A stretch of DNA of 64,000 nt, from the NCBI GenBank assembly GCA_964016985.1, contig OZ024827.1, positions 14,774,374 through 14,838,373 on the forward strand, read 5' to 3'. The translations under genes and the position numbers were made by a program. A model generated the notes under the pieces. The model had not been told where the DNA came from, searched no databases, and saw only the letters and a program-made list of their open reading frames with translations. Each line of letters starts with the position of its first letter. Position 1 is the first letter of the stretch. The DNA comes from Anodontia alba (taxonomy: Eukaryota; Mollusca; Bivalvia; Lucinida; Lucinidae). Below are positions 1-64,000 of this stretch, piece after piece.

Positions 1-199
1 CTCGCTGTAGTATGGTATTTTTTTGTAAGGACCTTCACATAAGAAAAGGCGCGAAATTTCTTGAAAAAGTCGAAGTTTGGCTGTTGTTTTAATGTCTTGG
101 TAGCAAGCAAAATGGACGTAGGCAATGATAAGAATTTTCTTAGACTTTTTCATTCAAATTATTGGTATTTGTATTACTTTTATTGCCTTTTATGATATT

Positions 200-290
200 T
201 ATTATCAATCATAACTGCAGCAGACGACATTTGATTTTTTTATATTTTTAAGAGAAAATAAGTCTGGTAGTTCATGTGAATCATCTGTCT
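200..290. repeat. TTAA-C element, left half only
   Basis: Carries CAATCATAACTGCAGCAGAC and an AGAGAAAATAAG arm, then ends near 290 without the matching right arm. Confidence 0.6.
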
Positions 291-326
291 AACACCACAG
301 GCGCAGGTCAAACTGTGCACCCACAT

Positions 327-600
327 CACGAAAACACGCCTATATAATTTTGACCCCCTTAAACCCCACTTTTATATAGTAAAACTGGGGGTTACATGGG
401 TATACATTATTTTTATTATTTTTTCTTAAAACGTAGATTGTGGGTACTCGTTAGAACCGCCTCGCCGAGGCGGTTCTAACGAGTACCCACAATCTATGTT
501 TTGAGAAAAAATATGAAAAATATCAGAATTTTTTATCTGAAAAATTTCCTTTTTTGGTTGTAAAATTTTCAATATATTTGAATAGGCGTGTTTTCCTAAT
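327..600 (+). repeat. Family A palindromic element, copy A1
   Basis: Ends read CACGAAAACACGCCTATA and ATAGGCGTGTTTTCCTAATG. A GACCCCC/GGGG sub-hairpin (TTAAACCCCAC … GTGGGGTTTA type, spaced by TTTTATATAGT) is followed by a near-perfect hairpin around 455 with tip CGCCTCGCCGAGGCG. All six tip CpGs are retained. No target duplication is visible. Confidence 0.85.
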
Positions 601-868
601 GATGTCCGCGCTGTATGCATATCGTCTTTGTTGTTCGCTCAGAGAGTTTTCTGTCCACGCACAATAGAAAATCCGGAAAAGACGGAATTCAAAGAGTGGT
701 CTGAGTCTACATTTGATGTGTATATGTTTGCTTTCTGACTGAAGGTCGCGTTAATTTATTTTAATCGTCCAGGTGTATTTTTTTCTGTCTAACGTAGGCT
801 ATAAATGACGCGTTTATTTCTCGACGTGGATCGGTTATCCAGTTAGATACAGATTTACCGTAATTTCC

Positions 869-977
869 CTTACTATGCGGCCTGCGTGGCCGTGAGATTT
901 GATCACCCAAACGGATCACGAAATACCTAGTTCGAACCTAATTGGAGGCGAATGTACGGTGCCGCATAGCAAGGTAT
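869..977. repeat. 14-bp inverted repeat bracketing about 80 bp
   Basis: CCTTACTATGCGGC at the left is mirrored by GCCGCATAGCAAGG at the right. No other copy was seen. 601-868 and 978-1030 show nothing recognisable. Confidence 0.4.
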
Positions 978-1034
978 TTCGTTACCACCCTTCATCCTCG
1001 ATGTTGAATGAAACGTTACATAGCGCTACGTAAA

Positions 1035-1188
1035 ATTGTAGCAGGCAAAAATTTATTTTACTTTTTTTTTCCAGAGAAAATAAAACTTGACATTTCATAG
1101 CAGACGATTCACGTGAAATGTCAAGCCCTTTTCTGAAAGCAACAAAAAATGAAATTGTCGTCTGCTGCAGTTGTGATTATCGCTTTAA
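1035..1188. repeat. TTAA-C element
   Basis: Opposed arms around CAGACGATTCACGTGAAATG, with a right end TCGTCTGCTGCAGTTGTGAT then CGCTTTAA. The final TTAA at 1185-1188 is shared with the next element. Confidence 0.75.
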
Positions 1189-1344
1189 CATTTACTCCTC
1201 TCGTGGCTAATTCAGCAGAAGACACATTGGAGATATTTTTCTTATTTTTTTTCCCCAGAAAACAGGATTTCACTTTTCATGCAAATGGTCTACAATTCCA
1301 AAATGTCGTCTGCTGAAAATTTTACCTAGAGTGCTAAGCGTTAA
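1185..1344. repeat. TTAA-B element B1
   Basis: TTAA at 1185 and 1341. The right end AGAGTGCTAAGCG is canonical. The hairpin arm is asymmetric: the right arm lacks most of the stem. Confidence 0.8.
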
Positions 1345-1384
1345 GGTTTATTCCATCCGATCCTCACCATTCGGATACCTTCCT

Positions 1385-1577
1385 TTAACGCTTAGCACGC
1401 TGGGTAAAATTTTCAGCAGTCGACATTTTTAAATATATTTCATATTTGTCCGAGAAAACAGGATTTGACATTTCATGCAAATTGTCTCGATCGGAGACAA
1501 TTTGCATGAAATGCCAACTCCTGTTTAGCGGGAGAAATAAGAAAAATGTTCAAAATTTGTTCATTGCTCAGCGTTAA
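1385..1577. repeat. TTAA-B element B2
   Basis: TTAA at 1385 and 1574. Inner stem TTGACATTTCATGCAAATTG is mirrored across a GATC tip near 1490. The right terminal 40 bp are degraded. Confidence 0.85.
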
Positions 1578-1787
1578 CGCTTAGCACTCTGGGTAAAATT
1601 TTCAGCAGACGACATTTTGAAATATTTTTCTTATTTTTCCCAGAAAACAGGATTTGACATTTCATGCAAATTGGTCTCCTTAGGAGACAATTTGCATGAA
1701 ATGTCAAATCCTGTTTTCTGGGAAAAATAAGAAAAATAACATCATTTTGTCGTCTGCTGAAAATGCCCAGAGAGTGGTAAAGGTTAA
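1574..1787. repeat. TTAA-B element B3, near full-length reference copy
   Basis: TTAA at 1574 (shared with B2) and 1784. The left end is CGCTTAGCACTCTGGGTAAA; the right end CCCAGAGAGTGGTAAAGG. A stem of about 60 bp per arm meets at CTCCTTAGGAG, leaving almost no loop. Confidence 0.9.
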
Positions 1788-2236
1788 TAACGTACACAGC
1801 CTAAAATTTACGGATGGTGTTTCTAAAGGCACTGACAGTAAATTTAAACCTGGTCAGTTGCTTGGATCAGTGTGTTCTGGGTCTACTCTGTTTGCTCTGG
1901 CGTGACCACCCGAATGTTATGGTAAATACGGTAACTACTACGAAATCTACTAAAGAATGACAGTGTAATTAATCAAAGATGACGCTCTAATTTGTATGCG
2001 CACAGAGGTAAACACGGATCTAATAAACATGTTATCCAGTCAAAATATGTTTGTACATGTATTAGTAATGCACATGCATATAAAACTTATTCGAAACGTA
2101 ACAACTGCACTTAGTAGCAATAGGAAATGACGTCAGAGCCACTGGGGAAATACAAAGAAAAATAGTCATATATACCATAATAATGCTGTCAACATGCAGT
2201 GACAGCCCAGTCCAGCATGCACAGTTTACCGATCAC

Positions 2237-2323
2237 ACCCAGCGGGCATCTGACATTTATACAAGGTAGTCTCAACGTAGTCATGACGTTGAGGCGACGT
2301 TGTAGAAACGTTATGTACCCGCT
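2237..2323. repeat. Family Q element (ACGTTG-rich palindrome)
   Basis: Begins CCCAGCGGGCATCTGACATT and closes with GTTATGTACCCGCT around repeated GACGTTG motifs. 1788-2236 otherwise shows nothing recognisable. Confidence 0.6.
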
Positions 2324-2401
2324 CGACAGTTTATTGCAAATAATCATATTGCAGCTTACTCTCTTTCTTATGCTACAGGAAATACTTCTGGCTTTGCGAG
2401 G

Positions 2402-2508
2402 AAATTAAAACAAAAATAACTGAACAGAGCTGTCCTTTTATTCAAGGAAACGAATAAACATGGAATATCAAGCCTCCAGTTTCAGAGAAAATAAGCAAAC
2501 TTCATGTA
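2402..2508 (+). repeat. Dispersed repeat R, copy 1
   Basis: Shares GTCCTTTTATTCAA, then GGAATATC and AGCCTCCA, with 2973-3083, giving a direct repeat of about 105 bp on either side of A2 and B4. Confidence 0.65.
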
Positions 2509-2511
2509 CAT

Positions 2512-2821
2512 CACGAAAACATACCTATATAAATCTGACCCCCTTAAACCCCACTTTTATATAGTAAAACTGGGGTTTACAGGGGTATACATTATTTTTC
2601 TTATTTCTGCTCAAAAACATAGATTGTGGGTACTCGTTAGGAGGCGGTTCTAACGAGTACCCACAATTTCGTTAGAACCGCCTCGGCGAGGCGGTTCTAA
2701 CGAGTACCCACAATTATGTTTTTAGCATCAATATGAAAAATATCAGAATTTTTATCAGAAAAACTTTCAGTTTATGGTGCTGAATTTTTTCAATATATTT
2801 GAACAGGCGTGTTTTCGTAAT
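2512..2821 (+). repeat. Family A element, copy A2 with duplicated arm
   Basis: Longer than A1 because the GCGGTTCTAACGAGTACCCA arm occurs twice (about 2643 and 2690), with an extra CGTTAGAACCGCCTCG piece between. This looks like a slippage or hairpin-tip repair product. Confidence 0.85.
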
Positions 2822-2846
2822 GTTTTAAATCACCGCCTTCCCATAT

Positions 2847-2976
2847 TTAACCTTTATCACTCTCTGGTGTAATCCAGCAGATGACAAATTGATATTTTTC
2901 CTGTTGTTTGGAGAAAATAAGAAAACGTTTCAATATGTCGTCTGCTGAAAATTACACCCAGAGTGATGAGCGTTAA
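2847..2976. repeat. TTAA-B element B4, internally shortened
   Basis: TTAA at 2847 and 2973. Ends CCTTTATCACTCTCTGG and CCCAGAGTGATGAGCG are intact, but the TTGACATTTCATG stem is deleted, leaving only outer arms. Confidence 0.85.
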
Positions 2977-3083
2977 AACAAAACAAACAAAGACTGAACT
3001 GAACTGAGATGTCCTTTTATTCAAAGAAATGATTTACGTGGAATATCGAGCCTCCATTTTCAGAGAAAACAAGCAAATTACAT
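2973..3083 (+). repeat. Dispersed repeat R, copy 2
   Basis: Second copy of the segment at 2402-2508, with scattered substitutions. Confidence 0.65.
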
Positions 3084-3141
3084 GTATTTTAAACGCCATC
3101 TTCTAAAATTTGAACAGTTTATACCCAGATATGCAGCATCC

Positions 3142-3189
3142 TACCCCCGTCGTAACCCCGCTCCCCCCTCCCCACCCACCTCTCCCCTC
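3142..3189 (-). other. C-rich tract, potential G-quadruplex on the - strand
   Basis: C5, C4, C6, C4, C3 and C4 runs occur within 48 bp with short spacers. On the complementary strand this satisfies a four-G-tract pattern. Confidence 0.5.
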
Positions 3190-3332
3190 CTTATGGGGGA
3201 TGAATGTCGTACAGATCAAATAGTTGGAATTCATTGTACATTGTATTAATAAGGGAACAGCGCAGAGCAAAATCACAGTTACCTGTGCAGTATAAATCAG
3301 GAATTTTGTTGTTGAAAAAATGAACCACAGTA

Positions 3333-3406
3333 CATGTGGCGATCGAAGGCAGAGATCAGCCCGCGCATTTGCGCAGCCCGATCAGGGCCTTTGTTGCACA
3401 ATAATA
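3333..3406. repeat. Family K hairpin
   Basis: AGATCAGCCCGCGCATTTGC is mirrored by GCGCAGCCCGATCAGGGCC. Confidence 0.6.
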
Positions 3407-3500
3407 GAAGCACTGTAGAACATATCAACGAACAGACAAGGCCCAGCTCGTACTGTGCGGATCATAAGTTAATCTCAGTCTTGGCTGTTGGCATGATTTT

Positions 3501-3540
3501 TATTATTTATTATTATTATTATTATTACTACTATTATTTT
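3501..3540 (+). repeat. (TAT)n microsatellite
   Basis: TATTATTATTATT-type run with two ACTACT interruptions. Confidence 0.8.
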
Positions 3541-3625
3541 CACGTTGTGCACCATATATATTAGATCGTATTTTGATTTTTCTTTCAACATATTTGAGGT
3601 TTGTCAACAAAATGGAGCACTTGCG

Positions 3626-3702
3626 AACATTTTCGAACAGTGATTGCCACAATTAACCTGCGCTTCCGCGCAGGTTAATCGAGGCCTTCACTGTTCGCCT
3701 GA
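3626..3702. repeat. Family K hairpin near exon 3
   Basis: TTAACCTGCGC/GCGCAGGTTAA stem with CACTGTTCGCC right arm, about 100 bp upstream of the exon 3 acceptor. Confidence 0.6.
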
Positions 3703-3800
3703 ATATTGTACACTGTGGAATATGACCAGAGGCGAATGCCATGGCTAGCCTTTCTTTTGCTCGTGTGCATTAATTACCTCTCACGTTTGTGTATTTTCAG

Positions 3801-3920
3801 GCGTTCGTGGCGTCAGGAATCAATTTACAATTACAGTTTACCCCCAACTCATGGTCCGAGAGAGCCGAAGACCGAGTACCCACAAGAGATTATGTAGATT
3901 TTGAAAGAGAACAAGGAAAA
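3801..3920 (+). CDS. CBFB: CBFB exon 3 (internal coding exon)
   Basis: This block is 120 bp, 40 codons, phase 0 at both ends. It begins AFVASGINLQLQF, against AFVATGTNLSLQF in human CBFB, and ends YVDFEREQGK against YVDLEREAGK. One extra residue sits in the loop after the conserved SW, where vertebrates have GEQRQ. Gly, Asn and Gln equivalent to human G61, N63 and Q67, part of the RUNX-contact surface, are retained. An AG preceded by a pyrimidine run (TGTGTATTTTCAG) and a strong GTAAGT donor define the exon. The longer open frames running through either boundary have no family similarity outside it. Unlike exon 4 the exon is CpG-rich, as is the surrounding DNA. Confidence 0.95.
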
Positions 3921-4255
3921 GTAAGTACTTTGTTTCGTGCGTACAGACGGTATGGACATGCGCAGTTTACGCTTTCCGGTAGACAGTTATGTTATAATGT
4001 TGTCCACATTAATGGTTATAAATTTGGGAAATTTACTCGGTATGACTCTAGAGTATACTGAGCATTAATTATGAGAACACCGAAAGGGGATAGGGCGGGT
4101 AGAGAGAAAATCGACCTTCACACACACACACACAAACAAGTCCAGCCGTTAATGCCATATTCCTTCATCCCCGCCCCAAAAATTCTTTCTAGTTTTGGAA
4201 CAGAATACTTTTGTGTCGATCCCTACTATCTGTTACTTTTCTAAGTAATCTCAAG

Positions 4256-4325
4256 GGGCACGCAGCAATATCAACAACAAGCAACGTCATGACTTGATGC
4301 AACGATGTCTAAACGTCATGTGCCT
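4256..4325. repeat. Family Q element, short
   Basis: GGGGCACGCAGC left end and AACGTCATGTGCCT right end, with ACGTCATGACTTGATGC inside. Confidence 0.45.
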
Positions 4326-4404
4326 AAGTGAATGATCTGAAATTGTTTCTTCGTGTGCCTAAATATTATTGTTATTCATTTAATGCTTGAGGTAATCCAA
4401 TTAA

Positions 4405-4475
4405 CATTCAATGTCACAACAACGTCGTTTCGACGTCGAAACGACGTTGTTGCGACGTCGAGTGTTTGCTGGAAA
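4405..4475. repeat. Family Q palindrome
   Basis: ACAACGTCGTTTCGACGTCG runs into its own reverse complement (CGAAACGACGTTGTTGCGAC), giving a CpG-rich stem with no loop. Confidence 0.6.
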
Positions 4476-4683
4476 TCTGCTTAATGATAATGATTTCCTT
4501 CTTCATCTTTTATTCTTTGCTTACAAAACACCAGTGTTAACACGTGTTAGAAAAATTAACATCTGAGGGGGGTAAATCAAATTGTGACATAATTCTTGTG
4601 TGTGCACGTGCAAGGTGAATAAATTACTGCAAAAATAAGGTGTGGTCCAAGACTCCAGAAAAGAAGGAGTGCAGATTTTTCTT

Positions 4684-4685
<2 letters not shown>

Positions 4686-4715
<30 letters not shown>
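4686..4715 (+). repeat. T30 homopolymer
   Basis: Thirty uninterrupted T. The local open frame with a lysine run on the other strand is an artefact of it. Confidence 0.95.
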
Positions 4716-4719
<4 letters not shown>

Positions 4720-4860
4720 CTTACGTACCAGTACTCATTATAATCGCCCAGCCATTTCTGCAATAAAAAGTATTCACTAGAATCGTTTCGGTTACGAATA
4801 ATTGCACTCAAAACTAACACATTGTATTTTTTTAAAATTATACAAGAGCCGTGCCAGACA

Positions 4861-4957
4861 AATCGCATGAAATGTAAAACCCTGTTTTCTGGGAAAAATA
4901 AGAAAAATATTTCAAAATGTCGTCTGCTGAAATTTTACCCAGAGTGCTAAGCGTTAA
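4861..4957. repeat. TTAA-B right half only (B5)
   Basis: Starts exactly at the hairpin apex side (GCATGAAATGTAAAACCCTG) and ends canonical AGAGTGCTAAGCGTTAA. No left arm precedes it. Confidence 0.75.
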
Positions 4958-5241
4958 AAAAGGGAAGTTATATCCGTAAGGAGTTCCTGGTCAGGGTACA
5001 TTTACATATCTTACTTTCAATTTTATGCCCATGAGAAGGAAGAAGTCACATACAAAGAAAGAATCACGTAACAAGGCTTACATTATTTAACCGGAATAAT
5101 ACAACAATAGTTCTACATTATTAACCGGAATATCGCGATATTTTTGCATCGCAGTCACTGCTGATGCAACCATTAATTGAACCGCGGCGTTAGAAAATGT
5201 ACATTTGGAATGTGCGCCCAGTATTCGGAACACAGCCACGT

Positions 5242-5516
5242 CACGAAAACATGCATGTATACTGCTGACCCCCTTAAACTCCACTTTTATATAGTAAACT
5301 GGGGTTTACAGGAGTATACATTATTTTTTCTTATTTCTGCTCAAAAACATAGATTGTGGGTACTCGTTAGAACCGCCTCGGCGAGGCGGTTCTAACGAGT
5401 ACCCAAAATCTATGTTTTGGGGGCAAATATGAAAAATATCAGAATTTTTATCTGATTTTTTTTTAGTTTTTGGTGGTAAAATTTTCAGTACATTTGAATA
5501 GGATAGTTTTCATTAT
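5242..5516 (+). repeat. Family A element, copy A3
   Basis: Tip CGCCTCGGCGAGGCG is intact with six CpGs. The right terminus is decayed (GGATAGTTTTCATTATG). Confidence 0.8.
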
Positions 5517-5544
5517 GATTTTTTTTTTCTTTTTCATGGGAACA

Positions 5545-5642
5545 GCTAAGACTTTGATCAGCTTGTGCGCGGATGCGCAGGCTGATTTGAGTTTTCGTTG
5601 TGCGCACATATCAGAAGGTACGTTTTCTCGCGTTGCGGCTTA
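5545..5642. repeat. Family I element, right half
   Basis: GATGCGCAGGCTGATTTGAG, then GCGCACATATCAGAAGGTAC and TTGCGGCTTA, the usual right end of I. Confidence 0.65.
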
Positions 5643-5891
5643 ATCAATTTTCTCTTTCCTAACAATACCACTCCCGGGGTTTGTGTCATGCCAAAACCCG
5701 TCTTCTTGATATGCATATGGCGTATACCCAGTTGACGTTGTGGACATGCGCAGCGTTGTCTAGACATGTGCAGTTCGCTTCTTAAACACACAATGTTTAA
5801 GGGGATTTGATAAATCATGTAGCTTTCTGCTATATTAACAAGTGAGACAATGTTTGGAACCTGTTTGCTTTGCAGCACACTAAGTCTCTAC

Positions 5892-5996
5892 TGGAAAGGG
5901 ATCTATCTACACTATATATGGAAAGAATTTGCTCCCAACGGGCTTCCTTTTAGAGTAGACTCTTTTCAGAAGGGAGGCAAAACAGTTTTGACAGCG
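5892..5996. repeat. Family O element
   Basis: GAAAGAATTTGCTCCCAACGG hairpin side and TTTTAGAGTAGACTCTTTTC then AGAAGGGAGGCAAAAC. Confidence 0.6.
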
Positions 5997-6225
5997 TAGC
6001 CTCTAAATAACCTAAAGGCGCTGCGGTTGCGAGAAAAGTCACCAACGTCCGATAGACCGAGGCTAGTGTACAGATCTGCTCAATTTTCTTTGTTTGTATT
6101 AAAGTATTGTTTCAAGAATTGAAAAAAAAAAAAATGTGGCGGATAAGCTATTGTGGGTGTTTTAGTGCAGTCGGTGTTTTTTTGTTTTTTTTTTTTTTAA
6201 CACCGCTGTTAAGGTATCCTTTCTT

Positions 6226-6415
6226 TTTAACCCCAGTCCTGCTGAACCCAGATATGCCCTGCCTTTGCAAACAGTGTAGATCCAGATCAGTTGGCTTCTG
6301 CCAACTGATCTTGATCTGCACTGTTTGTCATTAGGTATGCTTGATCAAGTAATCTGATTGCCTCAAGATTAGAAATGGGCGGGCCATCTTAATTTATTCA
6401 GCATGACAAGGTTAA
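6226..6415 (+). repeat. TTAA-D element D1
   Basis: TTAA at 6226 and 6412. Left end CCCCAGTCCTGCTGAACCC, right end TTTATTCAGCATGACAAGG. The hairpin tip is shortened to GTTGGCTTCTGCCAAC. Confidence 0.85.
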
Positions 6416-6856
6416 ATCAGAAGAAATATTTCGCGAGTTTGTCGTCACGGAAGTTACCTGGAGTAACGGTTACTGTTACTGTAAACATAATAATTTATGG
6501 GAACGTAAATTTCATCGACCCCGCCATTTGTCAAGTTAATGATAAATTATTTATTATACTGTTGTCTTTGGAACTGCGTCTTAGAAATATTTTCTGTCAT
6601 ATCTATAGGACAACACGTGTTATTTCTTTATACTTGAACGTCTTAATGTTATATTTCTAATGGACCTATCAATGTTCCCCCGGAGCGTGGCGGTGGCGGG
6701 GATACCTTGGGTATAAACAGCAAAATATCCCTGTCCCCGGGAATTCAATATAGATAGGGGTTTTAGAAATTCTTCAGGAAAATAAGCGAAAAATCTTTAA
6801 TGTCTTTAAAGAATCGTCCATAATTGTGCCTGTCCTGTTAAAGTTTCCCCTGGGAT

Positions 6857-6936
6857 ATGTGCGGACATCGTAGGCCCGGATCAGCCTGTGCATCCGCGCC
6901 GTCTGATCAGGGCCGTTATTGGCCGCTTATAGGATC
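6857..6936. repeat. Family K hairpin
   Basis: CCCGGATCAGCCTGTGCATC against CGTCTGATCAGGGCC, with GCCGCTTATAGGATCG downstream. Confidence 0.6.
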
Positions 6937-7097
6937 GTTGGCTACAGTAGAATACATAGAGGTACACCAAAGGTATCCGATTGTTCTGCTTCTCAGACTG
7001 ATCTGAATACTCTTGTACGCCTTCTTTGTCCTGCCCATACGTTAATTACGTTTTGGGAAACAAAATTTTGAGACGGGGCACAGCATTTCCTACAAGA

Positions 7098-7276
7098 TTG
7101 TGCACCCAGCGAAGACTCAGATCAGCCTGCGCGTCCGCGCAGTCTGATCAGAGTCATCACAGGACACTCTCTGGGTAGCTCAGTATCCAAAGCGTCATAA
7201 GCCAGAGAGTAAAGACTCTAGTCAGTCTGTGTGGCAGGCTGATCTGAGTCTTCGCAGGGCGCACATGCAGTCTTGC
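7098..7276. repeat. Family I element, two-hairpin form
   Basis: First hairpin AGCGAAGACTCAGATCAGCC; second ends CTGATCTGAGTCTTCGCAGG. Both are joined by a GGCTATCCAAAG-like spacer. Confidence 0.65.
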
Positions 7277-7518
7277 AGGAAAAATGCTTTACCAACGAAT
7301 CGTGTGCATTCACTGCGATGTCTTTTACGAGTTGTCTCTCTTTGCATCGTTCATTTGCACAAGAATTCTAGGGGAAAACACGTTTAGCAAACAGTGGCAA
7401 AACGAACAGTTTGATCAGGAACTACATGATCAGCCAGCACTTTTGGATATATTGCATATGAGTCAAAATAGTTACTGACATTTTAGGACAAGAACGATAA
7501 ATGTACGGTCAATCTTTA

Positions 7519-7652
7519 CGATGTCCGAAGCCTGCGCGCGCATCCCTGAGGTCTTCGCTGTGTAGCTGAAGACACATGCGTTCCTTTGCTATCCAAAGGG
7601 CCCCAGCGAGGGTTGATCGTAGTCCTCACTGCGCGCATGTGTCGGAGGGTAC
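7519..7652. repeat. Family I element, degenerate
   Basis: GATGTCCGAAGCCTGCGCGC left and CATGTGTCGGAGGGTAC right. The inner stem is eroded. Confidence 0.45.
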
Positions 7653-7690
7653 TTCTAAAGCCATAAATTGCTATAAAATGTAAATTTAGA

Positions 7691-7860
7691 TGGCCCTTAA
7701 AGCGTCAATCACACGTGCAGCAAACGACATTTTCATTGTTTTTTTTTATTTATTTATTGTTTTTTTTTTCAATCATCTGCTAAATGTCAAGTTTTATTTT
7801 CTCTGAAAAAAAAAATAACCAAAGATAGAAAGTTTTTGTTGCAATTTTGCTTTAAAAGAG
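7691..7860. repeat. TTAA-C element
   Basis: CCCTTAAAGCGTCAATCACA left end. The T-rich arm TTTTTTTATTTATTTATTG and the ATGTCAAGTTTTATTTTCTC right arm are present; the right terminus is eroded. Confidence 0.7.
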
Positions 7861-8009
7861 ATAATAGAAGCTTTAAGAGTTAATTGAATCCGTTGCGTTA
7901 CTTCACTAGTGTTCCAGTACAACTTACAGCTTACAAGTTACTATATATAGTGTACAAGTGCCATGAAGTACAGCTTTTGTTCGGTCGTGTAAAAAGTAGC
8001 GCTTATAAG

Positions 8010-8080
8010 CGAGCAGCGAAGGTCCATAGCAGCCTGCGCGTCCGCGCGGTATGATCGTTCCTTCTCTGTTCTCACTGACA
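8010..8080. repeat. Family K hairpin
   Basis: AGCAGCCTGCGCGTCCGCGC core with eroded right arm. Confidence 0.5.
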
Positions 8081-8219
8081 AAATACCGTTAATGATTTTT
8101 TTTTCTAACACTACTGAGTTCATGCACTTTATGGGCGCTGGGTAGCGATTTTCCACTGAGCGAGAAACGAATGAAAGAAATCCGCCTGAATCGTTCGGGT
8201 TATCTCTTTCCACCAATGC

Positions 8220-8408
8220 ACCAGTCCCAACAGCAGCAGACTAAATTCTGAGAAATATATATTATATTTTCCGAGAAAATAAGGCTTGACATTTTATGTG
8301 AAGTGTCTGTTGATTCACATGAAATATCAAGCCATATATTCTCTCCGAAAATTAAATGCAAAAAAAAAAAAAAAATGTCCTCTGCTACAATTTTGAGCGC
8401 CGCTTTAA
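8220..8408. repeat. TTAA-C element
   Basis: AAAATAAGGCTTGACATTTTATGTG is mirrored through GATTCACATGAAATATCAAG, with an A16 run in the right arm and an end at GCGCCGCTTTAAG. Confidence 0.75.
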
Positions 8409-9179
8409 GTCCTAAAGCCCCTTTGATGCTGATTTGTTTATTTTTATGCTCCTTGTAATAGCTTTGATCCTTTGCCCTTTTTTAATTAACCCCAATCTTG
8501 ATAATTGATTTAATAATAAAATTTATTGCTAAATTTTCTTGTCCATTAATCCGAAATTTCTTAGCCCTTTCAGTCTCTAACGTGTTTATGAAGGATTTAA
8601 CCCCAAAGCAATATTTTAATTGTAACGTAATAATAATAAATGATGAAAGTACAATAATGCACTTTGAAGGAAAATGTAACAAATAACGAAAGTTCAAGTT
8701 TTTTTTTTAAATAATTTGCAGCAGGTGGGAATGATAATGTCTCAGAAAAATTAGTCACCGCATTAAATTTGAAATTTGTCCGTTTTTTGATCAAATAAAG
8801 CGATTGGAATCTTTTGAGATCTGCAAAGAAATTGTTGATAGCGGGACTTCACCTGTCCGTAGGGTTCAACATTTTATTGGCCTCCGCTTTTATAACATGA
8901 GATCTCATTGGATAATTAACTAATAAATTTTCAGACTGGTTCTAAGATCGGATTTATTTCTTTTGTTGAACGGACAGGTTGTCATTTCCGAGGGTTTCTT
9001 AATGACCTTTAACAGTAATATTATTATTTGATCAGAAAAATTAATGTTCGCACAGTTCCGTAGGCTTTCTTCTTTAATTTTATGAAAATCGGAAAATTGT
9101 TTTTGAAATGAAGAACTCTTCTCAAGACAAACTGATCCTGCTTTGCTAACGACTCGCTTTTGCTGAAATGGCCTTCCAT

Positions 9180-9415
9180 TACGAAAACACGCCTATTCAA
9201 ATATATTGAAAATTTTACCACCAAAAAAATGAAAATTTTCAGATAAAAAAATTCCTATATTTTACATATTTCTGCTAAAAACATAAATTGTAGGTACTCG
9301 TTAGAACCGTTTTTAGCAGAAATAAGAAAAATAATGTATATCCCTGTAAACCCCAGTTTTACTATATAAAAGTGGGGTTTAAGGGGGTCAAAATTGTATA
9401 GGCACGTTTTCGTGA
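9180..9415 (-). repeat. Family A element, copy A4, tip deleted
   Basis: Reverse orientation. One hairpin arm stops at CGTTAGAACCG and runs straight into the TTTTTAGCAGAAATAAG flank, so the tip and most of one arm are missing. Confidence 0.8.
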
Positions 9416-9428
9416 TGCATGTAAACGC

Positions 9429-9593
9429 TTAACGCTCAGCACACTGATTAAAAAATCAGCAAACGACATTTCAAAATAGTTTTCTTCTTTTTCCCCAGAA
9501 AATAGGCTTTGGCATTTCATGCAAATTGTCTCCTTCAGAAAAACATCATCATTTTGTCGTCTGCTGAATTAACCCAGTGAGTGTAAAGATTAA
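9429..9593. repeat. TTAA-B element B6
   Basis: TTAA at 9429 and 9590. The hairpin is truncated just past TTGTCTCCTT, so the right inner arm is absent. Confidence 0.8.
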
Positions 9594-9690
9594 AGCGTCT
9601 TCAAAATTGTACCAGACGGCATTCTTATTTTACTGTTATAATTTTTTCCTGGCAAATAAATCTTGGCACACCAACTGATTCACAAGAAAA
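9590..9690. repeat. TTAA-C left half abutting B6
   Basis: TTAAAGCGTCTTCAAAATTG then CAGACGGCATTC. It shares its TTAA with B6 and lacks a right half. Confidence 0.5.
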
Positions 9691-9841
9691 TTAATAATCA
9701 TATTTTCTCGAAAGGGAAATAATGATAAATAAAAAAAAGAACATTGCAGAATTAAGGTTGCTGTTGTATTAAACACACAATTACCTTCATCGATGACGGT
9801 ATTTAGGCATGTCCATAATCTAGGGCATGTATCAACGTCAA

Positions 9842-9906
9842 CCCCAGCGGGCACATGACGTTTATACAACGTTGATGCGACGTTGTTTAAACGCCATGCG
9901 CCTGCC
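9842..9906. repeat. Family Q element
   Basis: CCCCAGCGGGCACATGACG to CGCCTGCCGGG around ACAACGTTGATGCGACGTTG. Confidence 0.6.
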
Positions 9907-10591
9907 GGGACAGAAGTAAAAATGGGATGTGTGTGTTGTGGGGGGCGGGGCAGGGTGACTGGTAGAAAAAAGGAGGAAGAAGAGTGGGTTTAAAAATGAA
10001 ATGAAGAAAAGAAAAGAATGAAACTTCAAATAGGCTGGTGTTTCCAGGGATTTTCTTGCAATGTTGGCACCATTTTCTAAACTGGGCGTGGTCGTGATTT
10101 TTTAAGCTTTCTGTTTAAATATAGTCTATTCTTAACTTAAAACTTTTTTTTATGTCTGATAATAAGACGTGATCCCAAATAAATGTGTTGACTTTTAGTT
10201 TGTTGAAGTTTCAAGATGACAATTTTACAACATTTTAATACTGGTATGGTTTTAACCCCTGAACTTTGCATATTTAATGAGGTGGCGTGTGTATGCGGAA
10301 ATAAGGGTGAAAGGCGAGTAGCGATAAATCTCCATGTTCGTGGACGCTTGGGTTCATTGGCAGTCGCCCTGATGTAATATTAAGTATAGTTTACCAGATG
10401 ATTTGTGAGGTGTTACATTTCTTGAGCTCTTACCGCCATTGTTTCTACGCCATACTGCGTGTCACGTGATGTCACTGTGGGCGTGACCCGCTACTACGCG
10501 GGGTAGGGGTCAATACGTACCCCATCACTCTTTGGGTGTCGTGATTTAGTAGCGAGCACTCTTGACAGAAACTATCTGAACCGTAAAGTAA

Positions 10592-10822
10592 GAAAACATA
10601 CCTTGTGACGTACACGCCCAACGAAGACTCGGATCAGCCTGCGCGGATCAACGAAGACTCGGATCAGCCTGCGCACCCGCGCAGGCTGATCCGAGTCTTC
10701 GTTGTCCGCATGAGGAAACTTTGCACCCTGGACAATCCTAAATGAGCACAGTGAAGATTCGGATCAGACTGCGCGAATCTTCGCTGGGCGCACATATCCG
10801 GAGGTACGGCTTTTGATATTGC
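10592..10822. repeat. Family I element with duplicated core
   Basis: The segment ATCAACGAAGACTCGGATCA is directly repeated around 10630-10670 before the hairpin closes; right end GAGGTACGGC. Confidence 0.7.
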
Positions 10823-10832
10823 GGGTTATCTA

Positions 10833-11007
10833 CAGTAGAACTTCGATAATTCAAAGTCCAAGGGACCAATCAGTTTTGTTTGAATTATTGAGACTTTGAA
10901 TAATTGAGGGTTAAAATGCATGCACATACTTCAGTTGGGACTTCAAAATGATTTTGAATTATTGAGAATTTTGAATTATTGGAGTTTGAATTATCGGGGT
11001 TCTACTC
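10833..11007. mobile_element. TA-flanked pogo/Tigger-like MITE
   Basis: TA at 10831-10832 and 11008-11009. Terminal inverted repeats CAGTAGAACTTCGATAATTC and GAATTATCGGGGTTCTACTC pair with three mismatches. Length 175 bp, no coding capacity. TA duplication plus CAGTAGAAC-type ends and internal GAATTATTGAG repeats are typical of pogo/Tigger-type Tc1-mariner derivatives. Confidence 0.8.
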
Positions 11008-11221
11008 TATAAGTATCCCGAAGAGGCTTATTTTAGAGGAATACCATGACGACAGGAAAAGACCAACATTTGCAAACACTTTTGGATTCCCGTAAAAACT
11101 TTTTTTTTTTTTTTTAAATAGTGTGATCTCACTATATAATCAACAAGATAAATAAAACCATATTGATAGAAAGATCGTTTAATTCGTAACGTATTTGAGC
11201 CGGAACATAAGAAATCGTACA

Positions 11222-11326
11222 TTCTGACGTGCGCCCAACGAAGACACAAAATCAGCCTGTTCATCCACACAGTCTAGTCTGTCTCCGTTGCCGGCTTGAA
11301 GATACTCTGCGTCCTTGGCTATCCAA
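11222..11326. repeat. Family I left half
   Basis: GTGCGCCCAACGAAGACAC start and TCCTTGGCTATCCAAAGC, the family's middle spacer, at the break. Confidence 0.55.
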
Positions 11327-11392
11327 AGCAGTATTTAATGCGAAGTATAATGAACTGTTCATGGTCTTTGTTTAATAAATAAATAAACAATG

Positions 11393-11503
11393 TACCCAAC
11401 TAGCATTCTACATAAGTCTACAGCGAGCCGTTAGCGGCCCGTCAGCTACCCTGACGGGCCGCTAACGGTCCGCTATAGATTTATGTAGAATGCTTACTGG
11501 GTA
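11393..11503. repeat. Family J hairpin, solo copy J1
   Basis: TACCCAACTAGCATTCTACA is mirrored at TGTAGAATGCTTACTGGGTA. The stem is about 50 bp per arm around GTCAGCTACCCTGAC. CpGs are intact. Confidence 0.85.
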
Positions 11504-11867
11504 CATACTTTTCATGACTTGGCCAAACTAATGTTATTTTTAGGGAACAAATTTCGTTAATTGCACAAAGAGAGGAAGAAAAATCGCAATATGTCGAAAT
11601 TATGCGGGGGTCAGAGTTTGTTCATAAAATTCTAAGTAAGGCGTGTCGCTTTTGTCATTGAATAAAATATTATTATTGCACGCTAAATGTCATTTGCGGA
11701 TACATCGCTAGAGCGTATTGCAAAAACATAAGAGTATTGTCGCATCTCCGCGGAAAATAACATTGCTTCAACTGTTAGCCCAAGGACCTGCAAAATCAAT
11801 CACACGTTGGACGTAACGGTAACATTGAAAATATGAGGTTTCAAATAATATTTCGCAAAATTATTTG

Positions 11868-12104
11868 AGCCAAAATATCAGAAAAAGTACCTTCGGACAT
11901 GTGCGCCCAGCGAAGATTCATATCAGCCTGCGCATCCGCGCAGCCTGATCAGAGTCTTCGTTGTCCACATGAAGAAACTTTGCATCCTTCTCTATAAATT
12001 GCGCCCAGTGAAGATTCTGATCAGACTGCGCGAATGCGCAGGCTGATCTGAATCTTCGCTGGGCGAACATGCCCGAAGGTACGTTTTCTGTCGTTTCGGC
12101 TCTT
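11868..12104. repeat. Family I element, full-length reference copy
   Basis: Ends GAGCCAAAATATCAGAAAAA and TTTCTGTCGTTTCGGCTC. Two hairpins are separated by GCATCCTTCTCTATAAATTG. Confidence 0.8.
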
Positions 12105-12633
12105 TTTAGCTCTTTCAATTACTAGTGCATTTTAATCAAACATGGTTATACTATAAACATGATTATAAAATAGCCGCCAGATATACAAATGGCGTAACGA
12201 CTAAAATTTCATGTATCTTTTTCATGAAGAAAATTGATCTTTGCTCGTTAATTTTAATCTAAAGGATTTAATATGCACACTATCTTTTGTCTTGTATTTT
12301 TATTCGACAGCGATTTAGTGAAACGACCCGATGTAATGTGTGTTTTGTCAGCGTGTGGGAATTAGTGTTTTTTGCATTTTTTCAACTCTTTTGTTACGAA
12401 TTAATACAATTTTTATTTTCATCAATTGCTTAATCGCTTCCTTAATTAAAATGAGATATGCTTAAGGACGTGCATTCTAGCTTCCTGTTGGGGGTCTGTC
12501 TTTATTTTTAATTTAGAGCTAACTTTTGTCACCTTAAACCTGAGGGGACATGCCGTTTTCGGTATTGAAAGAAACGAAGATTTACTTTGATTAAGGATGT
12601 TGAAATATATAACAAGGAAATTATCAAACTACT

Positions 12634-12679
12634 TTAACTTTCATGACTCTATGAACAAATTCAACAAATGACAAATTGA

Positions 12680-12711
<32 letters not shown>

Positions 12712-12865
12712 CATTTTCCCAGAAAATAGGCTTCGACATTCCATGCAAATTGTCTAGGAAACAATCTGATTGAACTGTCAAAGACTGTTTTCTGAAATAA
12801 TAATAAGACAAAAATATTTCAAAATGTCGTCTGTTGAAAATTTTACCCAGCATACTAAGCGTTAA
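12634..12865. repeat. TTAA-B element B7 with T-run
   Basis: TTAA at 12634 and 12862. The left arm is expanded by a T29 run (12683-12711), unmatched on the right. Confidence 0.85.
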
Positions 12866-12904
12866 AGAGAAATAGAAGGATGATCAGGTCTTTCTATTAT
12901 AGCT

Positions 12905-13015
12905 TACCCAGTTAGCATTCTACACAAATCTATAGCGGGCCGATAGCGGCCCGTCAGGATAGCTGACGGGCCGCTAACGGCCCGCTATAGATTTGTGTAG
13001 AATGCTAGCTGGGTA
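12905..13015. repeat. Family J hairpin, solo copy J2
   Basis: TACCCAGTTAGCATTCTACA and its mirror TAGAATGCTAGCTGGGTA. It is only about 40 bp past B7. Confidence 0.88.
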
Positions 13016-13075
13016 GAAACAGGGATTTTAGTATGCAGTAAATACAGTTTTGCAATGTTCACATGTGTATGTAGA

Positions 13076-13250
13076 CACAGATGTTTGGGTCAGGTGAGCG
13101 TTTTGGCCCAATATTAGGGCCAGAAAAAAAAATGCCATTAAGTCTTAAAACAAGTTTTTTACACATTGTCATTAAGTCTCAACTTCAGTTTTATCGGTAC
13201 TAGGCATGTTCTATTTAGCCAGAACGCTCACCTGACCCCAAGCATCTGTG
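13076..13250. mobile_element. hAT-like MITE (family S)
   Basis: Terminal inverted repeats CACAGATGTTTGGGTCAGGT and ACCTGACCCCAAGCATCTGTG pair over about 33 bp including GAGCGTT. Flanking 8-mers TATGTAGA and TATGTATA differ at one position, as expected for a slightly decayed 8-bp hAT target duplication. 175 bp, non-coding. Confidence 0.7.
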
Positions 13251-13256
13251 TATGTA

Positions 13257-13490
13257 TAAAGCACCAATCACAACAATTGTCGTCTGCTTTGTCTTCTGTC
13301 GGTTACTTTAAAAGTCATTGTTGCAAACAGTGTGGACCCAGATCAGACTGCTTAGGAGCAGTCCGATCTGGGTCCACACTGTTTGCCTATATGCAAAACG
13401 TTAGTTTGAAAAGTTTGCAAGAAGATGCAGCAGACGACATAAGCAGACGACATTTTCAGATGCAGATTTTCTTGGCGCTTTAAGGGTTAA
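13257..13490. repeat. TTAA-E chimeric element E1, left terminus missing
   Basis: Begins AAGCACCAATCACAACAATT directly after the family S target duplication. The core CAGTGTGGACCCAGATCAGA pairs with its reverse complement. Right end TTGGCGCTTTAAGGGTTAA. Confidence 0.85.
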
Positions 13491-13968
13491 CATGTTATTT
13501 TCTGGCCAATTTATGCTCCACTTCACGTCACAAATGACGCTGCAGGTTCTTCTGTTTTACAGTGGCGCCCGTGTATTCTGATTCTAATCTAGATAAGTGG
13601 AGTATCAAAATATCTTTTCGAAAACATATTGTGAGCGCTCATTAGGAGTGCATCGCTGATGCGGTTATACTTTCTGAAGCGGTGTATTGGTTTGACGTGT
13701 CACAATAGACCGGCAGTACTATTGAATGCTTCTTATATCTGCAAATGAAACAGCAGGCATTTTGAGCTTTTTGGGTCCAACGTATACATGCACCAAAATT
13801 TCCTCAAGGTTGTTGCCCACGTGATTATCATTGACTACGAGCGTTTGTACGAAATCCAGGAAACGATTATTTATAGCCGCGCTATTCTTATTACAGTGAT
13901 CTCAGCTCAAGGATGTCAGTGTCGTGTAAAGAGGGTTATCGTAGAACCTGCATTTGGGCATTGGCAAA

Positions 13969-14031
13969 CAGTGCAGACTCAGATCAGACGCCGCAGAACG
14001 CGGTGTCTGATCAGGGTCTGCACTGTTTGTT
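13969..14031. repeat. AAACAGTG-type hairpin in an unclassified element
   Basis: GGCAAACAGTGCAGACTCAG to CTGCACTGTTTG with a GACGCCGCAGAACGCGGTGTC tip. Flanks do not match D, F or G well. Confidence 0.6.
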
Positions 14032-14239
14032 TAGATTACAGGAAGTTAAAGGTTAAATGAAACAGCCTTAAGATCTGTTTAGGAACATTTTCCAAGCCTA
14101 TACTAAGAGACAATCGACCTACGAGTGCTGTCAGTACTTTGATTTCTTAAAGTTGACTTGGTGCATCAGGGCTTCGTTCAGAAGTGCGAGAAAACTGCGA
14201 ACATTTTGTCCTTGATTCATGCTTCTGTTTGTACTCTTC

Positions 14240-14372
14240 TTTAGGTAAAGGGATTCAGGTTTGGATACACTTTCAAGGGAGGCAACTCTGTCAAAAGGGT
14301 TATACTGGCCCTCTGAAAAGGGGTTTACTCTAAAAGGAACGACTGATCCCCTTGAGAATTGTCTCCCCTGCA
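14240..14372. repeat. Family O element
   Basis: GGGAGGCAACTCTGTCAAAA and GAAAAGGGGTTTACTCTAAA. The inner hairpin is reduced. Confidence 0.6.
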
Positions 14373-15157
14373 AATATGGCATATATCTACTCTAGGCTAC
14401 TTTCTGAAGTGCAAAGTGATCGCGAATTTATTTATTTATTTATTATTTTCCCCTCGTAATCCTTTCATCACTGAGCTTTGGTTTCGTTAACTGGTGCACG
14501 CCGCTAACTGGTGCCGTGTTTCTTGAACTGCAGTGATCGACCAGCAAGCACGAATTGTGCATTAGTTAACCGAACTGCCTAAGAATTGGTTCTTCTGTAT
14601 GACTTAAAACATATTGTAAATAATTAATGACTTCATTAATCGGTTAAAACTGCGATTTTCAGATCACAGACTTTACCACCAGCCCTTTTCCAAATTGCGT
14701 AAGGCCATATTTTCTGCCCGCTTTGCTTTCTATTCTTTTTCTTCACCACGGGAGGATGGTAGTTGCCTCGGTGATTTATTATTTAAACTTTTACTGTTAT
14801 TTTTAATATGGCTATATTATATCACCCATGTTTTTAAGGGTTTATTGACAAGGACTTCTCCCTAAAGGATTAAGGTGAGAACCAATAAAATTATTCAAGT
14901 GCTTTTCGACACGTGTCTTCCATGGAGCTATTGTCCGGCGAAAAAAAGGCGTTGAAAATAATAATGGTTAGATCATAAATTTGTAATTAGGAGGCTGAAA
15001 GGAATAGCAAGGCTCAGTAAAGAAAGTGAAAATGATGGTAAATTGGAAATGTTTTTAAAGTGAGAAGTATTTGAGTTTGACCAGCGTGAGGCTCTGCAAT
15101 AAAACAGTGACATAAGGTCGCACTTCTGTTTAAAGTTCACAATCTTTTTATGAATTA

Positions 15158-15388
15158 TTAACCCTTAAAGCGCCAATCACAACTGCAGCAGACGACATTT
15201 TGATTTTTTTTTTTTTTTTTTTTTTTTTTGTAATTTTGAAAGAAAACAAGTCTTGATGTTTCATGTGAATCGTCTGCCAAGCAGACGATTCACACGGAAT
15301 ATCAGGACTTGTTTTCTTTGAAAAATTAAAAAAAAATAAAAATAAAATGTCGTCTGCTACAAATGTTGCTTGGTACTTTAAGGGTTAA
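15158..15388. repeat. TTAA-C element, full-length reference copy
   Basis: TTAA at 15158 and 15385. CCCTTAAAGCGCCAATCACA left, GGTACTTTAAGGG right. The stem meets at CTGCCAAGCAGACG. Confidence 0.9.
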
Positions 15389-15474
15389 TTGTCTCATATC
15401 GTAACATTAATAATCATTTGAGAAGCCTGGAAGAGGATTTTTTTCTTCGAAGGAACTCTCTTTTGGGATAAGTT

Positions 15475-15645
15475 TTAACCCTTGAAACGCTTGATAAATT
15501 TGTAGCAGACGACATTCTAAAACGGATTTTGTTATTTTTCAGAGAAAATAATAAGACTTGACAAGTCTATTTTCACTGAAAAACTGGAAAAAAGGACATT
15601 TCAAATGTCCTCTGCTGTGATTGTGAGAAACGCATTAAGGGTAGA
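15475..15645. repeat. TTAA-C element, tip deleted
   Basis: TTAACCCTTGAAACGCTTG left. The stem jumps from AAGACTTGACAAG to TCTATTTTCACTG, so the GTGAATCGTCTGC apex is missing. Confidence 0.75.
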
Positions 15646-15656
15646 AACAGCCACCA

Positions 15657-15832
15657 GTTTTTTTTTATTTTTTTGTTGTTTTTTTTTTTTTTTTTTTTTT
15701 TTTTTTCTTCATTGTTGTATGTTTTTTCTTGTTTGTTTGTTGTTGTTGTTTTTTTTTGTTTTGTTTTATTGTTTTTTTTTTTTTTTTTTTTTTTGTCGTT
15801 GTTTTTGTTTTTGTCTGTTTGTTTGTTTTTTC
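15657..15832 (+). repeat. T/TG-rich low-complexity tract
   Basis: Long T runs broken by GTTGTTG and GTTTGTTTG. Overlapping open frames of F/V/C or K/N runs are artefacts. Confidence 0.9.
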
Positions 15833-15979
15833 CCCCGATCAAAAAACGCCTATTTCTCATTCACAAACCCAATTATTTTGTAATTCATCACTAGCAAATA
15901 AGAAAAGAAATGCTTCTACAGAAAATCTAGGTCCTAAATATACCCGTGTATGGGATGTAGGTCGAACATACGTTAACGG

Positions 15980-16083
15980 AGTCAATTCGTACTTTATCCA
16001 ATTCGTACTAAAGTCAATTCGCTCTCATTTTGGTCAGCTCGTACTCATTTTTCGGTCAACTCGTACTCATCAATATTTTATTC
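15980..16083 (+). repeat. Short degenerate tandem, GTCAATTCGTACT unit
   Basis: The unit recurs five times with irregular spacing (GTCAATTCGTACT, CAATTCGTACT, GTCAATTCGCTCT, GTCAGCTCGTACT, GTCAACTCGTACT). Confidence 0.6.
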
Positions 16084-16102
16084 GGTGAATTTTTCCTTAT
16101 TT

Positions 16103-16161
16103 GATTTGAGTCTTCGTTGTGTGTTCATGTCGGAAGGTACATTTTTTACATTGCGGCTAGT
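16103..16161. repeat. Family I right quarter
   Basis: TTTGAGTCTTCGTTGTG then CATGTCGGAAGGTAC and TTGCGGCT. Confidence 0.5.
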
Positions 16162-16179
16162 ATATTTTTGGAGTTACAT

Positions 16180-16456
16180 CACGAAAACATGCCTATATAA
16201 TTTTGACCCCCTCAAAACCCCACTTTTATATAGTAAAACTGGGGTTTACAGAGGTATACATTATTTTTCTTATTTCTGCTCAAAAACATAGATTGTGGGT
16301 ACTCGTTAGAACCGCCTCGCCGAGGCGGTTCTAACGAGTACCACAATCTATGTTATGAGCAGAAATATGAAAAATATCAAAGTTTTTTTAATCCGAAAAT
16401 TTTCAGTTTTTGGAGATTAAATTTTCTATATATTTGAATAGGCGTGTTTTCGTAAT
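16180..16456 (+). repeat. Family A element, copy A5, near intact
   Basis: CATCACGAAAACATGCC to GGCGTGTTTTCGTAATG, six tip CpGs retained, both sub-hairpins complete. Confidence 0.88.
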
Positions 16457-16569
16457 GTCCCTGAAAACAACATATGAATCGCGACGTGAGAAAAGAGCGC
16501 ATATGCCATACACGAACAAACAACAACCAGATCAGATACATGTAATATACTTTTGAGTCCACTGAGTCT

Positions 16570-16655
16570 GTAAGCGGGCAGTAGATGCCCCGATCTGACT
16601 GCGCCAACGCGTTGGCTGGTCTGAGCCACCGTCGCCCGCATGTGCGATAAGGGCC
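16570..16655. repeat. Family K hairpin
   Basis: GCCCCGATCTGACTGCGCCA mirrored by GCGTTGGCTGGTCTGAGCC. Confidence 0.55.
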
Positions 16656-16981
16656 CTTTCATCATATTGCTATTCGTTTTATGTCACTTTTAGGAAAAAG
16701 AAAAACAAGAAAAAAGTAGGACACTTAGGGAAGTCGTTACATACGTAATATTTTCATAACAGTTTTCACAGACACACATTTGCAGAAGTGCACATGTACG
16801 AATCCAAAGACACGAATGCGCAAAGTAATGAATTGTTCAATAGAGAGTCAGTAAATTCTCAGAATTTGATGTCAAGAGCCGTATGGCGGTCGTAAAAAGT
16901 GTCCCCATACACCAAAGTGCCGTTTTATTTTCATTTTCCTATATGAACCATCATACCCTATGTCGAGCTCCGCTTTGAAAC

Positions 16982-17186
16982 TAGACTGGCCCCAGTCTCC
17001 AGTGACTAATTTTATTTTTTTTTATTTTTACTATCCTTTCGGTTGATAATCCACTAAAATTAAACAAAATAATATCATGACTATAGTCATATATATAGTC
17101 ATGATATTATTTTGGTTTTATTTTAGTGGATTATCAAACATGATTATAAGAAAAATATTCAGTCACTGAAGACTGGAGCTAGTCTA
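16982..17186. repeat. Family P palindromic element P1
   Basis: TAGACTGGCCCCAGTCTCCA left and TGGAGCTAGTCTA right. Centre TCATGACTATAGTCATATAT is part of a 45-bp-arm hairpin with GATAATCCACTAAAAT arms. Confidence 0.75.
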
Positions 17187-17298
17187 CTCTGAAGCCGTTG
17201 CTAGTGGATGTGGGCGGGCGTATGCAGCCCTGCAAACTTCATTACTGTCACGTGGAGAGCCTCAGTGAAACCGAGACTCCGATTATCTCCCTTTTATG

Positions 17299-17370
17299 GT
17301 TTTTTTTTTTTTTTTTTTGTTTGTTGTTGTTGTTTTTTTTTTTTTTTTTGTTGTTGTTTTTTTTTTGTTG
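17299..17370 (+). repeat. T/TTG low-complexity tract
   Basis: T runs interrupted by GTTTGTTGTTGTTG. Confidence 0.9.
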
Positions 17371-17462
17371 TTTCCAGGGGCAACCTTTATAGAAATTCTT
17401 TAATATGCTGTTGACTGGACAAATTTCATCGTACGGAAATCCCCGATTATGAATTCTTTGGG

Positions 17463-17540
17463 GCATATGCGGACAGCGAAGTCCCAGATCAGCGTGTACA
17501 CCGCATGTACACCAGGACCCTCACTGTCCGCTTACAAAAT
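17463..17540. repeat. Family K element
   Basis: CATATGCGGACAGCGAAGTC left, CCTCACTGTCCGCTTAC right. Confidence 0.55.
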
Positions 17541-17579
17541 CGTTAGATATTAATTGTAAAATGTATAGTAAAGTCCTGC

Positions 17580-17632
17580 GCATATGTGGGTTGCGACGGC
17601 CCAGATCAGCGTGCGCATTCGCCAAAGACTCT
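17580..17632. repeat. Family K left half
   Basis: CATATGTGGGTTGCGACGGC then CAGATCAGCGTGCGCATTCG. The right arm is missing. Confidence 0.45.
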
Positions 17633-17811
17633 TTTCCCAGATCTTTTTTCTCATGGCCCGGATAATATATTAATCTAAATTGTTGCCTAGGTAGTACCTG
17701 TTGAGAAAGGGAGTGTAAGGGTGGGTTAACTATGATATATGTGCAAGGGATAGTCCCAGTCATGATTAGTCAGTTGATAGCATCTGGCAGATATTTTCTA
17801 TGACTCGTAAT

Positions 17812-17997
17812 CCTAACCTTTACCACTCTCTGGGCAAATTCTGCAGCCGACAAATTGATTACATTTTTTTTTTCCCAAAAAAAAACAATAGGCGGACAAT
17901 TCATGCCAAAGAAGACCGTTTGCTGGAAAGTTCAAAGCCTATTTTCTGGAAATAATAAGAAAACATGTTTCAAAAAGTCGTCTGCTGAAATTTTTAG
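17812..17997. repeat. TTAA-B element B8, eroded ends
   Basis: CCTTTACCACTCTCTGGGC left and AGTCGTCTGCTGAAA right. The outer TTAA on both sides has mutated. Confidence 0.7.
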
Positions 17998-18407
17998 CTT
18001 CAAAAAGATGGAGGAAATAATATATGATCGGGATGTCCAGATAAATAAATATATTTCTTAGTTCTCAAAGAAAGCATGCTGTGTCTATTATTTCATTAGA
18101 ATCGCATCGGCAAAGTGATTTTAATAAGAACCAACTACAGCATGTTTCCATGGAAAAACTATTGAAGAAATAAGAAACTTTCATTTGATGAAAAACTAAT
18201 CGTCTTATCTGGTGACCGAGTTTGAAGTTACAGCGGATTAAAGCTCGCACCCTATAAATTATATAGAATTCAAGATGCGCGTGGGAGTAAAGGTATTATA
18301 GAGCTTGTAAAAAAAGAAAGAAAGAGAAATAGAAGGAAAAATGATGTAATTAGATGTAGGTAAAGGAACAAAAGTATTGTCTAAAATAAAGCGATTTTTA
18401 CAACACA

Positions 18408-18569
18408 AATGATCTACTAAAACCAAAATAATTAATATCATGGCTATAAAGGCTGGTCACATGTGGCCAGCCTGTATAGTTATGATATTATTTTTGTTTT
18501 ATTTTAGTGGATTATCAAACAGGATTGTAAGAATAAATAATTAGTCACTGGAGATTGGAGCCAGTCTAA
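18408..18569. repeat. Family P element P2
   Basis: ATCATGGCTATAAAGGCTGG centre and TGGAGCCAGTCTA right end, same as P1. The left end is eroded. Confidence 0.65.
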
Positions 18570-18645
18570 GAGAGAGAGAGAGAGGAGGGAGAGAGAGGGG
18601 GGGGTGGGCGGGAGGAGGGATGGAGAGACAGACAGACAGACAGAC
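18570..18645 (+). repeat. GA-rich and (GACA)n low complexity with G-quadruplex potential
   Basis: (AG)n, then G8-T-GGG-C-GGG-AGGA-GGG at 18597-18619, then six GACA repeats. The G tracts meet the four-tract pattern. Confidence 0.7.
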
Positions 18646-18734
18646 CTGAATAGTCATTGCATCTCTTTAGGGTATTGCTTATTCACAAACATTATATAAT
18701 TTGTTGTACAACGTGGATAAAGGGGCTTTATGCC

Positions 18735-18810
18735 AAATGCGAACACCGCTGGCCCAGATCAGCTTGCGCATGTTCACAGTCTGATCTGATCGTCGATATA
18801 TCCGACAGTT
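18735..18810. repeat. Family K element
   Basis: AATGCGAACACCGCTGGCCC then AGATCAGCTTGCGCATG and GTCTGATCTGATCG. Confidence 0.5.
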
Positions 18811-18827
18811 AAACCCAGTCCCAAAAC

Positions 18828-18900
18828 ACGTGTCGCAAGTCAACAGTTGCGGTGACCTCATGACTTGCGGCGACGTTGTTGTGATGTCGTGTTTGTTGGG
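18828..18900. repeat. Family Q fragment
   Basis: GCAAGTCAACAGTTGC and GGCGACGTTGTTGTGATGTC, ending GTTTGTTGGGCAG. Confidence 0.4.
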
Positions 18901-18904
18901 CAGT

Positions 18905-18990
18905 GATTCTAACGGAAAGCGGGCAACAAATACCCAGATCAACCTGCGAGAATGTACAGGTTATTACGGACTTCCGTTGCCTGCACATGC
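18905..18990. repeat. Family K element
   Basis: AAGCGGGCAACAAATACCC and TTCCGTTGCCTGCACATGC. Confidence 0.45.
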
Positions 18991-19456
18991 GATAGAGTGA
19001 AGACATACCATAAGGTGAATTCGTAGAATTAATTATGCGTCACCCGACCAGGCCCAGGATATGCCGTAATTGCCCGTGCAGCGTCATGTTTTAAAATATC
19101 CGAGCATGTCACAATTTTCCACCCGTGTTAGGTCCTTTTTAACAGCTTCCTCATCCAGAACCTATTTACAGAGTTTACTGAAAATTTTAGAACGTGAACA
19201 CATGACAAAGAGAAAGAACCTAGACAGACTGGGATGACTATTGCATATCGCCGTCGAGTAAGAATACAGCCAAAGACATTCAGATTGCATCTCTGTAGAT
19301 CACTGCATTTTTGTGGTTGATGCATCTTCGAAGCTATACACTCGCGGTTAGTTGCTAATTATTGAAATGTATGTGATTTAGCTTGGAAACGTTTCTGTTT
19401 TGCCTTAAAAATGGTTAAAAGTCGGCAAACAGGATTTTGACATTGTCTCGTACTTT

Positions 19457-19665
19457 GTAACCCTTTAAGTGCTGAGCAAATATGTTGCAGACGACATTCT
19501 AAAACTGAGTTTGATATTTTGCAGAGAAAATAAGACCTGCCATTTCATGTGAATCGTCTGATAGGCAGACGATTCACATGAAATGTCAACCTTTATTTTC
19601 TCTAAACTTTCTAAAATATAAAAATGTCGTCTGCTGCAGTTGTGACTTGGTATTTCAAGGGTTAA
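19457..19665. repeat. TTAA-C element
   Basis: Left target mutated to GTAA, right TTAA at 19662. Perfect inner stem CATTTCATGTGAATCGTCTG with a GATAGGC tip. Confidence 0.85.
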
Positions 19666-19696
19666 ATATGTTTGTATAAGGAAGTGACGCATGCAC

Positions 19697-19906
19697 GATT
19701 AGCACTAAGGGTAAAAATTTCAACAGATGACATTTTAAAACATTTTTTCTTATTTTCCCAAGAAAACAGGATTTGACATTTCATGCGCATTGCCTCCAAT
19801 GGATGGAGACAATTGCATGAAATATCAAATCTTGTTTTCTGACAAAAATAAGAACAGATCATCAGTTTGTCGTCAGCTGAATTAGCCCAGTGTGTGGTAA
19901 GTTTAA
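19697..19906. repeat. TTAA-B element B9
   Basis: Left end mutated (ATTAGCACTAAGGGTAAAA), right TTAA at 19903. Tip CCAATGGATGG is a short extension of the usual CTCCTTAGGAG. Confidence 0.8.
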
Positions 19907-20055
19907 CCATGGAACAGTTGCAGACACATTTTCTTATGATGATTTTCCCATCGGAATTCATTCAAATGATTGGACGTCGAACTTCAAATATCGAATATTA
20001 TTTTTGGAGGAAAGATGGAAAATAATTCATATACTGGTATGTGGTAGGATGGTGG

Positions 20056-20151
20056 TAACCCAGTTAAGTCACAACGTCGTAACAATGTCGCTCCGACGTC
20101 GCCGGCGACGTCGGAGCGACATTGCTGTGACGTTGTGTGTATACTGGGTTA
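20056..20151. repeat. Family Q near-perfect palindrome
   Basis: TAACCCAGTTAAGTCACAAC left, CGTTGTGTGTATACTGGGTTA-type right. The centre GACGTCGCCGGCGACGTC is perfectly symmetric and very CpG-dense. Confidence 0.75.
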
Positions 20152-20502
20152 CGGACCTGCTGTACTTGAAGCAGGTAGGGGAAGGGGGGCATGTTAGTGT
20201 TTGGACTTTATTTCACTTTTCCCATCACCTTCACTATTTCTCTTTCTGCACTCCTCTGCTAAACTTTCTGTTTGTTTCTTCCCTTTCTCTCTAGGAAATG
20301 CATAAAATGACCCCAATGCTTAACGTGTCCTTAAACAAGTATTTTATATTTATGTATTGACTGCCTGTTTCACCTAGAGACGCTTGAAATATTTTTCACC
20401 ATTTCGTACAAGGGAGACAACTTCTATGACCTACTGTTCGCTCCTCTTGTGTAAAGGGAGACACACCAATTTTGACAGAGTTTAAAGTGTGTATCATTAT
20501 TA

Positions 20503-20701
20503 GCAGCCAATCACAACTGCAGCAGACGACAATTTCTTTTAGTTATTTATTTATTTTTATTTATTTATTTTTTTTTTTTCAGAGAAAATGTCTTGACATT
20601 TCACATGAAATGTCAAGACTTGTTTTCTCTGAAAAATAAAAAAAAAATAAAAAAAAATGAATGTCGTCTGCTACAAATTTTGCTTGGCGCTTTAAGGGTT
20701 A
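20503..20701. repeat. TTAA-C element, last CpG-retaining copy before exon 4
   Basis: AGCCAATCACAACTGCAGCA left; GGCGCTTTAAGGGTTAA right with TTAA at 20698. The apex is deleted to TTGACATTTCACATGAAATG. Confidence 0.82.
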
Positions 20702-20827
20702 AATTATTTTTCTTATATTTCCCAGAATATTAGGACTTGGCTTTAAGGGTTGATATTACTGTTGTTGCTTTTTGTTGTTGGTTCTTGATGGAGGTGTAAT
20801 GTCAGCTATAATTTGTTGTCATTTCAG

Positions 20828-20944
20828 GTACATTTAAAGTCCCAGTTTATATTAAATGGAGTTTGTGTAATATGGAAGGGTTGGTTAGATCTTCACAGAT
20901 TAGATGGAATAGGTTCTATAGAATTTGATGTAGAAAGAGCAACA
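20828..20944 (+). CDS. CBFB: CBFB exon 4 (internal coding exon)
   Basis: This block is 117 bp, 39 codons, phase 0. It contains ILNGVCVIWKGWLDLHRLDG, nearly identical to human ILNGVCVIWKGWIDLQRLDG, followed by an EFDVERA block (human EFDEERA). The Leu-Asn pair equivalent to human L103-N104, a main energetic contact with the Runt domain, is present. The residue after the first Val is His where human has Tyr96. The exon has no CpG dinucleotide at all, in contrast to exon 3. A TTAA-B hairpin element begins only 7 bp beyond the donor. This is the most conserved exon of the family, and the identification rests mainly on it. Confidence 0.97.
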
Positions 20945-20951
20945 GTAAGTA

Positions 20952-21205
20952 TTAATGCTTAGCATGCTGGGTACAAAATTCAGCAGACAACATTTTGAAA
21001 TATTTTTTCTGTTTCTTTCCAGAAAATAGGGTTTGACATTTCATGCAAATTAGATAGTTTGCACAAAATGTCAAAGCAATAGGGTTTGACATTTCATGCA
21101 AATTAGATAGTTTGCACAAAATGTCAAAGCCTATTTTCTGGAGAAAATACTGAAAAAATACCAGTTTGTTGTCTGCTGAATTTGCCCAGACAGTGGTAAA
21201 GGCTT
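20952..21205. repeat. TTAA-B element B10, 7 bp from the exon 4 donor
   Basis: The left TTAA (20952-20955) is part of GTAAGTATTAA, the splice donor context. The stem segment AATAGGGTTTGACATTTCAT through the tip is directly duplicated (about 21025 and 21078). The right end is eroded to GGTAAAGGCTTA. Confidence 0.88.
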
Positions 21206-21241
21206 ATGTTGCTATCTATATTTGTACTTTTATCTCTTTAT

Positions 21242-21452
21242 AACCCTTGTCCTGCTGAATAAATTAAGATGCCATGCCCACTTCTAATTTTCAGCCAATC
21301 AGAATACTAGATCCAGATTTTTGTTATAAATTTGCACACTTGATGGCAAACAGTGCAGATCCAGATCAGTTGGCTTCTTCAGAAGCCAACTGATCTGTAT
21401 CTACACTGTTTACAAAACAGGGTATATCCGGGTTCAGCAGGACAAGGGTTAA
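21242..21452 (-). repeat. TTAA-D element D2
   Basis: The reverse arm with CTGAATAAATTAAGATGCC comes first; right TTAA at 21449. Core AACTGATC is present with tip CTTCTTCAGAAG. Confidence 0.85.
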
Positions 21453-21472
21453 TATGTCTTTCATACTATGTA

Positions 21473-21612
21473 TCATATCATACCATAATCAGATTTTTGA
21501 TTAACATTCAGGTACAGGGGCAACATCCACATCAGTGGGCCCCCTTCCAGATAGCTGGCTTGCTGCACACATGGCAGATCTCACACCAGATCTCCACATA
21601 TTTCTATCATGA
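21473..21612 (-). mobile_element. Very short 5'-truncated LINE copy with 17-bp target duplication
   Basis: Perfect 17-mer GTCTTTCATACTATGTA occurs at 21456-21472 and 21613-21629. Between them lies about 140 bp matching the 3' end of the LINE at 61591-62518, including AGCTGGCTTGCTGCACACAT and a degenerate ATC tail. Only the last codons and 3' UTR of the element were copied. Confidence 0.9.
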
Positions 21613-21630
21613 GTCTTTCATACTATGTAC

Positions 21631-21632
<2 letters not shown>

Positions 21633-21686
<54 letters not shown>
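21633..21686 (+). repeat. (ATT)n microsatellite
   Basis: About 18 uninterrupted ATT units next to the LINE target duplication. Confidence 0.95.
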
Positions 21687-21687
<1 letters not shown>

Positions 21688-21750
21688 GGATATTTTTTTA
21701 TTTCTCCATAAAAATATATGTTGTGGGTATTCATTGGAAGCATTTTGGTT
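21687..21750. repeat. Family M left half
   Basis: GGATATTTTTTTATTTCTCC then ATATATGTTGTGGGTATTC; no right arm. Confidence 0.55.
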
Positions 21751-22062
21751 GTTCATGCCTTTTGGTCCTATTTAGTGCAATATTAGCTTTTAGCAAATTA
21801 ATATCAACAGATTATGCACCAAAGCACCCAAGCAGATTCCCCTTGTAACAGTTCTCACTCTTTTTGTTGTAACCAGGTCTTGTTTTCTTTTATTCTTGAG
21901 TCTATGGCCTTGACTGTTCTGTAATTGAAAAAAAAAGTTCTCATTAGCTGATACTTTCTTGAAGTCCATTGAAACATGTCATCAGGTTGCATATTACAAG
22001 TTAATTTCAATACAAGCACCAGAAGCTTTGGTGTGTATTGTGTTTTTTTATGTCATTAATGT

Positions 22063-22282
22063 TTAAAATGCTGTGAAAAAAATTCAGCAGACGACATTGA
22101 TATTTTGAGATAATTTTATTATTTTACACAGTATACAGGATTTGACATTTCATGCCAATTGTCTCCAAAGAAAACAAATAGCATGAAATGTCAGATCCTG
22201 TTTTTTTGGGGGGGAAAGTAAGAATATCAAATATCAGAAGTTTGACATCAGCTGAATTTGCCAGTAACATGCTAAGTATTAA
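22063..22282. repeat. TTAA-B element B11
   Basis: TTAA at 22063 and 22279. The tip is an AAAGAAAACAAAT asymmetry, and a G8 run sits in the right arm. Confidence 0.82.
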
Positions 22283-22511
22283 CAAACTGAACTATTTCAG
22301 TCAAGAGTGGCATCAAAACAAATATTTATCAATGAAAACATATGTTATTGGTACTATTAGTAAGGCATTTCTTTGGGTATCCACAAAGTACAATTTTACA
22401 GAGAAATGAGAACACTATTATTATATCTTTATAATATAAGAATAAAATAAGAAATGACTTATTTTAAGTGCTGATTATAACCTTATCTCATTGTTGTATG
22501 GAACTCACATT

Positions 22512-22690
22512 ATTTGTCCTAAATATTCCAGCAGTCAAGCCAGGGCAAACATTGTAGACCCAGATCAAACTGCCATGATCTGGATCTACACTGTTTTCCA
22601 TTCTGTTTCTATATTGTACTTCATTAGGTAGTGATAGTGATTTTCACTTTTAAGGATAAGTATGGTAAAAAAATTACAATTCTGCTACCA
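22512..22690. repeat. Family F-like element
   Basis: Core AAACATTGTAGACCCAGATC with short tip; right flank GGGTAATTACGGTAAT resembles an F terminus. Confidence 0.4.
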
Positions 22691-23186
22691 TATAGGGTAA
22701 TTACGGTAATTTTTACAAAGATGGATGCTGAGACAACCTGTGCCTAATTACTTTTATAGATGCTTTTCTATGGCATTATCCAAAAGCTGTCACTCTGTTA
22801 CATTTATTTTCAATAAGCATATCTAAATGGACATAATAAAAGCATGCATAATTAATGCATTTAGTTATGTAACACATGGTAAACAAAGAGAGATTAAAAA
22901 TGGTAGTTTACTAAGTACAAAAAGGTCATGTCAATATTCCCTGTAAAAAAAAAAAAACAATACTAGAACAGAACAGAACAGAATTTTATTATGACTTAAG
23001 ACAGTCACAGTCAATCATCATACCCAGTGTACCAATATTGTTTTATGAGAATTGGGACAGGGATTCATACACTGTGAGAGACCAAGTGATTTATTTCTTC
23101 ACAAAGAGCTGATGACACAAAATATAGGGTTCCTTTTTATGCCCCACTAAACAGGGTTTGCAGGGATGATGAGACGACGGATGTGT

Positions 23187-23333
23187 CCGCATGAAGAATC
23201 TTTGCATTTGTGGCTATCCAAATGTGCCCACTGAAGATTCTGATCACACTGTGTTAATGCGCAGGCTGAACTGAATCTTTGCTGGGCACACATGTCTGGA
23301 GGTACGTTTTCTGACATTGTCCCTCATATGTAG
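23187..23333. repeat. Family I right two-thirds
   Basis: GTCCGCATGAAGAATCTTTG, GGCTATCCAAATGTGCCC, then CATGTCTGGAGGTACGTTTT. CpGs are mostly lost. Confidence 0.65.
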
Positions 23334-23370
23334 AATATCTATTTTGTATGACTTATGGACATATTCTGAC

Positions 23371-23584
23371 TTACCCCTAATCCTGCTGAGCCTGGATATG
23401 CCCTGCCTTTGTAAACAGTGTAGATCCAGATCAGTTGGCTTCTTCAGAAGCCAACTGATCTTGATCTACACTGTTTGGCATTGAGTATGTGAATTTGTAT
23501 CAACAACCTGGATCAAGTAATCTGATAGGCTGAAAATGAGAAGTGGGCGTGTCATCTTAATTTATTCAGCATGACAAGGGTTAA
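23371..23584 (+). repeat. TTAA-D element D3
   Basis: Left target mutated to TTAC, right TTAA at 23581. Perfect tip GGCTTCTTCAGAAGCC. Confidence 0.85.
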
Positions 23585-23939
23585 GGAAATTGTCCTTACC
23601 AGCCTTAAAGGCTCCTAAAACAAATATGCAGTGCACCCACACCTAGGAACAAATGAAACTGGATGAAATAGGGAGGTGCTAAGCTCTTGATAAGATGCTT
23701 TTTTTTTTTTTTTTTCAATCCAAAAGTATTGATATTTTTTCTTATTTCTCCATGAAAACATATGTTGTGGAGAGATTAAAAAAATATTTACCTGTTACCC
23801 ATTCTTATCTAGACTTATGGAGGTGGCAGTTCTAAAGAGGTTAAATATATGGTATTTGGTATATTTGAAAAATGGCTGTTATAGGGATGTGGTTGTTGTG
23901 GGGAGGTGGTTGTTAGTGGAGGTTCTTTTGTGTATTAAA

Positions 23940-24105
23940 TGTAAAATTCTTTCAATTTTTATTATTTTTCAGAGAAAATTAGACCTGAAATTTTATCTGC
24001 TAGGCAGATGGTTCGCATAAAATGCCAAGTCTTATTTTCTCTTAACAATACAAAAAAAAAAAAAAAATCAAAATGAGTTGTGATAAGTAATGTAAGGGTT
24101 GAATT
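23940..24105. repeat. TTAA-C element, eroded
   Basis: TTATTTTTCAGAGAAAATTA left arm, CAAGTCTTATTTTCTCTTAA right. Ends mutated. Confidence 0.6.
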
Positions 24106-24448
24106 TTAAAACAGGATGTGAAGAGGTTTTTATTTCTTTCTTTTTTCTTTTTTTTTTTGATGATTTTTAATTGGAAATGCAATGATGATGTAAAAGTATT
24201 TCAAAATGCATCTCATTATTACTAATTTGACATGATGTCAGCATATTTTATAACTCATTGTTTATATGATAAAAGCAGGATCTATTAACAGGAGTGACAA
24301 CTACATGGAAATTATGAAACAAGTTGACTAATTTTAGATTTTGCAAGCCTTAATTGAGCAAATTGCAGACATTCATAAATTTCTAATGTAATGGTCACAA
24401 ATGTTAGAGCCTTTTTGTCACATTATCAAAAATATCAGTTTTATTATG

Positions 24449-24535
24449 AAGTTGGCTTCTTCAGAAGCCAACTGATCTGGATCTACACTGTTTGCAAAGG
24501 CAGGGTATATCCATGTTCAGCAGGACCAGGGTTAA
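24449..24535 (-). repeat. TTAA-D right half only
   Basis: Starts at the hairpin apex (GTTGGCTTCTTCAGAAGCC) and runs to GACCAGGGTTAA. The outer left half is absent. Confidence 0.75.
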
Positions 24536-24625
24536 GTGCTGATTACAACTGCAGCAGACATCTTAATTATTTTTGTGTATTTTTTCAAAGAAATGCCTAC
24601 TAGACAATTCATATGAAATGCCAAG
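24532..24625. repeat. TTAA-C left half fused to the D half
   Basis: TTAAGTGCTGATTACAACTG uses the same TTAA as the preceding D half and fades at CAATTCATATGAAATGCC. Confidence 0.6.
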
Positions 24626-24752
24626 TTGTTTAACTAACACGGTTAATGCTATGGACCCCAACAAGAGTGTTATAAAGAGGTCCTGGTGTATGTTGTGATA
24701 ATGACATCATATGACCACAGTTACAGAAATCATCATCACCTTTGTCTGTCTC

Positions 24753-24997
24753 TTAACCCTTAAAGCGCCAATCACAACTATTGTCGTCTGCTTTGTCTTC
24801 TGCTGGTTACTTTAAAAGTCACTTCTGCAAACAGTGTGGACCCAGATCAGACTGCTCCTTTAGGAGTAGTCTGATCTGGGTCCACACTGTTTGCCTGTAT
24901 GCAAAAATAGGTTTGAAAAGTTTGCAAGAATATTCAGCAGACGACATGAACAGACGACATTTTCAGATGCAGTTTTTCTTGGCGCTTTAAGGGTTAA
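24753..24997. repeat. TTAA-E chimeric element E2, intact
   Basis: TTAA at 24753 and 24994. CCCTTAAAGCGCCAATCACA left, GGCGCTTTAAGGG right, so the ends are C type. The centre AAACAGTGTGGACCCAGATC and its mirror are D/H type. CAGCAGACGACAT and AACAGACGACATT occur as a direct pair in the right flank. Confidence 0.92.
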
Positions 24998-25183
24998 CAT
25001 TTACCATGCTATGGGCAAATTCAGCAGATGACGAAATGATGTTATTTTTCTTAATTTCTCAGAAAATAGTCTTTAACATTTCAGAAGACAATTTGCAAGA
25101 AATGTCAACCTATTTTCTGGGAAAATAAGAAAAAAATTTTAAATTTGTCATCTGCTGAATTTGCCCATAGACTGGTAAAAGTG
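24994..25183. repeat. TTAA-B element B12 abutting E2
   Basis: Shares TTAA with E2. CATTTACCATGCTATGGGC left; inner apex deleted at ACATTTCAGAAGACAATTTG. Confidence 0.78.
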
Positions 25184-25319
25184 AACACCATACGATTCAT
25201 GATAATATATTCCAAACATGCTCTTTGATGCAGTTGCAAATGATAGTAATATGATAATTACTGTGTGCTGGGATGGTATTAATCATAATCATAATTTTGC
25301 TTTTGAAGCATTTCATTTA

Positions 25320-25662
25320 CCATATTATATCTAATTACCACACCATGCCCTTAGGTTTTTCAAAGTTACTGGGAAAACTTGTGGTAAAATATGTATCCAC
25401 CTATACTAAGGGTACACTTAAAAAAAAAAAATCAGCTAGGGACTTATCTAAAGATGCTAATGCATTGTTTCTGTGAGTTTCTTTTCCTCTGATTTTCTTT
25501 ATAAAAGCATATGTTGTGGGTACTCGTTTGAATTGCATCAACTAGTTGATGCAATTCAAATGGGTACTCATAACATATACTTTTTATAAAGAAGTAGATA
25601 AAAACTGCACTGGCTGTAATCTGAAGATTACAGGTTATGTGCAGTGATTAGGTTGAGTACGG
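25320..25662 (+). repeat. Family N element N1
   Basis: CCATATTATATCTAATTACC left is an eroded N terminus. Hairpin GAATTGCATCAACTAGTTGATG; right GTGATTAGGTTGAGTACGG. Confidence 0.7.
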
Positions 25663-25675
25663 TGAATTGTTTAAG

Positions 25676-25915
25676 GGCAGTGGATAAACTTTCATGGGCA
25701 GTAACTCTGTCAAAACTATTTTTGCCTCTCTACTGAAAAGGGTACTGCTCTAAAAAGAAAGAATTTGCTACCATTGGGAGCAATTTTTTTCCTTTTAGAG
25801 TAAACCATGAAACTTTCAGAAGGTGACTGGTGGGTATGAAAGCAAACAAGAAGTCACAAAAGTTATCTCCCTTGTAAAATATATTTTTTTACGGTGGAAA
25901 TTCTACCAAGTGTAT
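25676..25915. repeat. Family O element, near full length
   Basis: GGCAGTAACTCTGTCAAAAC, stem AAAGAATTTGCTACCATTGG/GAGCAATTTTTTTCC, then GTCACAAAAGTTATCTCCC and CTACCAAGTGTATTCA. Confidence 0.75.
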
Positions 25916-25923
25916 TCAGTTGC

Positions 25924-25995
25924 ATGAAAAACATAAAAGCCACGAAAAACATAATAGCCATGAAAAACTTAAAACCCATGAAAAACTTATCAGCT
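25924..25995 (+). repeat. Short tandem, CATGAAAAACATAAAAGC unit
   Basis: Four degenerate copies of 18-19 bp. Confidence 0.75.
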
Positions 25996-26152
25996 TAGTT
26001 TGTTGCAGACGACAGTTAATAGATGAATGCAGATGACAATTAGTAGATGACAGTGGATTTATATTATATCAGATTCTCTCTTTCTTAAAAGTATATTGTG
26101 TGGCAAAAAAAAAAAAATGATATTTTGCCTTTATTTTTCCAAGAAAACATGT

Positions 26153-26368
26153 AATGTCCTAAAATTTCATACACCAAAGTGTTTCTGACAAAATGGCATA
26201 CACAAAAGGTGCAGACCCAGAGATCAGACTGCTCCTTCAGAAGCAGTCTGATCAGGTCTACATTGTTTGCCATTCTACTATGTATTTCAAGAAACACTTG
26301 TATAAAAAAAGTAAATTTCAGGCCAGAAAGGTATGGAATAAAGTGTTCAAAATTTTAGGATATTTACC
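26153..26368. repeat. Family H element H1
   Basis: AATGTCCTAAAATTTCATAC left, CAAAATTTTAGGATATTTACC right. AAAGGTGCAGACCCAGAGATC core with GCTCCTTCAGAAGC tip. Confidence 0.78.
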
Positions 26369-26539
26369 AAACCCGTTATAGGAGACATTTATAATCGATA
26401 CCACAGCAGGTCTATTTCATGAAGAAATAGGTGCATTTTTTTTAAAATAGGGCTCCATGCTACTGTCATGGGTTAAATGTCTCAGTATTTTTTAACATAA
26501 AATTTGAAATGTAACCAGCAGTATTTGGTAATATTCAAA

Positions 26540-26715
26540 CCCAGACTCTTTCTGGATGACAAATAGGTGACATTTTTCTTATTTTTCCCAGAAAATAGTG
26601 CTTGACTTTTCATGGAGACTGTTTGCTTACAGTCTTTCCCTATTTTCTAGTATAAATATGAAAATATTTCAAAATGTTGTCCGCTGTTATCTGTATTCAG
26701 TATGCAAAGCGTTAA
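26540..26715. repeat. TTAA-B element B13, eroded left end
   Basis: CCCAGACTCTTTCTGG left remnant; right CAGTATGCAAAGCGTTAA. The right TTAA is shared with B14. Confidence 0.65.
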
Positions 26716-26921
26716 CCCTTAGCATGCTAGATAAAATTTTAGCAGCTTATGTCTTTATGTTTTTCTTATATTTTCCAGAAAACAGGATTTGACATTTCAT
26801 GCAAATTGTCTTCTGCGAAGACATTTTGCATGAAATGTCAACCCTGTTTTCAAGGAAAATTAAGAAAAAAATATGATAAAGCTGCTATCTGCTGAATTAA
26901 CCCAGAGAGTGCAAGGGGTAA
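26712..26921. repeat. TTAA-B element B14
   Basis: TTAACCCTTAGCATGCTAG left. The stem is near perfect with tip CTTCTGCGAAG; right end GAGAGTGCAAGGGG. Confidence 0.82.
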
Positions 26922-27042
26922 TTGAATTTGGATTTATCCTGTTTGTTCTGCACTAATGTATAACTATTCTGTCATATTTTTAAGAAATCTTAAAGGAAAA
27001 TTGCAGTGTGCACAGAATATTAAATGGGCCAGATCAAATAAA

Positions 27043-27232
27043 AAGATGTCTTCCAGCATATGCGAAATGGACATGTTGAGATCATCCCGCACATCTGCGG
27101 TCACATCAGAGCCTTCCCTGTTCCTCGACATATTATGTACTGTCTGTTGATTCTGTAAGCAGGCAGGGAAGACTATGCAGATGTGTGGGAAGATCTGGGC
27201 CATCCCTATAGGCATACATCTGAAGATATGTT
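27043..27232. repeat. Family K/I composite
   Basis: CATATGCGAAATGGACATG, CCCGCACATCTGCGGTC inner hairpin, then GGCATACATCTGAAGATATG. Confidence 0.45.
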
Positions 27233-27730
27233 TTTCACTTGAGTTGGCCCATATAAGGTGACAGACTAAATCAACTAAAATATTTTGGCTTCTTTTAAAA
27301 ATGAAAATATTGCGTTTGCTGAGAGCTTTGATACCATAAATTGCAGAATTATTTTTAGGAAAAAAGCAAGGTCCTTGATTATTTGATCTAGAGGGTTAGA
27401 GATAAACAAAACATCTGTAGAGTAGTCTCAGTGAGATTGTACTAATAAGGTACTAGCATATAATTTATAGAGAATTGAAGCTAATGTAGTCTTTTATCTT
27501 ATTGCCATAGTAACAGTTTAGCTGATACCCTGGATCTCTTGTGGTTTAGAACCTTCAGCCTTCTGTAGGCAAATTAAGCAGGTGAAAATGACAAATAAGT
27601 TATAAGTTAACATTTTTTTTTGCAGACAGTATGGCATGACATGTTTGGAGAGCATTTGAATGATGTCTCAAACTTCAGTTTTCTGGGGAAAATAACTAAA
27701 ACATATTTTTTTATTGTTTTATGCTGATAT

Positions 27731-27935
27731 TTAACCTTCTATTCACTCTAAATGAAATTAGTAGATGTCAAAGAGTGCTTGTTTATTTTTTCTAGAAAAT
27801 AATACTTGACATTTCAGGAAACAATTTCCTAAGGAGACAATTTGAATGACATGTCAGCTCCTATTTTCAAAGAAAAAGAAAAAAAAACAACAGAAAACTG
27901 TATTAAAATTTCACCTGCTCCTATCAGCATTTAAG
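27731..27935. repeat. TTAA-B element, strongly diverged
   Basis: TTAACCTTCTATTCACTC left; ACAATTTCCTAAGGAGACAA apex. A second diverged relative lies at 27560-27720. Confidence 0.5.
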
Positions 27936-27939
27936 TTTT

Positions 27940-30900
27940 GTAGTCAGCATATTGAAGGTTGGCATTATTGTGTGCTGCAGATTGAGTGCACCATTATTGG
28001 CTGTCTACTGCACAATTATTGAAAATTCTGCAGCTGTCTCCCTTGTTCTGAGCTCTCTTTTAAAGAAGGAGAAAATAGTGCATTTTTCTGCCAATTTCAA
28101 ATGTTACATAACTTTTCCTGGTTAAAATCAAACACTGTCATAAAAGTCTATAGAGTGTCTTTTTCAATCCCTGCAAGGAAAAAAAAGGCATTCCTTTGCC
28201 ATTCTAAGATTTCTTTCATACAACTTTTGTGCACACATGGGTGACCTTGACTGACCTTGCTTCTCATTTGAAAAGGGAAAGTACAAAGAGAATTTCACTG
28301 TTAAGATGGCAAAGAGGTTGTCCAAGACCATATTGGCATATTGACACATACTGACACAAAGGTCTTGATGTCTCAATAGAAACTAATTTGATTAGCTTTC
28401 TTACAAGTCATGCAAACATAATTACCAGTTAAATAATAAAAATACTTCAAGTCACAGCTTCTTTTGCTTTTTTGTTTTTTTTTTATACCAGCAGACTGTG
28501 AAGATGTAATAGTTTAACAATGCCTCACAGTACATTGGGATGACTGGATTCTGGATAACATTTTATTTTGCATAGATGACAAAAAGTCGAAATAAATGAA
28601 CAGACTTCACTGTCACAAAAGAATGTGAAGACTTCCAATTCGAAATTCAAAGTAGGGGTTCGGTTAACTTAAAACATATGGGTAGGGAAGATGGGTTTTT
28701 TAACAAACAGAAAATGTGGGTTCCCTTGTTATCACTGGGGCCATTTTGACACATCAACACCAATATTTTAAGAAGAATATCCATTGTGGTCTCCTTGGCT
28801 TAACCATAACATATGTGTCTCCAGTTTCTCTACTGAAAGTGAAGAGAATTAAACCATAAAATTACTATGTTTGGTTACAGAAGTGTCAGAATTGTAAAAC
28901 TGCACCATCATTGATTGATATTAGTAAAATGCTGCATATCATAATGCATTTCATTTACAGTTGCAATGTTTCCATAAAATTTTAATGCAGTTGTTCTTCA
29001 CAGTCCCAGATAAACAATATATTCAAGTTTATACAGCTTTCTTGTTTCTCTTTGAAAACATATGTTTTGGGATCCCCTTGCAGTTGTCTCTGCAAGACAA
29101 CTGCAAGCAGATCCCAAAACATATGTTTTTGATAAGAAATAAGAAAATGTTAGTATTTCAGTGTTGTTATCTCCAAAATAGCAATTCATCTGGGCCCTTG
29201 ATACTTGTGTCTGTATGCACCTTCTGTCAGACAAATGTCTCCTTGCTTTCTTGGCCATTTTTTCTGCAAGAATTGTATGCCTTTTGCACTTGAGACTTCC
29301 CATAACACTTCTTACTGAGGTTTTATGTGATCAGATGACTGATGATTCAGTTTGAAATCATTCTTATTTTCCTCTGCAATACATTAATTTATGATGTAGC
29401 TTGATTATGGCATTAAGAAACAGATGGAGGAGTTTTTTGCAAACTTTCTTCATGGACTAATGTAAGTGTGCTTCTTGTGAACAACATTAGAAACGCTTTA
29501 GCTCTTACGTTAAACTGCAGATGTACTGATTATTTCTACTTTAAGGCCATATGTTGCTTTTAAAACTTTGTCTGGGTACATTAGGTATCTCTTGATGTAA
29601 TCAGTCTTTGATTGGCATGACATGTAATGGCAGTGTGCAGCGACGAGTTGCCGTTACTGTACCTGGCACCGTTGACCCTGACTAGGACTCAGCTGTTTTT
29701 TGGTGCTTTTATAATGAGTCCAAGACAATGAAACAAACACCAGTCTGTCTGCAGATTGAGACTCTTTGCATATGATGCTTGTTTTTACTACTTAATGTCT
29801 CTTAGAATTGCAGTCAGCTGCTCTGAGCATGTAGCAACAACAGAAGTTTCATAAAATCTGCAAACCATAAGAGGAAAATTAAACATTTTTTACCAAGCAG
29901 TGGAAACAAAAAGACAAAGAAAATCAATATGAAATGCAGGATATCCTATGCTCAGCTGCCTGCAATCTCAAATGGGTTTTATTTGCTTGTGTTTTGTAAT
30001 AAGCCAAAGAGAAAGAGGCAACCACAAACATATGCATGGAGCCTGCCATAGCTAGGATCCAAGAGCTGATTAAAGCAATTAGGCACCAGGTCTTGCTGCA
30101 CTGTTAGCAAACACCTGATCATACTTCACAGTTTACAGCTCTGTGCAGTTGTTTTTTGCATTAAAAATGTATGGTGTATGTTCTTGCAGCAGAATCCATC
30201 TGCCTCTTGTGGTTTTGACATCACATCTCCACATACTTTATGTTGCCAAGTTTTCAGAGATATCAAGAAACACTCTTATTAAAAGAATTACTCATCATTA
30301 AGTCAAAAAGCTGCTGTTAAAAGCCCTTAATTTTGATTCTAAGGCTGATGGTTAAAGCCCTGTTGACTAGAAAAAGAATACACATGACTTGTGTCCCTTT
30401 GCAGTTGGCTCCAGTAGGCTCTTTGTAGAACAGGCAGCCATATTGGATTTTGACTTAGCCATTGGAAAACTGATATGATAACTGAATACTTCAATAAAGT
30501 TTGTGATGCTGTCCACTTAAACACTTAGGGCATTTAATTCAAGAGTAAATAAAAGCTAAAATGATAAGTAAAAGTATTATTATCAGAAAATCTACAATTA
30601 ATAAAACATTTTTGTCACAATGTGAAGAATCTATATTTGAAAATACTGAAAAATCAAGAACTGTTTTCAGAATCTATTTATATTTGTTTTCCATTTTTTA
30701 GCTTTTGGCTTGCTGTTTTATTGCTGAAATATTACCTTTAATTGTAATGTCAGTTTTACAGTTTTGAAAAAAGAGTGTGTCCAAGGCATGCCCCTTTGTG
30801 ATTATTGAATTATGTGATTTAAATGAAGTATTTTTAAACACCTGAGCCCTACTGGAAACAATGTTTTGCAATATGAAAGGCAAGGTGTTGATGGCTGTAT

Positions 30901-31110
30901 TTGCTGTTACTAAATTACACATTAAAAACACCACTCTGATAAGTTACTGTATCAGTATCACCAGCAGAATAAATTTTCATGTTTTTGTCTATTTAGGTGG
31001 AATATACATTAGAAAAGTTACATATTACTAAAATGTATCAAAGTTTCTTTACATAATTCCAGATAAGGCACATTTTAGTAAAAAGTATCAATATTTTTCT
31101 TCTTCTCCTC
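27940..31110. other. Element-poor interval of intron 4
   Basis: Only one M hairpin (29037-29158) was recognised in about 3.2 kb, while the rest of the window averages several elements per kb. No coding similarity, tRNA or conserved RNA fold was identified by eye. Confidence 0.6.
29037..29158. repeat. Family M palindrome
   Basis: GAAAACATATGTTTTGGGAT is mirrored by ATCCCAAAACATATG around TTGTCTCTGCAAGACAA. Confidence 0.75.
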
Positions 31111-31115
31111 GACAT

Positions 31116-31358
31116 ATGAGCCAGAGCACGACAAAAAGTACAACAAGATTTGTGAGACCAGCAAAGACTCACATCAGACTGCACATCCACATATTCTGAT
31201 CAGAGTCTTCGCTGATAGCATGTGCCTTCTACAGCCCGCAGACTATCCAAAGAAGGATGAATGAGAACCCTTGACATACCAGGTGGATGTATAAGCTGAT
31301 CTGAGTCTTTGCTGGTTACACAGGTCTTACTGTAAGTTTTGTCGTGCACTGGGTCACA
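31116..31358. repeat. Family I variant (GCACGACAAAA ends)
   Basis: TGAGCCAGAGCACGACAAAA left and TTTTGTCGTGCACTGG right. Two inner hairpins are based on AGCAAAGACTCACATCAGAC. A half copy is at 49199-49347. Confidence 0.7.
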
Positions 31359-31440
31359 GAGGTGCTTCTAATGAGTACTCACAATATATGTTTTCATGGA
31401 GAAATAAGAATAATATTTATCTGGATATTCATTCCTCTTC
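31359..31440. repeat. Family M right half
   Basis: GAGGTGCTTCTAATGAGTAC begins at the hairpin apex directly after the preceding I variant. Confidence 0.6.
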
Positions 31441-31530
31441 CTTACTGGTTATCTACAGTCTAGAACAAAAAGTATTTTGCCATATTTTCCTTTTCATTTT
31501 TTGGTATTTTGATGCCAGTTATATATAAAC

Positions 31531-31733
31531 CCAGTTAGCATGTTGGGACAAAAATCAGCAAACAAAATTTCAAATATTTTTCTTATATTTCCCAGAAATA
31601 GTTTTGACATTTCATGCAAATTGTCTCCTTAGAAGATAATTTGCTTGATATGTTAAAGCCTATTTTCTGGGAAAATAAGAAAAATATTTGAAAATGCAGT
31701 CCACTGAAATTTTACCCAGCATGCTAAACAATA
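31531..31733. repeat. TTAA-B element, TTAA lost
   Basis: GCATGTTGGGACAAAAATCAG left, CCCAGCATGCTAAAC right, complete stem with CTCCTTAGAAG tip. Confidence 0.8.
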
Positions 31734-32001
31734 AATCTCCATCAGAATAAATGTATAAAAAACTCAACATTAACTGAATTTAGTCAGATATCTAGTCATT
31801 ATCTTATCCAGTTCCTTTTCAAATTCCTTTTTACATTTTAAAGTAATCTATTTTCTTTCTTTTACATTCGAACTATTTTTCTTGCGAAGAAACATTGTCA
31901 CATTGTTAAAACCATAACACCATAATTAGTGTATTGTCGGTCCCTTTCTCATAAATAAGTAAAACGTCAGACCCTTCATTAGTTTTCTACCTTTACAAAC
32001 C

Positions 32002-32215
32002 TTAACCCTTGTCCTGCTGAACCAGGATGTACCCTGCCTTTGCAAACAGTGTAGATCCAGATCATTTGGCTTCTTCAGAAGCCAACTGATCTGAATCTGC
32101 ACTGTTTGACATTAAGTATGTGAATTTATTGCAACAGTCTGGATCAAGTAATCTGATTGGCTGTAAATTGGAAGTAGGTCTGGCATCTTAATTTATTCAG
32201 CAGGACAAGGGTTAA
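32002..32215 (+). repeat. TTAA-D element D4
   Basis: TTAA at 32002 and 32212; CCCTTGTCCTGCTGAACC left and CAGGACAAGGG right, all intact. Confidence 0.9.
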
Positions 32216-32235
32216 AAGTTCAGACATTTAATCCT

Positions 32236-32431
32236 GTCACCCCTGAGTTTCTGAAGTAGGCTCTTCTGTCTTTGATTTTGGACATATCAGTTGCTGCACA
32301 CGGGGGTTGGTGGGGGTGGTGGTGTGCGTGGGGGTGTCATTGAAAAATCCAGAATCAAATGGCAAACAGTGTAGATCCTGATGAGATGGCTTGTTATGAG
32401 CTGTCTCATCTAGATCTACACTGTTGGCAAA
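32236..32431. repeat. Family L element L1 with G-rich insert
   Basis: CTGAGTTTCTGAAGTAGG left part and AACAGTGTAGATCCTGATGA core with GGCTTGTTATGAGCTG tip. A G-rich stretch at 32302-32334 has three G5 tracts and several GG. Confidence 0.6.
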
Positions 32432-32490
32432 GATATATGTTTTGGTCATAGTTAAAAGTTATTTTGTTTGATTTAACATAGATGGTTGTT

Positions 32491-32780
32491 TTGGAGTTTA
32501 ACGGCCCAGTCAAAACTACTAAGGTCATGTCATGCTGGTCAGTTTACCTACCCACACTTTTCCAGGGCAGGATTAGTCATCTAAGTGGTGTACCAGTACT
32601 GTGCACATTCAGTCCTCAGAAACTGAACCCTTCTTGAATTAGCGGAAGAGAGAGAATGACTGTAGAAAATTTTTTATGATTAATCTCCATGAAAGATTGT
32701 TTCCAGACCCAGTAGGGATCAAACCCATGACCTCCTGCTCACCAGTCTGACGTGCATTCATCTGAGCCAGCGAGGTCGGC
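32491..32780 (-). mobile_element. tRNA-derived SINE, near full length (SINE-1)
   Basis: On the - strand it starts GCCGACCTCGCTGGCTCAGA (A-box-like), then GGTTTGATCCC (B-box-like), followed by a conserved body (CTTTCATGGAGATTAATCAT) and an end in GGGCCGTTAAACTCCAA. Two relatives lie at 47861 and 61228. It could belong to the molluscan V-SINE type, which I cannot verify. The acceptor stem and anticodon arm no longer fold as a functional tRNA. Confidence 0.82.
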
Positions 32781-32884
32781 ATGTTTAATAGTACAGGCAA
32801 GAGAAGTAATGTAATTTGCAGAGGGAGATTTAATTGCCTCCCTTTGCAAAAATGATTATGTCCCTTATCTGTAGAACAGTTTAG

Positions 32885-33000
32885 TTAGTCCTTTTTTACC
32901 CCTGAGTTTCTGAAGTAAAGTTAGTCTTTTTATACCCCTAAGTTTCTGAAGTAAAGTTAGTCCTTTTTTAGCTCTGAGTTTCTGAAGTAAATTATTGTCT
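32885..33000 (+). repeat. Three-copy tandem, AGTTTCTGAAGTAAAGTTAG unit
   Basis: About 36-50 bp units with GTCCTTTTTTA spacers; the last unit leads into L2. Confidence 0.7.
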
Positions 33001-33115
33001 TTGAATTTGGATACATCAGTTGTTGCAAGTAAGAAAGTCAGTAATAAAATAAGGCCAGAATGAGACGGCTCATTACAAGCCGTCTCTGTGGATCTACACT
33101 GTTTGGTGTAGATCT
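32968..33115. repeat. Family L element L2
   Basis: CTGAGTTTCTGAAGTAAATT, ATACATCAGTTGTTGCAAG and the hairpin GAGACGGCTCATTACAAGCCG match L1. Confidence 0.6.
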
Positions 33116-33340
33116 GCTTTGGGATTGTTAATGGGCAAATTTTGTCAATTTTTGACAGTTATCTGCCCACGACACATCCATATTTTCGTTTCAGGACTAT
33201 AACATGAGTAAATCCCAATGAATTTTCAATAAACTTGATACATTTATATGCATTGATTTTTAGAGATCTGGTTTGGGATTGCTAATGGTCAAATTTCATC
33301 CATTTTCGACAGAGTTATCTGCCCATGACACAATAATGGT
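33111..33340 (+). repeat. Direct duplication, period 154 bp
   Basis: GGTTTGGGATTGCTAATGG/CTTTGGGATTGTTAATGGG plus TTATCTGCCCACGACAC/TTATCTGCCCATGACAC at matching offsets 33111 and 33265. Confidence 0.7.
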
Positions 33341-33354
33341 GTGGAATTATCGCT

Positions 33355-33452
33355 TCACGTTTTGTTTTTCCATGGAAACACATGTTGTGGGCACTCATTA
33401 AGAATGCCTTGCCAAAATGCATCTTTATGAGTACCCACAATATATGGGCCGC
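33355..33452. repeat. Family M hairpin
   Basis: CATGTTGTGGGCACTCATTA and ATGAGTACCCACAATATATG around a degraded tip. Confidence 0.6.
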
Positions 33453-33471
33453 ACCATGAGAAATTGTGTTT

Positions 33472-33655
33472 TCAAGCACATGGGGACAGGGAAGGTAGAG
33501 ATTAGTCTACGCATTCATGCAGTCTAATCAGGGCCTTCACTGTCCATTAACAGAATTATTTGATACTGAAGACTGGAGAGTAAAGGTCCAGATGATATTT
33601 TGTGCATGCACAGGATGATCTCAACCTGCGAATTTTGCACATGTTCGAAGGCATT
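33472..33655. repeat. Family K double hairpin
   Basis: ACATGGGGACAGGGAAGG and GGGCCTTCACTGTCCATTAA, then AAGGTCCAGATGATATTTTG. Confidence 0.55.
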
Positions 33656-33778
33656 TCTTGCTTGACACCACCCATATGATTTATGGAGAAATAAGATAAA
33701 AATATTATCTGGATACCCCTCCTATCTGGAGCTCTGATAACTGGGCTGCACCAAGTAAAAAAGTGCCTTTGAACATGC

Positions 33779-33991
33779 TTAACCCTTCTCTTGCTGAACA
33801 CGACACGCCCTGTCTTAGCAAACAGTGTAGATCCAGATCAGTTGGCTTCTGAAGAAGCCAATTGATCTGGATCTGCACTGTTTGCCAATTAGTATGTGAA
33901 TGTCTATTAGGCATATGGATCAAGTGATTTGAATGGCTGAAAATTAGAAGTGGGCATGGCATCTTAATTTATTCAGCATGACAATGGTTAA
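33779..33991 (+). repeat. TTAA-D element D5
   Basis: TTAA at 33779 and 33988. Tip GGCTTCTGAAGAAGCC; single mismatches in the termini. Confidence 0.88.
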
Positions 33992-34078
33992 AATGCACAA
34001 ATTCAAAATCATCCTGAGCACGCAGTATCAGCTGGGCCTTTGCTCTCCATTTCTACATTCTGTTGTATACATTGCTTT

Positions 34079-34165
34079 TGTTAGTGGATAGTAAAGGCCC
34101 TGATCAGTCTGTACTTCTGCACAGGCTGATCTGTGCAGTGGCTGTCCACATATGCCTGAAGACAT
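34079..34165. repeat. Family K hairpin 40 bp upstream of the last exon
   Basis: TAGTGGATAGTAAAGGCCCT, CACAGGCTGATCTG, then GTCCACATATGCC. It lies in the branch-point region of intron 4. Confidence 0.6.
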
Positions 34166-34205
34166 ATACATGGTGAGGCCCAACTATCATTTTGTTCATT
34201 TTCAG

Positions 34206-34370
34206 GTAGAAGACACTTTATTAAGAGAACAAATAGATCAGTATAATAGACAATTAAGAGATTTTGAAGATAGACAACGACACTATCGTGAAGAACAAGA
34301 ACGGCGGGCGGAAGCAGAAGCAGAGGTAGTACAAGCTTTGTTAAATTTTTCTGAGGAGCGAAAATCATAA
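34206..34370 (+). CDS. CBFB: CBFB terminal coding exon with stop
   Basis: This block is 165 bp: 54 codons plus TAA. It opens VEDTLLREQI, corresponding to human QEDALAQQAF, continues through RDFEDRQRHYREEQERR (human REFEDRDRSHREEMEARR), then a Glu/Ala-rich helix (AEAEAEVVQALLNFSEERKS) with no vertebrate counterpart. The charged, heptad-like composition predicts a long helix, possibly coiled coil. An open frame extends 5' to an ATG at 34152, but the sequence before 34206 is intronic: it follows a K hairpin and ends in a pyrimidine-AG acceptor. The human tail ends differently, so the last 20 residues are lineage-specific or represent one of several alternative C-termini. All three coding blocks join without frameshift. 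Confidence 0.93.
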   Translation, partial: VEDTLLREQIDQYNRQLRDFEDRQRHYREEQERRAEAEAEVVQALLNFSEERKS

Positions 34371-34744
34371 TCAGATCATGTGACCAATTCAATTCTACAC
34401 AAAAACCAAATGAAACGCATTTCTTCTAAAGAATCAAAAACAATTCTGCAAATCATTTGGAGCCATTTTGCATCTTATATCATTATAGATGGATTCTTAG
34501 TTTTAAAAACTAAGACTTAGCATCAGAGTTGTCATTGCTGTGGTTATGGTGTTACCATGGATACTGTTGCCAAGGTTATTCTCAAGGTCAATATCAAGGC
34601 TGCTGACTGCATGGCTACAGCTGGATCCTGGCTTTCATCATTGTTATGCATGTTGTATTGTACTAAAAGGTGACCAGTACTGACAAAGAATTTACTAACT
34701 ATAAGCCTAGGCCCAGAGAGGGGCATCCATTATGATACACAGTT

Positions 34745-34888
34745 ACTTGTTGCAGACAACAAATGAATGACAATTTTGTTATTTTTCCCAGAAAATAGGG
34801 CTTGGCATCTCTAAATGAGACAATTCACATGAGATGCCAAGCCCTACTTCCAGTGAAAAATAATGAAACTCTTTTAAAATGTATGCTA
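34745..34888. repeat. Diverged B/C-like hairpin
   Basis: GAAAATAGGGCTTGGCATC mirrored by GATGCCAAGCCCTACTTCC. Confidence 0.55.
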
Positions 34889-34912
34889 ATATAGGTCATG
34901 TCAAGTGAAAAG

Positions 34913-34993
34913 ATGTCCTTGGAGCATCTGCAGACAATGAAGGCACAGATCAGCCTGCCTAACCATTCAGTCTGTTGATCAAGGACTTCTATT
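34913..34993. repeat. Family K hairpin, eroded
   Basis: GACAATGAAGGCACAGATCA then TGTTGATCAAGGACTTC. Confidence 0.4.
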
Positions 34994-35013
34994 TAATTTA
35001 GCAGGTTAAGAAG

Positions 35014-35215
35014 TTAACTCTTAAATTTAAGCGCCATAGCAGACAATATTCTATGTTGTTGTTTTTCACTTTTCAAAAATGTAAGTCATATTTCATCTGA
35101 ATCGTTTGCTTGCAGATGATTTGCATGAAATGTCATGGACTTATTTTCTGTGAAAAGTAAAAAAGCAAAAAATAAAAATGTCTTCTGCTGCAGTTGTGAT
35201 TGGTGCTTTAAGAGA
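35014..35215. repeat. TTAA-C element
   Basis: TTAA at 35014. TTCTGCTGCAGTTGTGATTG, then GTGCTTTAAGAG at right. Tip GTTTGCTTGCAGATGAT. Confidence 0.72.
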
Positions 35216-35400
35216 AAAGGGGTTACACAGTAGTAAGATGTATAGAAGTCAGTGCTGGTTGTTTAGTCAGAAATATTGCTTTAAATTTTGTACACTTTGC
35301 TGTTGTAGAAGGACCTACTACCTCATTTAAAATAATACATGTATGTTCTGATATCAGAGATGCTATGTAAGATAGGAGTCATGCTGCACTAGATCTAGGT

Positions 35401-35600
35401 TTTACCCTTAAAGTGACAAGCAGAATTGCAGCAGATAACAGCCTAATTTTTTTATATTATTTTTCAGAGAAGATAAGGCTTGATGTGAATCATCTGCTAG
35501 ACAAATGATCTACATGAAATGTCAAACCTTATTTTCTCTTCCCAGCAATAGTGTTTTGTTTTTAGAATGTTGTCTGCTGCAACTGTGATTATTGCTTTAA
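35401..35600. repeat. TTAA-C element sharing its TTAA with G1
   Basis: ACCCTTAAAGTGACAAGCAG left; ATTATTGCTTTAA right with TTAA at 35597. Confidence 0.75.
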
Positions 35601-35824
35601 CCCATTGTAGACTGAATAGAATCTCCCACACTATATATTGGAAGAGTCCAATTTCAATTTTAGGTACGTCCAGCTATGATTTTTACATATTCCTAAAGAA
35701 AAATGGTTAAACTATTTGCAAACAGTGGAGACCCTGATCAGATGCCACGTTCTGCAACATCTGATCTGGGTTTGCACTGTTTGCCAATTACCCTTGTATG
35801 GGTCTCCCAACTACAATGGGTTAA
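35597..35824 (-). repeat. TTAA-G element G1
   Basis: TTAACCCATTGTAGACTG left and ACTACAATGGGTTAA right. Core AACAGTGGAGACCCTGATCA with GCCACGTTCTGCAACATC tip. Confidence 0.85.
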
Positions 35825-35989
35825 GGGCTAATGTTAGCAATCATATGCAGTGGTACTGTGGTAGTATGTCCATATGATATTGTTTTTTGTTGTATATTTT
35901 TTCTTTTATTATTTTTTCATGAAATTTGAATAAAAAAAACTGTTGTTGTAGATATATAGTCTATTTATTTTATTGTTTAAGAAAAGTCA

Positions 35990-36066
35990 GTGTGTGCTAA
36001 GCTCTGGATAAAAAAATATTGATACTTTTTATCATTCTTTCTCCTCAAAACATATCTTATGGTAAC
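35990..36066. repeat. Family M left half truncated by A6
   Basis: GGATAAAAAAATATTGATAC then CTCCTCAAAACATATCTTATGG; the hairpin stops where A6 begins. Confidence 0.5.
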
Positions 36067-36067
36067 A

Positions 36068-36345
36068 TGTCAAAACATGCCTATATAATTTTGATCCCCT
36101 TAAACCCCTCATTTATATAGTAAAACTGGGGTTTACTGGAATATACATTATTTTTCTTATTTTGCTAAAAAAACAACAGAGATTGTAGGTACTCATTAGA
36201 ACCTCTTTGCTGAGGCAGTTCTAACGAGATCCCACGATCTATGTTTTGAGCAGAAATATGAAAAATATCAGAATTTTTTGCCTGAAAATTTTCCCATTTT
36301 GATTGTAAAGTTTTCAAAATATTTGAATAGGCATGTTTTCATAAT
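36068..36345 (+). repeat. Family A element, copy A6, CpG-depleted
   Basis: Tip reads CTCTTTGCTGAGGCAG; one of six tip CpGs remains. Ends GTCAAAACATGCC and GGCATGTTTTCATAATG. Confidence 0.85.
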
Positions 36346-36405
36346 GAATTTAATGTTTCCATGGAATATTCATGAAAAATATTCTGCCTGTTCTGAGCTG
36401 TATAT

Positions 36406-36612
36406 AGTAAATGTCCTAATATTTTGAACACTTTATTTTATACTTTTTGCCTAAATTTTATGCAGTTATTTCACAAAATACTTGCATGAATGGCAAACAG
36501 TGTAAACCCTTCTTCAGAAGACTTCTTCAGATGCAGTCTTATCTGGATCTGCACTGTTTGCTTAAGCCTTTTTATCAGAAAGTTGGTTTACAAAATTTTA
36601 AGATAATTACCA
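36406..36612. repeat. Family H element H2
   Basis: TAAATGTCCTAATATTTTGA left, AAAATTTTAAGATAATTACC right. Core is TGGCAAACAGTGTAAACCC; the left arm is damaged. Confidence 0.7.
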
Positions 36613-36860
36613 TAAATTTGTATGCAAAATATTTGCTAATAATGCCCTTCTGACAGAAAAAATGAAACCTCTATTACCCAGTTAACTTACTATTTATATA
36701 ACAATGTTTAAAAAAAAAAAGAAAATGAAATATAAAGACAAGACCCAAACAAACCATTAAGTATCATCTTATCCTCTTTTTTCAGTAAACTGGTATATAA
36801 TGCAGTTAAAAGAGTACCTATGTTATGTTGACTATTTCATTGGAATTTTTCTGTCATGCT

Positions 36861-37073
36861 TAACCCTTGTCCTGCTGAACCCAGATATACCCTGCCTTTG
36901 CAAACAGTGTAGATCCAGATCAGTTGGCTTCTGAAGAAGCCAACTGATCTGGATCTGCACTGTTTGCCATTAAGTATGTGAATTTATAGCAACAATCCAG
37001 ATCAAGTAATCTGATTGGCAGAAAATTAGAAGTGGGCATGGCATCTTAATTTATTCAGCAGGACAAGGGTTAA
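36861..37073 (+). repeat. TTAA-D element D6, reference copy
   Basis: TTAA at 36861 and 37070; ends CCCTTGTCCTGCTGAACC and CAGCAGGACAAGGG. Stem AAACAGTGTAGATCCAGATC is perfect, tip TTCTGAAGAA. Confidence 0.92.
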
Positions 37074-37377
37074 TGTGGTCCATAGAGTAACTCAGTGGAC
37101 ATAATCACTTTATGAGCTAGATTGTTAGAGCACCGGTAACTCTGTTTTGTTTAACAGGTTGACAGTGATGTCATATTAAGAGTTTGCTAGGAGTAACTAT
37201 CTTCATTACATTGGTTGATAGGGTAACCATTTGGAGTATCACGCAAATCAGTCCACTAACTATTGTCATAGTTCAACAAATTAAATTACCTGAATTTTTT
37301 GTTGAAACTGTAACACTTGTCACTCAGATGATTGCTCAATAATTGATAAGATTTAAGGTAAATATATAAAATTACAT

Positions 37378-37795
37378 GGGAAACAACTATGTCAAAATGA
37401 TTGAGCCCACTTCAGAAAAGGGGTCTACTATTAAAAGAAGGGGAGCATTTTTTTTCTTTTTAGATCAGACCCTTTTCAGAAGGGAATGGATGTGCAGAAA
37501 AGCAAACAGGAGGTCAAAACAGTTGTCTCCCTTGTTAACCCTTGTCATGTTGAATAGATTAAGATGCCACACCCATTACCAATTTTCAGCCAATCAGATG
37601 ACTTGATCAAGGTTGTTGATACAAATTCACATTTTTACTTGCAAACAGTGCAGAACCAGATCAGTTGGCTTCTTCAGAAGCCAAAAGCCAACTGATCTGG
37701 ATCTGCACTGTTTGCAAAGGCAGGGTATATCCGGGTTCAATAGGACAAGGGTTAAAAATGTTGGCTAAACTACCAGTTGTATCCTGTCTCCTTAA
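37378..37795. repeat. Family O element interrupted by D7
   Basis: Left part to AGTTGTCTCCCTTG, right part AAATGTTGGCTAAACTACC then TTGTATCC. Joined, these match the O end seen at 63665-63705. Confidence 0.78.
37535..37755 (-). repeat. TTAA-D element D7 nested in O
   Basis: TTAA at 37535 and 37752. The tip has a small AAGCC duplication (AGAAGCCAAAAGCCAAC). Confidence 0.9.
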
Positions 37796-38096
37796 CTAAA
37801 AAATTCAAGTGATTTGATTGGCTGAAGTGCAACAACAATTTTGTCGATTTGCATATTAATATTCTCAGTGGTATTTATTTTGACTGATGTGTTTTTTCCA
37901 GTTGTCTGTTTAAAGTTAGAAGAAAATAAAAATACACTGTTTGTTACAAGAAAACACAAATATATAAACTGGTAACAGCTGTGAAGCATATATTTATATT
38001 ATTTTACTTGTTTTTACTATGAAAAATAGTGTTATCTTTTCTTAAGACAATGTATGGCAGTATATATATTTTCAATATAATTAACATAGCAACAGA

Positions 38097-38278
38097 TAAG
38101 AGGGGGTATCCATATGATATTTTTCTTATTCCTCTACAAAAACACATGTTGTGGGACTCATTAGAAGCACCTCACTGAGGCACTTCTAATGAGTACCCAC
38201 AACAAATGTTTTTGTCAAGAAACAAGAAAATTGTCAATATTTTTTTGTTGAAAAAATGCCTTATCTGGAGCTATGAAT
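38097..38278. repeat. Family M element, reference copy
   Basis: AGATAAGAGGGGGTATCCAT left, GCCTTATCTGGAGCTATG right. Hairpin TACCCACAAC with tip CACCTCACTGAGGCAC. Confidence 0.78.
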
Positions 38279-38579
38279 TAAGGATGTATGTACAAGCATT
38301 TGAAACTCAGTATCTTTGCAATCTTGTTGAAAGATTTCTTTTCTCAAATGTTTTCATGTTGAACAGAAGTTGATAAGTTGTATTCCTGGTAGAATTTTCA
38401 AAATCTGACATTCATACTGGTGTCCACATTTTATGTGTCAAAATTTGTTATAAAATTGTAAGTAATATAAAATCTTAAATTTTAAAATTATGAAGACATC
38501 TTCATATTTGAATATTATTGAACAAGTTAACTTATACTTATAACACTACAATTATTTAAAAAAAAAAAAATGATTGTAT

Positions 38580-38735
38580 TACATAGTTACCCAAATATCC
38601 AGATAGTCAGGTCTGAGCAGACACTATATATGATCAAGGTCTACACTGTTTGCCACTCATCCAGCAGTTTGTAGATGCATCAACAAGTAGTGATATGTAT
38701 GGGCTTGGTCCTATTTTAAGACAAGTATGGTAGGC
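38580..38735. repeat. Family F-like element, eroded
   Basis: GTCTACACTGTTTGCCACTC right arm; left arm GAGCAGACACTATATATG is diverged. Confidence 0.4.
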
Positions 38736-39009
38736 AATCAACATGTACAAATACTTAGACAAATATGGAATGCATAAATTTTGTCAGTCATTTTATGCTG
38801 CAGTAGCATCAGTGTGTAAATGATCTACAGTTTTTATTGTCTTATTTTTGTCTGTATCAGCTTTGATCTCAGTGGCAATATTTCATTTACCTGTTAGTTT
38901 GGAGATCTCTGTCAAGTACCTAATCAAGCAAAATGTTACCTTATGACATGCACAACCAGTATAAGCTCAGTCATGGCCTTACCAGAAGAATTCTGGTGGC
39001 TTTAATAAC

Positions 39010-39253
39010 TGAGCCACAATTTGAGAAAATGTACCATCTGACATGTCTACCCAAGGAAGACAAAAATTAGCCTGTGCATCCACTCAGTCTAATCAGTGTC
39101 TTCCGTGTCCTCATGAAACTTTGTGTCCTTGGCTATCCAAAATGCACAGAATGGAGATTCTAATCAGACTGGGCAAATGCTGAGGCTGATCTGAATCTTT
39201 GCTGGGTGCACATGTCTGAGGGTATGTTTTCTAATTTTGTTGTGGCTCAGCTG
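39010..39253. repeat. Family I element, full length, CpG-depleted
   Basis: GAGCCACAATTTGAGAAAAT left, TTTGTTGTGGCTCAG right, two hairpins with GGCTATCCAAAATGCAC spacer. Confidence 0.72.
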
Positions 39254-39540
39254 TTTTTAAACAGCAATACTTTTCACGTATGTAATAATCACTCACTCAC
39301 TAATAAGATTTCACTGAAAATTGACTAATGTGATTGGATGTAATTCAACAATTATTTTGTTGATTTGTCCAGTGCTCCCAGTTCAGTGAGTCAATTATGA
39401 TCATTGTCTATGCCCATGATCATTATCTACACCTGTGGACGTAGACAATCTTAATGTTTACCATTGCTCTTGAAGCACTTTATGGAAGGTATTGGACTGG
39501 TCCAATGCTATTTACCATGAACTGCTCAATGTTATTATAA

Positions 39541-39631
39541 CTAAGTATTAGCTTTCACAAAAAGCTTGGTCTACGCTGAGCACACACTGTGTGCTCAGCG
39601 TAGGCCAAGTTTTTTGTGAAGCTTATACTTG
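39541..39631. repeat. Palindrome T, single copy
   Basis: AAGTATTAGCTTTCACAAAA mirrored by TTTTGTGAAGCTTATACTT. Inner CTACGCTGAGCACACA/TGTGTGCTCAGCGTAG is perfect with no loop. Confidence 0.75.
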
Positions 39632-39757
39632 TAAAGCAGTAATAGCTGTCGGATCTTCAGTACTCAGTGATCTCAGAGAATCTTGTTTTTGCTTGATAAG
39701 GTTGAATTTTCCATGAGCTTTGTACAGTACCAGTATATGTCAGACCATATCCTGACT

Positions 39758-39859
39758 AAGTGGGCACATGATGTTTAAAGGATGGCAAACTAGTGTTAAG
39801 GGTCGACATTGCATCAACATTAATTTGACATTGTATAAATATCATATGCCCACTGGGTT
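39758..39859. repeat. Family Q element, CpG-depleted
   Basis: TAAGTGGGCACATGATGTTT to ATATCATATGCCCACTGGG. Confidence 0.6.
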
Positions 39860-40003
39860 ATTGTCTCTTTCCACTTCCATGCTCTAACCTCCCCTCAGTG
39901 ATTTGTTTACAAAGTTTGTCTGTCTGTTTGCCCGGTCTGTTTGTAACACTGTGTACATATTCATAAGTAAATCTGAAAAAGGAAAAAAAAATACTAAATT
40001 TTA

Positions 40004-40217
40004 TTAACCTTTACCACTCTGTGGGCTAATTCAACAGACAACAAATTGATGGTACTTTTCTTATTTTTCTTAGAAAACAGGATTTGACATTTGATGCATA
40101 ATTGTCACAAGTGGAGACAATTTGCATGAACAGTCAAATCCTGTTTCCAAGAAAAAACAAGAAAAATATTTCAGTATATCATATGTGCTGAAAATTTTAC
40201 CCAGAGTGCTAAGCGGC
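40004..40217. repeat. TTAA-B element
   Basis: TTAACCTTTACCACTCTGTG left, CCCAGAGTGCTAAGCGG right; complete stem with GTCACAAGTGGAGAC tip. Confidence 0.82.
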
Positions 40218-40592
40218 AAATAGATTTGCTGCTAATAGAGTAAAAGGGATGATAACAAGTTCTGTTTATGGCCAGTTTGAGGGAAAAAGAAAAGAAAAGA
40301 GAGAGAGAGAAAAAAAAAAGGATGTTAAGACTCATACAGAAATTTACAAATTGAAGTTAATTCTTTATGGCTGCAAATAATTTCAAAGCAAACTCCTAGC
40401 ATTTGTAATCTCGAAGCAAAATTATAAAGATACTATGGTGGATCCAGGGGTGGCAAGTCAAGTTCTCTCTTTAGAACAAAAATGTACATGTTCAACATTA
40501 ATTTGCTGTGAAGTTCACAGTAAAAACTTTAGGCATCCTCGTAGTATGAAAGCAAAAATATCTGGAGCCTTTAGTCGCTTTGCAAATATGCA

Positions 40593-40835
40593 TTACGAAA
40601 ACACGCCTGTTCAAATACATAGAAATTTTCACCTCCAAAAATTGAACATTTTCAGATAAAAAAACACTGATATTTTTCATATTTCTGATCAAAACATAGA
40701 TTGTGGGTACTCATTAGAACTGCCTCAGTACCCACAATCTATGTTTTTGAGCAAAAATGTATACCCCTGTAAACCCCAGTATTACTATATAAAAGTGGGG
40801 TTTAAGGGGGTCAAAATTATATAGGCGTTATGGTG
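40593..40835 (-). repeat. Family A element, copy A7, tip partly deleted
   Basis: One hairpin arm ends at ACTGCCTCAGTACCCACAAT; no tip CpG. The left-hand family end is truncated to ATAGGCGTTATGG. Confidence 0.8.
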
Positions 40836-41130
40836 TAAAGAGATACATTGTATATGTAGCTTCTGAAAGATGAAAGGTTTAATAGTGAAGAAAAAAAACA
40901 TTACTTGAGAATATCCTTGGTTTAGTTTCATATTATATCATAGTCTTTAAAATCCATCCTTTTGTTTGTATTACCTTGCTTGGTCACATGATCTGATTTC
41001 TAAAACTGAGAAAAAAAAATTGTTGAAATTTGAATAATTCATTTCTAAAGATAGACAAGCTGTGTTCTTCTTTTAAATGCTGAACATCAGTTTAGACATC
41101 ATTTTCAGAATACATAAAAACTAAAATATC

Positions 41131-41301
41131 ATAACTCCAGATGAGGTGCTTTTTCAGACAAAAGGGATTGATATTTTCTTATTTCTCCATGAAAACACAT
41201 GTTGTGGGTATTCTTTAGAAGTACTTCTAATGAGTACCACAACACGTGTTTTCATGAAGAAATAAGGAAAATAGTTATCCCGATACTCCTTGTCTGGAGC
41301 T
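41131..41301. repeat. Family M element
   Basis: CTCCAGATGAGGTGCTTTTT left, CCTTGTCTGGAGCTATG right. Apex shortened to AGAAGTACTTCT. Confidence 0.75.
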
Positions 41302-41651
41302 ATGAAATATTGTATGCCTGTTTACAAAAGAAAATTTGTTCTTTGGCAGCTGATTTCTCTCGGCAAAATATTAGTATTAAATACTAGAACAAGCTTACAG
41401 AATTTTTTTTTAACCAGAAAGAGTAGGTTTTTAATTCTAAATCTGTTTGCTTTTTTGACTACCGATAGTATCACTGATGCATGCATATCAGGCCTGTAGG
41501 AATTGAGCATGAAAGTGGGACTGAGCAAAGAGATGGCCATGCCATGAGAAGGGACTGGTCTTCTGGGCATATAAGAACAGTAATGGCAAGTTTAGCCTGC
41601 TCCCGTAAACAATCTGCCATAATAACCTGAGTATTGGGACAGAAAGACCTG

Positions 41652-41690
41652 AGCAAACAGTGTAGACCCAGATCAGATGCCTCAAAGTAG
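41652..41690 (+). repeat. Solo AAACAGTG arm
   Basis: GAGCAAACAGTGTAGACCCA then GATCAGATGCCTC with no mirrored arm. Confidence 0.5.
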
Positions 41691-42124
41691 TGAAACTCAA
41701 GTTTCAAAGATACCAGAATTGGCTCAGAGATCCCAAAGAAGTTAAAGTAAGAAAAAAAACAACACAGCAATATGATGAAGTATGGGGAGATCTGTGGGTT
41801 TTTACTCCTTTCCCCATGAGCCTGAATTTGGACTCCTTTAAGAACTTTGGTGTTTATACCATAAAAATTTGATTTTACAGGATCAGGGATGACGAACAGT
41901 TAACCCTTATGGAACGATTTTATCATGTGTTCAGCCATATCACGTGAAATGTCTCAAGGATTACTTATTGAACCCTACAGAAATGTAAGGTTTGAAGACA
42001 CCTCTTATTCCATGGACAGTGAATTTTTGTGTTCATCTTGTGTTGTTGTCAAACAATGAGTTTGTCAATACATAAAAATATGATATTGTATGATACTTTT
42101 ACCACAAACCTGAATATAAAACAA

Positions 42125-42312
42125 TTAACTTTTAAAGTGTCAAGCAAAATTTGTAGCAGACAACATTCTATTTTTTTTTATTTCATGTGAATTGTCTGCT
42201 TGGCAGACAATTCACATGAAATATCAAGACTTATTTTCTATGAAAAAATAATAATAATAATAAAAAATATTTAAAAGTGTTGTCTGCTGCAGTTATGATT
42301 GGTGCTTTAAGA
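42125..42312. repeat. TTAA-C element
   Basis: TTAACTTTTAAAGTGTCAAG left. Perfect inner stem CATGTGAATTGTCTGC; right GGTGCTTTAAGAG. CpGs are replaced by TG/CA. Confidence 0.78.
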
Positions 42313-42533
42313 GATAATTTCGAACATAGAGAAACAAGAAACAAGTTCAGAGTCAAGGCACCTGATCATGGACACTGAGATAGAGCAAGGATTTAAATGA
42401 AATATTTTTTTTTTTTTTTCAAAAATTAGGGGTAGACAACAGAAAGAATAACCAACAATGGTACTTTTAATTGGAACTTTATTTTGACTGACCGGTTCTG
42501 TGTATCCAATACCTTTTTCAAGATTATTTTTAG

Positions 42534-42632
42534 GGTATTTTTGTTATTTTTCCATGAAAACTTATATTATGAAACTTAATTTGAATTTTCTCAGAGGAAT
42601 ATATGATTTCATGAAGAAATAAAGCCAAATGG
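42534..42632. repeat. Family M remnant
   Basis: TTATTTTTCCATGAAAACTT and GATTTCATGAAGAAATAAA. Confidence 0.4.
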
Positions 42633-42727
42633 TGTTTCAGTGTACCCAAAATTCTACTGCAATGTTTCTAATAAGAATGTTTCTAACAGAAGGTACAGTG
42701 TCCATCACAGCATGAACTGAATTTGGG

Positions 42728-42945
42728 AGGAATTAATTCCTTTTAAAAGATGGCTCAAAATTATATTTGATCCATTCTGAAAAGGGGTCTTGTCTAAAAG
42801 GAAAGAATTTACCTCCCCTTGTGAGCAAATTCTTTCATTTTAGACTCCTTTTCAGAAGGGGCTTGGTATGCAGGAAAACAAACAGGAAGTCACAAAAGTT
42901 GTTCCCCTTGTAATCAGTGGTGGAAAACTTACCCAGCCCTTTTAA
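42728..42945. repeat. Family O element
   Basis: GAAAAGGGGTCTTGTCTAAA, stem AAAGAATTTACCTCCCC, right arm GTCACAAAAGTTGTTCCCC. Confidence 0.7.
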
Positions 42946-43046
42946 ATAAGACCCAGAACTGATTGCCTTCATTGAGATGCAGTGTTCACTGTAACACCCA
43001 TACTGCCTATATGCAATAGTGAGATACCTTCTCACTGTTACAGTTC

Positions 43047-43260
43047 TTAACCCTGGTTCTGCTGAACCTGGATATACCCTGCCTTTGCATACAGTGTAGT
43101 TCCAGATCAGTTGGCTTCTGAAGAAGCCAACTGATCTGGATCTGCACTGTTTGCCATTAAGTATTTGAATGTATATCAACAGTCTGGATCAAGTAATCTG
43201 GTTGGCTGAAAATTAGAAGTGGGCGTGGCATCTTAATTTATTCAGCATGACAAGGGTTAA
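43047..43260 (+). repeat. TTAA-D element D8
   Basis: TTAA at 43047 and 43257; CCCTGGTTCTGCTGAACC left. Confidence 0.9.
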
Positions 43261-43294
43261 GCCTTATCTTCTCACTGTAACTCATAGTAAGCAA

Positions 43295-43521
43295 TTAACC
43301 CATTTTAGTCTGGAAACACCAAAAAAGGGTAACTGGCAAACAGTTCAGACCAAGATCAGAAGCCACAGAGTGACCTCTGATCGGGGTCTACACAGCTTGC
43401 ATTAAGTACAGGAATTTGTATAAAACATAGTAATAATAAAAACTAACCAGGCACCCTGCTGTTGGAAATGGACCGATCCAAAGAGTTTTGGTAGAAGAAT
43501 CCACTCAATGTAAATGGGTAA
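43295..43521 (+). repeat. TTAA-G element G2
   Basis: TTAACCCATTTTAGTCTGG left; right target mutated (AAATGGGTAAAG). Core CTGGCAAACAGTTCAGACC. Confidence 0.75.
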
Positions 43522-43543
43522 AGACACCCAGATATTTAGGATG

Positions 43544-43652
43544 ATTACAATATTTTTTTATTTCTCTGTGAAACTGTCTTGTTGGTATCCATCAGAAACC
43601 TGTGAGTACCCACAGTATGATTCCATGGAAAAAAGAAAAATATTAACACTTT
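43544..43652. repeat. Family M hairpin, eroded
   Basis: TTTTATTTCTCTGTGAAACT and GAGTACCCACAGTATGATTC. Confidence 0.45.
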
Positions 43653-44361
43653 TTTTGGCAACGAAAGCAAAGCTTATTCTGAAATCTTTGTAAAACTAGA
43701 ATACAAAAACTGAAAGGAGGCTTTTGAGCCATATAATGTGAAAAATCTGCTTTACCTTGTATGGCCTGTTCTTATGTCCCTTCACTCTCATAACTCTGTT
43801 CACCTTTTTATTTGGATAATGTGAAAAGAAATCTTTCTTAAATTTATTTCACATTAAGATTAATAGAAAATAACTAACATTACATCTGAAGATGGAGAAA
43901 ACCAATTTAACTGTCAATTTTATGCATAAAAACAATAAAGTGTCTCAAATGCTAAATATTAAGTGGGTACCTTAAATGAATCACTAACTACTGACAAGCA
44001 TGTGATTTAATGTATTTAGAACAGTTATAGTCTGAACAAAATGCTCATCATGTAAAATATGCACATAATGTACCTGGTTGCTTATGATAGTCAAGGAAAT
44101 TTGTCCTAAACACCCCATTCATTTTTAGGAGGTTGTAGAAATTAAAGATGTGATTTTTATTTTCTTTAGTTTTGAGATCCTCATAGGCATTTAGTCAAAT
44201 GTTAAAAAAAAATATTCAGAAAATCATTCTGGCAACAAAAGATTGAAAGCAGAATTGCTCAACCTTAGGTGAATGGAGTTATGGGTTTCCAGGCTACTAG
44301 GTGGTAAAACCAAGTTTGTTTCATCCTTACAGCATCATTTAAAATTATAGAAGACAATTTT

Positions 44362-44605
44362 GAGCCACAATATCAGAAAATGTAGCTTGGGACATGTACG
44401 CTCAACGAAGACTCAAATTAGCCTGTTCATCTGCAGTCTGATCATAATCTTCATTGTCTGCAAGAAGAAATTTTGCATCCTTGACTATCCTCAGTGTGCA
44501 GAGTGATGATTTTGATCAAACTGTATGAATGCGCAGGCTGATCTGAATCTTCGATGAGCACAAATGTCTGAAGGTACATTTGCTGACATAGCCGCTCATT
44601 TTATT
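44362..44605. repeat. Family I element
   Basis: GAGCCACAATATCAGAAAAT left, GCTGACATAGCCGCTCA right, middle CATCCTTGACTATCCTC. Confidence 0.7.
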
Positions 44606-44611
44606 ATTTCA

Positions 44612-44886
44612 TTACGAAAACACGTCTAATCAAATATATTGAAAATTTTACAACCAAGAAAGGAAAATTTTCAGATAAAAAATTCTGATATTTTTCATAT
44701 TTCTGCTGAAAACATAGATTGTAGGTACTTGTTAGAACCACCTCAGCAAGGCAGTTCTAATGTGTACCCACAATGTATGCTTTTTAGCAAAATAAGAAAA
44801 ATAATGTTTACCCATGTAAACCCCAGTTTTACTATATAAAAGTGGGGTTTAAGGGAGTCACCATTTTATAGGTGTGTTTTCGTGAT
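44612..44886 (-). repeat. Family A element, copy A8
   Basis: CATTACGAAAACACGTCTAA left, GGTGTGTTTTCGTGATG right, tip CACCTCAGCAAGGCAG with no CpG. Confidence 0.83.
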
Positions 44887-45168
44887 GTCTCTTATTTTTC
44901 TAAGGAAATAAAGCTTGGCATTCCATGTGAATCATTTGCTAAACTGATGATACATAAAAATTGTTGAGCCTTATTTGCTTGGTAAAATAAATAAATAAAA
45001 ATAAAATGTTGTCTGCTATAATTTATTAATTGCAATTTTGTGGACAATTGCTTAGTGGACAATTCAAATGTCAAAGCTTATTTTCTTGGAAAATTAACAA
45101 CAAACATTACATGTACATGTATATTTTAGAATCTGGTCTACTGTTATAATTGGTGCTTTAAGGGTTAA
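44887..45168. repeat. TTAA-C element with duplicated arm
   Basis: Two right-arm-like stretches (TTGTTGAGCCTTATTTGC and AAATGTCAAAGCTTATTTTC) precede GGTGCTTTAAGGGTTAA; TTAA at 45165. Confidence 0.6.
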
Positions 45169-45489
45169 TTGAAACATTTGCCGGTGGTTTTGTCCTCCTC
45201 ATGGTCATGACAGGCTGTTTATGCCAGTAAAGTGAAAACTGGCAAGAATGTATGGGTGAACAGATTGGCCTGTATTCCATTTGCTTATACAGAGGCAGTG
45301 GCATGATTCCCTCATGCAACCTGCAAACCTGAAACTACAATTTGATGTAAGCACACCAATGGTGCTGTTGGACATGAATTACTGGATAATCCTGTCCACA
45401 GTTGTTCCATTCATTTTATGTAACTTCTTATAGAAGGCATTCTTTTTCTTTATTATTTATTGTGACCTTTGTCTATATCTGCCAAACTT

Positions 45490-46015
45490 TAGTGTGTGTG
45501 TGTGTTTTTTTTGTGTGTGTGTGTCAACAGTGTTGAAATGTAAGTTTCCCACACCTTTTTGGAATATTAACTTTCCCACAGCAGTGTTGAAATGTAAAAT
45601 TCCCGCAGCCATGTTAAAATATTAGATCCTGCAGCAGTGTTCAAATACAAGTTCCACACATCTATGTTGGAATGTAAGCATTCCCACAATGTTGAAATGT
45701 AAGTTTTCCCACAATCATGCGGGAATGTAAGCTTTTAGACATCTATGACGAAATGTAAGCTTTCCCTCAACAGTGTTGAAACAAAATTTTCTCACAAATG
45801 GGTACATTGTTAGCTGTCTCACAATCATACTGAAAGTAGTACGTATGGCTTATTAACGTCTCACCAATTCTACAACAGCATAAAACATTTTATAATTGAA
45901 ATGTAAATGTTCCCACAACATGAAGCAAAAATGTTTTCCACGATCATGTTGGAATGCAAGCTTTCCAACATCAAAATGAAAACTTCCACACAGCAATGTT
46001 GGCAGGTATAGTTCA
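45490..46015 (+). repeat. Degenerate minisatellite, about 30-bp unit
   Basis: Preceded by (GT)n. The unit GTTGAAATGTAAGTTTCCCA plus CACANNNAT recurs about fifteen times with substitutions (GTTGGAATGTAAGCATTCCC, GCGGGAATGTAAGCTTTTAG and others). Confidence 0.8.
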
Positions 46016-46361
46016 TCATTTGGTTGTGCTTATTCTAGAAAAATAACAATATCATGTGCTACAAACTTTGTTAGCTATTGTCCTGAGTCTCTTTGTGCAT
46101 TCCATTTATGTAATGGAAGTAATCTGACAAAAGCAGAGAACATATTTTGGCAAAGAAAATTTTATTTTTTTTGCCAAGTTTGTTTTTTATCTAGTGATAA
46201 GGGTTCAAATAGATGGAAGTGGCCCTTGTGTAATTCAGTGCTCCAGATACTGAAAATATTCATATATGCTTATTTCTTTCTGGAACCAAGTGCTGTGGGC
46301 AATTCTAGTGAATAGACAAAAGATATTTTGAAAGAGAAATAAGGAAACTGTTAACCAAGGC

Positions 46362-46596
46362 CCAGTTCTTCAAAGCATTGTTAGCTTAACGAGCTCATTA
46401 GTGGACAAAATGTTAACTGTTCTAGTAAGTACAATTTCTAATTCACAGTTATTTTTGCTGAAAAATGTGAGTAGCTTTTGCAAATGCAAAAGCTACTCAC
46501 ATTTTTTCAGCAAAAATATTAGTGTATATGCCATATTTAATTATCAAAGTTTTAACAATATGTTAGCTAATGACATCGTTACTTTTAAACAACTGG
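46362..46596. repeat. Palindromic element U, single copy
   Basis: CCAGTTCTTCAAAGCATTGT and the rightmost AACTGG pair loosely. The centre GAGTAGCTTTTGCAAATGC/AAAAGCTACTC extends to a stem of about 37 bp with TTTTTGCTGAAAAATGT arms. Confidence 0.65.
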
Positions 46597-46784
46597 ACCC
46601 TGGCTATCATATTTATCTGGAGCGCTGATATTTTACTAGTCAAAATTGTATATATGTCATTATATCATTATGTGGGGCTCTAAATAAGAAGGGTTTTCAG
46701 ATGTATATATGTCACTTTTCTTCATAAAAAATACAAATATTTTCAGGTCTCTTTTTTCTCCAAAAATGTGAACAAGTCTATTTT

Positions 46785-46932
46785 TACTACGTCTTTGTAT
46801 ATCTAAAAAATGCTAGATAAGTGGCAAAAAGTGTGGATCCTGATCAGATGTGGCATTCTGCAACATCTGATCTGGGACTGTGTTTTTTGTTTTTTTTTTG
46901 ACTCTCCTTCCAAATACTTAGGGCAAATTTGG
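46785..46932. repeat. Family F element
   Basis: GTGGCAAAAAGTGTGGATCC core, GGCATTCTGCAACATC tip, right end CCAAATACTTAGGG. Confidence 0.6.
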
Positions 46933-46938
46933 TAATTT

Positions 46939-47085
46939 GGTTACCACTCTCTGGGCTAATTTAGCAGATGACAAATTGGTGATATTTTTTTCTTATTCTT
47001 TTTTTTTGCAGACAACAAGATTTGACATTTCATGCAAATTGGAGACAATTTGCATGAAATGTCAAATCCTGTCTTCTGGAAACAA
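46939..47085. repeat. TTAA-B element, right end lost
   Basis: GGTTACCACTCTCTGGGC left; stem perfect through CATGCAAATTGGAGACAATT; stops at CTTCTGGAAACAAAG. Confidence 0.72.
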
Positions 47086-47121
47086 AGGCGTTTGCCAGAC
47101 AATCACAATACGATATAAGAT

Positions 47122-47315
47122 TACTCCCTATTTACTCTAAAATTTAGTTGTCCTAAAATTTGAAAAAAAAAGTCCATTCTACTACCTTTTTATATGTCTA
47201 AAAACTGCAATACTGAGAGGCAGTGTAGACCCTGATCAGATGCCATATTCAGTGACATCTGGTTTGGGTCTACACTGTTTGCTCATGCTCTGTCCCAATA
47301 CTTAGGTTGTTCTTT
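47122..47315. repeat. Family F element
   Basis: CCTATTTACTCTAAAATTTA left; core GGCAGTGTAGACCCTGATCA, tip CCATATTCAGTGACATC; right CCCAATACTTAGG. Confidence 0.65.
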
Positions 47316-47584
47316 TTTTGTGGTTGTTGTTGTTTTCATGTTGAAATAAGAAAAGTGTTCATATTCTCATCGTCAACATAACCATCTATCTAGAGACCTT
47401 ACACATGAAAATTATTTTTATATTATCATATTTGTCTATATTGTTTGTTATCTTTTGACTTAAAGTGACTATTTGTTTCCTGATTTTGATTTCTTTATTT
47501 TCATTACTGTTTTTGACTCCTATACTAAATTTTGTACAGTGGTATCAGATATTTTTGTACAATGTACTCCATAGAGTGGTCACA

Positions 47585-47861
47585 TCACGAAAACATGCCT
47601 ATATAATATTGACCCCCTTAAACCCCACTTTTATACAGTAAAACTGGGGTTTACAGGGGCATACATTATTTTTCTTATTTCTTCTCAAAAACATAGATTG
47701 TGGGTACTCATTAGAACTGCCTCACTGAGGCAGTTCTAATGAGTATCCACAATCTATGTTTTGAGCAGAAATAAGAAAAATATCGGAGTTTTTAATCTGA
47801 AAATTTTCAGTTTTTGGAGGTGAAATTTTCATTGTATTTGAATAGGCATGTTTTCGTAATG
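47585..47861 (+). repeat. Family A element, copy A9, zero tip CpG
   Basis: CATCACGAAAACATGCC to GGCATGTTTTCGTAATG. Tip CTGCCTCACTGAGGCAG is perfectly symmetric after loss of all six CpGs. Confidence 0.88.
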
Positions 47862-48126
47862 AGTAGCATGTCTGACTGCAGATCCAGATGTCACAAGTTC
47901 AAATCTCAGCTCGGCCACATAACTTTTATGGAGATTGATCATGAAATTATTTCTACTGTCATTTTCCACCTTCCCCTGATTCAAGAAGGGCAGTTTTCAG
48001 TTACTGGTGAAAGTACGGGCACAAGTACTGGTTAACCTCTTTGAGGACAAAGTCTGCCCAGTGAAAAAGTTAACTACCAGCTTGACATGACCATAACAGC
48101 ATTGACTGGGTCATAAAACTCCAACT
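47861..48126 (+). mobile_element. tRNA-derived SINE, head displaced (SINE-2)
   Basis: Starts GAGTAGCATGTCTGACTGCA, has B-box-like AAGTTCAAATCTC, the ATGGAGATTGATCATGAAAT body, and an end at GGGTCATAAAACTCCAAC. The A-box part is missing here but ATAGAGTGGTCAC occurs just left of A9 (47570-47584), so A9 may have split the SINE head. Confidence 0.78.
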
Positions 48127-48167
48127 TAAAAAAAGATATTTTTGTACATTATCTGTGAAATTGTTTT

Positions 48168-48529
48168 TAATTTCAACCTAATTACTACATATACCCTTGT
48201 AAGTGCCGAGTCAAGCAATTTCATAGTCTTCAGATTACAGACTGTGTATATTTTTACTACTTCTTTATAAAAGTATATGTTGTAGGTACTCATTTGAATT
48301 TCCTCAGCAAGTCCAGGAAATTCAAATGAGTATTAACAACATATGCTTTTATAAAGAAAAACAGATAAAATAATATTGCATAGACACAATTAAATGCACC
48401 CTTCATGAAGTCCTCTGCTGAGCTTTCTTTAAAGTGTGCCCTTATAAGGTGGATATTTTACTACAAGCTTTTCAAGTTGTTTTGTTAAAAGCTTAGCACA
48501 CAGTGTGATAATTAGGTTAAATAGAGTAT
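48168..48529 (-). repeat. Family N element N2
   Basis: CAACCTAATTACTACATATA left, GTGATAATTAGGTTAAATA right. Hairpin GGTACTCATTTGAATTTCCT mirrored. Confidence 0.7.
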
Positions 48530-48596
48530 ATGTGAAAAAAAAAAGAGCCATGTCAAGACAAAATGTGTCTTCATAATATATGTATATGCAGAAAAT

Positions 48597-48655
48597 GGAG
48601 GCCTGGCACAACATGGGCATGCTTAGGTTCTGATCAAGGTCTTTGCCATCACAGC
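48597..48655. repeat. Family K fragment
   Basis: ACATGGGCATGCTTAGG then TGATCAAGGTCTTTGCC. Confidence 0.35.
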
Positions 48656-48663
48656 ATCATTAG

Positions 48664-48727
48664 GTACCATATTTACCCTAACTATTTGGAAAGGTGGGCC
48701 TAAGCAAACAGTGTAGACCCAGATCCA
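48664..48727. repeat. Family F left half
   Basis: TACCATATTTACCCTAACTA left terminus and AAACAGTGTAGACCCAGATC arm; stops at the apex. Confidence 0.6.
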
Positions 48728-49127
48728 GGAATTTTTAAAACATTTTTAAAATTATTCATAAGAACCAATTATGTCATTGGTTCCTCATGAATGTAAATGA
48801 GATGAAAATGAGCAAAATATATAAAGCTGAATAACTCAATAATTATTTGGAATGTTTCCATGTGATTTTCACCACTGGATTCACCACACAAACATATACA
48901 TGCGTGTATATATATAAAACCAAAAGTGAAATTAGGAGATGCGTCAGCTTTAAGGCATCCAAATATTTTGTGTAAATTAGGTACTATTGAATATTGATCA
49001 AGTGAAAATGTCATGATCAGATTGCACAGACTTAGAGTATTCCATTACTGTTCACATTTGCACAAAGATTTTTTCTCCTGGCAGGATTCAAATGATGCAA
49101 AAACCAAGAAAAATGGCCCTTATGCCA

Positions 49128-49198
49128 TTGTTATGCACACAGCAAAGGTCCAGATCAGCCTACACATATGCAATCTGATCATGGCCTTCTTTCTTTGA
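49128..49198. repeat. Family K hairpin
   Basis: ACACAGCAAAGGTCCAGATC and CTGATCATGGCCTTC. Confidence 0.45.
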
Positions 49199-49347
49199 TA
49201 TGTAAGCCAGCACACGACAAAACCTATAATTAGATTTATGCTACCAGCAAAGACTCAGATCAGCCTGCACATCCACATAGTCTAATCTGAGTCTTTGCTG
49301 ATCAAATATGCCTTCTACAGTCTCGGGGCTATCAAAAGAGGGATAAA
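49199..49347. repeat. I variant, left half abutting the J array
   Basis: GTAAGCCAGCACACGACAAA left and one hairpin; same as the first half of 31116-31358. Confidence 0.6.
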
Positions 49348-49353
49348 GAGTAA

Positions 49354-50310
49354 GCATTCTACATAAATCTATAGCGGGCAGTTATCGGTCCGTCAGGATA
49401 GCTGATGGGCCGATAACAGCCCGCTGTAGATTTATAAAGAATGCTAGCTGGGTACCTTGTGTTTATTATATACCCAGTAAACATTCTACATAAATCTATA
49501 GCGGGCAGTTATCAGCCTGTCAGGGTAGCTGACGGGCCGATAACAGCCCGCTGTAGATTTATAAAGAATGCTAGCTGGGTACCTTGTGTTTATTATATAC
49601 CCAGTAAACATTCTACATAAATCTATAGCAGGCAGTTATAGGCCCATCAGGGTAGCTGATGGGCCAATAACAGCCCACTGTAGATTTATAAAGAATGCTA
49701 GCTGGGTACCTTGTGTTTATTATATACCCAGTAAACATTCTACATAAATCTATAGTGGGCAGTTATCGGCCCGTCAGGGTAGCTGATGGGCCGATAACAG
49801 CCTGCTGTAGATTTATAAAGAATGCTAGCTGGGTACCTTGCGTTTATTATATACCTAGTAAACATTCTACATAAATCTATAGTGGGCAGTTATAGGCCCG
49901 TCAGAGTAGCTGACGGGCCGATAACAGCCTGCTGTAGATTTATAAAGAATGCTAGCTGGCTACCTTGTGTTTATTATATATCCAGTAAACATTCTACTTA
50001 CACCACAACCTCTTTATAACACTATTGTTGAGGTCCATTGCATAAACCGTGTTTGTTAAACAACCGTGTTATATCCAAACAAAAATGTATTGATTATATT
50101 GAAAAATGACCATTTATGGTCATTTTTCAATATAATCTATACATTTTTGGGATCCATCTTTGAACTGTGTTATATCCAAAACCGTGTTATAACGAACCGT
50201 GTTATAAAGAGGTTGACGTGTAAATCTATAGTGGGTAGTTATCGGCCCATCAGGGAAGCGAACGGGCCGATAACAGCCTGCTGTAGATTTATGAAGAATG
50301 CTAGCTGGGC
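49354..50310. repeat. Tandem array of six family J hairpins, 127-bp period
   Basis: Unit starts (CATTCTAC motif) at 49354, 49481, 49608, 49735, 49862 and 49989: exactly 127 bp each. Each unit is a hairpin of about 100 bp plus the spacer CCTTGTGTTTATTATATACC. Units differ by scattered substitutions, largely C to T and G to A. Unit 6 is split by the element at 50001-50220. Solo J copies exist at 11393 and 12905. Confidence 0.93.
50001..50220. mobile_element. TA-flanked Tigger-like MITE inserted in J unit 6
   Basis: TA at 49999-50000 and 50221-50222. Ends CACCACAACCTCTTTATAAC and GTTATAAAGAGGTTGACGTG pair over 22 bp with two mismatches. Internal GTGTTATATCC/AACCGTGTTATA repeats and a central ATGACCATTTATGGTCAT hairpin. 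Removing it with one TA restores the neighbouring J unit sequence. Confidence 0.88.
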
Positions 50311-50311
50311 A

Positions 50312-50402
50312 ATGAAGGCTCTGATGAGAAGGCATAATCAGGAGATGCAATTGTGCAGGCTGATTTGAATAGTCTTTGCCCACATATGGCATAAGGGCTA
50401 TT
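50312..50402. repeat. Family K fragment
   Basis: GGCAATGAAGGCTCTGATGA, GTGCAGGCTGATTTGAAT and GCCCACATATGGCATAAGG. Confidence 0.45.
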
Positions 50403-50584
50403 TTCTTCCTGATTGAATGAATGTGACATAAGGCAATAATAGAAGAAATAATGTTTAACATGATGGTTAAAAATGTACATATGAAAAAATATTTCGGAGA
50501 TACAGTTGAGATGAATGGATACGTCTGAAAAAAGATTTTGACACCACTTTGCAAAAGATCCTTTTGCAGACAGTAAATTGTCTG

Positions 50585-50792
50585 TCTAATACTTTACATG
50601 CTGGGTAAAAATTCAGCAGACAACATTTTGAAGTAATTTACCTTTTTTTCCTAGAAAACAAGATTTGAATTGCATGCAAATTCTCTCCCCAGGAGACAAT
50701 TTGCATGAAGTGTCAGATCCTATATTCTTGGAAAAATAAGAAAAATATCATCAGTTTGTTATCTACTGAATTTGCCCATAGCATGAAAAGTG
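50585..50792. repeat. TTAA-B element
   Basis: TTTACATGCTGGGTAAAAA left, CCCATAGCATGAAAAG right; tip CTCCCCAGGAG. Confidence 0.78.
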
Positions 50793-50811
50793 CTAGTATT
50801 TGAAACCTTTA

Positions 50812-50958
50812 AAAAATGAGACTACTCATGAAGGAATCAGTTTGCTCCCTCTGGGAGATTCTTTCCTTTTAGAGTAGCCCCAGATGTGAAGGAACTCAAA
50901 ATTTATTGTGAAAGAGTTACTTCCCTTCAATCCCTTCAAGGTGTATCCATTTTCCATA
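50812..50958. repeat. Family O element, eroded
   Basis: TTTGCTCCCTCTGGGAGATT and TTCCTTTTAGAGTAGCCCC. Confidence 0.55.
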
Positions 50959-50959
50959 T

Positions 50960-51605
50960 GAAGCAAAATTATCTGTGATACAACTTATCAAAACTTACAA
51001 AGTAGAATTATATAATAGTATTATATGCTTATGAAAAATATGTTTGTAAACTAAACAAAATAACGGAGCCAAAATTTATATTCTTTGTTAAAATTTTCAG
51101 AGATATTATCTTCAAAATTTTGCATGACAATAAACTTAACGTTATAACACACGTGGCTCGGATCGGATGTAGACTATAATTAGCACGAGATTAAATGGGA
51201 TGTTGGCGTTAAGTGTTCAAATAAAATTCTTTAATTTATTTTTTACACTTCATTTAACTGTTGATAAAATTGAAGTCAAAGATCATTCAGAAGGTGTTTT
51301 GTATGTGAGAGGCCACGAACAAAATGTAACAAATACGACAAAATAACTGTTATTAGAGTAATCATGAAACGTGTTAAGTGATAGTCACGACTCCTTGGGG
51401 CAGCATTACAAAGACCCAGTATAATTAAGCAAGGTTTTCCAATGAACTTTTTTAACCTGACTAGCAATTTACAATATGGCCAAACTTAAGAGTTCTCTTT
51501 CTTTACGTTCATTAAAAAGAGGAAAAAGAACTAATTTTGTTAACATCTTCTTTTTCTTAAATTAAAATGACTGATGAATGTCATTAATCTTCCTAACACA
51601 TTAAA
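50960..51605. other. No recognisable feature
   Basis: AT-rich single-copy-looking sequence. Contains ACACGTGGCTCGGATCGG, an unusually CpG-dense island for this half of the window, but no frame or repeat I recognise. Confidence 0.5.
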
Positions 51606-51607
51606 AT

Positions 51608-51819
51608 CCCTTAGCATGCTGGGTAAACATTTCAGCAGACAACATTTTGAAATATATTTCTTTTTTTTCTTTTTTTTTTCAGAAAACAGGCTTTGGCAAT
51701 TCATGCACTTGTCTCTTAGGAGACACTCTGCATAGCATATCAAAGCCTGTTTTCTTAGAAAATAAGAAAAATGAAAATAAGAAAAAAGTATTATCAATTT
51801 ATCATCTGCAAGTGGTTAA
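51608..51819. repeat. TTAA-B element
   Basis: CCTTAGCATGCTGGGTAAAC left; right TTAA at 51816; arms with AGAAAAATGAAAATAAG slippage. Confidence 0.78.
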
Positions 51820-51901
51820 GGTAAAAAAAAAACTGTAATATTGTGTAGGTATCAGATTTCTATAGGTGGATTACAAGTTATTAATTTACAATCAAGTTGT
51901 T

Positions 51902-52112
51902 TTAATGCTTTGCATGCTGGGTAAAAAATTCAGCAGATGACATTTTGAAATATAATTTTTCTAATTATTCCTAGAGAATAGAGTTTAAATGTTCACATAT
52001 ATTGCCTCATAAGGAGACAATTTGAATGATTTGTCAAATCCTATTTTGTGGGAAAAATAAGAACATATCAATTTGCAGTCTGCTGAATCAGCCAAGAGAG
52101 TCTCAAGGTTAA
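51902..52112. repeat. TTAA-B element
   Basis: TTAA at 51902 and 52109. Left TGCTTTGCATGCTGGG, tip CTCATAAGGAG. Confidence 0.82.
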
Positions 52113-52329
52113 GATAACAAATTAAGAAAATGAAAAATGAATTACTAAAAAAGACCTTTTACAGGTGAACAATGAAGGCCTCGGTCAGCTGATATTTTTC
52201 TAATAGTAGGCTGTGGGCAATCAAACCACTGATGGAGAATGAACAACCCTGATGAGACTGCATCTGATCTGGGCATTCACAGTTTACATATGCACCAAGA
52301 TAATCAGTTATTTTTTATTATTTCTGAAC

Positions 52330-52577
52330 ACTTACATACTGGGTAAATTCAAGAGATGACAATATGTTTTCTTATCTTTCCAGAAAATAGGTTTTATAGT
52401 TCATGCAAATTGTCTCCTAAGTTTTTGGTCTTGTCTGCTTCTCTGGTTGTTTGTTTTCTATCAGACTGAATTCTTATTATCCTAAGGAGACAATTTACAT
52501 GAAATGTAAAACCCTGTTTTCTGGAAAAATCAATCTGTCATCTGCTGAATTTGCCAATAGAGTGCTATGGGCTAAGC
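52330..52577. repeat. TTAA-B element with 59-bp insert in the tip (B23)
   Basis: Left arm to TTGTCTCCTAA at 52420, right arm from CCTAAGGAGACAATTTAC at 52481. Between them lies a near-identical copy of 52642-52700. Confidence 0.85.
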
Positions 52578-52704
52578 AGGATATGATTGATCATCAGGGG
52601 CGTGGAATGATTATGTTATGATATGCCTTGCAACCTGTTCAGTTTTTGGCCTCGTCTGCTTCTCTGGTTGTTTGTTTTCTATCAGACGGAATTCTTATTA
52701 ACCC

Positions 52705-52921
52705 TTAACCCTTGCCAAGCTGAATAAATTAAGATGCCATGCCTTTTCTAATTTTCAGCCAATCAGAATACTTGATTCAGATTGTTGATACAAATTTAAT
52801 AATATACTGAATGACAAACAGTGCAGATCCAGATCAGTTGGCTTCTGAAGAAGCCATCTGATCTGGATCTACACTGTTTGCAAAGGCAGGGCATATCTGG
52901 ATTCAGCAGGACTAGGGTTAA
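52705..52921 (-). repeat. TTAA-D element D9
   Basis: TTAA at 52705 and 52918; CCCTTGCCAAGCTGAATAAA left. Preceded by an extra TTAACCC at 52698. Confidence 0.87.
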
Positions 52922-53088
52922 AGTGGTCACAACTGCAACAGATGACATTCTGATTTTTTTATTATTTTTCAGAGAACATAGGTCTTGATATTTCATATGA
53001 ACTGGCTGCACGAAATGTCAAACTTTATACCCTGCTTCCAAAAACAGAATGTTGTCTGCTGCAGTTGGATTGGTACTTAAAGGGTTAC
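52918..53088. repeat. TTAA-C element sharing its TTAA with D9
   Basis: TTAAAGTGGTCACAACTGCA left, GTACTTAAAGGGTTAC right. Confidence 0.72.
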
Positions 53089-53281
53089 AGGTTAAGGTTT
53101 TAAAAAGTATTGAAAATATAGAAACGGTCACAAGCTGAAACATGCCTTATGAACAGTCACAGCATACTCATATGAACTATTGTCAATCTTGATTGGACTG
53201 GGTAACTGCAGTCTGTTCAGGGTTTCAAAGGTTACCCAGAATTTGCAATGCTAACAGCTTAATCCCATATCTTATAATAGA

Positions 53282-53345
53282 GTGGGACTGCAAAGACTCT
53301 AAGCAGACTGTATCAATGCACAGGCTGATCTGGGTCTAAGTGCGT
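53282..53345. repeat. Family K hairpin
   Basis: GACTGCAAAGACTCTAAGCA then GCACAGGCTGATCTGGGTC. Confidence 0.45.
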
Positions 53346-53402
53346 ATACTTTTGCTTGATGCAGCCAGATTTTGAAAAGATGTTTCAAGTTTCTGCATGT
53401 TC

Positions 53403-53966
53403 ACCATGAGCTGTGCTGGTGGCTAGGTAACATGGAATGTGGCTTTAGTTCAAGCCTCCAATGACCAGGATGTGTGCTGATGGCTGGGTAACATAGAATG
53501 TGGCTTGAGTTCAAGCCCCCAGTGATCAGGATCTATGCAGGTTGCTTGGTAACATGGAGTATGGCTTGAGTTCAAGCCCCCAGTGACCAGGATCTATGCA
53601 GCTTGCTGGGTAACATGGAGTATGGATTGAGTTCAAGCCCCCACTGACCAGAACCTATGCTGGTTACTGGGTAACATGGAGTGTGGCTAAAATTTAAGCT
53701 GCCACTGACCAGGATCTATGCTGGTTGCTGGGTAACATGGAGTATGGATTGAGTTTAAGCCCCCATTGACCGGGACCTGTGTGAGTTGCTGAGTAACATG
53801 GAATGTGGTTTGAATTCAAGCTGCCACTTACCAGAATCTATGTTTCTTACTTGGTAACATAGAGTATGGCTTGAGTTCAAGCCTCCTATGACCAGGATCA
53901 ATGCTGGTTGCTGGGTAACAGTATATCTAGAGACCAAGCCTCACACTGACCAAGATCTATGCTGTA
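53403..53966 (+). repeat. Minisatellite, 61-bp period, nine units
   Basis: TAACATGG-type anchors at 53428, 53489, 53550, 53611, 53672, 53733, 53794, 53855 and 53916 are each exactly 61 bp apart. The consensus contains GCTGGGTAACATGGAGTATG, TTGAGTTCAAGCCCCC and TGACCAGGATCTATGC. Substitutions but no indels between units. Confidence 0.95.
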
Positions 53967-54135
53967 GTTCAATTATTATGTGCAATGTAAGAGTGAGAGA
54001 AAGAGGGAGACTGATATCAGACAAGTATTATTTTGTTGTGTTTTTAAGATTTAATAAAGTATAATTTTGTTATTATTTGTTTCTTTTTCATTGTATATTT
54101 GCTTGAATTGAGAGTGATATAGAAAATGATAGCAT

Positions 54136-54225
54136 GTTACCATATTTACCCTAAGTATTCTTAACATCTAAGCAAACAGTGTAGAACCAAATCAAACTGC
54201 TTCTGATCAAGGTCTGACCTTTATG
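54136..54225. repeat. Family F left half
   Basis: TACCATATTTACCCTAAGTA then AAACAGTGTAGAACCAAATC. Confidence 0.5.
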
Positions 54226-54291
54226 CCACCCGAGATCTCTCTGCACTATGAAGTTAAGTAGACTGAATACACTTGATAGATTTTCAGTCAC

Positions 54292-54472
54292 CTTTTATAA
54301 GACGGAAATCTTTTGGGACTTCCTATTTGCTTTCTTGGACACCTTGGTCCATCTGAAAAGAGGTCTATTCAAAAACTGAAAGGTTTGGAGCAAATTCTTG
54401 TCCTTTTCAGAAGACAGGGGAAAAAGATTTAAGACAGAGTTGCATCTCCTGAAAGTATATCCATTCCCTTTA
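54292..54472. repeat. Family O element
   Basis: TGAAAAGAGGTCTATTC and TTGCATCTCCTGAAAGTATATCC; hairpin eroded. Confidence 0.55.
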
Positions 54473-54698
54473 ACCCATTGTAGTCTGGTGACCCCTAAAA
54501 GGGTGATTGGCAAACAGTGCAGACCCAGATCAGATGCCACAGAATGCTGCATCTGATCGGGGTCTCCACTGTTTGGAAATAATTCAACCATTTTTTCTCT
54601 AGGAATATCTAAATCACATAGCATGTCATACCTAAAAGCCAAATTAGACTCTTCCAATATATAATGTGGGGGAGTTCATTCAGTTTACAATGGGTTAA
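54471..54698 (+). repeat. TTAA-G element G3, reference copy
   Basis: TTAA at 54471 and 54695; CCCATTGTAGTCTGGTGACC left, CAGTTTACAATGGG right; GCAAACAGTGCAGACCCAGA core with GCCACAGAATGCTGCATC tip. Confidence 0.88.
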
Positions 54699-54943
54699 AT
54701 AGAGTTGCTCAGATCATAGGATTAAAAGGTTAAAGAGTTACACAGTCTGAATATTTAGGGTAATTATATCTTTGAAAAAATGTGTGTCTTAATGCTGCTG
54801 CATATGATAAAAAGATGTCAAACTGTGATCATTTTCTATGATCATTTTCTTATTTTTTCTCTGAAGTTGGACTTGGTATTCTATGGGAAAATCCAGTGAA
54901 TTGGCAAATCCTATCTTCAGTGGAAAGTAAGAAGACCCAGTGT

Positions 54944-55158
54944 AATCCATTTTAGTCTGGAGACCCCGCTAAAGGATCTTTGGCTAATATTGCAGATGCA
55001 GATCAGATGCCATAGAATTTAGCATCTGATCAGGGTCTCAGGATCAGGGTCTCCACAGTTCGCAAATAATTTAGTCATATTTCTCTGGGGATATCTAAAT
55101 CACATAGCCTAACTTACCTAAAATTGAAAGGATTTGACACTTCCAATATATTCTCACA
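54944..55158 (+). repeat. TTAA-G element G4, eroded
   Basis: GTAATCCATTTTAGTCTGG left. Includes a local duplication of ATCAGGGTCTC near 55035. Confidence 0.65.
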
Positions 55159-55159
55159 G

Positions 55160-55860
55160 ACAGCAGAAAGTCATTGCTACTGAATTGAACATTTCTTAGC
55201 AGAAAAATATCTGCATTTGAAACCATCTTTTCGTGGGCTCCATTACAGTTTATCTTTGTTTGTAACATACAGCTGGTATCAGACAGTCCCATCAACAATA
55301 TTCAGTCCATTTGGGATGATGGCAATGTTATACAAAGGAATGTAGGTTTCAAGAGTGTTCAGCATTTCTAACTTGTATTTTATGTAACTGTATATAGTGA
55401 CTATATAGTCTTTGTGAAGAATTCTATCCTGATATAAATTGAATTCAAAATTGCATCTTCATGACTTGGAGGTGATATTCCACTAATCTACACAGAAATA
55501 GATCTACAAAAAAAAGAAGTGGTGAAATAAAACTATACATTAGCCTATCACTTCATCAGATGTTTCCAGCCAGATAGAGTAACTTTTCAGAAGTTTTAAT
55601 CAAGGTCTCGAGAACAATCAGCAAATAAATCTCTCCAAGAGAATTCTTGTTAGGAAGAGTTTATAGCCCGCCAAATCAAGAAGATGAGGAGAAACCAAAC
55701 GAACTGGTGAGTCAGTAATAATTATTTACCAATATAAAGAAGTTAGTTTGCTTGAATTTGAATATATATAGGGTTTTTATACCTTATAAACTGCATATTT
55801 TATATTGAATAAACAATATTCTTTCATTTGCAGATGAAGTTTTCTATTAAATAAATATTA
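55160..55860. other. No recognisable feature
   Basis: AT-rich DNA with no clear element. A short open frame here has no recognised family. Confidence 0.4.
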
Positions 55861-55863
55861 TCA

Positions 55864-55946
55864 CAGAAACAAAGACCCCCATCAACCTCCACTGCTATGC
55901 AGTCTGGACAGACTGTGCAGGCTGGTTAGTATGGTCTCTGTTCAAG
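55864..55946. repeat. Family K hairpin
   Basis: ACAAAGACCCCCATCAACCT and GACTGTGCAGGCTGGTTAG. Confidence 0.4.
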
Positions 55947-55975
55947 TGGACCTTTTTTGGTTGATTCACAATGCA

Positions 55976-56174
55976 GTAAATGTCCTAAAATTTTGTACAC
56001 CAAAGTTTCTCACAAAATCGCCTATGCAAACAGTGCGAACTTCAGGAGCAGTCTGATCAGGGTCTACAATGTTTGCCGTTCAAATGAGTATTTTAAGAAC
56101 TAACTGCATAAAAAGCAAAACTTTGGCCAAAAAGTATGGAATATAAAGTGTTTGAAATTTTAGGACATTTACAG
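55976..56174. repeat. Family H element H3, left arm shortened
   Basis: TAAATGTCCTAAAATTTTGT left, AAATTTTAGGACATTTACA right. Confidence 0.75.
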
Positions 56175-56276
56175 TATGCTTCAAATAAGTAGACCAGGTT
56201 GTAAAGTCATAAGTGACAAATCTGCAGAATTGAAAGAAAACTGTAGCACAAAGTAAGAAAATGTTCTTTCTGACAT

Positions 56277-56348
56277 GCATTCAGCAGATCAGTCTGCACC
56301 TCCATGTATGGAGTAGGAGACTGATCTGTGCCTTCAATGAACACAGAT
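56277..56348. repeat. Family K hairpin
   Basis: CAGATCAGTCTGCACCTCC mirrored by GGAGACTGATCTGTGCC. Confidence 0.5.
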
Positions 56349-56600
56349 GCTGCAGCTCAACTGGTTAAGGCAAAGTCTTCCTTCATGAGACTGAACAAGC
56401 AAACCTCAAGTGTACCAAACTGACAGTCAGATTAGCATGCACATTTTTTGTACTTGTGCTTCAAAACTTCAAAACAGGGGCAGATCCAGAGGGTTCAGTG
56501 GACCCAACCCCCCAACCCCATCTTATCCACCCCTCCCTGGATTCAAAATTTCATTTTCATGGAAATACTCGGAAAATTTGGATAAGATTTGATAAATTTT

Positions 56601-56767
56601 ATATGCCATGTTTACCCTAAATATTCATAGACCTTACGCTTTATATCATACTTCTAAAATTTCGACAAATAATGTAGACGCTGATCAGATGCCTAATTTG
56701 CAACATCTGATCTGAGTCTACAGAGTTTGCTCAGGCCTGTGTGTCTGAATACTTAGGGAAAAATGTA
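56601..56767. repeat. Family F element
   Basis: CCATGTTTACCCTAAATATT left; CTGAATACTTAGGG right; tip CCTAATTTGCAACATC. Confidence 0.65.
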
Positions 56768-56884
56768 ATTTTATCAAATTAAATCCCCTGACAAAAATTT
56801 TGAAACCCCTGTTAAATAATCTTGGATCTTCCCTGAAACAATTGCCTAATATAGCAAACTGCACAGACATTGAGTGGATTAAGG

Positions 56885-57090
56885 TGAATGTCCCTAAAAT
56901 TTCAAACAAAGTGTCTGACAAAATGACATATGCAAACAGTGCAGACCCAGATCAGACTGCTCCTGAAGGAGCAGTCTGATCAGGGTCTACACTGTTTGCC
57001 ATTCCACTAAGTATTTTAAGAAACAGCTGCATAAAAAGCAAAATTTAGGCCAAAATAGTATTGAATAAAATGTTTGAAATTTAAAGACAT
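56885..57090. repeat. Family H element H4, reference copy
   Basis: GAATGTCCCTAAAATTTCAA left. AAACAGTGCAGACCCAGATC stem is perfect to the tip CTCCTGAAGGAG; right AAAGACATTTACC. Confidence 0.82.
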
Positions 57091-57342
57091 TTACCATACA
57101 TGAATTTGCAGGCTAATCTGAGTTTATGCCATTTTCATAATTCAGCTGTAAGACCAGAAAATGTACCTTATATTTTGTTCTAAGTGAAAACTCAGATCAT
57201 CTTCTCTTGCTGTGTCTTGTATGTGATAAGGTATCTATTTGCTTGTTTTCATTCATTTATGTTTGTCTGCATGCGCGCAGTTGAGATATTGTTTTGCTTA
57301 TTAGCTTACTGGTTTTTGGGTTTTGTAACAAGTTCAGATGTA

Positions 57343-57592
57343 CCGTATTTACCCTAATTATTGGGACACCTAAACTCCTTACCATACTTGTCCAAATATT
57401 TGAAAAGTCTATTTTACTACCTGTTGATGTGTCTAAAACAGTGCAGGATGGGTGGCAAACAGTGTAGACCCTGATCAGATGCAGCATTCTATGGTGTCTC
57501 AGACAACACAGAATGCTGCATCTGATCTGGGTCTACATTGTCTGTGCAGACCTGTCTGTCCCAATGTTTAGGGTTATTATGGTACCCTGTAA
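57343..57592. repeat. Family F element, reference copy, TA-flanked
   Basis: TA at 57341 and 57593. CCGTATTTACCCTAATTATT left and mirrored GGGTTATTATGG right; tip expanded by TGGTGTCTCAGACAAC. Confidence 0.8.
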
Positions 57593-57689
57593 AGCTTTAG
57601 TTGTATGTTGTAGCCTCATTGCAGACATCACAAATCCTTTCAAACAGTGCATACTTATCTCAGTCTAACCATTTCACCCTAAGTTTACG

Positions 57690-57850
57690 ACATAGCCTCT
57701 TCCATCTTTGAAAGGGGTGTCAGTCGAAATCGTAAACAGAATGACAAACAGCATAGATCCTGATGAGACGGGTCATAACAAGCTGTTTAATATGGACCTA
57801 CACTATTTTCAAAGGTTTCTCCTTTAGCCTACAGGGATGAAAGGACTAAA
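57690..57850. repeat. Family L element L3
   Basis: GACAAACAGCATAGATCCTG, GGGTCATAACAAGCTG tip, GGACCTACACTATTTTC. Confidence 0.55.
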
Positions 57851-58163
57851 ATATTGAGAAATTTCAGCATTTACAGTCCATGTTTGTTTGTTTTTTGTTT
57901 TTGATTTGTAATCAAAAGTTTTATTTATTGATCATTTTTCAAACTGTCACTTAAAGTGATAAAAATCTCCAGGATTCATTACTTTTGACATCATGTTACT
58001 GTAGCACATTGACCTTTTGCCCTTGGAACTCATCAATTAGTCTTCCATTTTTTTTATTATCAGTATTTTTTAATTATTGATCAATTTCTTAAACTGATGT
58101 TGTTGCAATGATCCTTAGTGATAACAAAATCCCATTAGTTTGACTTACGGTACTCTAGCACAT

Positions 58164-58366
58164 TAACCTTTTAAGTACCAATCACAACTGCAGCGGACGA
58201 CGTTTTGAAATATTTTTTATTATTTTTCAGAGATGATAAGACATTTCATGTGAATCATCTGCCTAGCAGAAGATGCACATGAAATATCAAGTCTTATTTT
58301 CTCTGAAAAATAATTCAAAAATTGACTGTTATCTGCAACAATTTTGTTTGGCATTTTCAGGGTTAA
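58164..58366. repeat. TTAA-C element
   Basis: TTAA at 58164 and 58363; CTTTTAAGTACCAATCACAA left; tip CTGCCTAGCAGAAG. Confidence 0.83.
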
Positions 58367-58591
58367 CATTTTGCATGTTGAGTTAGACAAATGATACTTC
58401 TTACAAAATAGTACCTGACATTCCAAGCCCTATCATTGTAAAAAAATAAGAAAAAAAAACATAGCTTTATACATAATTTTAGTTAGTTTAATTAAGATTA
58501 TTAGTTCAGATACATTACATGCATTATCAAATTTCTCTGTGCAGTTGTCACATTTTTCTTTGACATGAACAAATCCAAGTTTAGCAGCTCA

Positions 58592-58862
58592 TCACGAAAA
58601 CAAACCTATATAATTTAGACCCTTTAAACCCCACTTTTATAAAGTAAAACTGGGATTTACAGGGATATACATTATTTTTCTTATGTCTGCTTAAAAACAT
58701 AGATTGTGGAACATTAGAACTGCCTCACCAAGGCGGTTGTAAGGAGTACCCACAATCTATATTTTAAGCAGAAATATGAAAAATGTCAGTTTTTTTATTT
58801 GAAAATTTTTAGTTTTTGGAGGTGAAATTTTCTATATATTTGAATAGGCATGTTTTCGTAAT
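58592..58862 (+). repeat. Family A element, copy A10
   Basis: CATCACGAAAACAAACC left, GGCATGTTTTCGTAATG right; one tip CpG left. Confidence 0.83.
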
Positions 58863-58864
58863 GC

Positions 58865-59480
58865 AATTTCTTTTCCTAATCCGTCAGGTGTCAACTGATC
58901 CAAATTTTTATCTCAATCTTATTTAACCCCTATAAAACAGCTGCCTCTCTACAATTGCTAATTTTGTGTCTTCTCAAGGATGGCTGTTGTAGAGAGAATG
59001 CCGTGTATATCCCAACCAAACAGCATTTATGGGGTGCTACAGGAGTCCTTCTTTTTTTTTTTTTTTTTACATTGCATCATATGCACAAGTCATTTTTTTT
59101 GTTTTTTACCATTTCTGTATTATACAAATTTCACCCTTAAAAAAAACTTTAGAAATTTCGTTTTGTCTTGCCTTTTTTATGGCAAAGGCAATACACACAT
59201 GGTGCAGTCTCTGGTGTTAGCCTCTGCATCATCAGCATCCTGAAAAAAAAGGTTAAAGTTTGTTTTGTTTTTCTAGAAGAAACATTTTGAAGCTGTTGAA
59301 GGGATTTTCTGTAAATCTTGTAAGTAGCTTCCCTATAATATGAACATTTCAACCCCCCTTTAACATAAGACAAATTTGATAAGTATGGGAGAAAACAAAG
59401 TCTATGTTTCTATGTAGTCTTATAAGAGACATCTTGTTTTGCTTATATACAATATTTGGGAGATGTTCAAATTTTGTATG
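58865..59480. other. No recognisable feature
   Basis: Contains a T19 run at about 59052 and A/T tracts. Small open frames are low-complexity or unrecognised. Confidence 0.4.
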
Positions 59481-59482
59481 TA

Positions 59483-60064
59483 CTGTATTTGACTTAATTA
59501 CCTCACTGGGCACTTAGATGTTTCAAAATTACTGGTAAAACTTGTGTTAACCCTTAAAGCACCAGTCACAATTATTGTCTTCTGCTTTGTCTTCTGCCGG
59601 TTACTTTAAAAGTCATTTCGGCAAACAGTGTGGACCCAGATCAGGAGCAGTCTGATCTGGGTCCACACTGTTTGCCTGTATGCAAAAATAGTTTTGAAAA
59701 GTTTGCAAGAATATTCAGCAGATGACAAAAACAGACGACATTTTCAGATGCAGATTTTCTTGGCGCTTTAAGGGTTAAAATATGTATCTACATGTACCTA
59801 CTAAGGGTACACTTAAAACAAGATCAGAAAGAACTTATTTGATGATGTTTATGTGATTTTTGTTTTGATATTTTCTCGATAAAAGCATATGTTGTTGGTA
59901 CTCATTTGAATTGCATCAACAAATTGATGCAGTTCAAATGGGTACCCACAACATATGCATTTATAAAGAAGTAGACAAAAAGTACGCTCGCTGTAATCTG
60001 AAGACTACAAATTGGCTTGACTGTGCGCTTATAGAGGTATGTACGGTAATTAGGTCGAAACTGG
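59483..60064 (+). repeat. Family N element N3 interrupted by E3
   Basis: TA at 59481 and 60065. CTGTATTTGACTTAATTACC left and GGTAATTAGGTCGAAACTGG right. Hairpin GAATTGCATCAACAAATTG. Confidence 0.85.
59551..59774. repeat. TTAA-E chimeric element E3 nested in N3
   Basis: TTAA at 59547 and 59775. CCCTTAAAGCACCAGTCACA left, GGCGCTTTAAGGG right. Removing it with one TTAA restores the N sequence CTTGTGTTAAAATATGTATC. Confidence 0.93.
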
Positions 60065-60085
60065 TAATCTGGTAATATGGGTGAA

Positions 60086-60300
60086 AATATGTCTTCAAAC
60101 ATGCACAAAATGCAGAGATTCAGATTCATCCTATGTGTGCAGAAAGTCTAATTAGGGCATTTGCTTTTCATTGATACCTAGTGTCCAATTATTCTGTTAG
60201 TGGACAGTGAAGGTCCTGATCCAACTGCAAGGATACACAAGTGATGTGGGCCTTCACTGTCCCCATATGCCCAAAGACACGTTTTTGCATTGTGTGGTCC
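60086..60300. repeat. Family K double hairpin
   Basis: ATATGTCTTCAAACATGC left; second hairpin GTGGACAGTGAAGGTCCTGA to GGCCTTCACTGTCCCCATA. Confidence 0.6.
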
Positions 60301-60446
60301 ATAAAGGTTGGTACCCTACTGATGCCCTCCTATTAGCTGCATTATGAGAAAAATGAGACTTTGTTTATCATGTCATGACTGGCTATGAAATCAGAACCCC
60401 ACTAGGCCATATATGGATAATGAATGCCCAGGGCAGTCAGCACATA

Positions 60447-60797
60447 CCGTATTCGATCCAATTACTGCACATACCCCTATAAGCGCACAGTCAAGCAATT
60501 CCGTAATTCAGATTACAGCCAGTGTACTTTTTGTCTACTTCTTTATAAAAGCATATGTTGTTGGTACTCATTTGAATTGCATCGACTTGTCGATGCAATT
60601 CAAATGCGTACCCACAACATATACCTTTATAAAGAAAATCAGAAAAAAAAAATCGCATAATCATCATCAAATAAGTTTTTTTCTGATCTTTTTTATAGTG
60701 TATCCTTAGTAGGTAGATACATATTTTACCACAAATGAGTGTTCCCAGTAATTTTGAAAACCCTAAGCGCACAGTGTGGTAATTAGGTCGAATACGG
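60447..60797 (-). repeat. Family N element N4, intact reference copy
   Basis: TA at 60445 and 60798. CCGTATTCGATCCAATTACT left, GGTAATTAGGTCGAATACGG right. GAATTGCATCGACTTGTCGA hairpin. 351 bp, non-coding; superfamily not assigned. Confidence 0.88.
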
Positions 60798-60881
60798 TAC
60801 CTACTAAGCCTCAGAGCCTTAACTGTTGCTTACAGAGTTGCTAGATACTGTAGAAATTTTGAAGATGTATTTGCATAAATT

Positions 60882-61070
60882 TATGCTAAGCATGCTGATA
60901 AAAGTTTTAACAGATGATATTTTGAAAAATTACTATTATTCCCAGATACTAGGGTTTGATATTTCATGCAAATTGTCTCCAATTTGCATGAAGCATTAGA
61001 CCCTACTTTCTGAGAAAAACTAGAAAAATTTCATCAATAAGTCATCTGATTTTTGCACAGAGAGTACTAA
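60882..61070. repeat. TTAA-B element, eroded ends
   Basis: GCTAAGCATGCTGATAAAAG left, CACAGAGAGTACTAAAAC right. Confidence 0.7.
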
Positions 61071-61227
61071 AACTTCGATTTTAAACCATGCATGCCACCA
61101 TTTGCTTGATGTATTCAAATTGTATAATTCTGTACTAATCAAAACGTTGCATCAAGTTTTCTGTGGACATGATTTTAAAAAATAGCTAATATTTTTTCCA
61201 TGCATAGTGAAGATGAAGAAAAAGATG

Positions 61228-61400
61228 GGCCGGCCTCAGATGCATGTCTGACAGGTGATCAGGAGGCTGTAGATTCAATCCCCGCCTGCTCCAGCAACAT
61301 TCTTTCATGGAAATTGAGCATGAAATATTTTCTTCTGCCATTCTCTCCTTTCATCTGATTCAAGTAGGGCATTTGTCAGTTTCTGGTGAAAAAATGTGCA
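61228..61400 (+). mobile_element. tRNA-derived SINE, 3'-truncated (SINE-3)
   Basis: GGCCGGCCTCAGATGCATGT head, B-box-like AGATTCAATCC, TTTCATGGAAATTGAGCATG body. It breaks at TGGTGAAAAAATGTGC where an O fragment begins. Confidence 0.75.
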
Positions 61401-61489
61401 AATTCTTTCCATTTAGAGCAGATCCTTTTTCAGAAGGGAAGCAAAAACAAATTAATAAAGTTGCCTCCCCTGAACATGTATCCTTTACC
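61401..61489. repeat. Family O right half
   Basis: TTCTTTCCATTTAGAGCAGA, AGAAGGGAAGCAAAAAC, TTGCCTCCCCTGAACATG. Confidence 0.55.
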
Positions 61490-61586
61490 TTTAACCTTTA
61501 CTACTGGGCAAATTCAGCATACAACAAATTGATGATATTTTTCGTATTTTTCCCGAAAACAGGCTTTGAAATTTCATGTTAATTGT

Positions 61587-61590
<4 letters not shown>

Positions 61591-61631
<41 letters not shown>

Positions 61632-62518
61632 TAGATTTTTGATTAACATGCAGGTTAAGGGGCCACATTCACATCAGTGGGCCCTCTTCCAGGTAGCTGG
61701 CTTGCTGCACACATGGCAGATCTCACACCAGATCTCCAGGTATGTCTATCATGAGGGTCTATAGCTGAGAGCTTCCATTCTCTGCAATCCCTCTCTGTCA
61801 GCTGCTTCCATGTCATCTTGGACCTCCCAGGACCATGCTTTCCATCAACCTGTAGGTCAAAGGCTGTCTTGACTGCACCATTGGAGTGTTCCACATGTCC
61901 ATAACAGTGGAGCCTTCTCTCCTTCAGAATTAGGTCCAGAGCCTCAATGCCAAGCCGCTCAAGTAGCTCATTGGATCTCGTGGTGACAATGCCTTGCGGC
62001 TTGACATTGCAGATCTGTCTGATCATTGCCCTGTCATTTCACTGCAGACATTGGAGGTTTGGCTTTGTCAATGGCCAAGTCTCACTGGCATGGAGCATTG
62101 CACTCCACACACAAGGGCTGTACATGCGGTCACGTGTCTTGATAGAGAGGTGTCGAGAAGAGAGAATTCGTAAAAGCTCCTTGAACTTCTTCCAGGCAGT
62201 GTTCACACATGTTGTGATTGAAAGTTCACAGCCACTGGCTGCTGAGAGCATGTCTCCTAGGTAACAAAAGGAAGCTATCACCTCCAGCTTGTCAGGTCCA
62301 ACTTGGACTTCCCTCTGTGGCCTGCCATGCAAGGGGTGTGCATCTCCCTGGCACCCTGTACATCTGTAGTCGGGGTCTTTGTCATTTCTTGTGCACCCAG
62401 TGCTTGCAGCCATTGCAGAAGATGCTGTTGCTGCCCACTCCAGTGCGACAGACAGTGCATGGAAACTCGCCTGAACTCTGCAGGAGGTCCAGGCCAGTAC
62501 CACAGATCATGATCATCT
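61591..62518 (-). mobile_element. Non-LTR retrotransposon (LINE), 5'-truncated, decayed
   Basis: Read on the - strand: a zinc-finger-like segment, the C-terminal part of a reverse-transcriptase-type ORF2, a stop, a short 3' UTR and an (ATG/GAT)n tail seen as (ATC)n at 61591-61631. A short TCCAT direct repeat at the two junctions may be the target duplication. It is probably RTE- or CR1/jockey-like; the clade cannot be fixed because the reverse transcriptase catalytic core lies in the missing 5' part. Confidence 0.88.
61655..62503 (-). pseudogene. LINE ORF2 C-terminal remnant
   Basis: One frame reads KLEVIASFCYLGDML and AWKKFKELL, through to ASETWPLTKPNLQCLQ, then an in-frame TGA (62039-62041), then NDRAMIRQICNV, ERRLHCYGHVEHSNGAVK and MTWKQLTERDCREWKL, to a stop at 61655. 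The TGA lies where relatives carry Arg, consistent with a CGA to TGA change. Upstream, a different frame holds CTVC, then CNGCKHWVHKK, a Cys4-His-type finger, so there is a frameshift near 62385 where about 20 bp appear to be missing. This is the region after the polymerase domain in mollusc LINE ORFs. It cannot make an active protein. Confidence 0.9.
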
Positions 62519-62716
62519 TGTCCATTGGAGACAATTAGTCTGAAAGTCAAATCCACTTTTCTTGGACAAATACGAAAAATAATTAAAAATGTCTTCTGCT
62601 GAAATTTTTACTTGGAGTGTTAATTTGACCTTCTAACATTTACACAGTGAACAATGAAATCTTTGGTCTCTACTGTTTGCAATTGAGTTGCATGCTTTTT
62701 TATTTATTTTGGACAC

Positions 62717-62971
62717 ACCACGAGAATATGTACCATGAGACATGTGCCTGTAATGAAGACTCAGATCAGCCTGCCCATACACACAACTTTGGTCAGTCTT
62801 AGCTGGATACTCTTTGGATAGCTAAGGTTGTGAGGCTTCTTCATGCAAACAGCGAAGACTGATCAGACTACATGGATGCCCAGAACAACTATGGTACATG
62901 AATGCCCAGGTTTTCTCAGTCTTCACTAGGCACACTTGTCATAAAGTACATTTTATCACATTGCAACTCAT
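62717..62971. repeat. Family I element
   Basis: CACACCACGAGAATATGTAC left, TTTTATCACATTGCAACTCA right. The second hairpin has a CATGGATGCCCAGAAC direct repeat. Confidence 0.6.
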
Positions 62972-62983
62972 TTACTTCATGAA

Positions 62984-63180
62984 TTAACCATGGTCCTGCT
63001 GAACCTGGATATGCCCTGCCTTTGCAAATACTGTAGATTCAGATCAGTTGGCTTCTGATCTGGATCTGCACTGTTTGTCATTCAGTATGTGAATCTGTAT
63101 CAACAAACTGGATCAAGTAATCTGATTGGCTGACAGAAGTGGGCATGGCATCTCAATTTATTCAGCATGACAAGGGTTAA
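62984..63180 (+). repeat. TTAA-D element D10, tip shortened
   Basis: TTAA at 62984 and 63177; AGTTGGCTTCTGATCTGG lacks one inner arm segment. Confidence 0.86.
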
Positions 63181-63307
63181 TATTGGACTGTTGTTTCAGG
63201 ACAATTATGAAGTGTGAACAGAATCATGCTTCTGAAGGTAAAACTTAAGAACTGGTAAAAAATTATTTTTGCAACACATTTTCAAACCTATTACAACAGT
63301 AACTAGC

Positions 63308-63521
63308 TTAACCCTTGTCCTGCTGAATAAATTAAGATGCCACACCCACTTCTAATTTTCAGCCAATCAGATTGCTTGATCCAAGTTTTTGCTATAAATT
63401 CACATACTTGATGGCAAACAGTGCAGATCCAGATCAGTTGGCTTCTTCAGAAGCCAACTGATCTGGATCTACACTGTTTGCAAAGGTAGGGTATATCCGA
63501 GTTCAGCAGGACAAGGGTTAA
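63308..63521 (-). repeat. TTAA-D element D11
   Basis: TTAA at 63308 and 63518, perfect ends and perfect tip GGCTTCTTCAGAAGCC. Confidence 0.92.
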
Positions 63522-63604
63522 AATCTTTAAGACAATTATGATAGGTGACTGATCAGTCTTTGCTGGATGCTTTATTGATAGCCAATGACACTTGTCATAC
63601 TGGG

Positions 63605-63712
63605 AGCACATTCTTTTTTTAAGGGTAGATCCCTTTGCAGGGAGGCAAACAGTAAGTCACAAAAGTTGACTCCCTTGTAAAAATGGCAGCAACTCTACCA
63701 AGTGTATCCAAC
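63605..63712. repeat. Family O right half
   Basis: GCAGGGAGGCAAACAGTAAG, CCCTTGTAAAAATGGCAGC and CTACCAAGTGTATCC. It provides the uninterrupted O end used to interpret D7. Confidence 0.6.
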
Positions 63713-63879
63713 CCCCTTAGCTGTATTGTCTAATCAGAGTTTATCCTGGTCATGCAATGGATGGTCCGTACACTGCTCAGTCAAAAAGCAATGGCTCTGG
63801 CTGTGTGGAAATGCAGGCTAATCTTGACAAATTATTGGCTTTGCTTTGCCTGTCTCAAATTGCCATCGATTTCAAGGTA

Positions 63880-64000
63880 GTCAGAACTGCCTTAAAGGCC
63901 ACCTGTATTAAGCAGCTACCTGTTCACAAAAGCCAGTTTATGGAATCCTTTGTGGAAATTTACCTATACAAAGCAAGTAGCTGTTTAAAGCAATCCATTT
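63880..64000 (+). repeat. Possible left end of another dispersed element
   Basis: GGCCACCTGTATTAAGCAGC and an internal AAGCAGCTACCTG/AAGCAAGTAGCTG relation suggest an element that runs out of the window. Only one end is visible. Confidence 0.35.

Follow-up and report, generated by a model that had tools for sequence, protein, structure and literature searches.

The closest described systems, as far as the available parts of their reports go, each resemble in some respect the unit described here, a hairpin named C1. In MER6/MER6A, a composite mariner-type MITE, a conserved internal domain is likewise shared by elements that differ in their ends and in how they move; it is the V highly conserved domain of SINEs, taken from another element class, and is SINE-derived and described as conserved in sequence, whereas C1 folds as a hairpin, shows compensatory changes and is found in several DNA-transposon-like families (PMC6887750). 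Made1, the element connected with hsa-mir-548, is a small, almost perfectly palindromic DNA element that folds as RNA, but its hairpin consists of the terminal repeats themselves, while C1 has an internal position in elements whose ends come from different families (PMC1784062). The pearl-family MITEs of bivalves are modular and non-autonomous and have palindromes near their junctions, although their modules are tandem satellite-like repeats; in the satellite phBglII400 a 12 bp palindrome was associated with 13/16 breakpoints, and the available text concluded that palindromes are not a necessary junction determinant (PMC5139131). The subterminal hairpins of IS200/IS605 are recognised as secondary structure by TnpA, but these elements are prokaryotic, their hairpins lie at the element ends and the enzyme is known; C1 is likened to them by the hairpin only (PMC6006769). 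The C1 motif, as DNA or peptide, was absent from the open-access literature searched, and for the terms used, that literature gave a single hit on modular or chimeric MITEs that have their interiors in common, a Drosophila inversion paper.

The analysis covered a 64-kb stretch of Anodontia alba DNA (the window), in which the C1 arm AAACAGTGYRGAYCC had 61 matches with up to two mismatches, against 0.70 expected (mean of 100 dinucleotide shuffles; largest value, 4). C1 formed a discrete stem-loop unit of 66–68 nt with about 32 pairs. A previous sequence-only reading had described this arm and its reverse complement in six reference copies, and both were recovered in all six; the edges that it gave for D6, G3, F6, H4 and L1 were close to those in Table 1, and its start for E2 was 8 bases late. 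A loose two-arm scan of the window returned 43 pairs, some of which were, by eye, a related variant, GCGCCCAGYGAAGAYTC...; the pairs at 52165-52287, 55010-55063 and 47691-47759 were rejected by eye as false or duplicate, the last being another hairpin type. In an identity profile of 25 copies from five families, between-family similarity stopped abruptly at the borders of the palindrome, with identity on the short side of 0.22 for the two bases beyond the border and 0.74 for the first eight bases within it, and on the long side of 0.52 outside and 0.81 inside. Apical deletions or duplications of C1 were also present (Table 1). The two-arm pattern had no match in viral contigs and two in genome contigs, both in G+C-rich bacterial MAG records where the full hairpin was absent, and these were attributed to chance.

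MITEs are short, non-coding elements with terminal inverted repeats, a target-site duplication and several copies, and those of the piggyBac type have a TTAA target site and ends starting with CCY. Families D, E and G are MITEs, with elements of about 197–245 bp, inverted repeats, TTAA at both ends and several copies. C1 was enclosed by TTAA, as the sequence-only reading had proposed, together with matching inverted repeats, in 7 D, 2 E and 2 G elements, further copies being more decayed. TTAA|CCC was found at both ends of the D, E and G elements listed, some of these ends being decayed, and by target site and end motif the three families would be of the piggyBac type. The TA flanks proposed for F were seen by eye at both ends of its single complete copy; a TA target-site duplication is the mark of Tc1/mariner-type MITEs, for which F is a candidate. 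Of the two remaining proposed families, H did show inverted repeats, while convincing element ends were sought around the L1 hairpin and not found. The idea that two transposase classes were involved had the target sites, TTAA versus TA, as its sole basis; a Pfam scan of 10 ORFs revealed no transposase gene.

Table 1. Positions in the window of elements carrying C1 or C2 and of the L1 hairpin.
Feature	Position	Strand	Details
D reference element (D6)	36860..37073	+	TTAA ends; short side 40 bp; C1 36900-36967; long side 106 bp
D copy	21241..21452	-	hairpin 21346-21413
D copy	23371..23584	+	hairpin 23411-23478
D copy	32002..32215	+	hairpin 32042-32109
D copy	33779..33991	+	hairpin 33818-33885
D copy	37535..37755	-	hairpin 37641-37715, apex enlarged
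D copy	43047..43260	+	hairpin 43087-43154
D copy	52705..52921	-	hairpin 52814-52881
D copy	62984..63180	+	hairpin 63024-63078, apex deleted
D copy	63308..63521	-	hairpin 63414-63481
E element (E2)	24753..24997	+	T1 ends; C1 hairpin 24827-24894
E element	59547..59778	+	T1 ends; C1 hairpin 59621-59675, apex deleted
E element	13250..13490	+	C1 hairpin 13323-13386; outermost left end decayed
C2 element	15158..15388	.	T1 ends as in E; C2 core, without C1
C2 element	19457..19665	.	T1-like ends
C2 element	42125..42317	.	T1-like ends
C2 element	58163..58366	.	T1-like ends
G element (G3)	54470..54698	+	TTAA ends; hairpin 54510-54576; long side 122 bp
G element	35597..35824	-	TTAA ends; hairpin 35718-35784
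G copy, decayed	54943..55150	+	hairpin 54983-55063
Hybrid element	43295..43522	+	G-type short side; hairpin 43336-43400; N-type long side
H element (H4)	56887..57095	+	hairpin 56932-56999
H element	55976..56172	+	best inverted repeats in H; hairpin partly deleted
H copy	26153..26369	+	hairpin 26202-26270
H copy	36399..36606	-	hairpin 36493-36561
F element (F6)	57340..57583	-	TA-flanked; hairpin 57455-57545, 91 nt, longer apex
L1 hairpin	32362..32428	.	C1 variant with GATGAG

The fold of C1 was kept up across families while its letters changed, and this was well supported. In a set of 21 chosen hairpins (20 distinct; most D copies and hairpins with deleted or enlarged apices were left out), the covariation score was 0.352 against 0.188±0.015 in shuffles, which leave the relatedness among hairpins in place; the observed value was reached by 0/500 shuffles, and slide controls gave 0.114 at most. 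Cells with double changes numbered 80 against 38.6±5.0 in shuffles (0/500 reached this value), while two of the five covariation measures were unexceptional, being reached by 40/500 and 72/500 shuffles. Among 11 D copies, none of 20 arm changes was mirrored on the opposite arm, which indicated that the fold is kept in the lineages that make copies and is not repaired in dead ones. The hairpin had diverged less than its flanks in D (3.8% vs 8.8%, p 1.2e-5, 11 copies) and E (1.1% vs 5.3%, p 0.016), and the core was no better conserved than the flanks in G (9.5% vs 10.3%) and H (9.4% vs 11.1%). The suggestion that the hairpin is selected for a function was borne out as regards the upkeep of the fold.

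Exchange of the core was clearly visible in just one family, E. Ends of the E type (T1, about 27–30 bp) occurred in seven elements, three of which contained C1 and four a different hairpin, C2. Over 30 bp, 5/6 E ends were as similar to the T1 ends found with C2 as these were to one another, and control ends from D and G showed no such match to T1. Among T1 pairs outside E, C2 was present in 4/5 and C1 in 0/5; no C2 motif was found at 7690-7883. As the E ends carry a different hairpin elsewhere, the elements look modular, and these end comparisons support a transfer of C1 onto unrelated ends. Of the proposal that the hairpin moves between elements, this transfer was retained.

We consider it somewhat probable that C1 is a core of MITE-like elements, selected for its folding, mostly inherited and occasionally re-joined to other ends. 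In E, the palindrome would have been re-joined at least once to unrelated ends, possibly by illegitimate recombination among co-resident copies, with palindromes as weak points. Least certainly, the fold might be kept because a core that folds when the DNA is single-stranded, as in replication or excision, lets its lineage produce more copies, perhaps through fork stalling or easier template switching; the same property could then account for the swapping of cores. The success of MITEs is usually accounted for by their ends alone. A paired core kept across differing ends, and swapped on one set of them, would imply that the interior of the element also matters, and the reason why certain MITEs become very numerous could be tested directly, as paired changes would allow the core to be disrupted and then rebuilt with the ends untouched.

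Alternatively, the fold may act as RNA, MITE transcripts giving a hairpin of pre-miRNA size that is processed, edited or bound. The length, pairing and compensatory changes of C1 would suit such a role, and Made1 MITEs are a precedent for a miRNA origin in the available part of the report (PMC1784062). Read from the short to the long side, changes in the hairpins of four families were C>T rather than G>A in a ratio of 21:5 (40:28 in the flanks), an excess that leaves G-U pairs in RNA of that strand, although this asymmetry is small and was spotted afterwards, and hence is no proof of selection on RNA. Against this role, the whole window contained no Rfam family at the gathering score, and there is no clear reason for an element to be selected for such an RNA; we regard it as rather unlikely. 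Sub-threshold Rfam matches to miRNAs in 54400-57650 were not believed.

Simple divergence, in which the ends of one hairpin-bearing ancestor drifted while the hairpin was constrained and no modules were exchanged, was judged unlikely, notwithstanding several likenesses among families other than E. The short sides of G and the hybrid element aligned with z 9.2, and by this alignment the two are one lineage; the long side of the hybrid was matched by 29/51 N-side queries, and 43336-43400 was rejected as a G-to-D join because that side is N-like. The long sides of D (9 copies used) and H aligned with z 4.7, and the sides of H and F with z 3.3 and 3.6, but z rose to 4.0 in a control with the wrong orientation, which makes values of 3–5 weak; F and H are perhaps related, and D and H perhaps alike outside the core. 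D, G, H and F shared one layout, with short sides within 9 bp of each other (P 0.006 with one value per family and 0.023 for any four of five families, both calculated post hoc on data already seen). The internal mismatch of G, H and F had a common polarity, with A in the short arm and T or C in the long arm wherever readable (F56665 by eye). On the other hand, the E flanks had no match above z 2.5 to any other C1 family in matched orientation, the E ends are those of C2 elements, and divergence alone would require interconversion of TTAA and TA ends. The claim that the families do not resemble one another outside the core thus stood for E and failed for G against the hybrid, and perhaps for F–H and D–H; core and termini were alignable throughout in G and the hybrid but not in E. 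In the preferred reading of a folding-selected core, C1 would in most families have been inherited along with the rest of the element, as in G with the hybrid and N, and perhaps in F with H.

Template-switch correction during replication is a known process for quasi-palindromes. It could keep the arms complementary with no selection, and the apical deletions and duplications of C1 are consistent with it, but the unmirrored arm changes in the D copies speak against it, and it would erase the mismatch that persists at one stem position in 17/20 distinct hairpins; we consider this explanation improbable. We give similarly little weight to a reading in which C1 is a structure-recognised signal for replication or amplification that transposon families can acquire, with the internal mismatch as recognition mark; the ends would be read by different transposases and the core by a shared factor, possibly one copying single-stranded DNA, with C2 as another core of this kind.

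Matches to the long sides lay at most 75 bp from a hairpin throughout the window (D, 16/16; F, 4/4; G, 3/3 for each of two queries; H, 4/4 and 7/7), and the absence of hairpin-free long sides of these families from the 64 kb left free hopping, the other part of the mobility proposal, unsupported. A hairpin that is mobile in its own right and inserts into MITEs is most improbable: its borders are sharp, and the hairpins of E and H are 91% identical while their flanks do not align in matched orientation, but no clean empty site was seen in the window, no constant duplication was noticed at the hairpin edges listed, and hairpin variants track family, a pattern repeated in peptides that other contigs encode; the common layout of D, G, H and F likewise speaks against free mobility. 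Taken as a whole, the earlier interpretation was partly supported. A Pfam match to ISK_Channel was below the cut-off and was ignored; the sole match above it among the 10 ORFs scanned was to CBF-beta (PF02312, E 1.2e-9).

All six reference copies of the hairpin core C1 cited in the sequence-only reading were present in the window. This core, which we take to be known from bivalve assemblies, lies inside the MITE-like families D, E and G (TTAA ends), F (TA-flanked) and H, and its arm pattern gave 61 matches at ≤2 mismatches against 0.70 expected. A loose two-arm scan returned 43 pairs, some not genuine, and a mechanical scan found 51 strong hairpins versus 0 in one shuffled copy; 22 of the 51 were assigned to C1 by motif, at least two of them wrongly (47688-47762 and 48261-48358, another type). 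The C1 stem-loop has the arms GCAAACAGTGYRGAYCCWGATCAG, then an apical stem differing by family, and measured 66-68 nt in most full copies and 54-91 nt where the apex was deleted or enlarged.

Layout of C1-bearing elements and positions of other features in the window
Feature	Position	Short/long side of C1 (bp)	Remark
Family D		39-40/105-109	apical stem TTGGCTTC
Family E		65-74/103-104	apical stem ACTGCTCC
Family H		45-49/94-99	apical stem ACTGCTCC
Family G		40/121-122; decayed copy long side 87	apical stem ATGC-type
Family F		38/113 in complete copy; 34-45/49-76 in decayed copies	apical stem ATGC-type
Hybrid element	43295-43522	41/122	
E-type (T1) ends around C2 hairpin	15158-15388
E-type (T1) ends around C2 hairpin	19457-19665
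E-type (T1) ends around C2 hairpin	42125-42317
E-type (T1) ends around C2 hairpin	58163-58366
Fifth T1 end pair	7690-7883		C2 motif looked for, absent
C2 hairpins	1456-1526; 15211-15347; 19541-19585; 26789-26841; 42179-42223; 47001-47086		ACATTTCATGYRAATYGTCT type
Third hairpin type	408-522; 25503-25584; 47691-47759; 59879-59964; 60539-60636		TTGTGGGTACTCRTTWGAA, in longer palindromic repeats
TGAGCC-type-end family	11867-12102; 38980-39265; 44335-44635		two hairpins of related GCGCCCAG type
127 bp units in tandem	49349-49997		each mostly one long palindrome
Single relatives of 127 bp unit	11390-11506; 12905-13015
61 bp units in tandem	53403-53964
ORF (+)	3774-4058		Pfam match to core binding factor beta (CBF-beta, PF02312, E 1.2e-9)
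Two neighbouring ORFs (-)	61658-62506		without Pfam match

The block common to the families stops where the C1 palindrome stops, on the long side to within two bases. Mean cross-family identity (25 copies, five families) was 0.27-0.31 in the short-side flank, 0.22 over the two bases just outside the palindrome and 0.74 over its first eight; the long-side values were 0.34-0.37 in the flank, 0.52 at the outside edge and 0.81 inside. With each family represented by a single value (D 40, G 40, H 47, F 38), the short sides of these four fell within 9 bp of one another (P 0.006 under uniform placement; 0.023 for any four of five families with short sides that close), in a test chosen after the data were seen.

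Covariation was analyzed in 21 hairpins (20 distinct), C1 being pooled with the related GCGCCCAG type, against 500 shuffles. Paired cells (82.2% vs 72.5 shuffled), changes on both sides (80 cells vs 38.6±5.0) and the covariation score (0.352 vs 0.188±0.015; slid partners ≤0.114) were each reached by none of the shuffles. The number of pairs with a double change and that of further pair types were not exceptional in these hairpins, the observed values being reached by 40/500 and 72/500 shuffles. The stem position at columns 20-53 was unpaired in 17 of the 20 distinct hairpins. Wherever readable in G, H and F, it carried A on the short arm and T or C on the long arm (the H copy at 36493 was not readable, and the F copy at 56665 was taken as T by eye, the script output being A). 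Both arms carried A in the D hairpins and in the script-scored E hairpins, and therefore the pair closes there.

Furthermore, divergence from the family majority was lower in the hairpin than in the flanks for D (3.8% vs 8.8%, Fisher p 1.2e-5) and E (1.1% vs 5.3%, p 0.016), with no significant difference in H (9.4% vs 11.1%) or G (9.5% vs 10.3%). Across 11 D copies, 20 arm changes fell at paired sites and not one was mirrored on the other arm; on the short-to-long strand 8 of them gave G-U, and the other 12 left the site unpaired. After insertion the arms go unrepaired, and pairing is maintained in the source of new copies. On the same strand, C>T outnumbered G>A by 21 to 5 in the C1 hairpins of D, E, H and G and by 40 to 28 in their flanks, an asymmetry in small numbers that was spotted after the event.

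The ends of family E (TTAACCCTTAAAGCGCCAATCACAACT) were also present away from that family, around hairpins of a different core, C2 (TTTCATGTGAATCGTCTG type). Compared over the first 30 bp with T1 ends from four C2 elements, five of the six E ends matched them to the degree that the T1 ends match one another, the sixth, at 13250, having lost its outermost bases; the similarity of D and G control ends to T1 ends fell off past 10 bp. No C1 arm was found in the five non-E T1 pairs (best 12-15 of 24 vs 24 in E). The E hairpin was 91% identical to that of the H copy at 56932, and in matched orientation the E and H flanks did not align, with z 0.6 and 0.8 (2.3 and 2.2 when crossed). For D, G, H and F, every long-side match in the window (16; 3 and 3; 4 and 7; 4, respectively) had a hairpin no more than 75 bp away, and the D short-side matches beyond 75 bp (7/19) were the elements' own opposite ends.

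Anchored flank alignments (15 family pairs by four comparisons, 300 shuffles each, outer 9 bases removed) related the short sides of G to those of the hybrid element (z 9.2). The D-H long sides (4.7) and the H-F flanks (3.3 and 3.6) were only suggestive, since wrong-orientation controls got to 4.0 (hybrid-F), then 2.9 and 2.7; the remaining same-orientation pairs gave ≤2.5. Local alignment yielded z 13.9-15.1 for the G and hybrid short sides, 5.8 for the hybrid long side against that of one G copy, and 4.5-5.7 for the D and G short sides, only 1.6 without the outer bases.

Additionally, protein databases were searched for predicted peptides reading through the elements. Of the candidates, 362/367 matched with a G reading (E≤1), 1184/1186 with the hairpin peptide (E≤10) and 213/215 with a D reading (E≤1). 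The 120 peptides listed per search all came from 'ena' contigs; among them, the same hairpin was surrounded by families G, D and F and by one more, N, and the D hairpin motif (regular expression) occurred in 109/120 D peptides. Within the first 239 peptides, 217 hairpin readings were picked up by a crude script; one residue was Val or Ile in 75/75 readings labelled N on the left and Val in 3/110 labelled G, two of the three being N by eye, and therefore hairpin variants track family, although the sample from the hairpin-peptide search was biased for Val, which its query carried. By eye, two listed peptides (P0136 and P0173) were N-like on the left and G-like on the right, and the hybrid is built like them. 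Its long side was matched by 29/51 left flanks of the second search and 0/25 of the G search (best match 67% over 36 aa, E 1.2e-10), and the G long sides by 2/51 and 20/25, respectively. Either recombination between related families produced the hybrid or it represents an intermediate between them.

The two alternatives proposed earlier, a hairpin mobile between elements or one selected for a function, are not exclusive. Selection on the folding of C1 has the stronger support; there was at least one transfer to other ends, and C1 is no free hopper in this window. We favour DNA rather than RNA as the molecule that folds, because an RNA hairpin would bring the element no obvious gain and palindromes would account for the module joins too. 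In one study of a bivalve satellite, a palindrome was associated with 13/16 breakpoints, and palindromes were not found necessary by the study itself (PMC5139131). MER6 offers a SINE and a MITE with a conserved domain in common (PMC6887750), Made1 a palindromic MITE as the source of a miRNA family (PMC1784062), and two further papers the molluscan background (PMC12479628, PMC10294476). The open-access literature search found no prior description of the C1 hairpin; subscription papers and Repbase were outside its scope.

The G+C content of the window was 33-41% in 4 kb steps. Scans of the window found no tRNA, no Rfam match at gathering score and no ORF longer than 154 aa. The CBF-beta match was the only host-gene clue and marks the host as an animal; the minus-strand ORF pair resembles the end of a non-LTR retrotransposon. 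As for C1, the surroundings of C2 were of more than one kind, and the two C2 variants appeared compensated by eye. The two hairpins of the TGAGCC-end family had an internal mismatch of opposite polarity, and the 61 bp tandem unit was similar to one C1-like arm.
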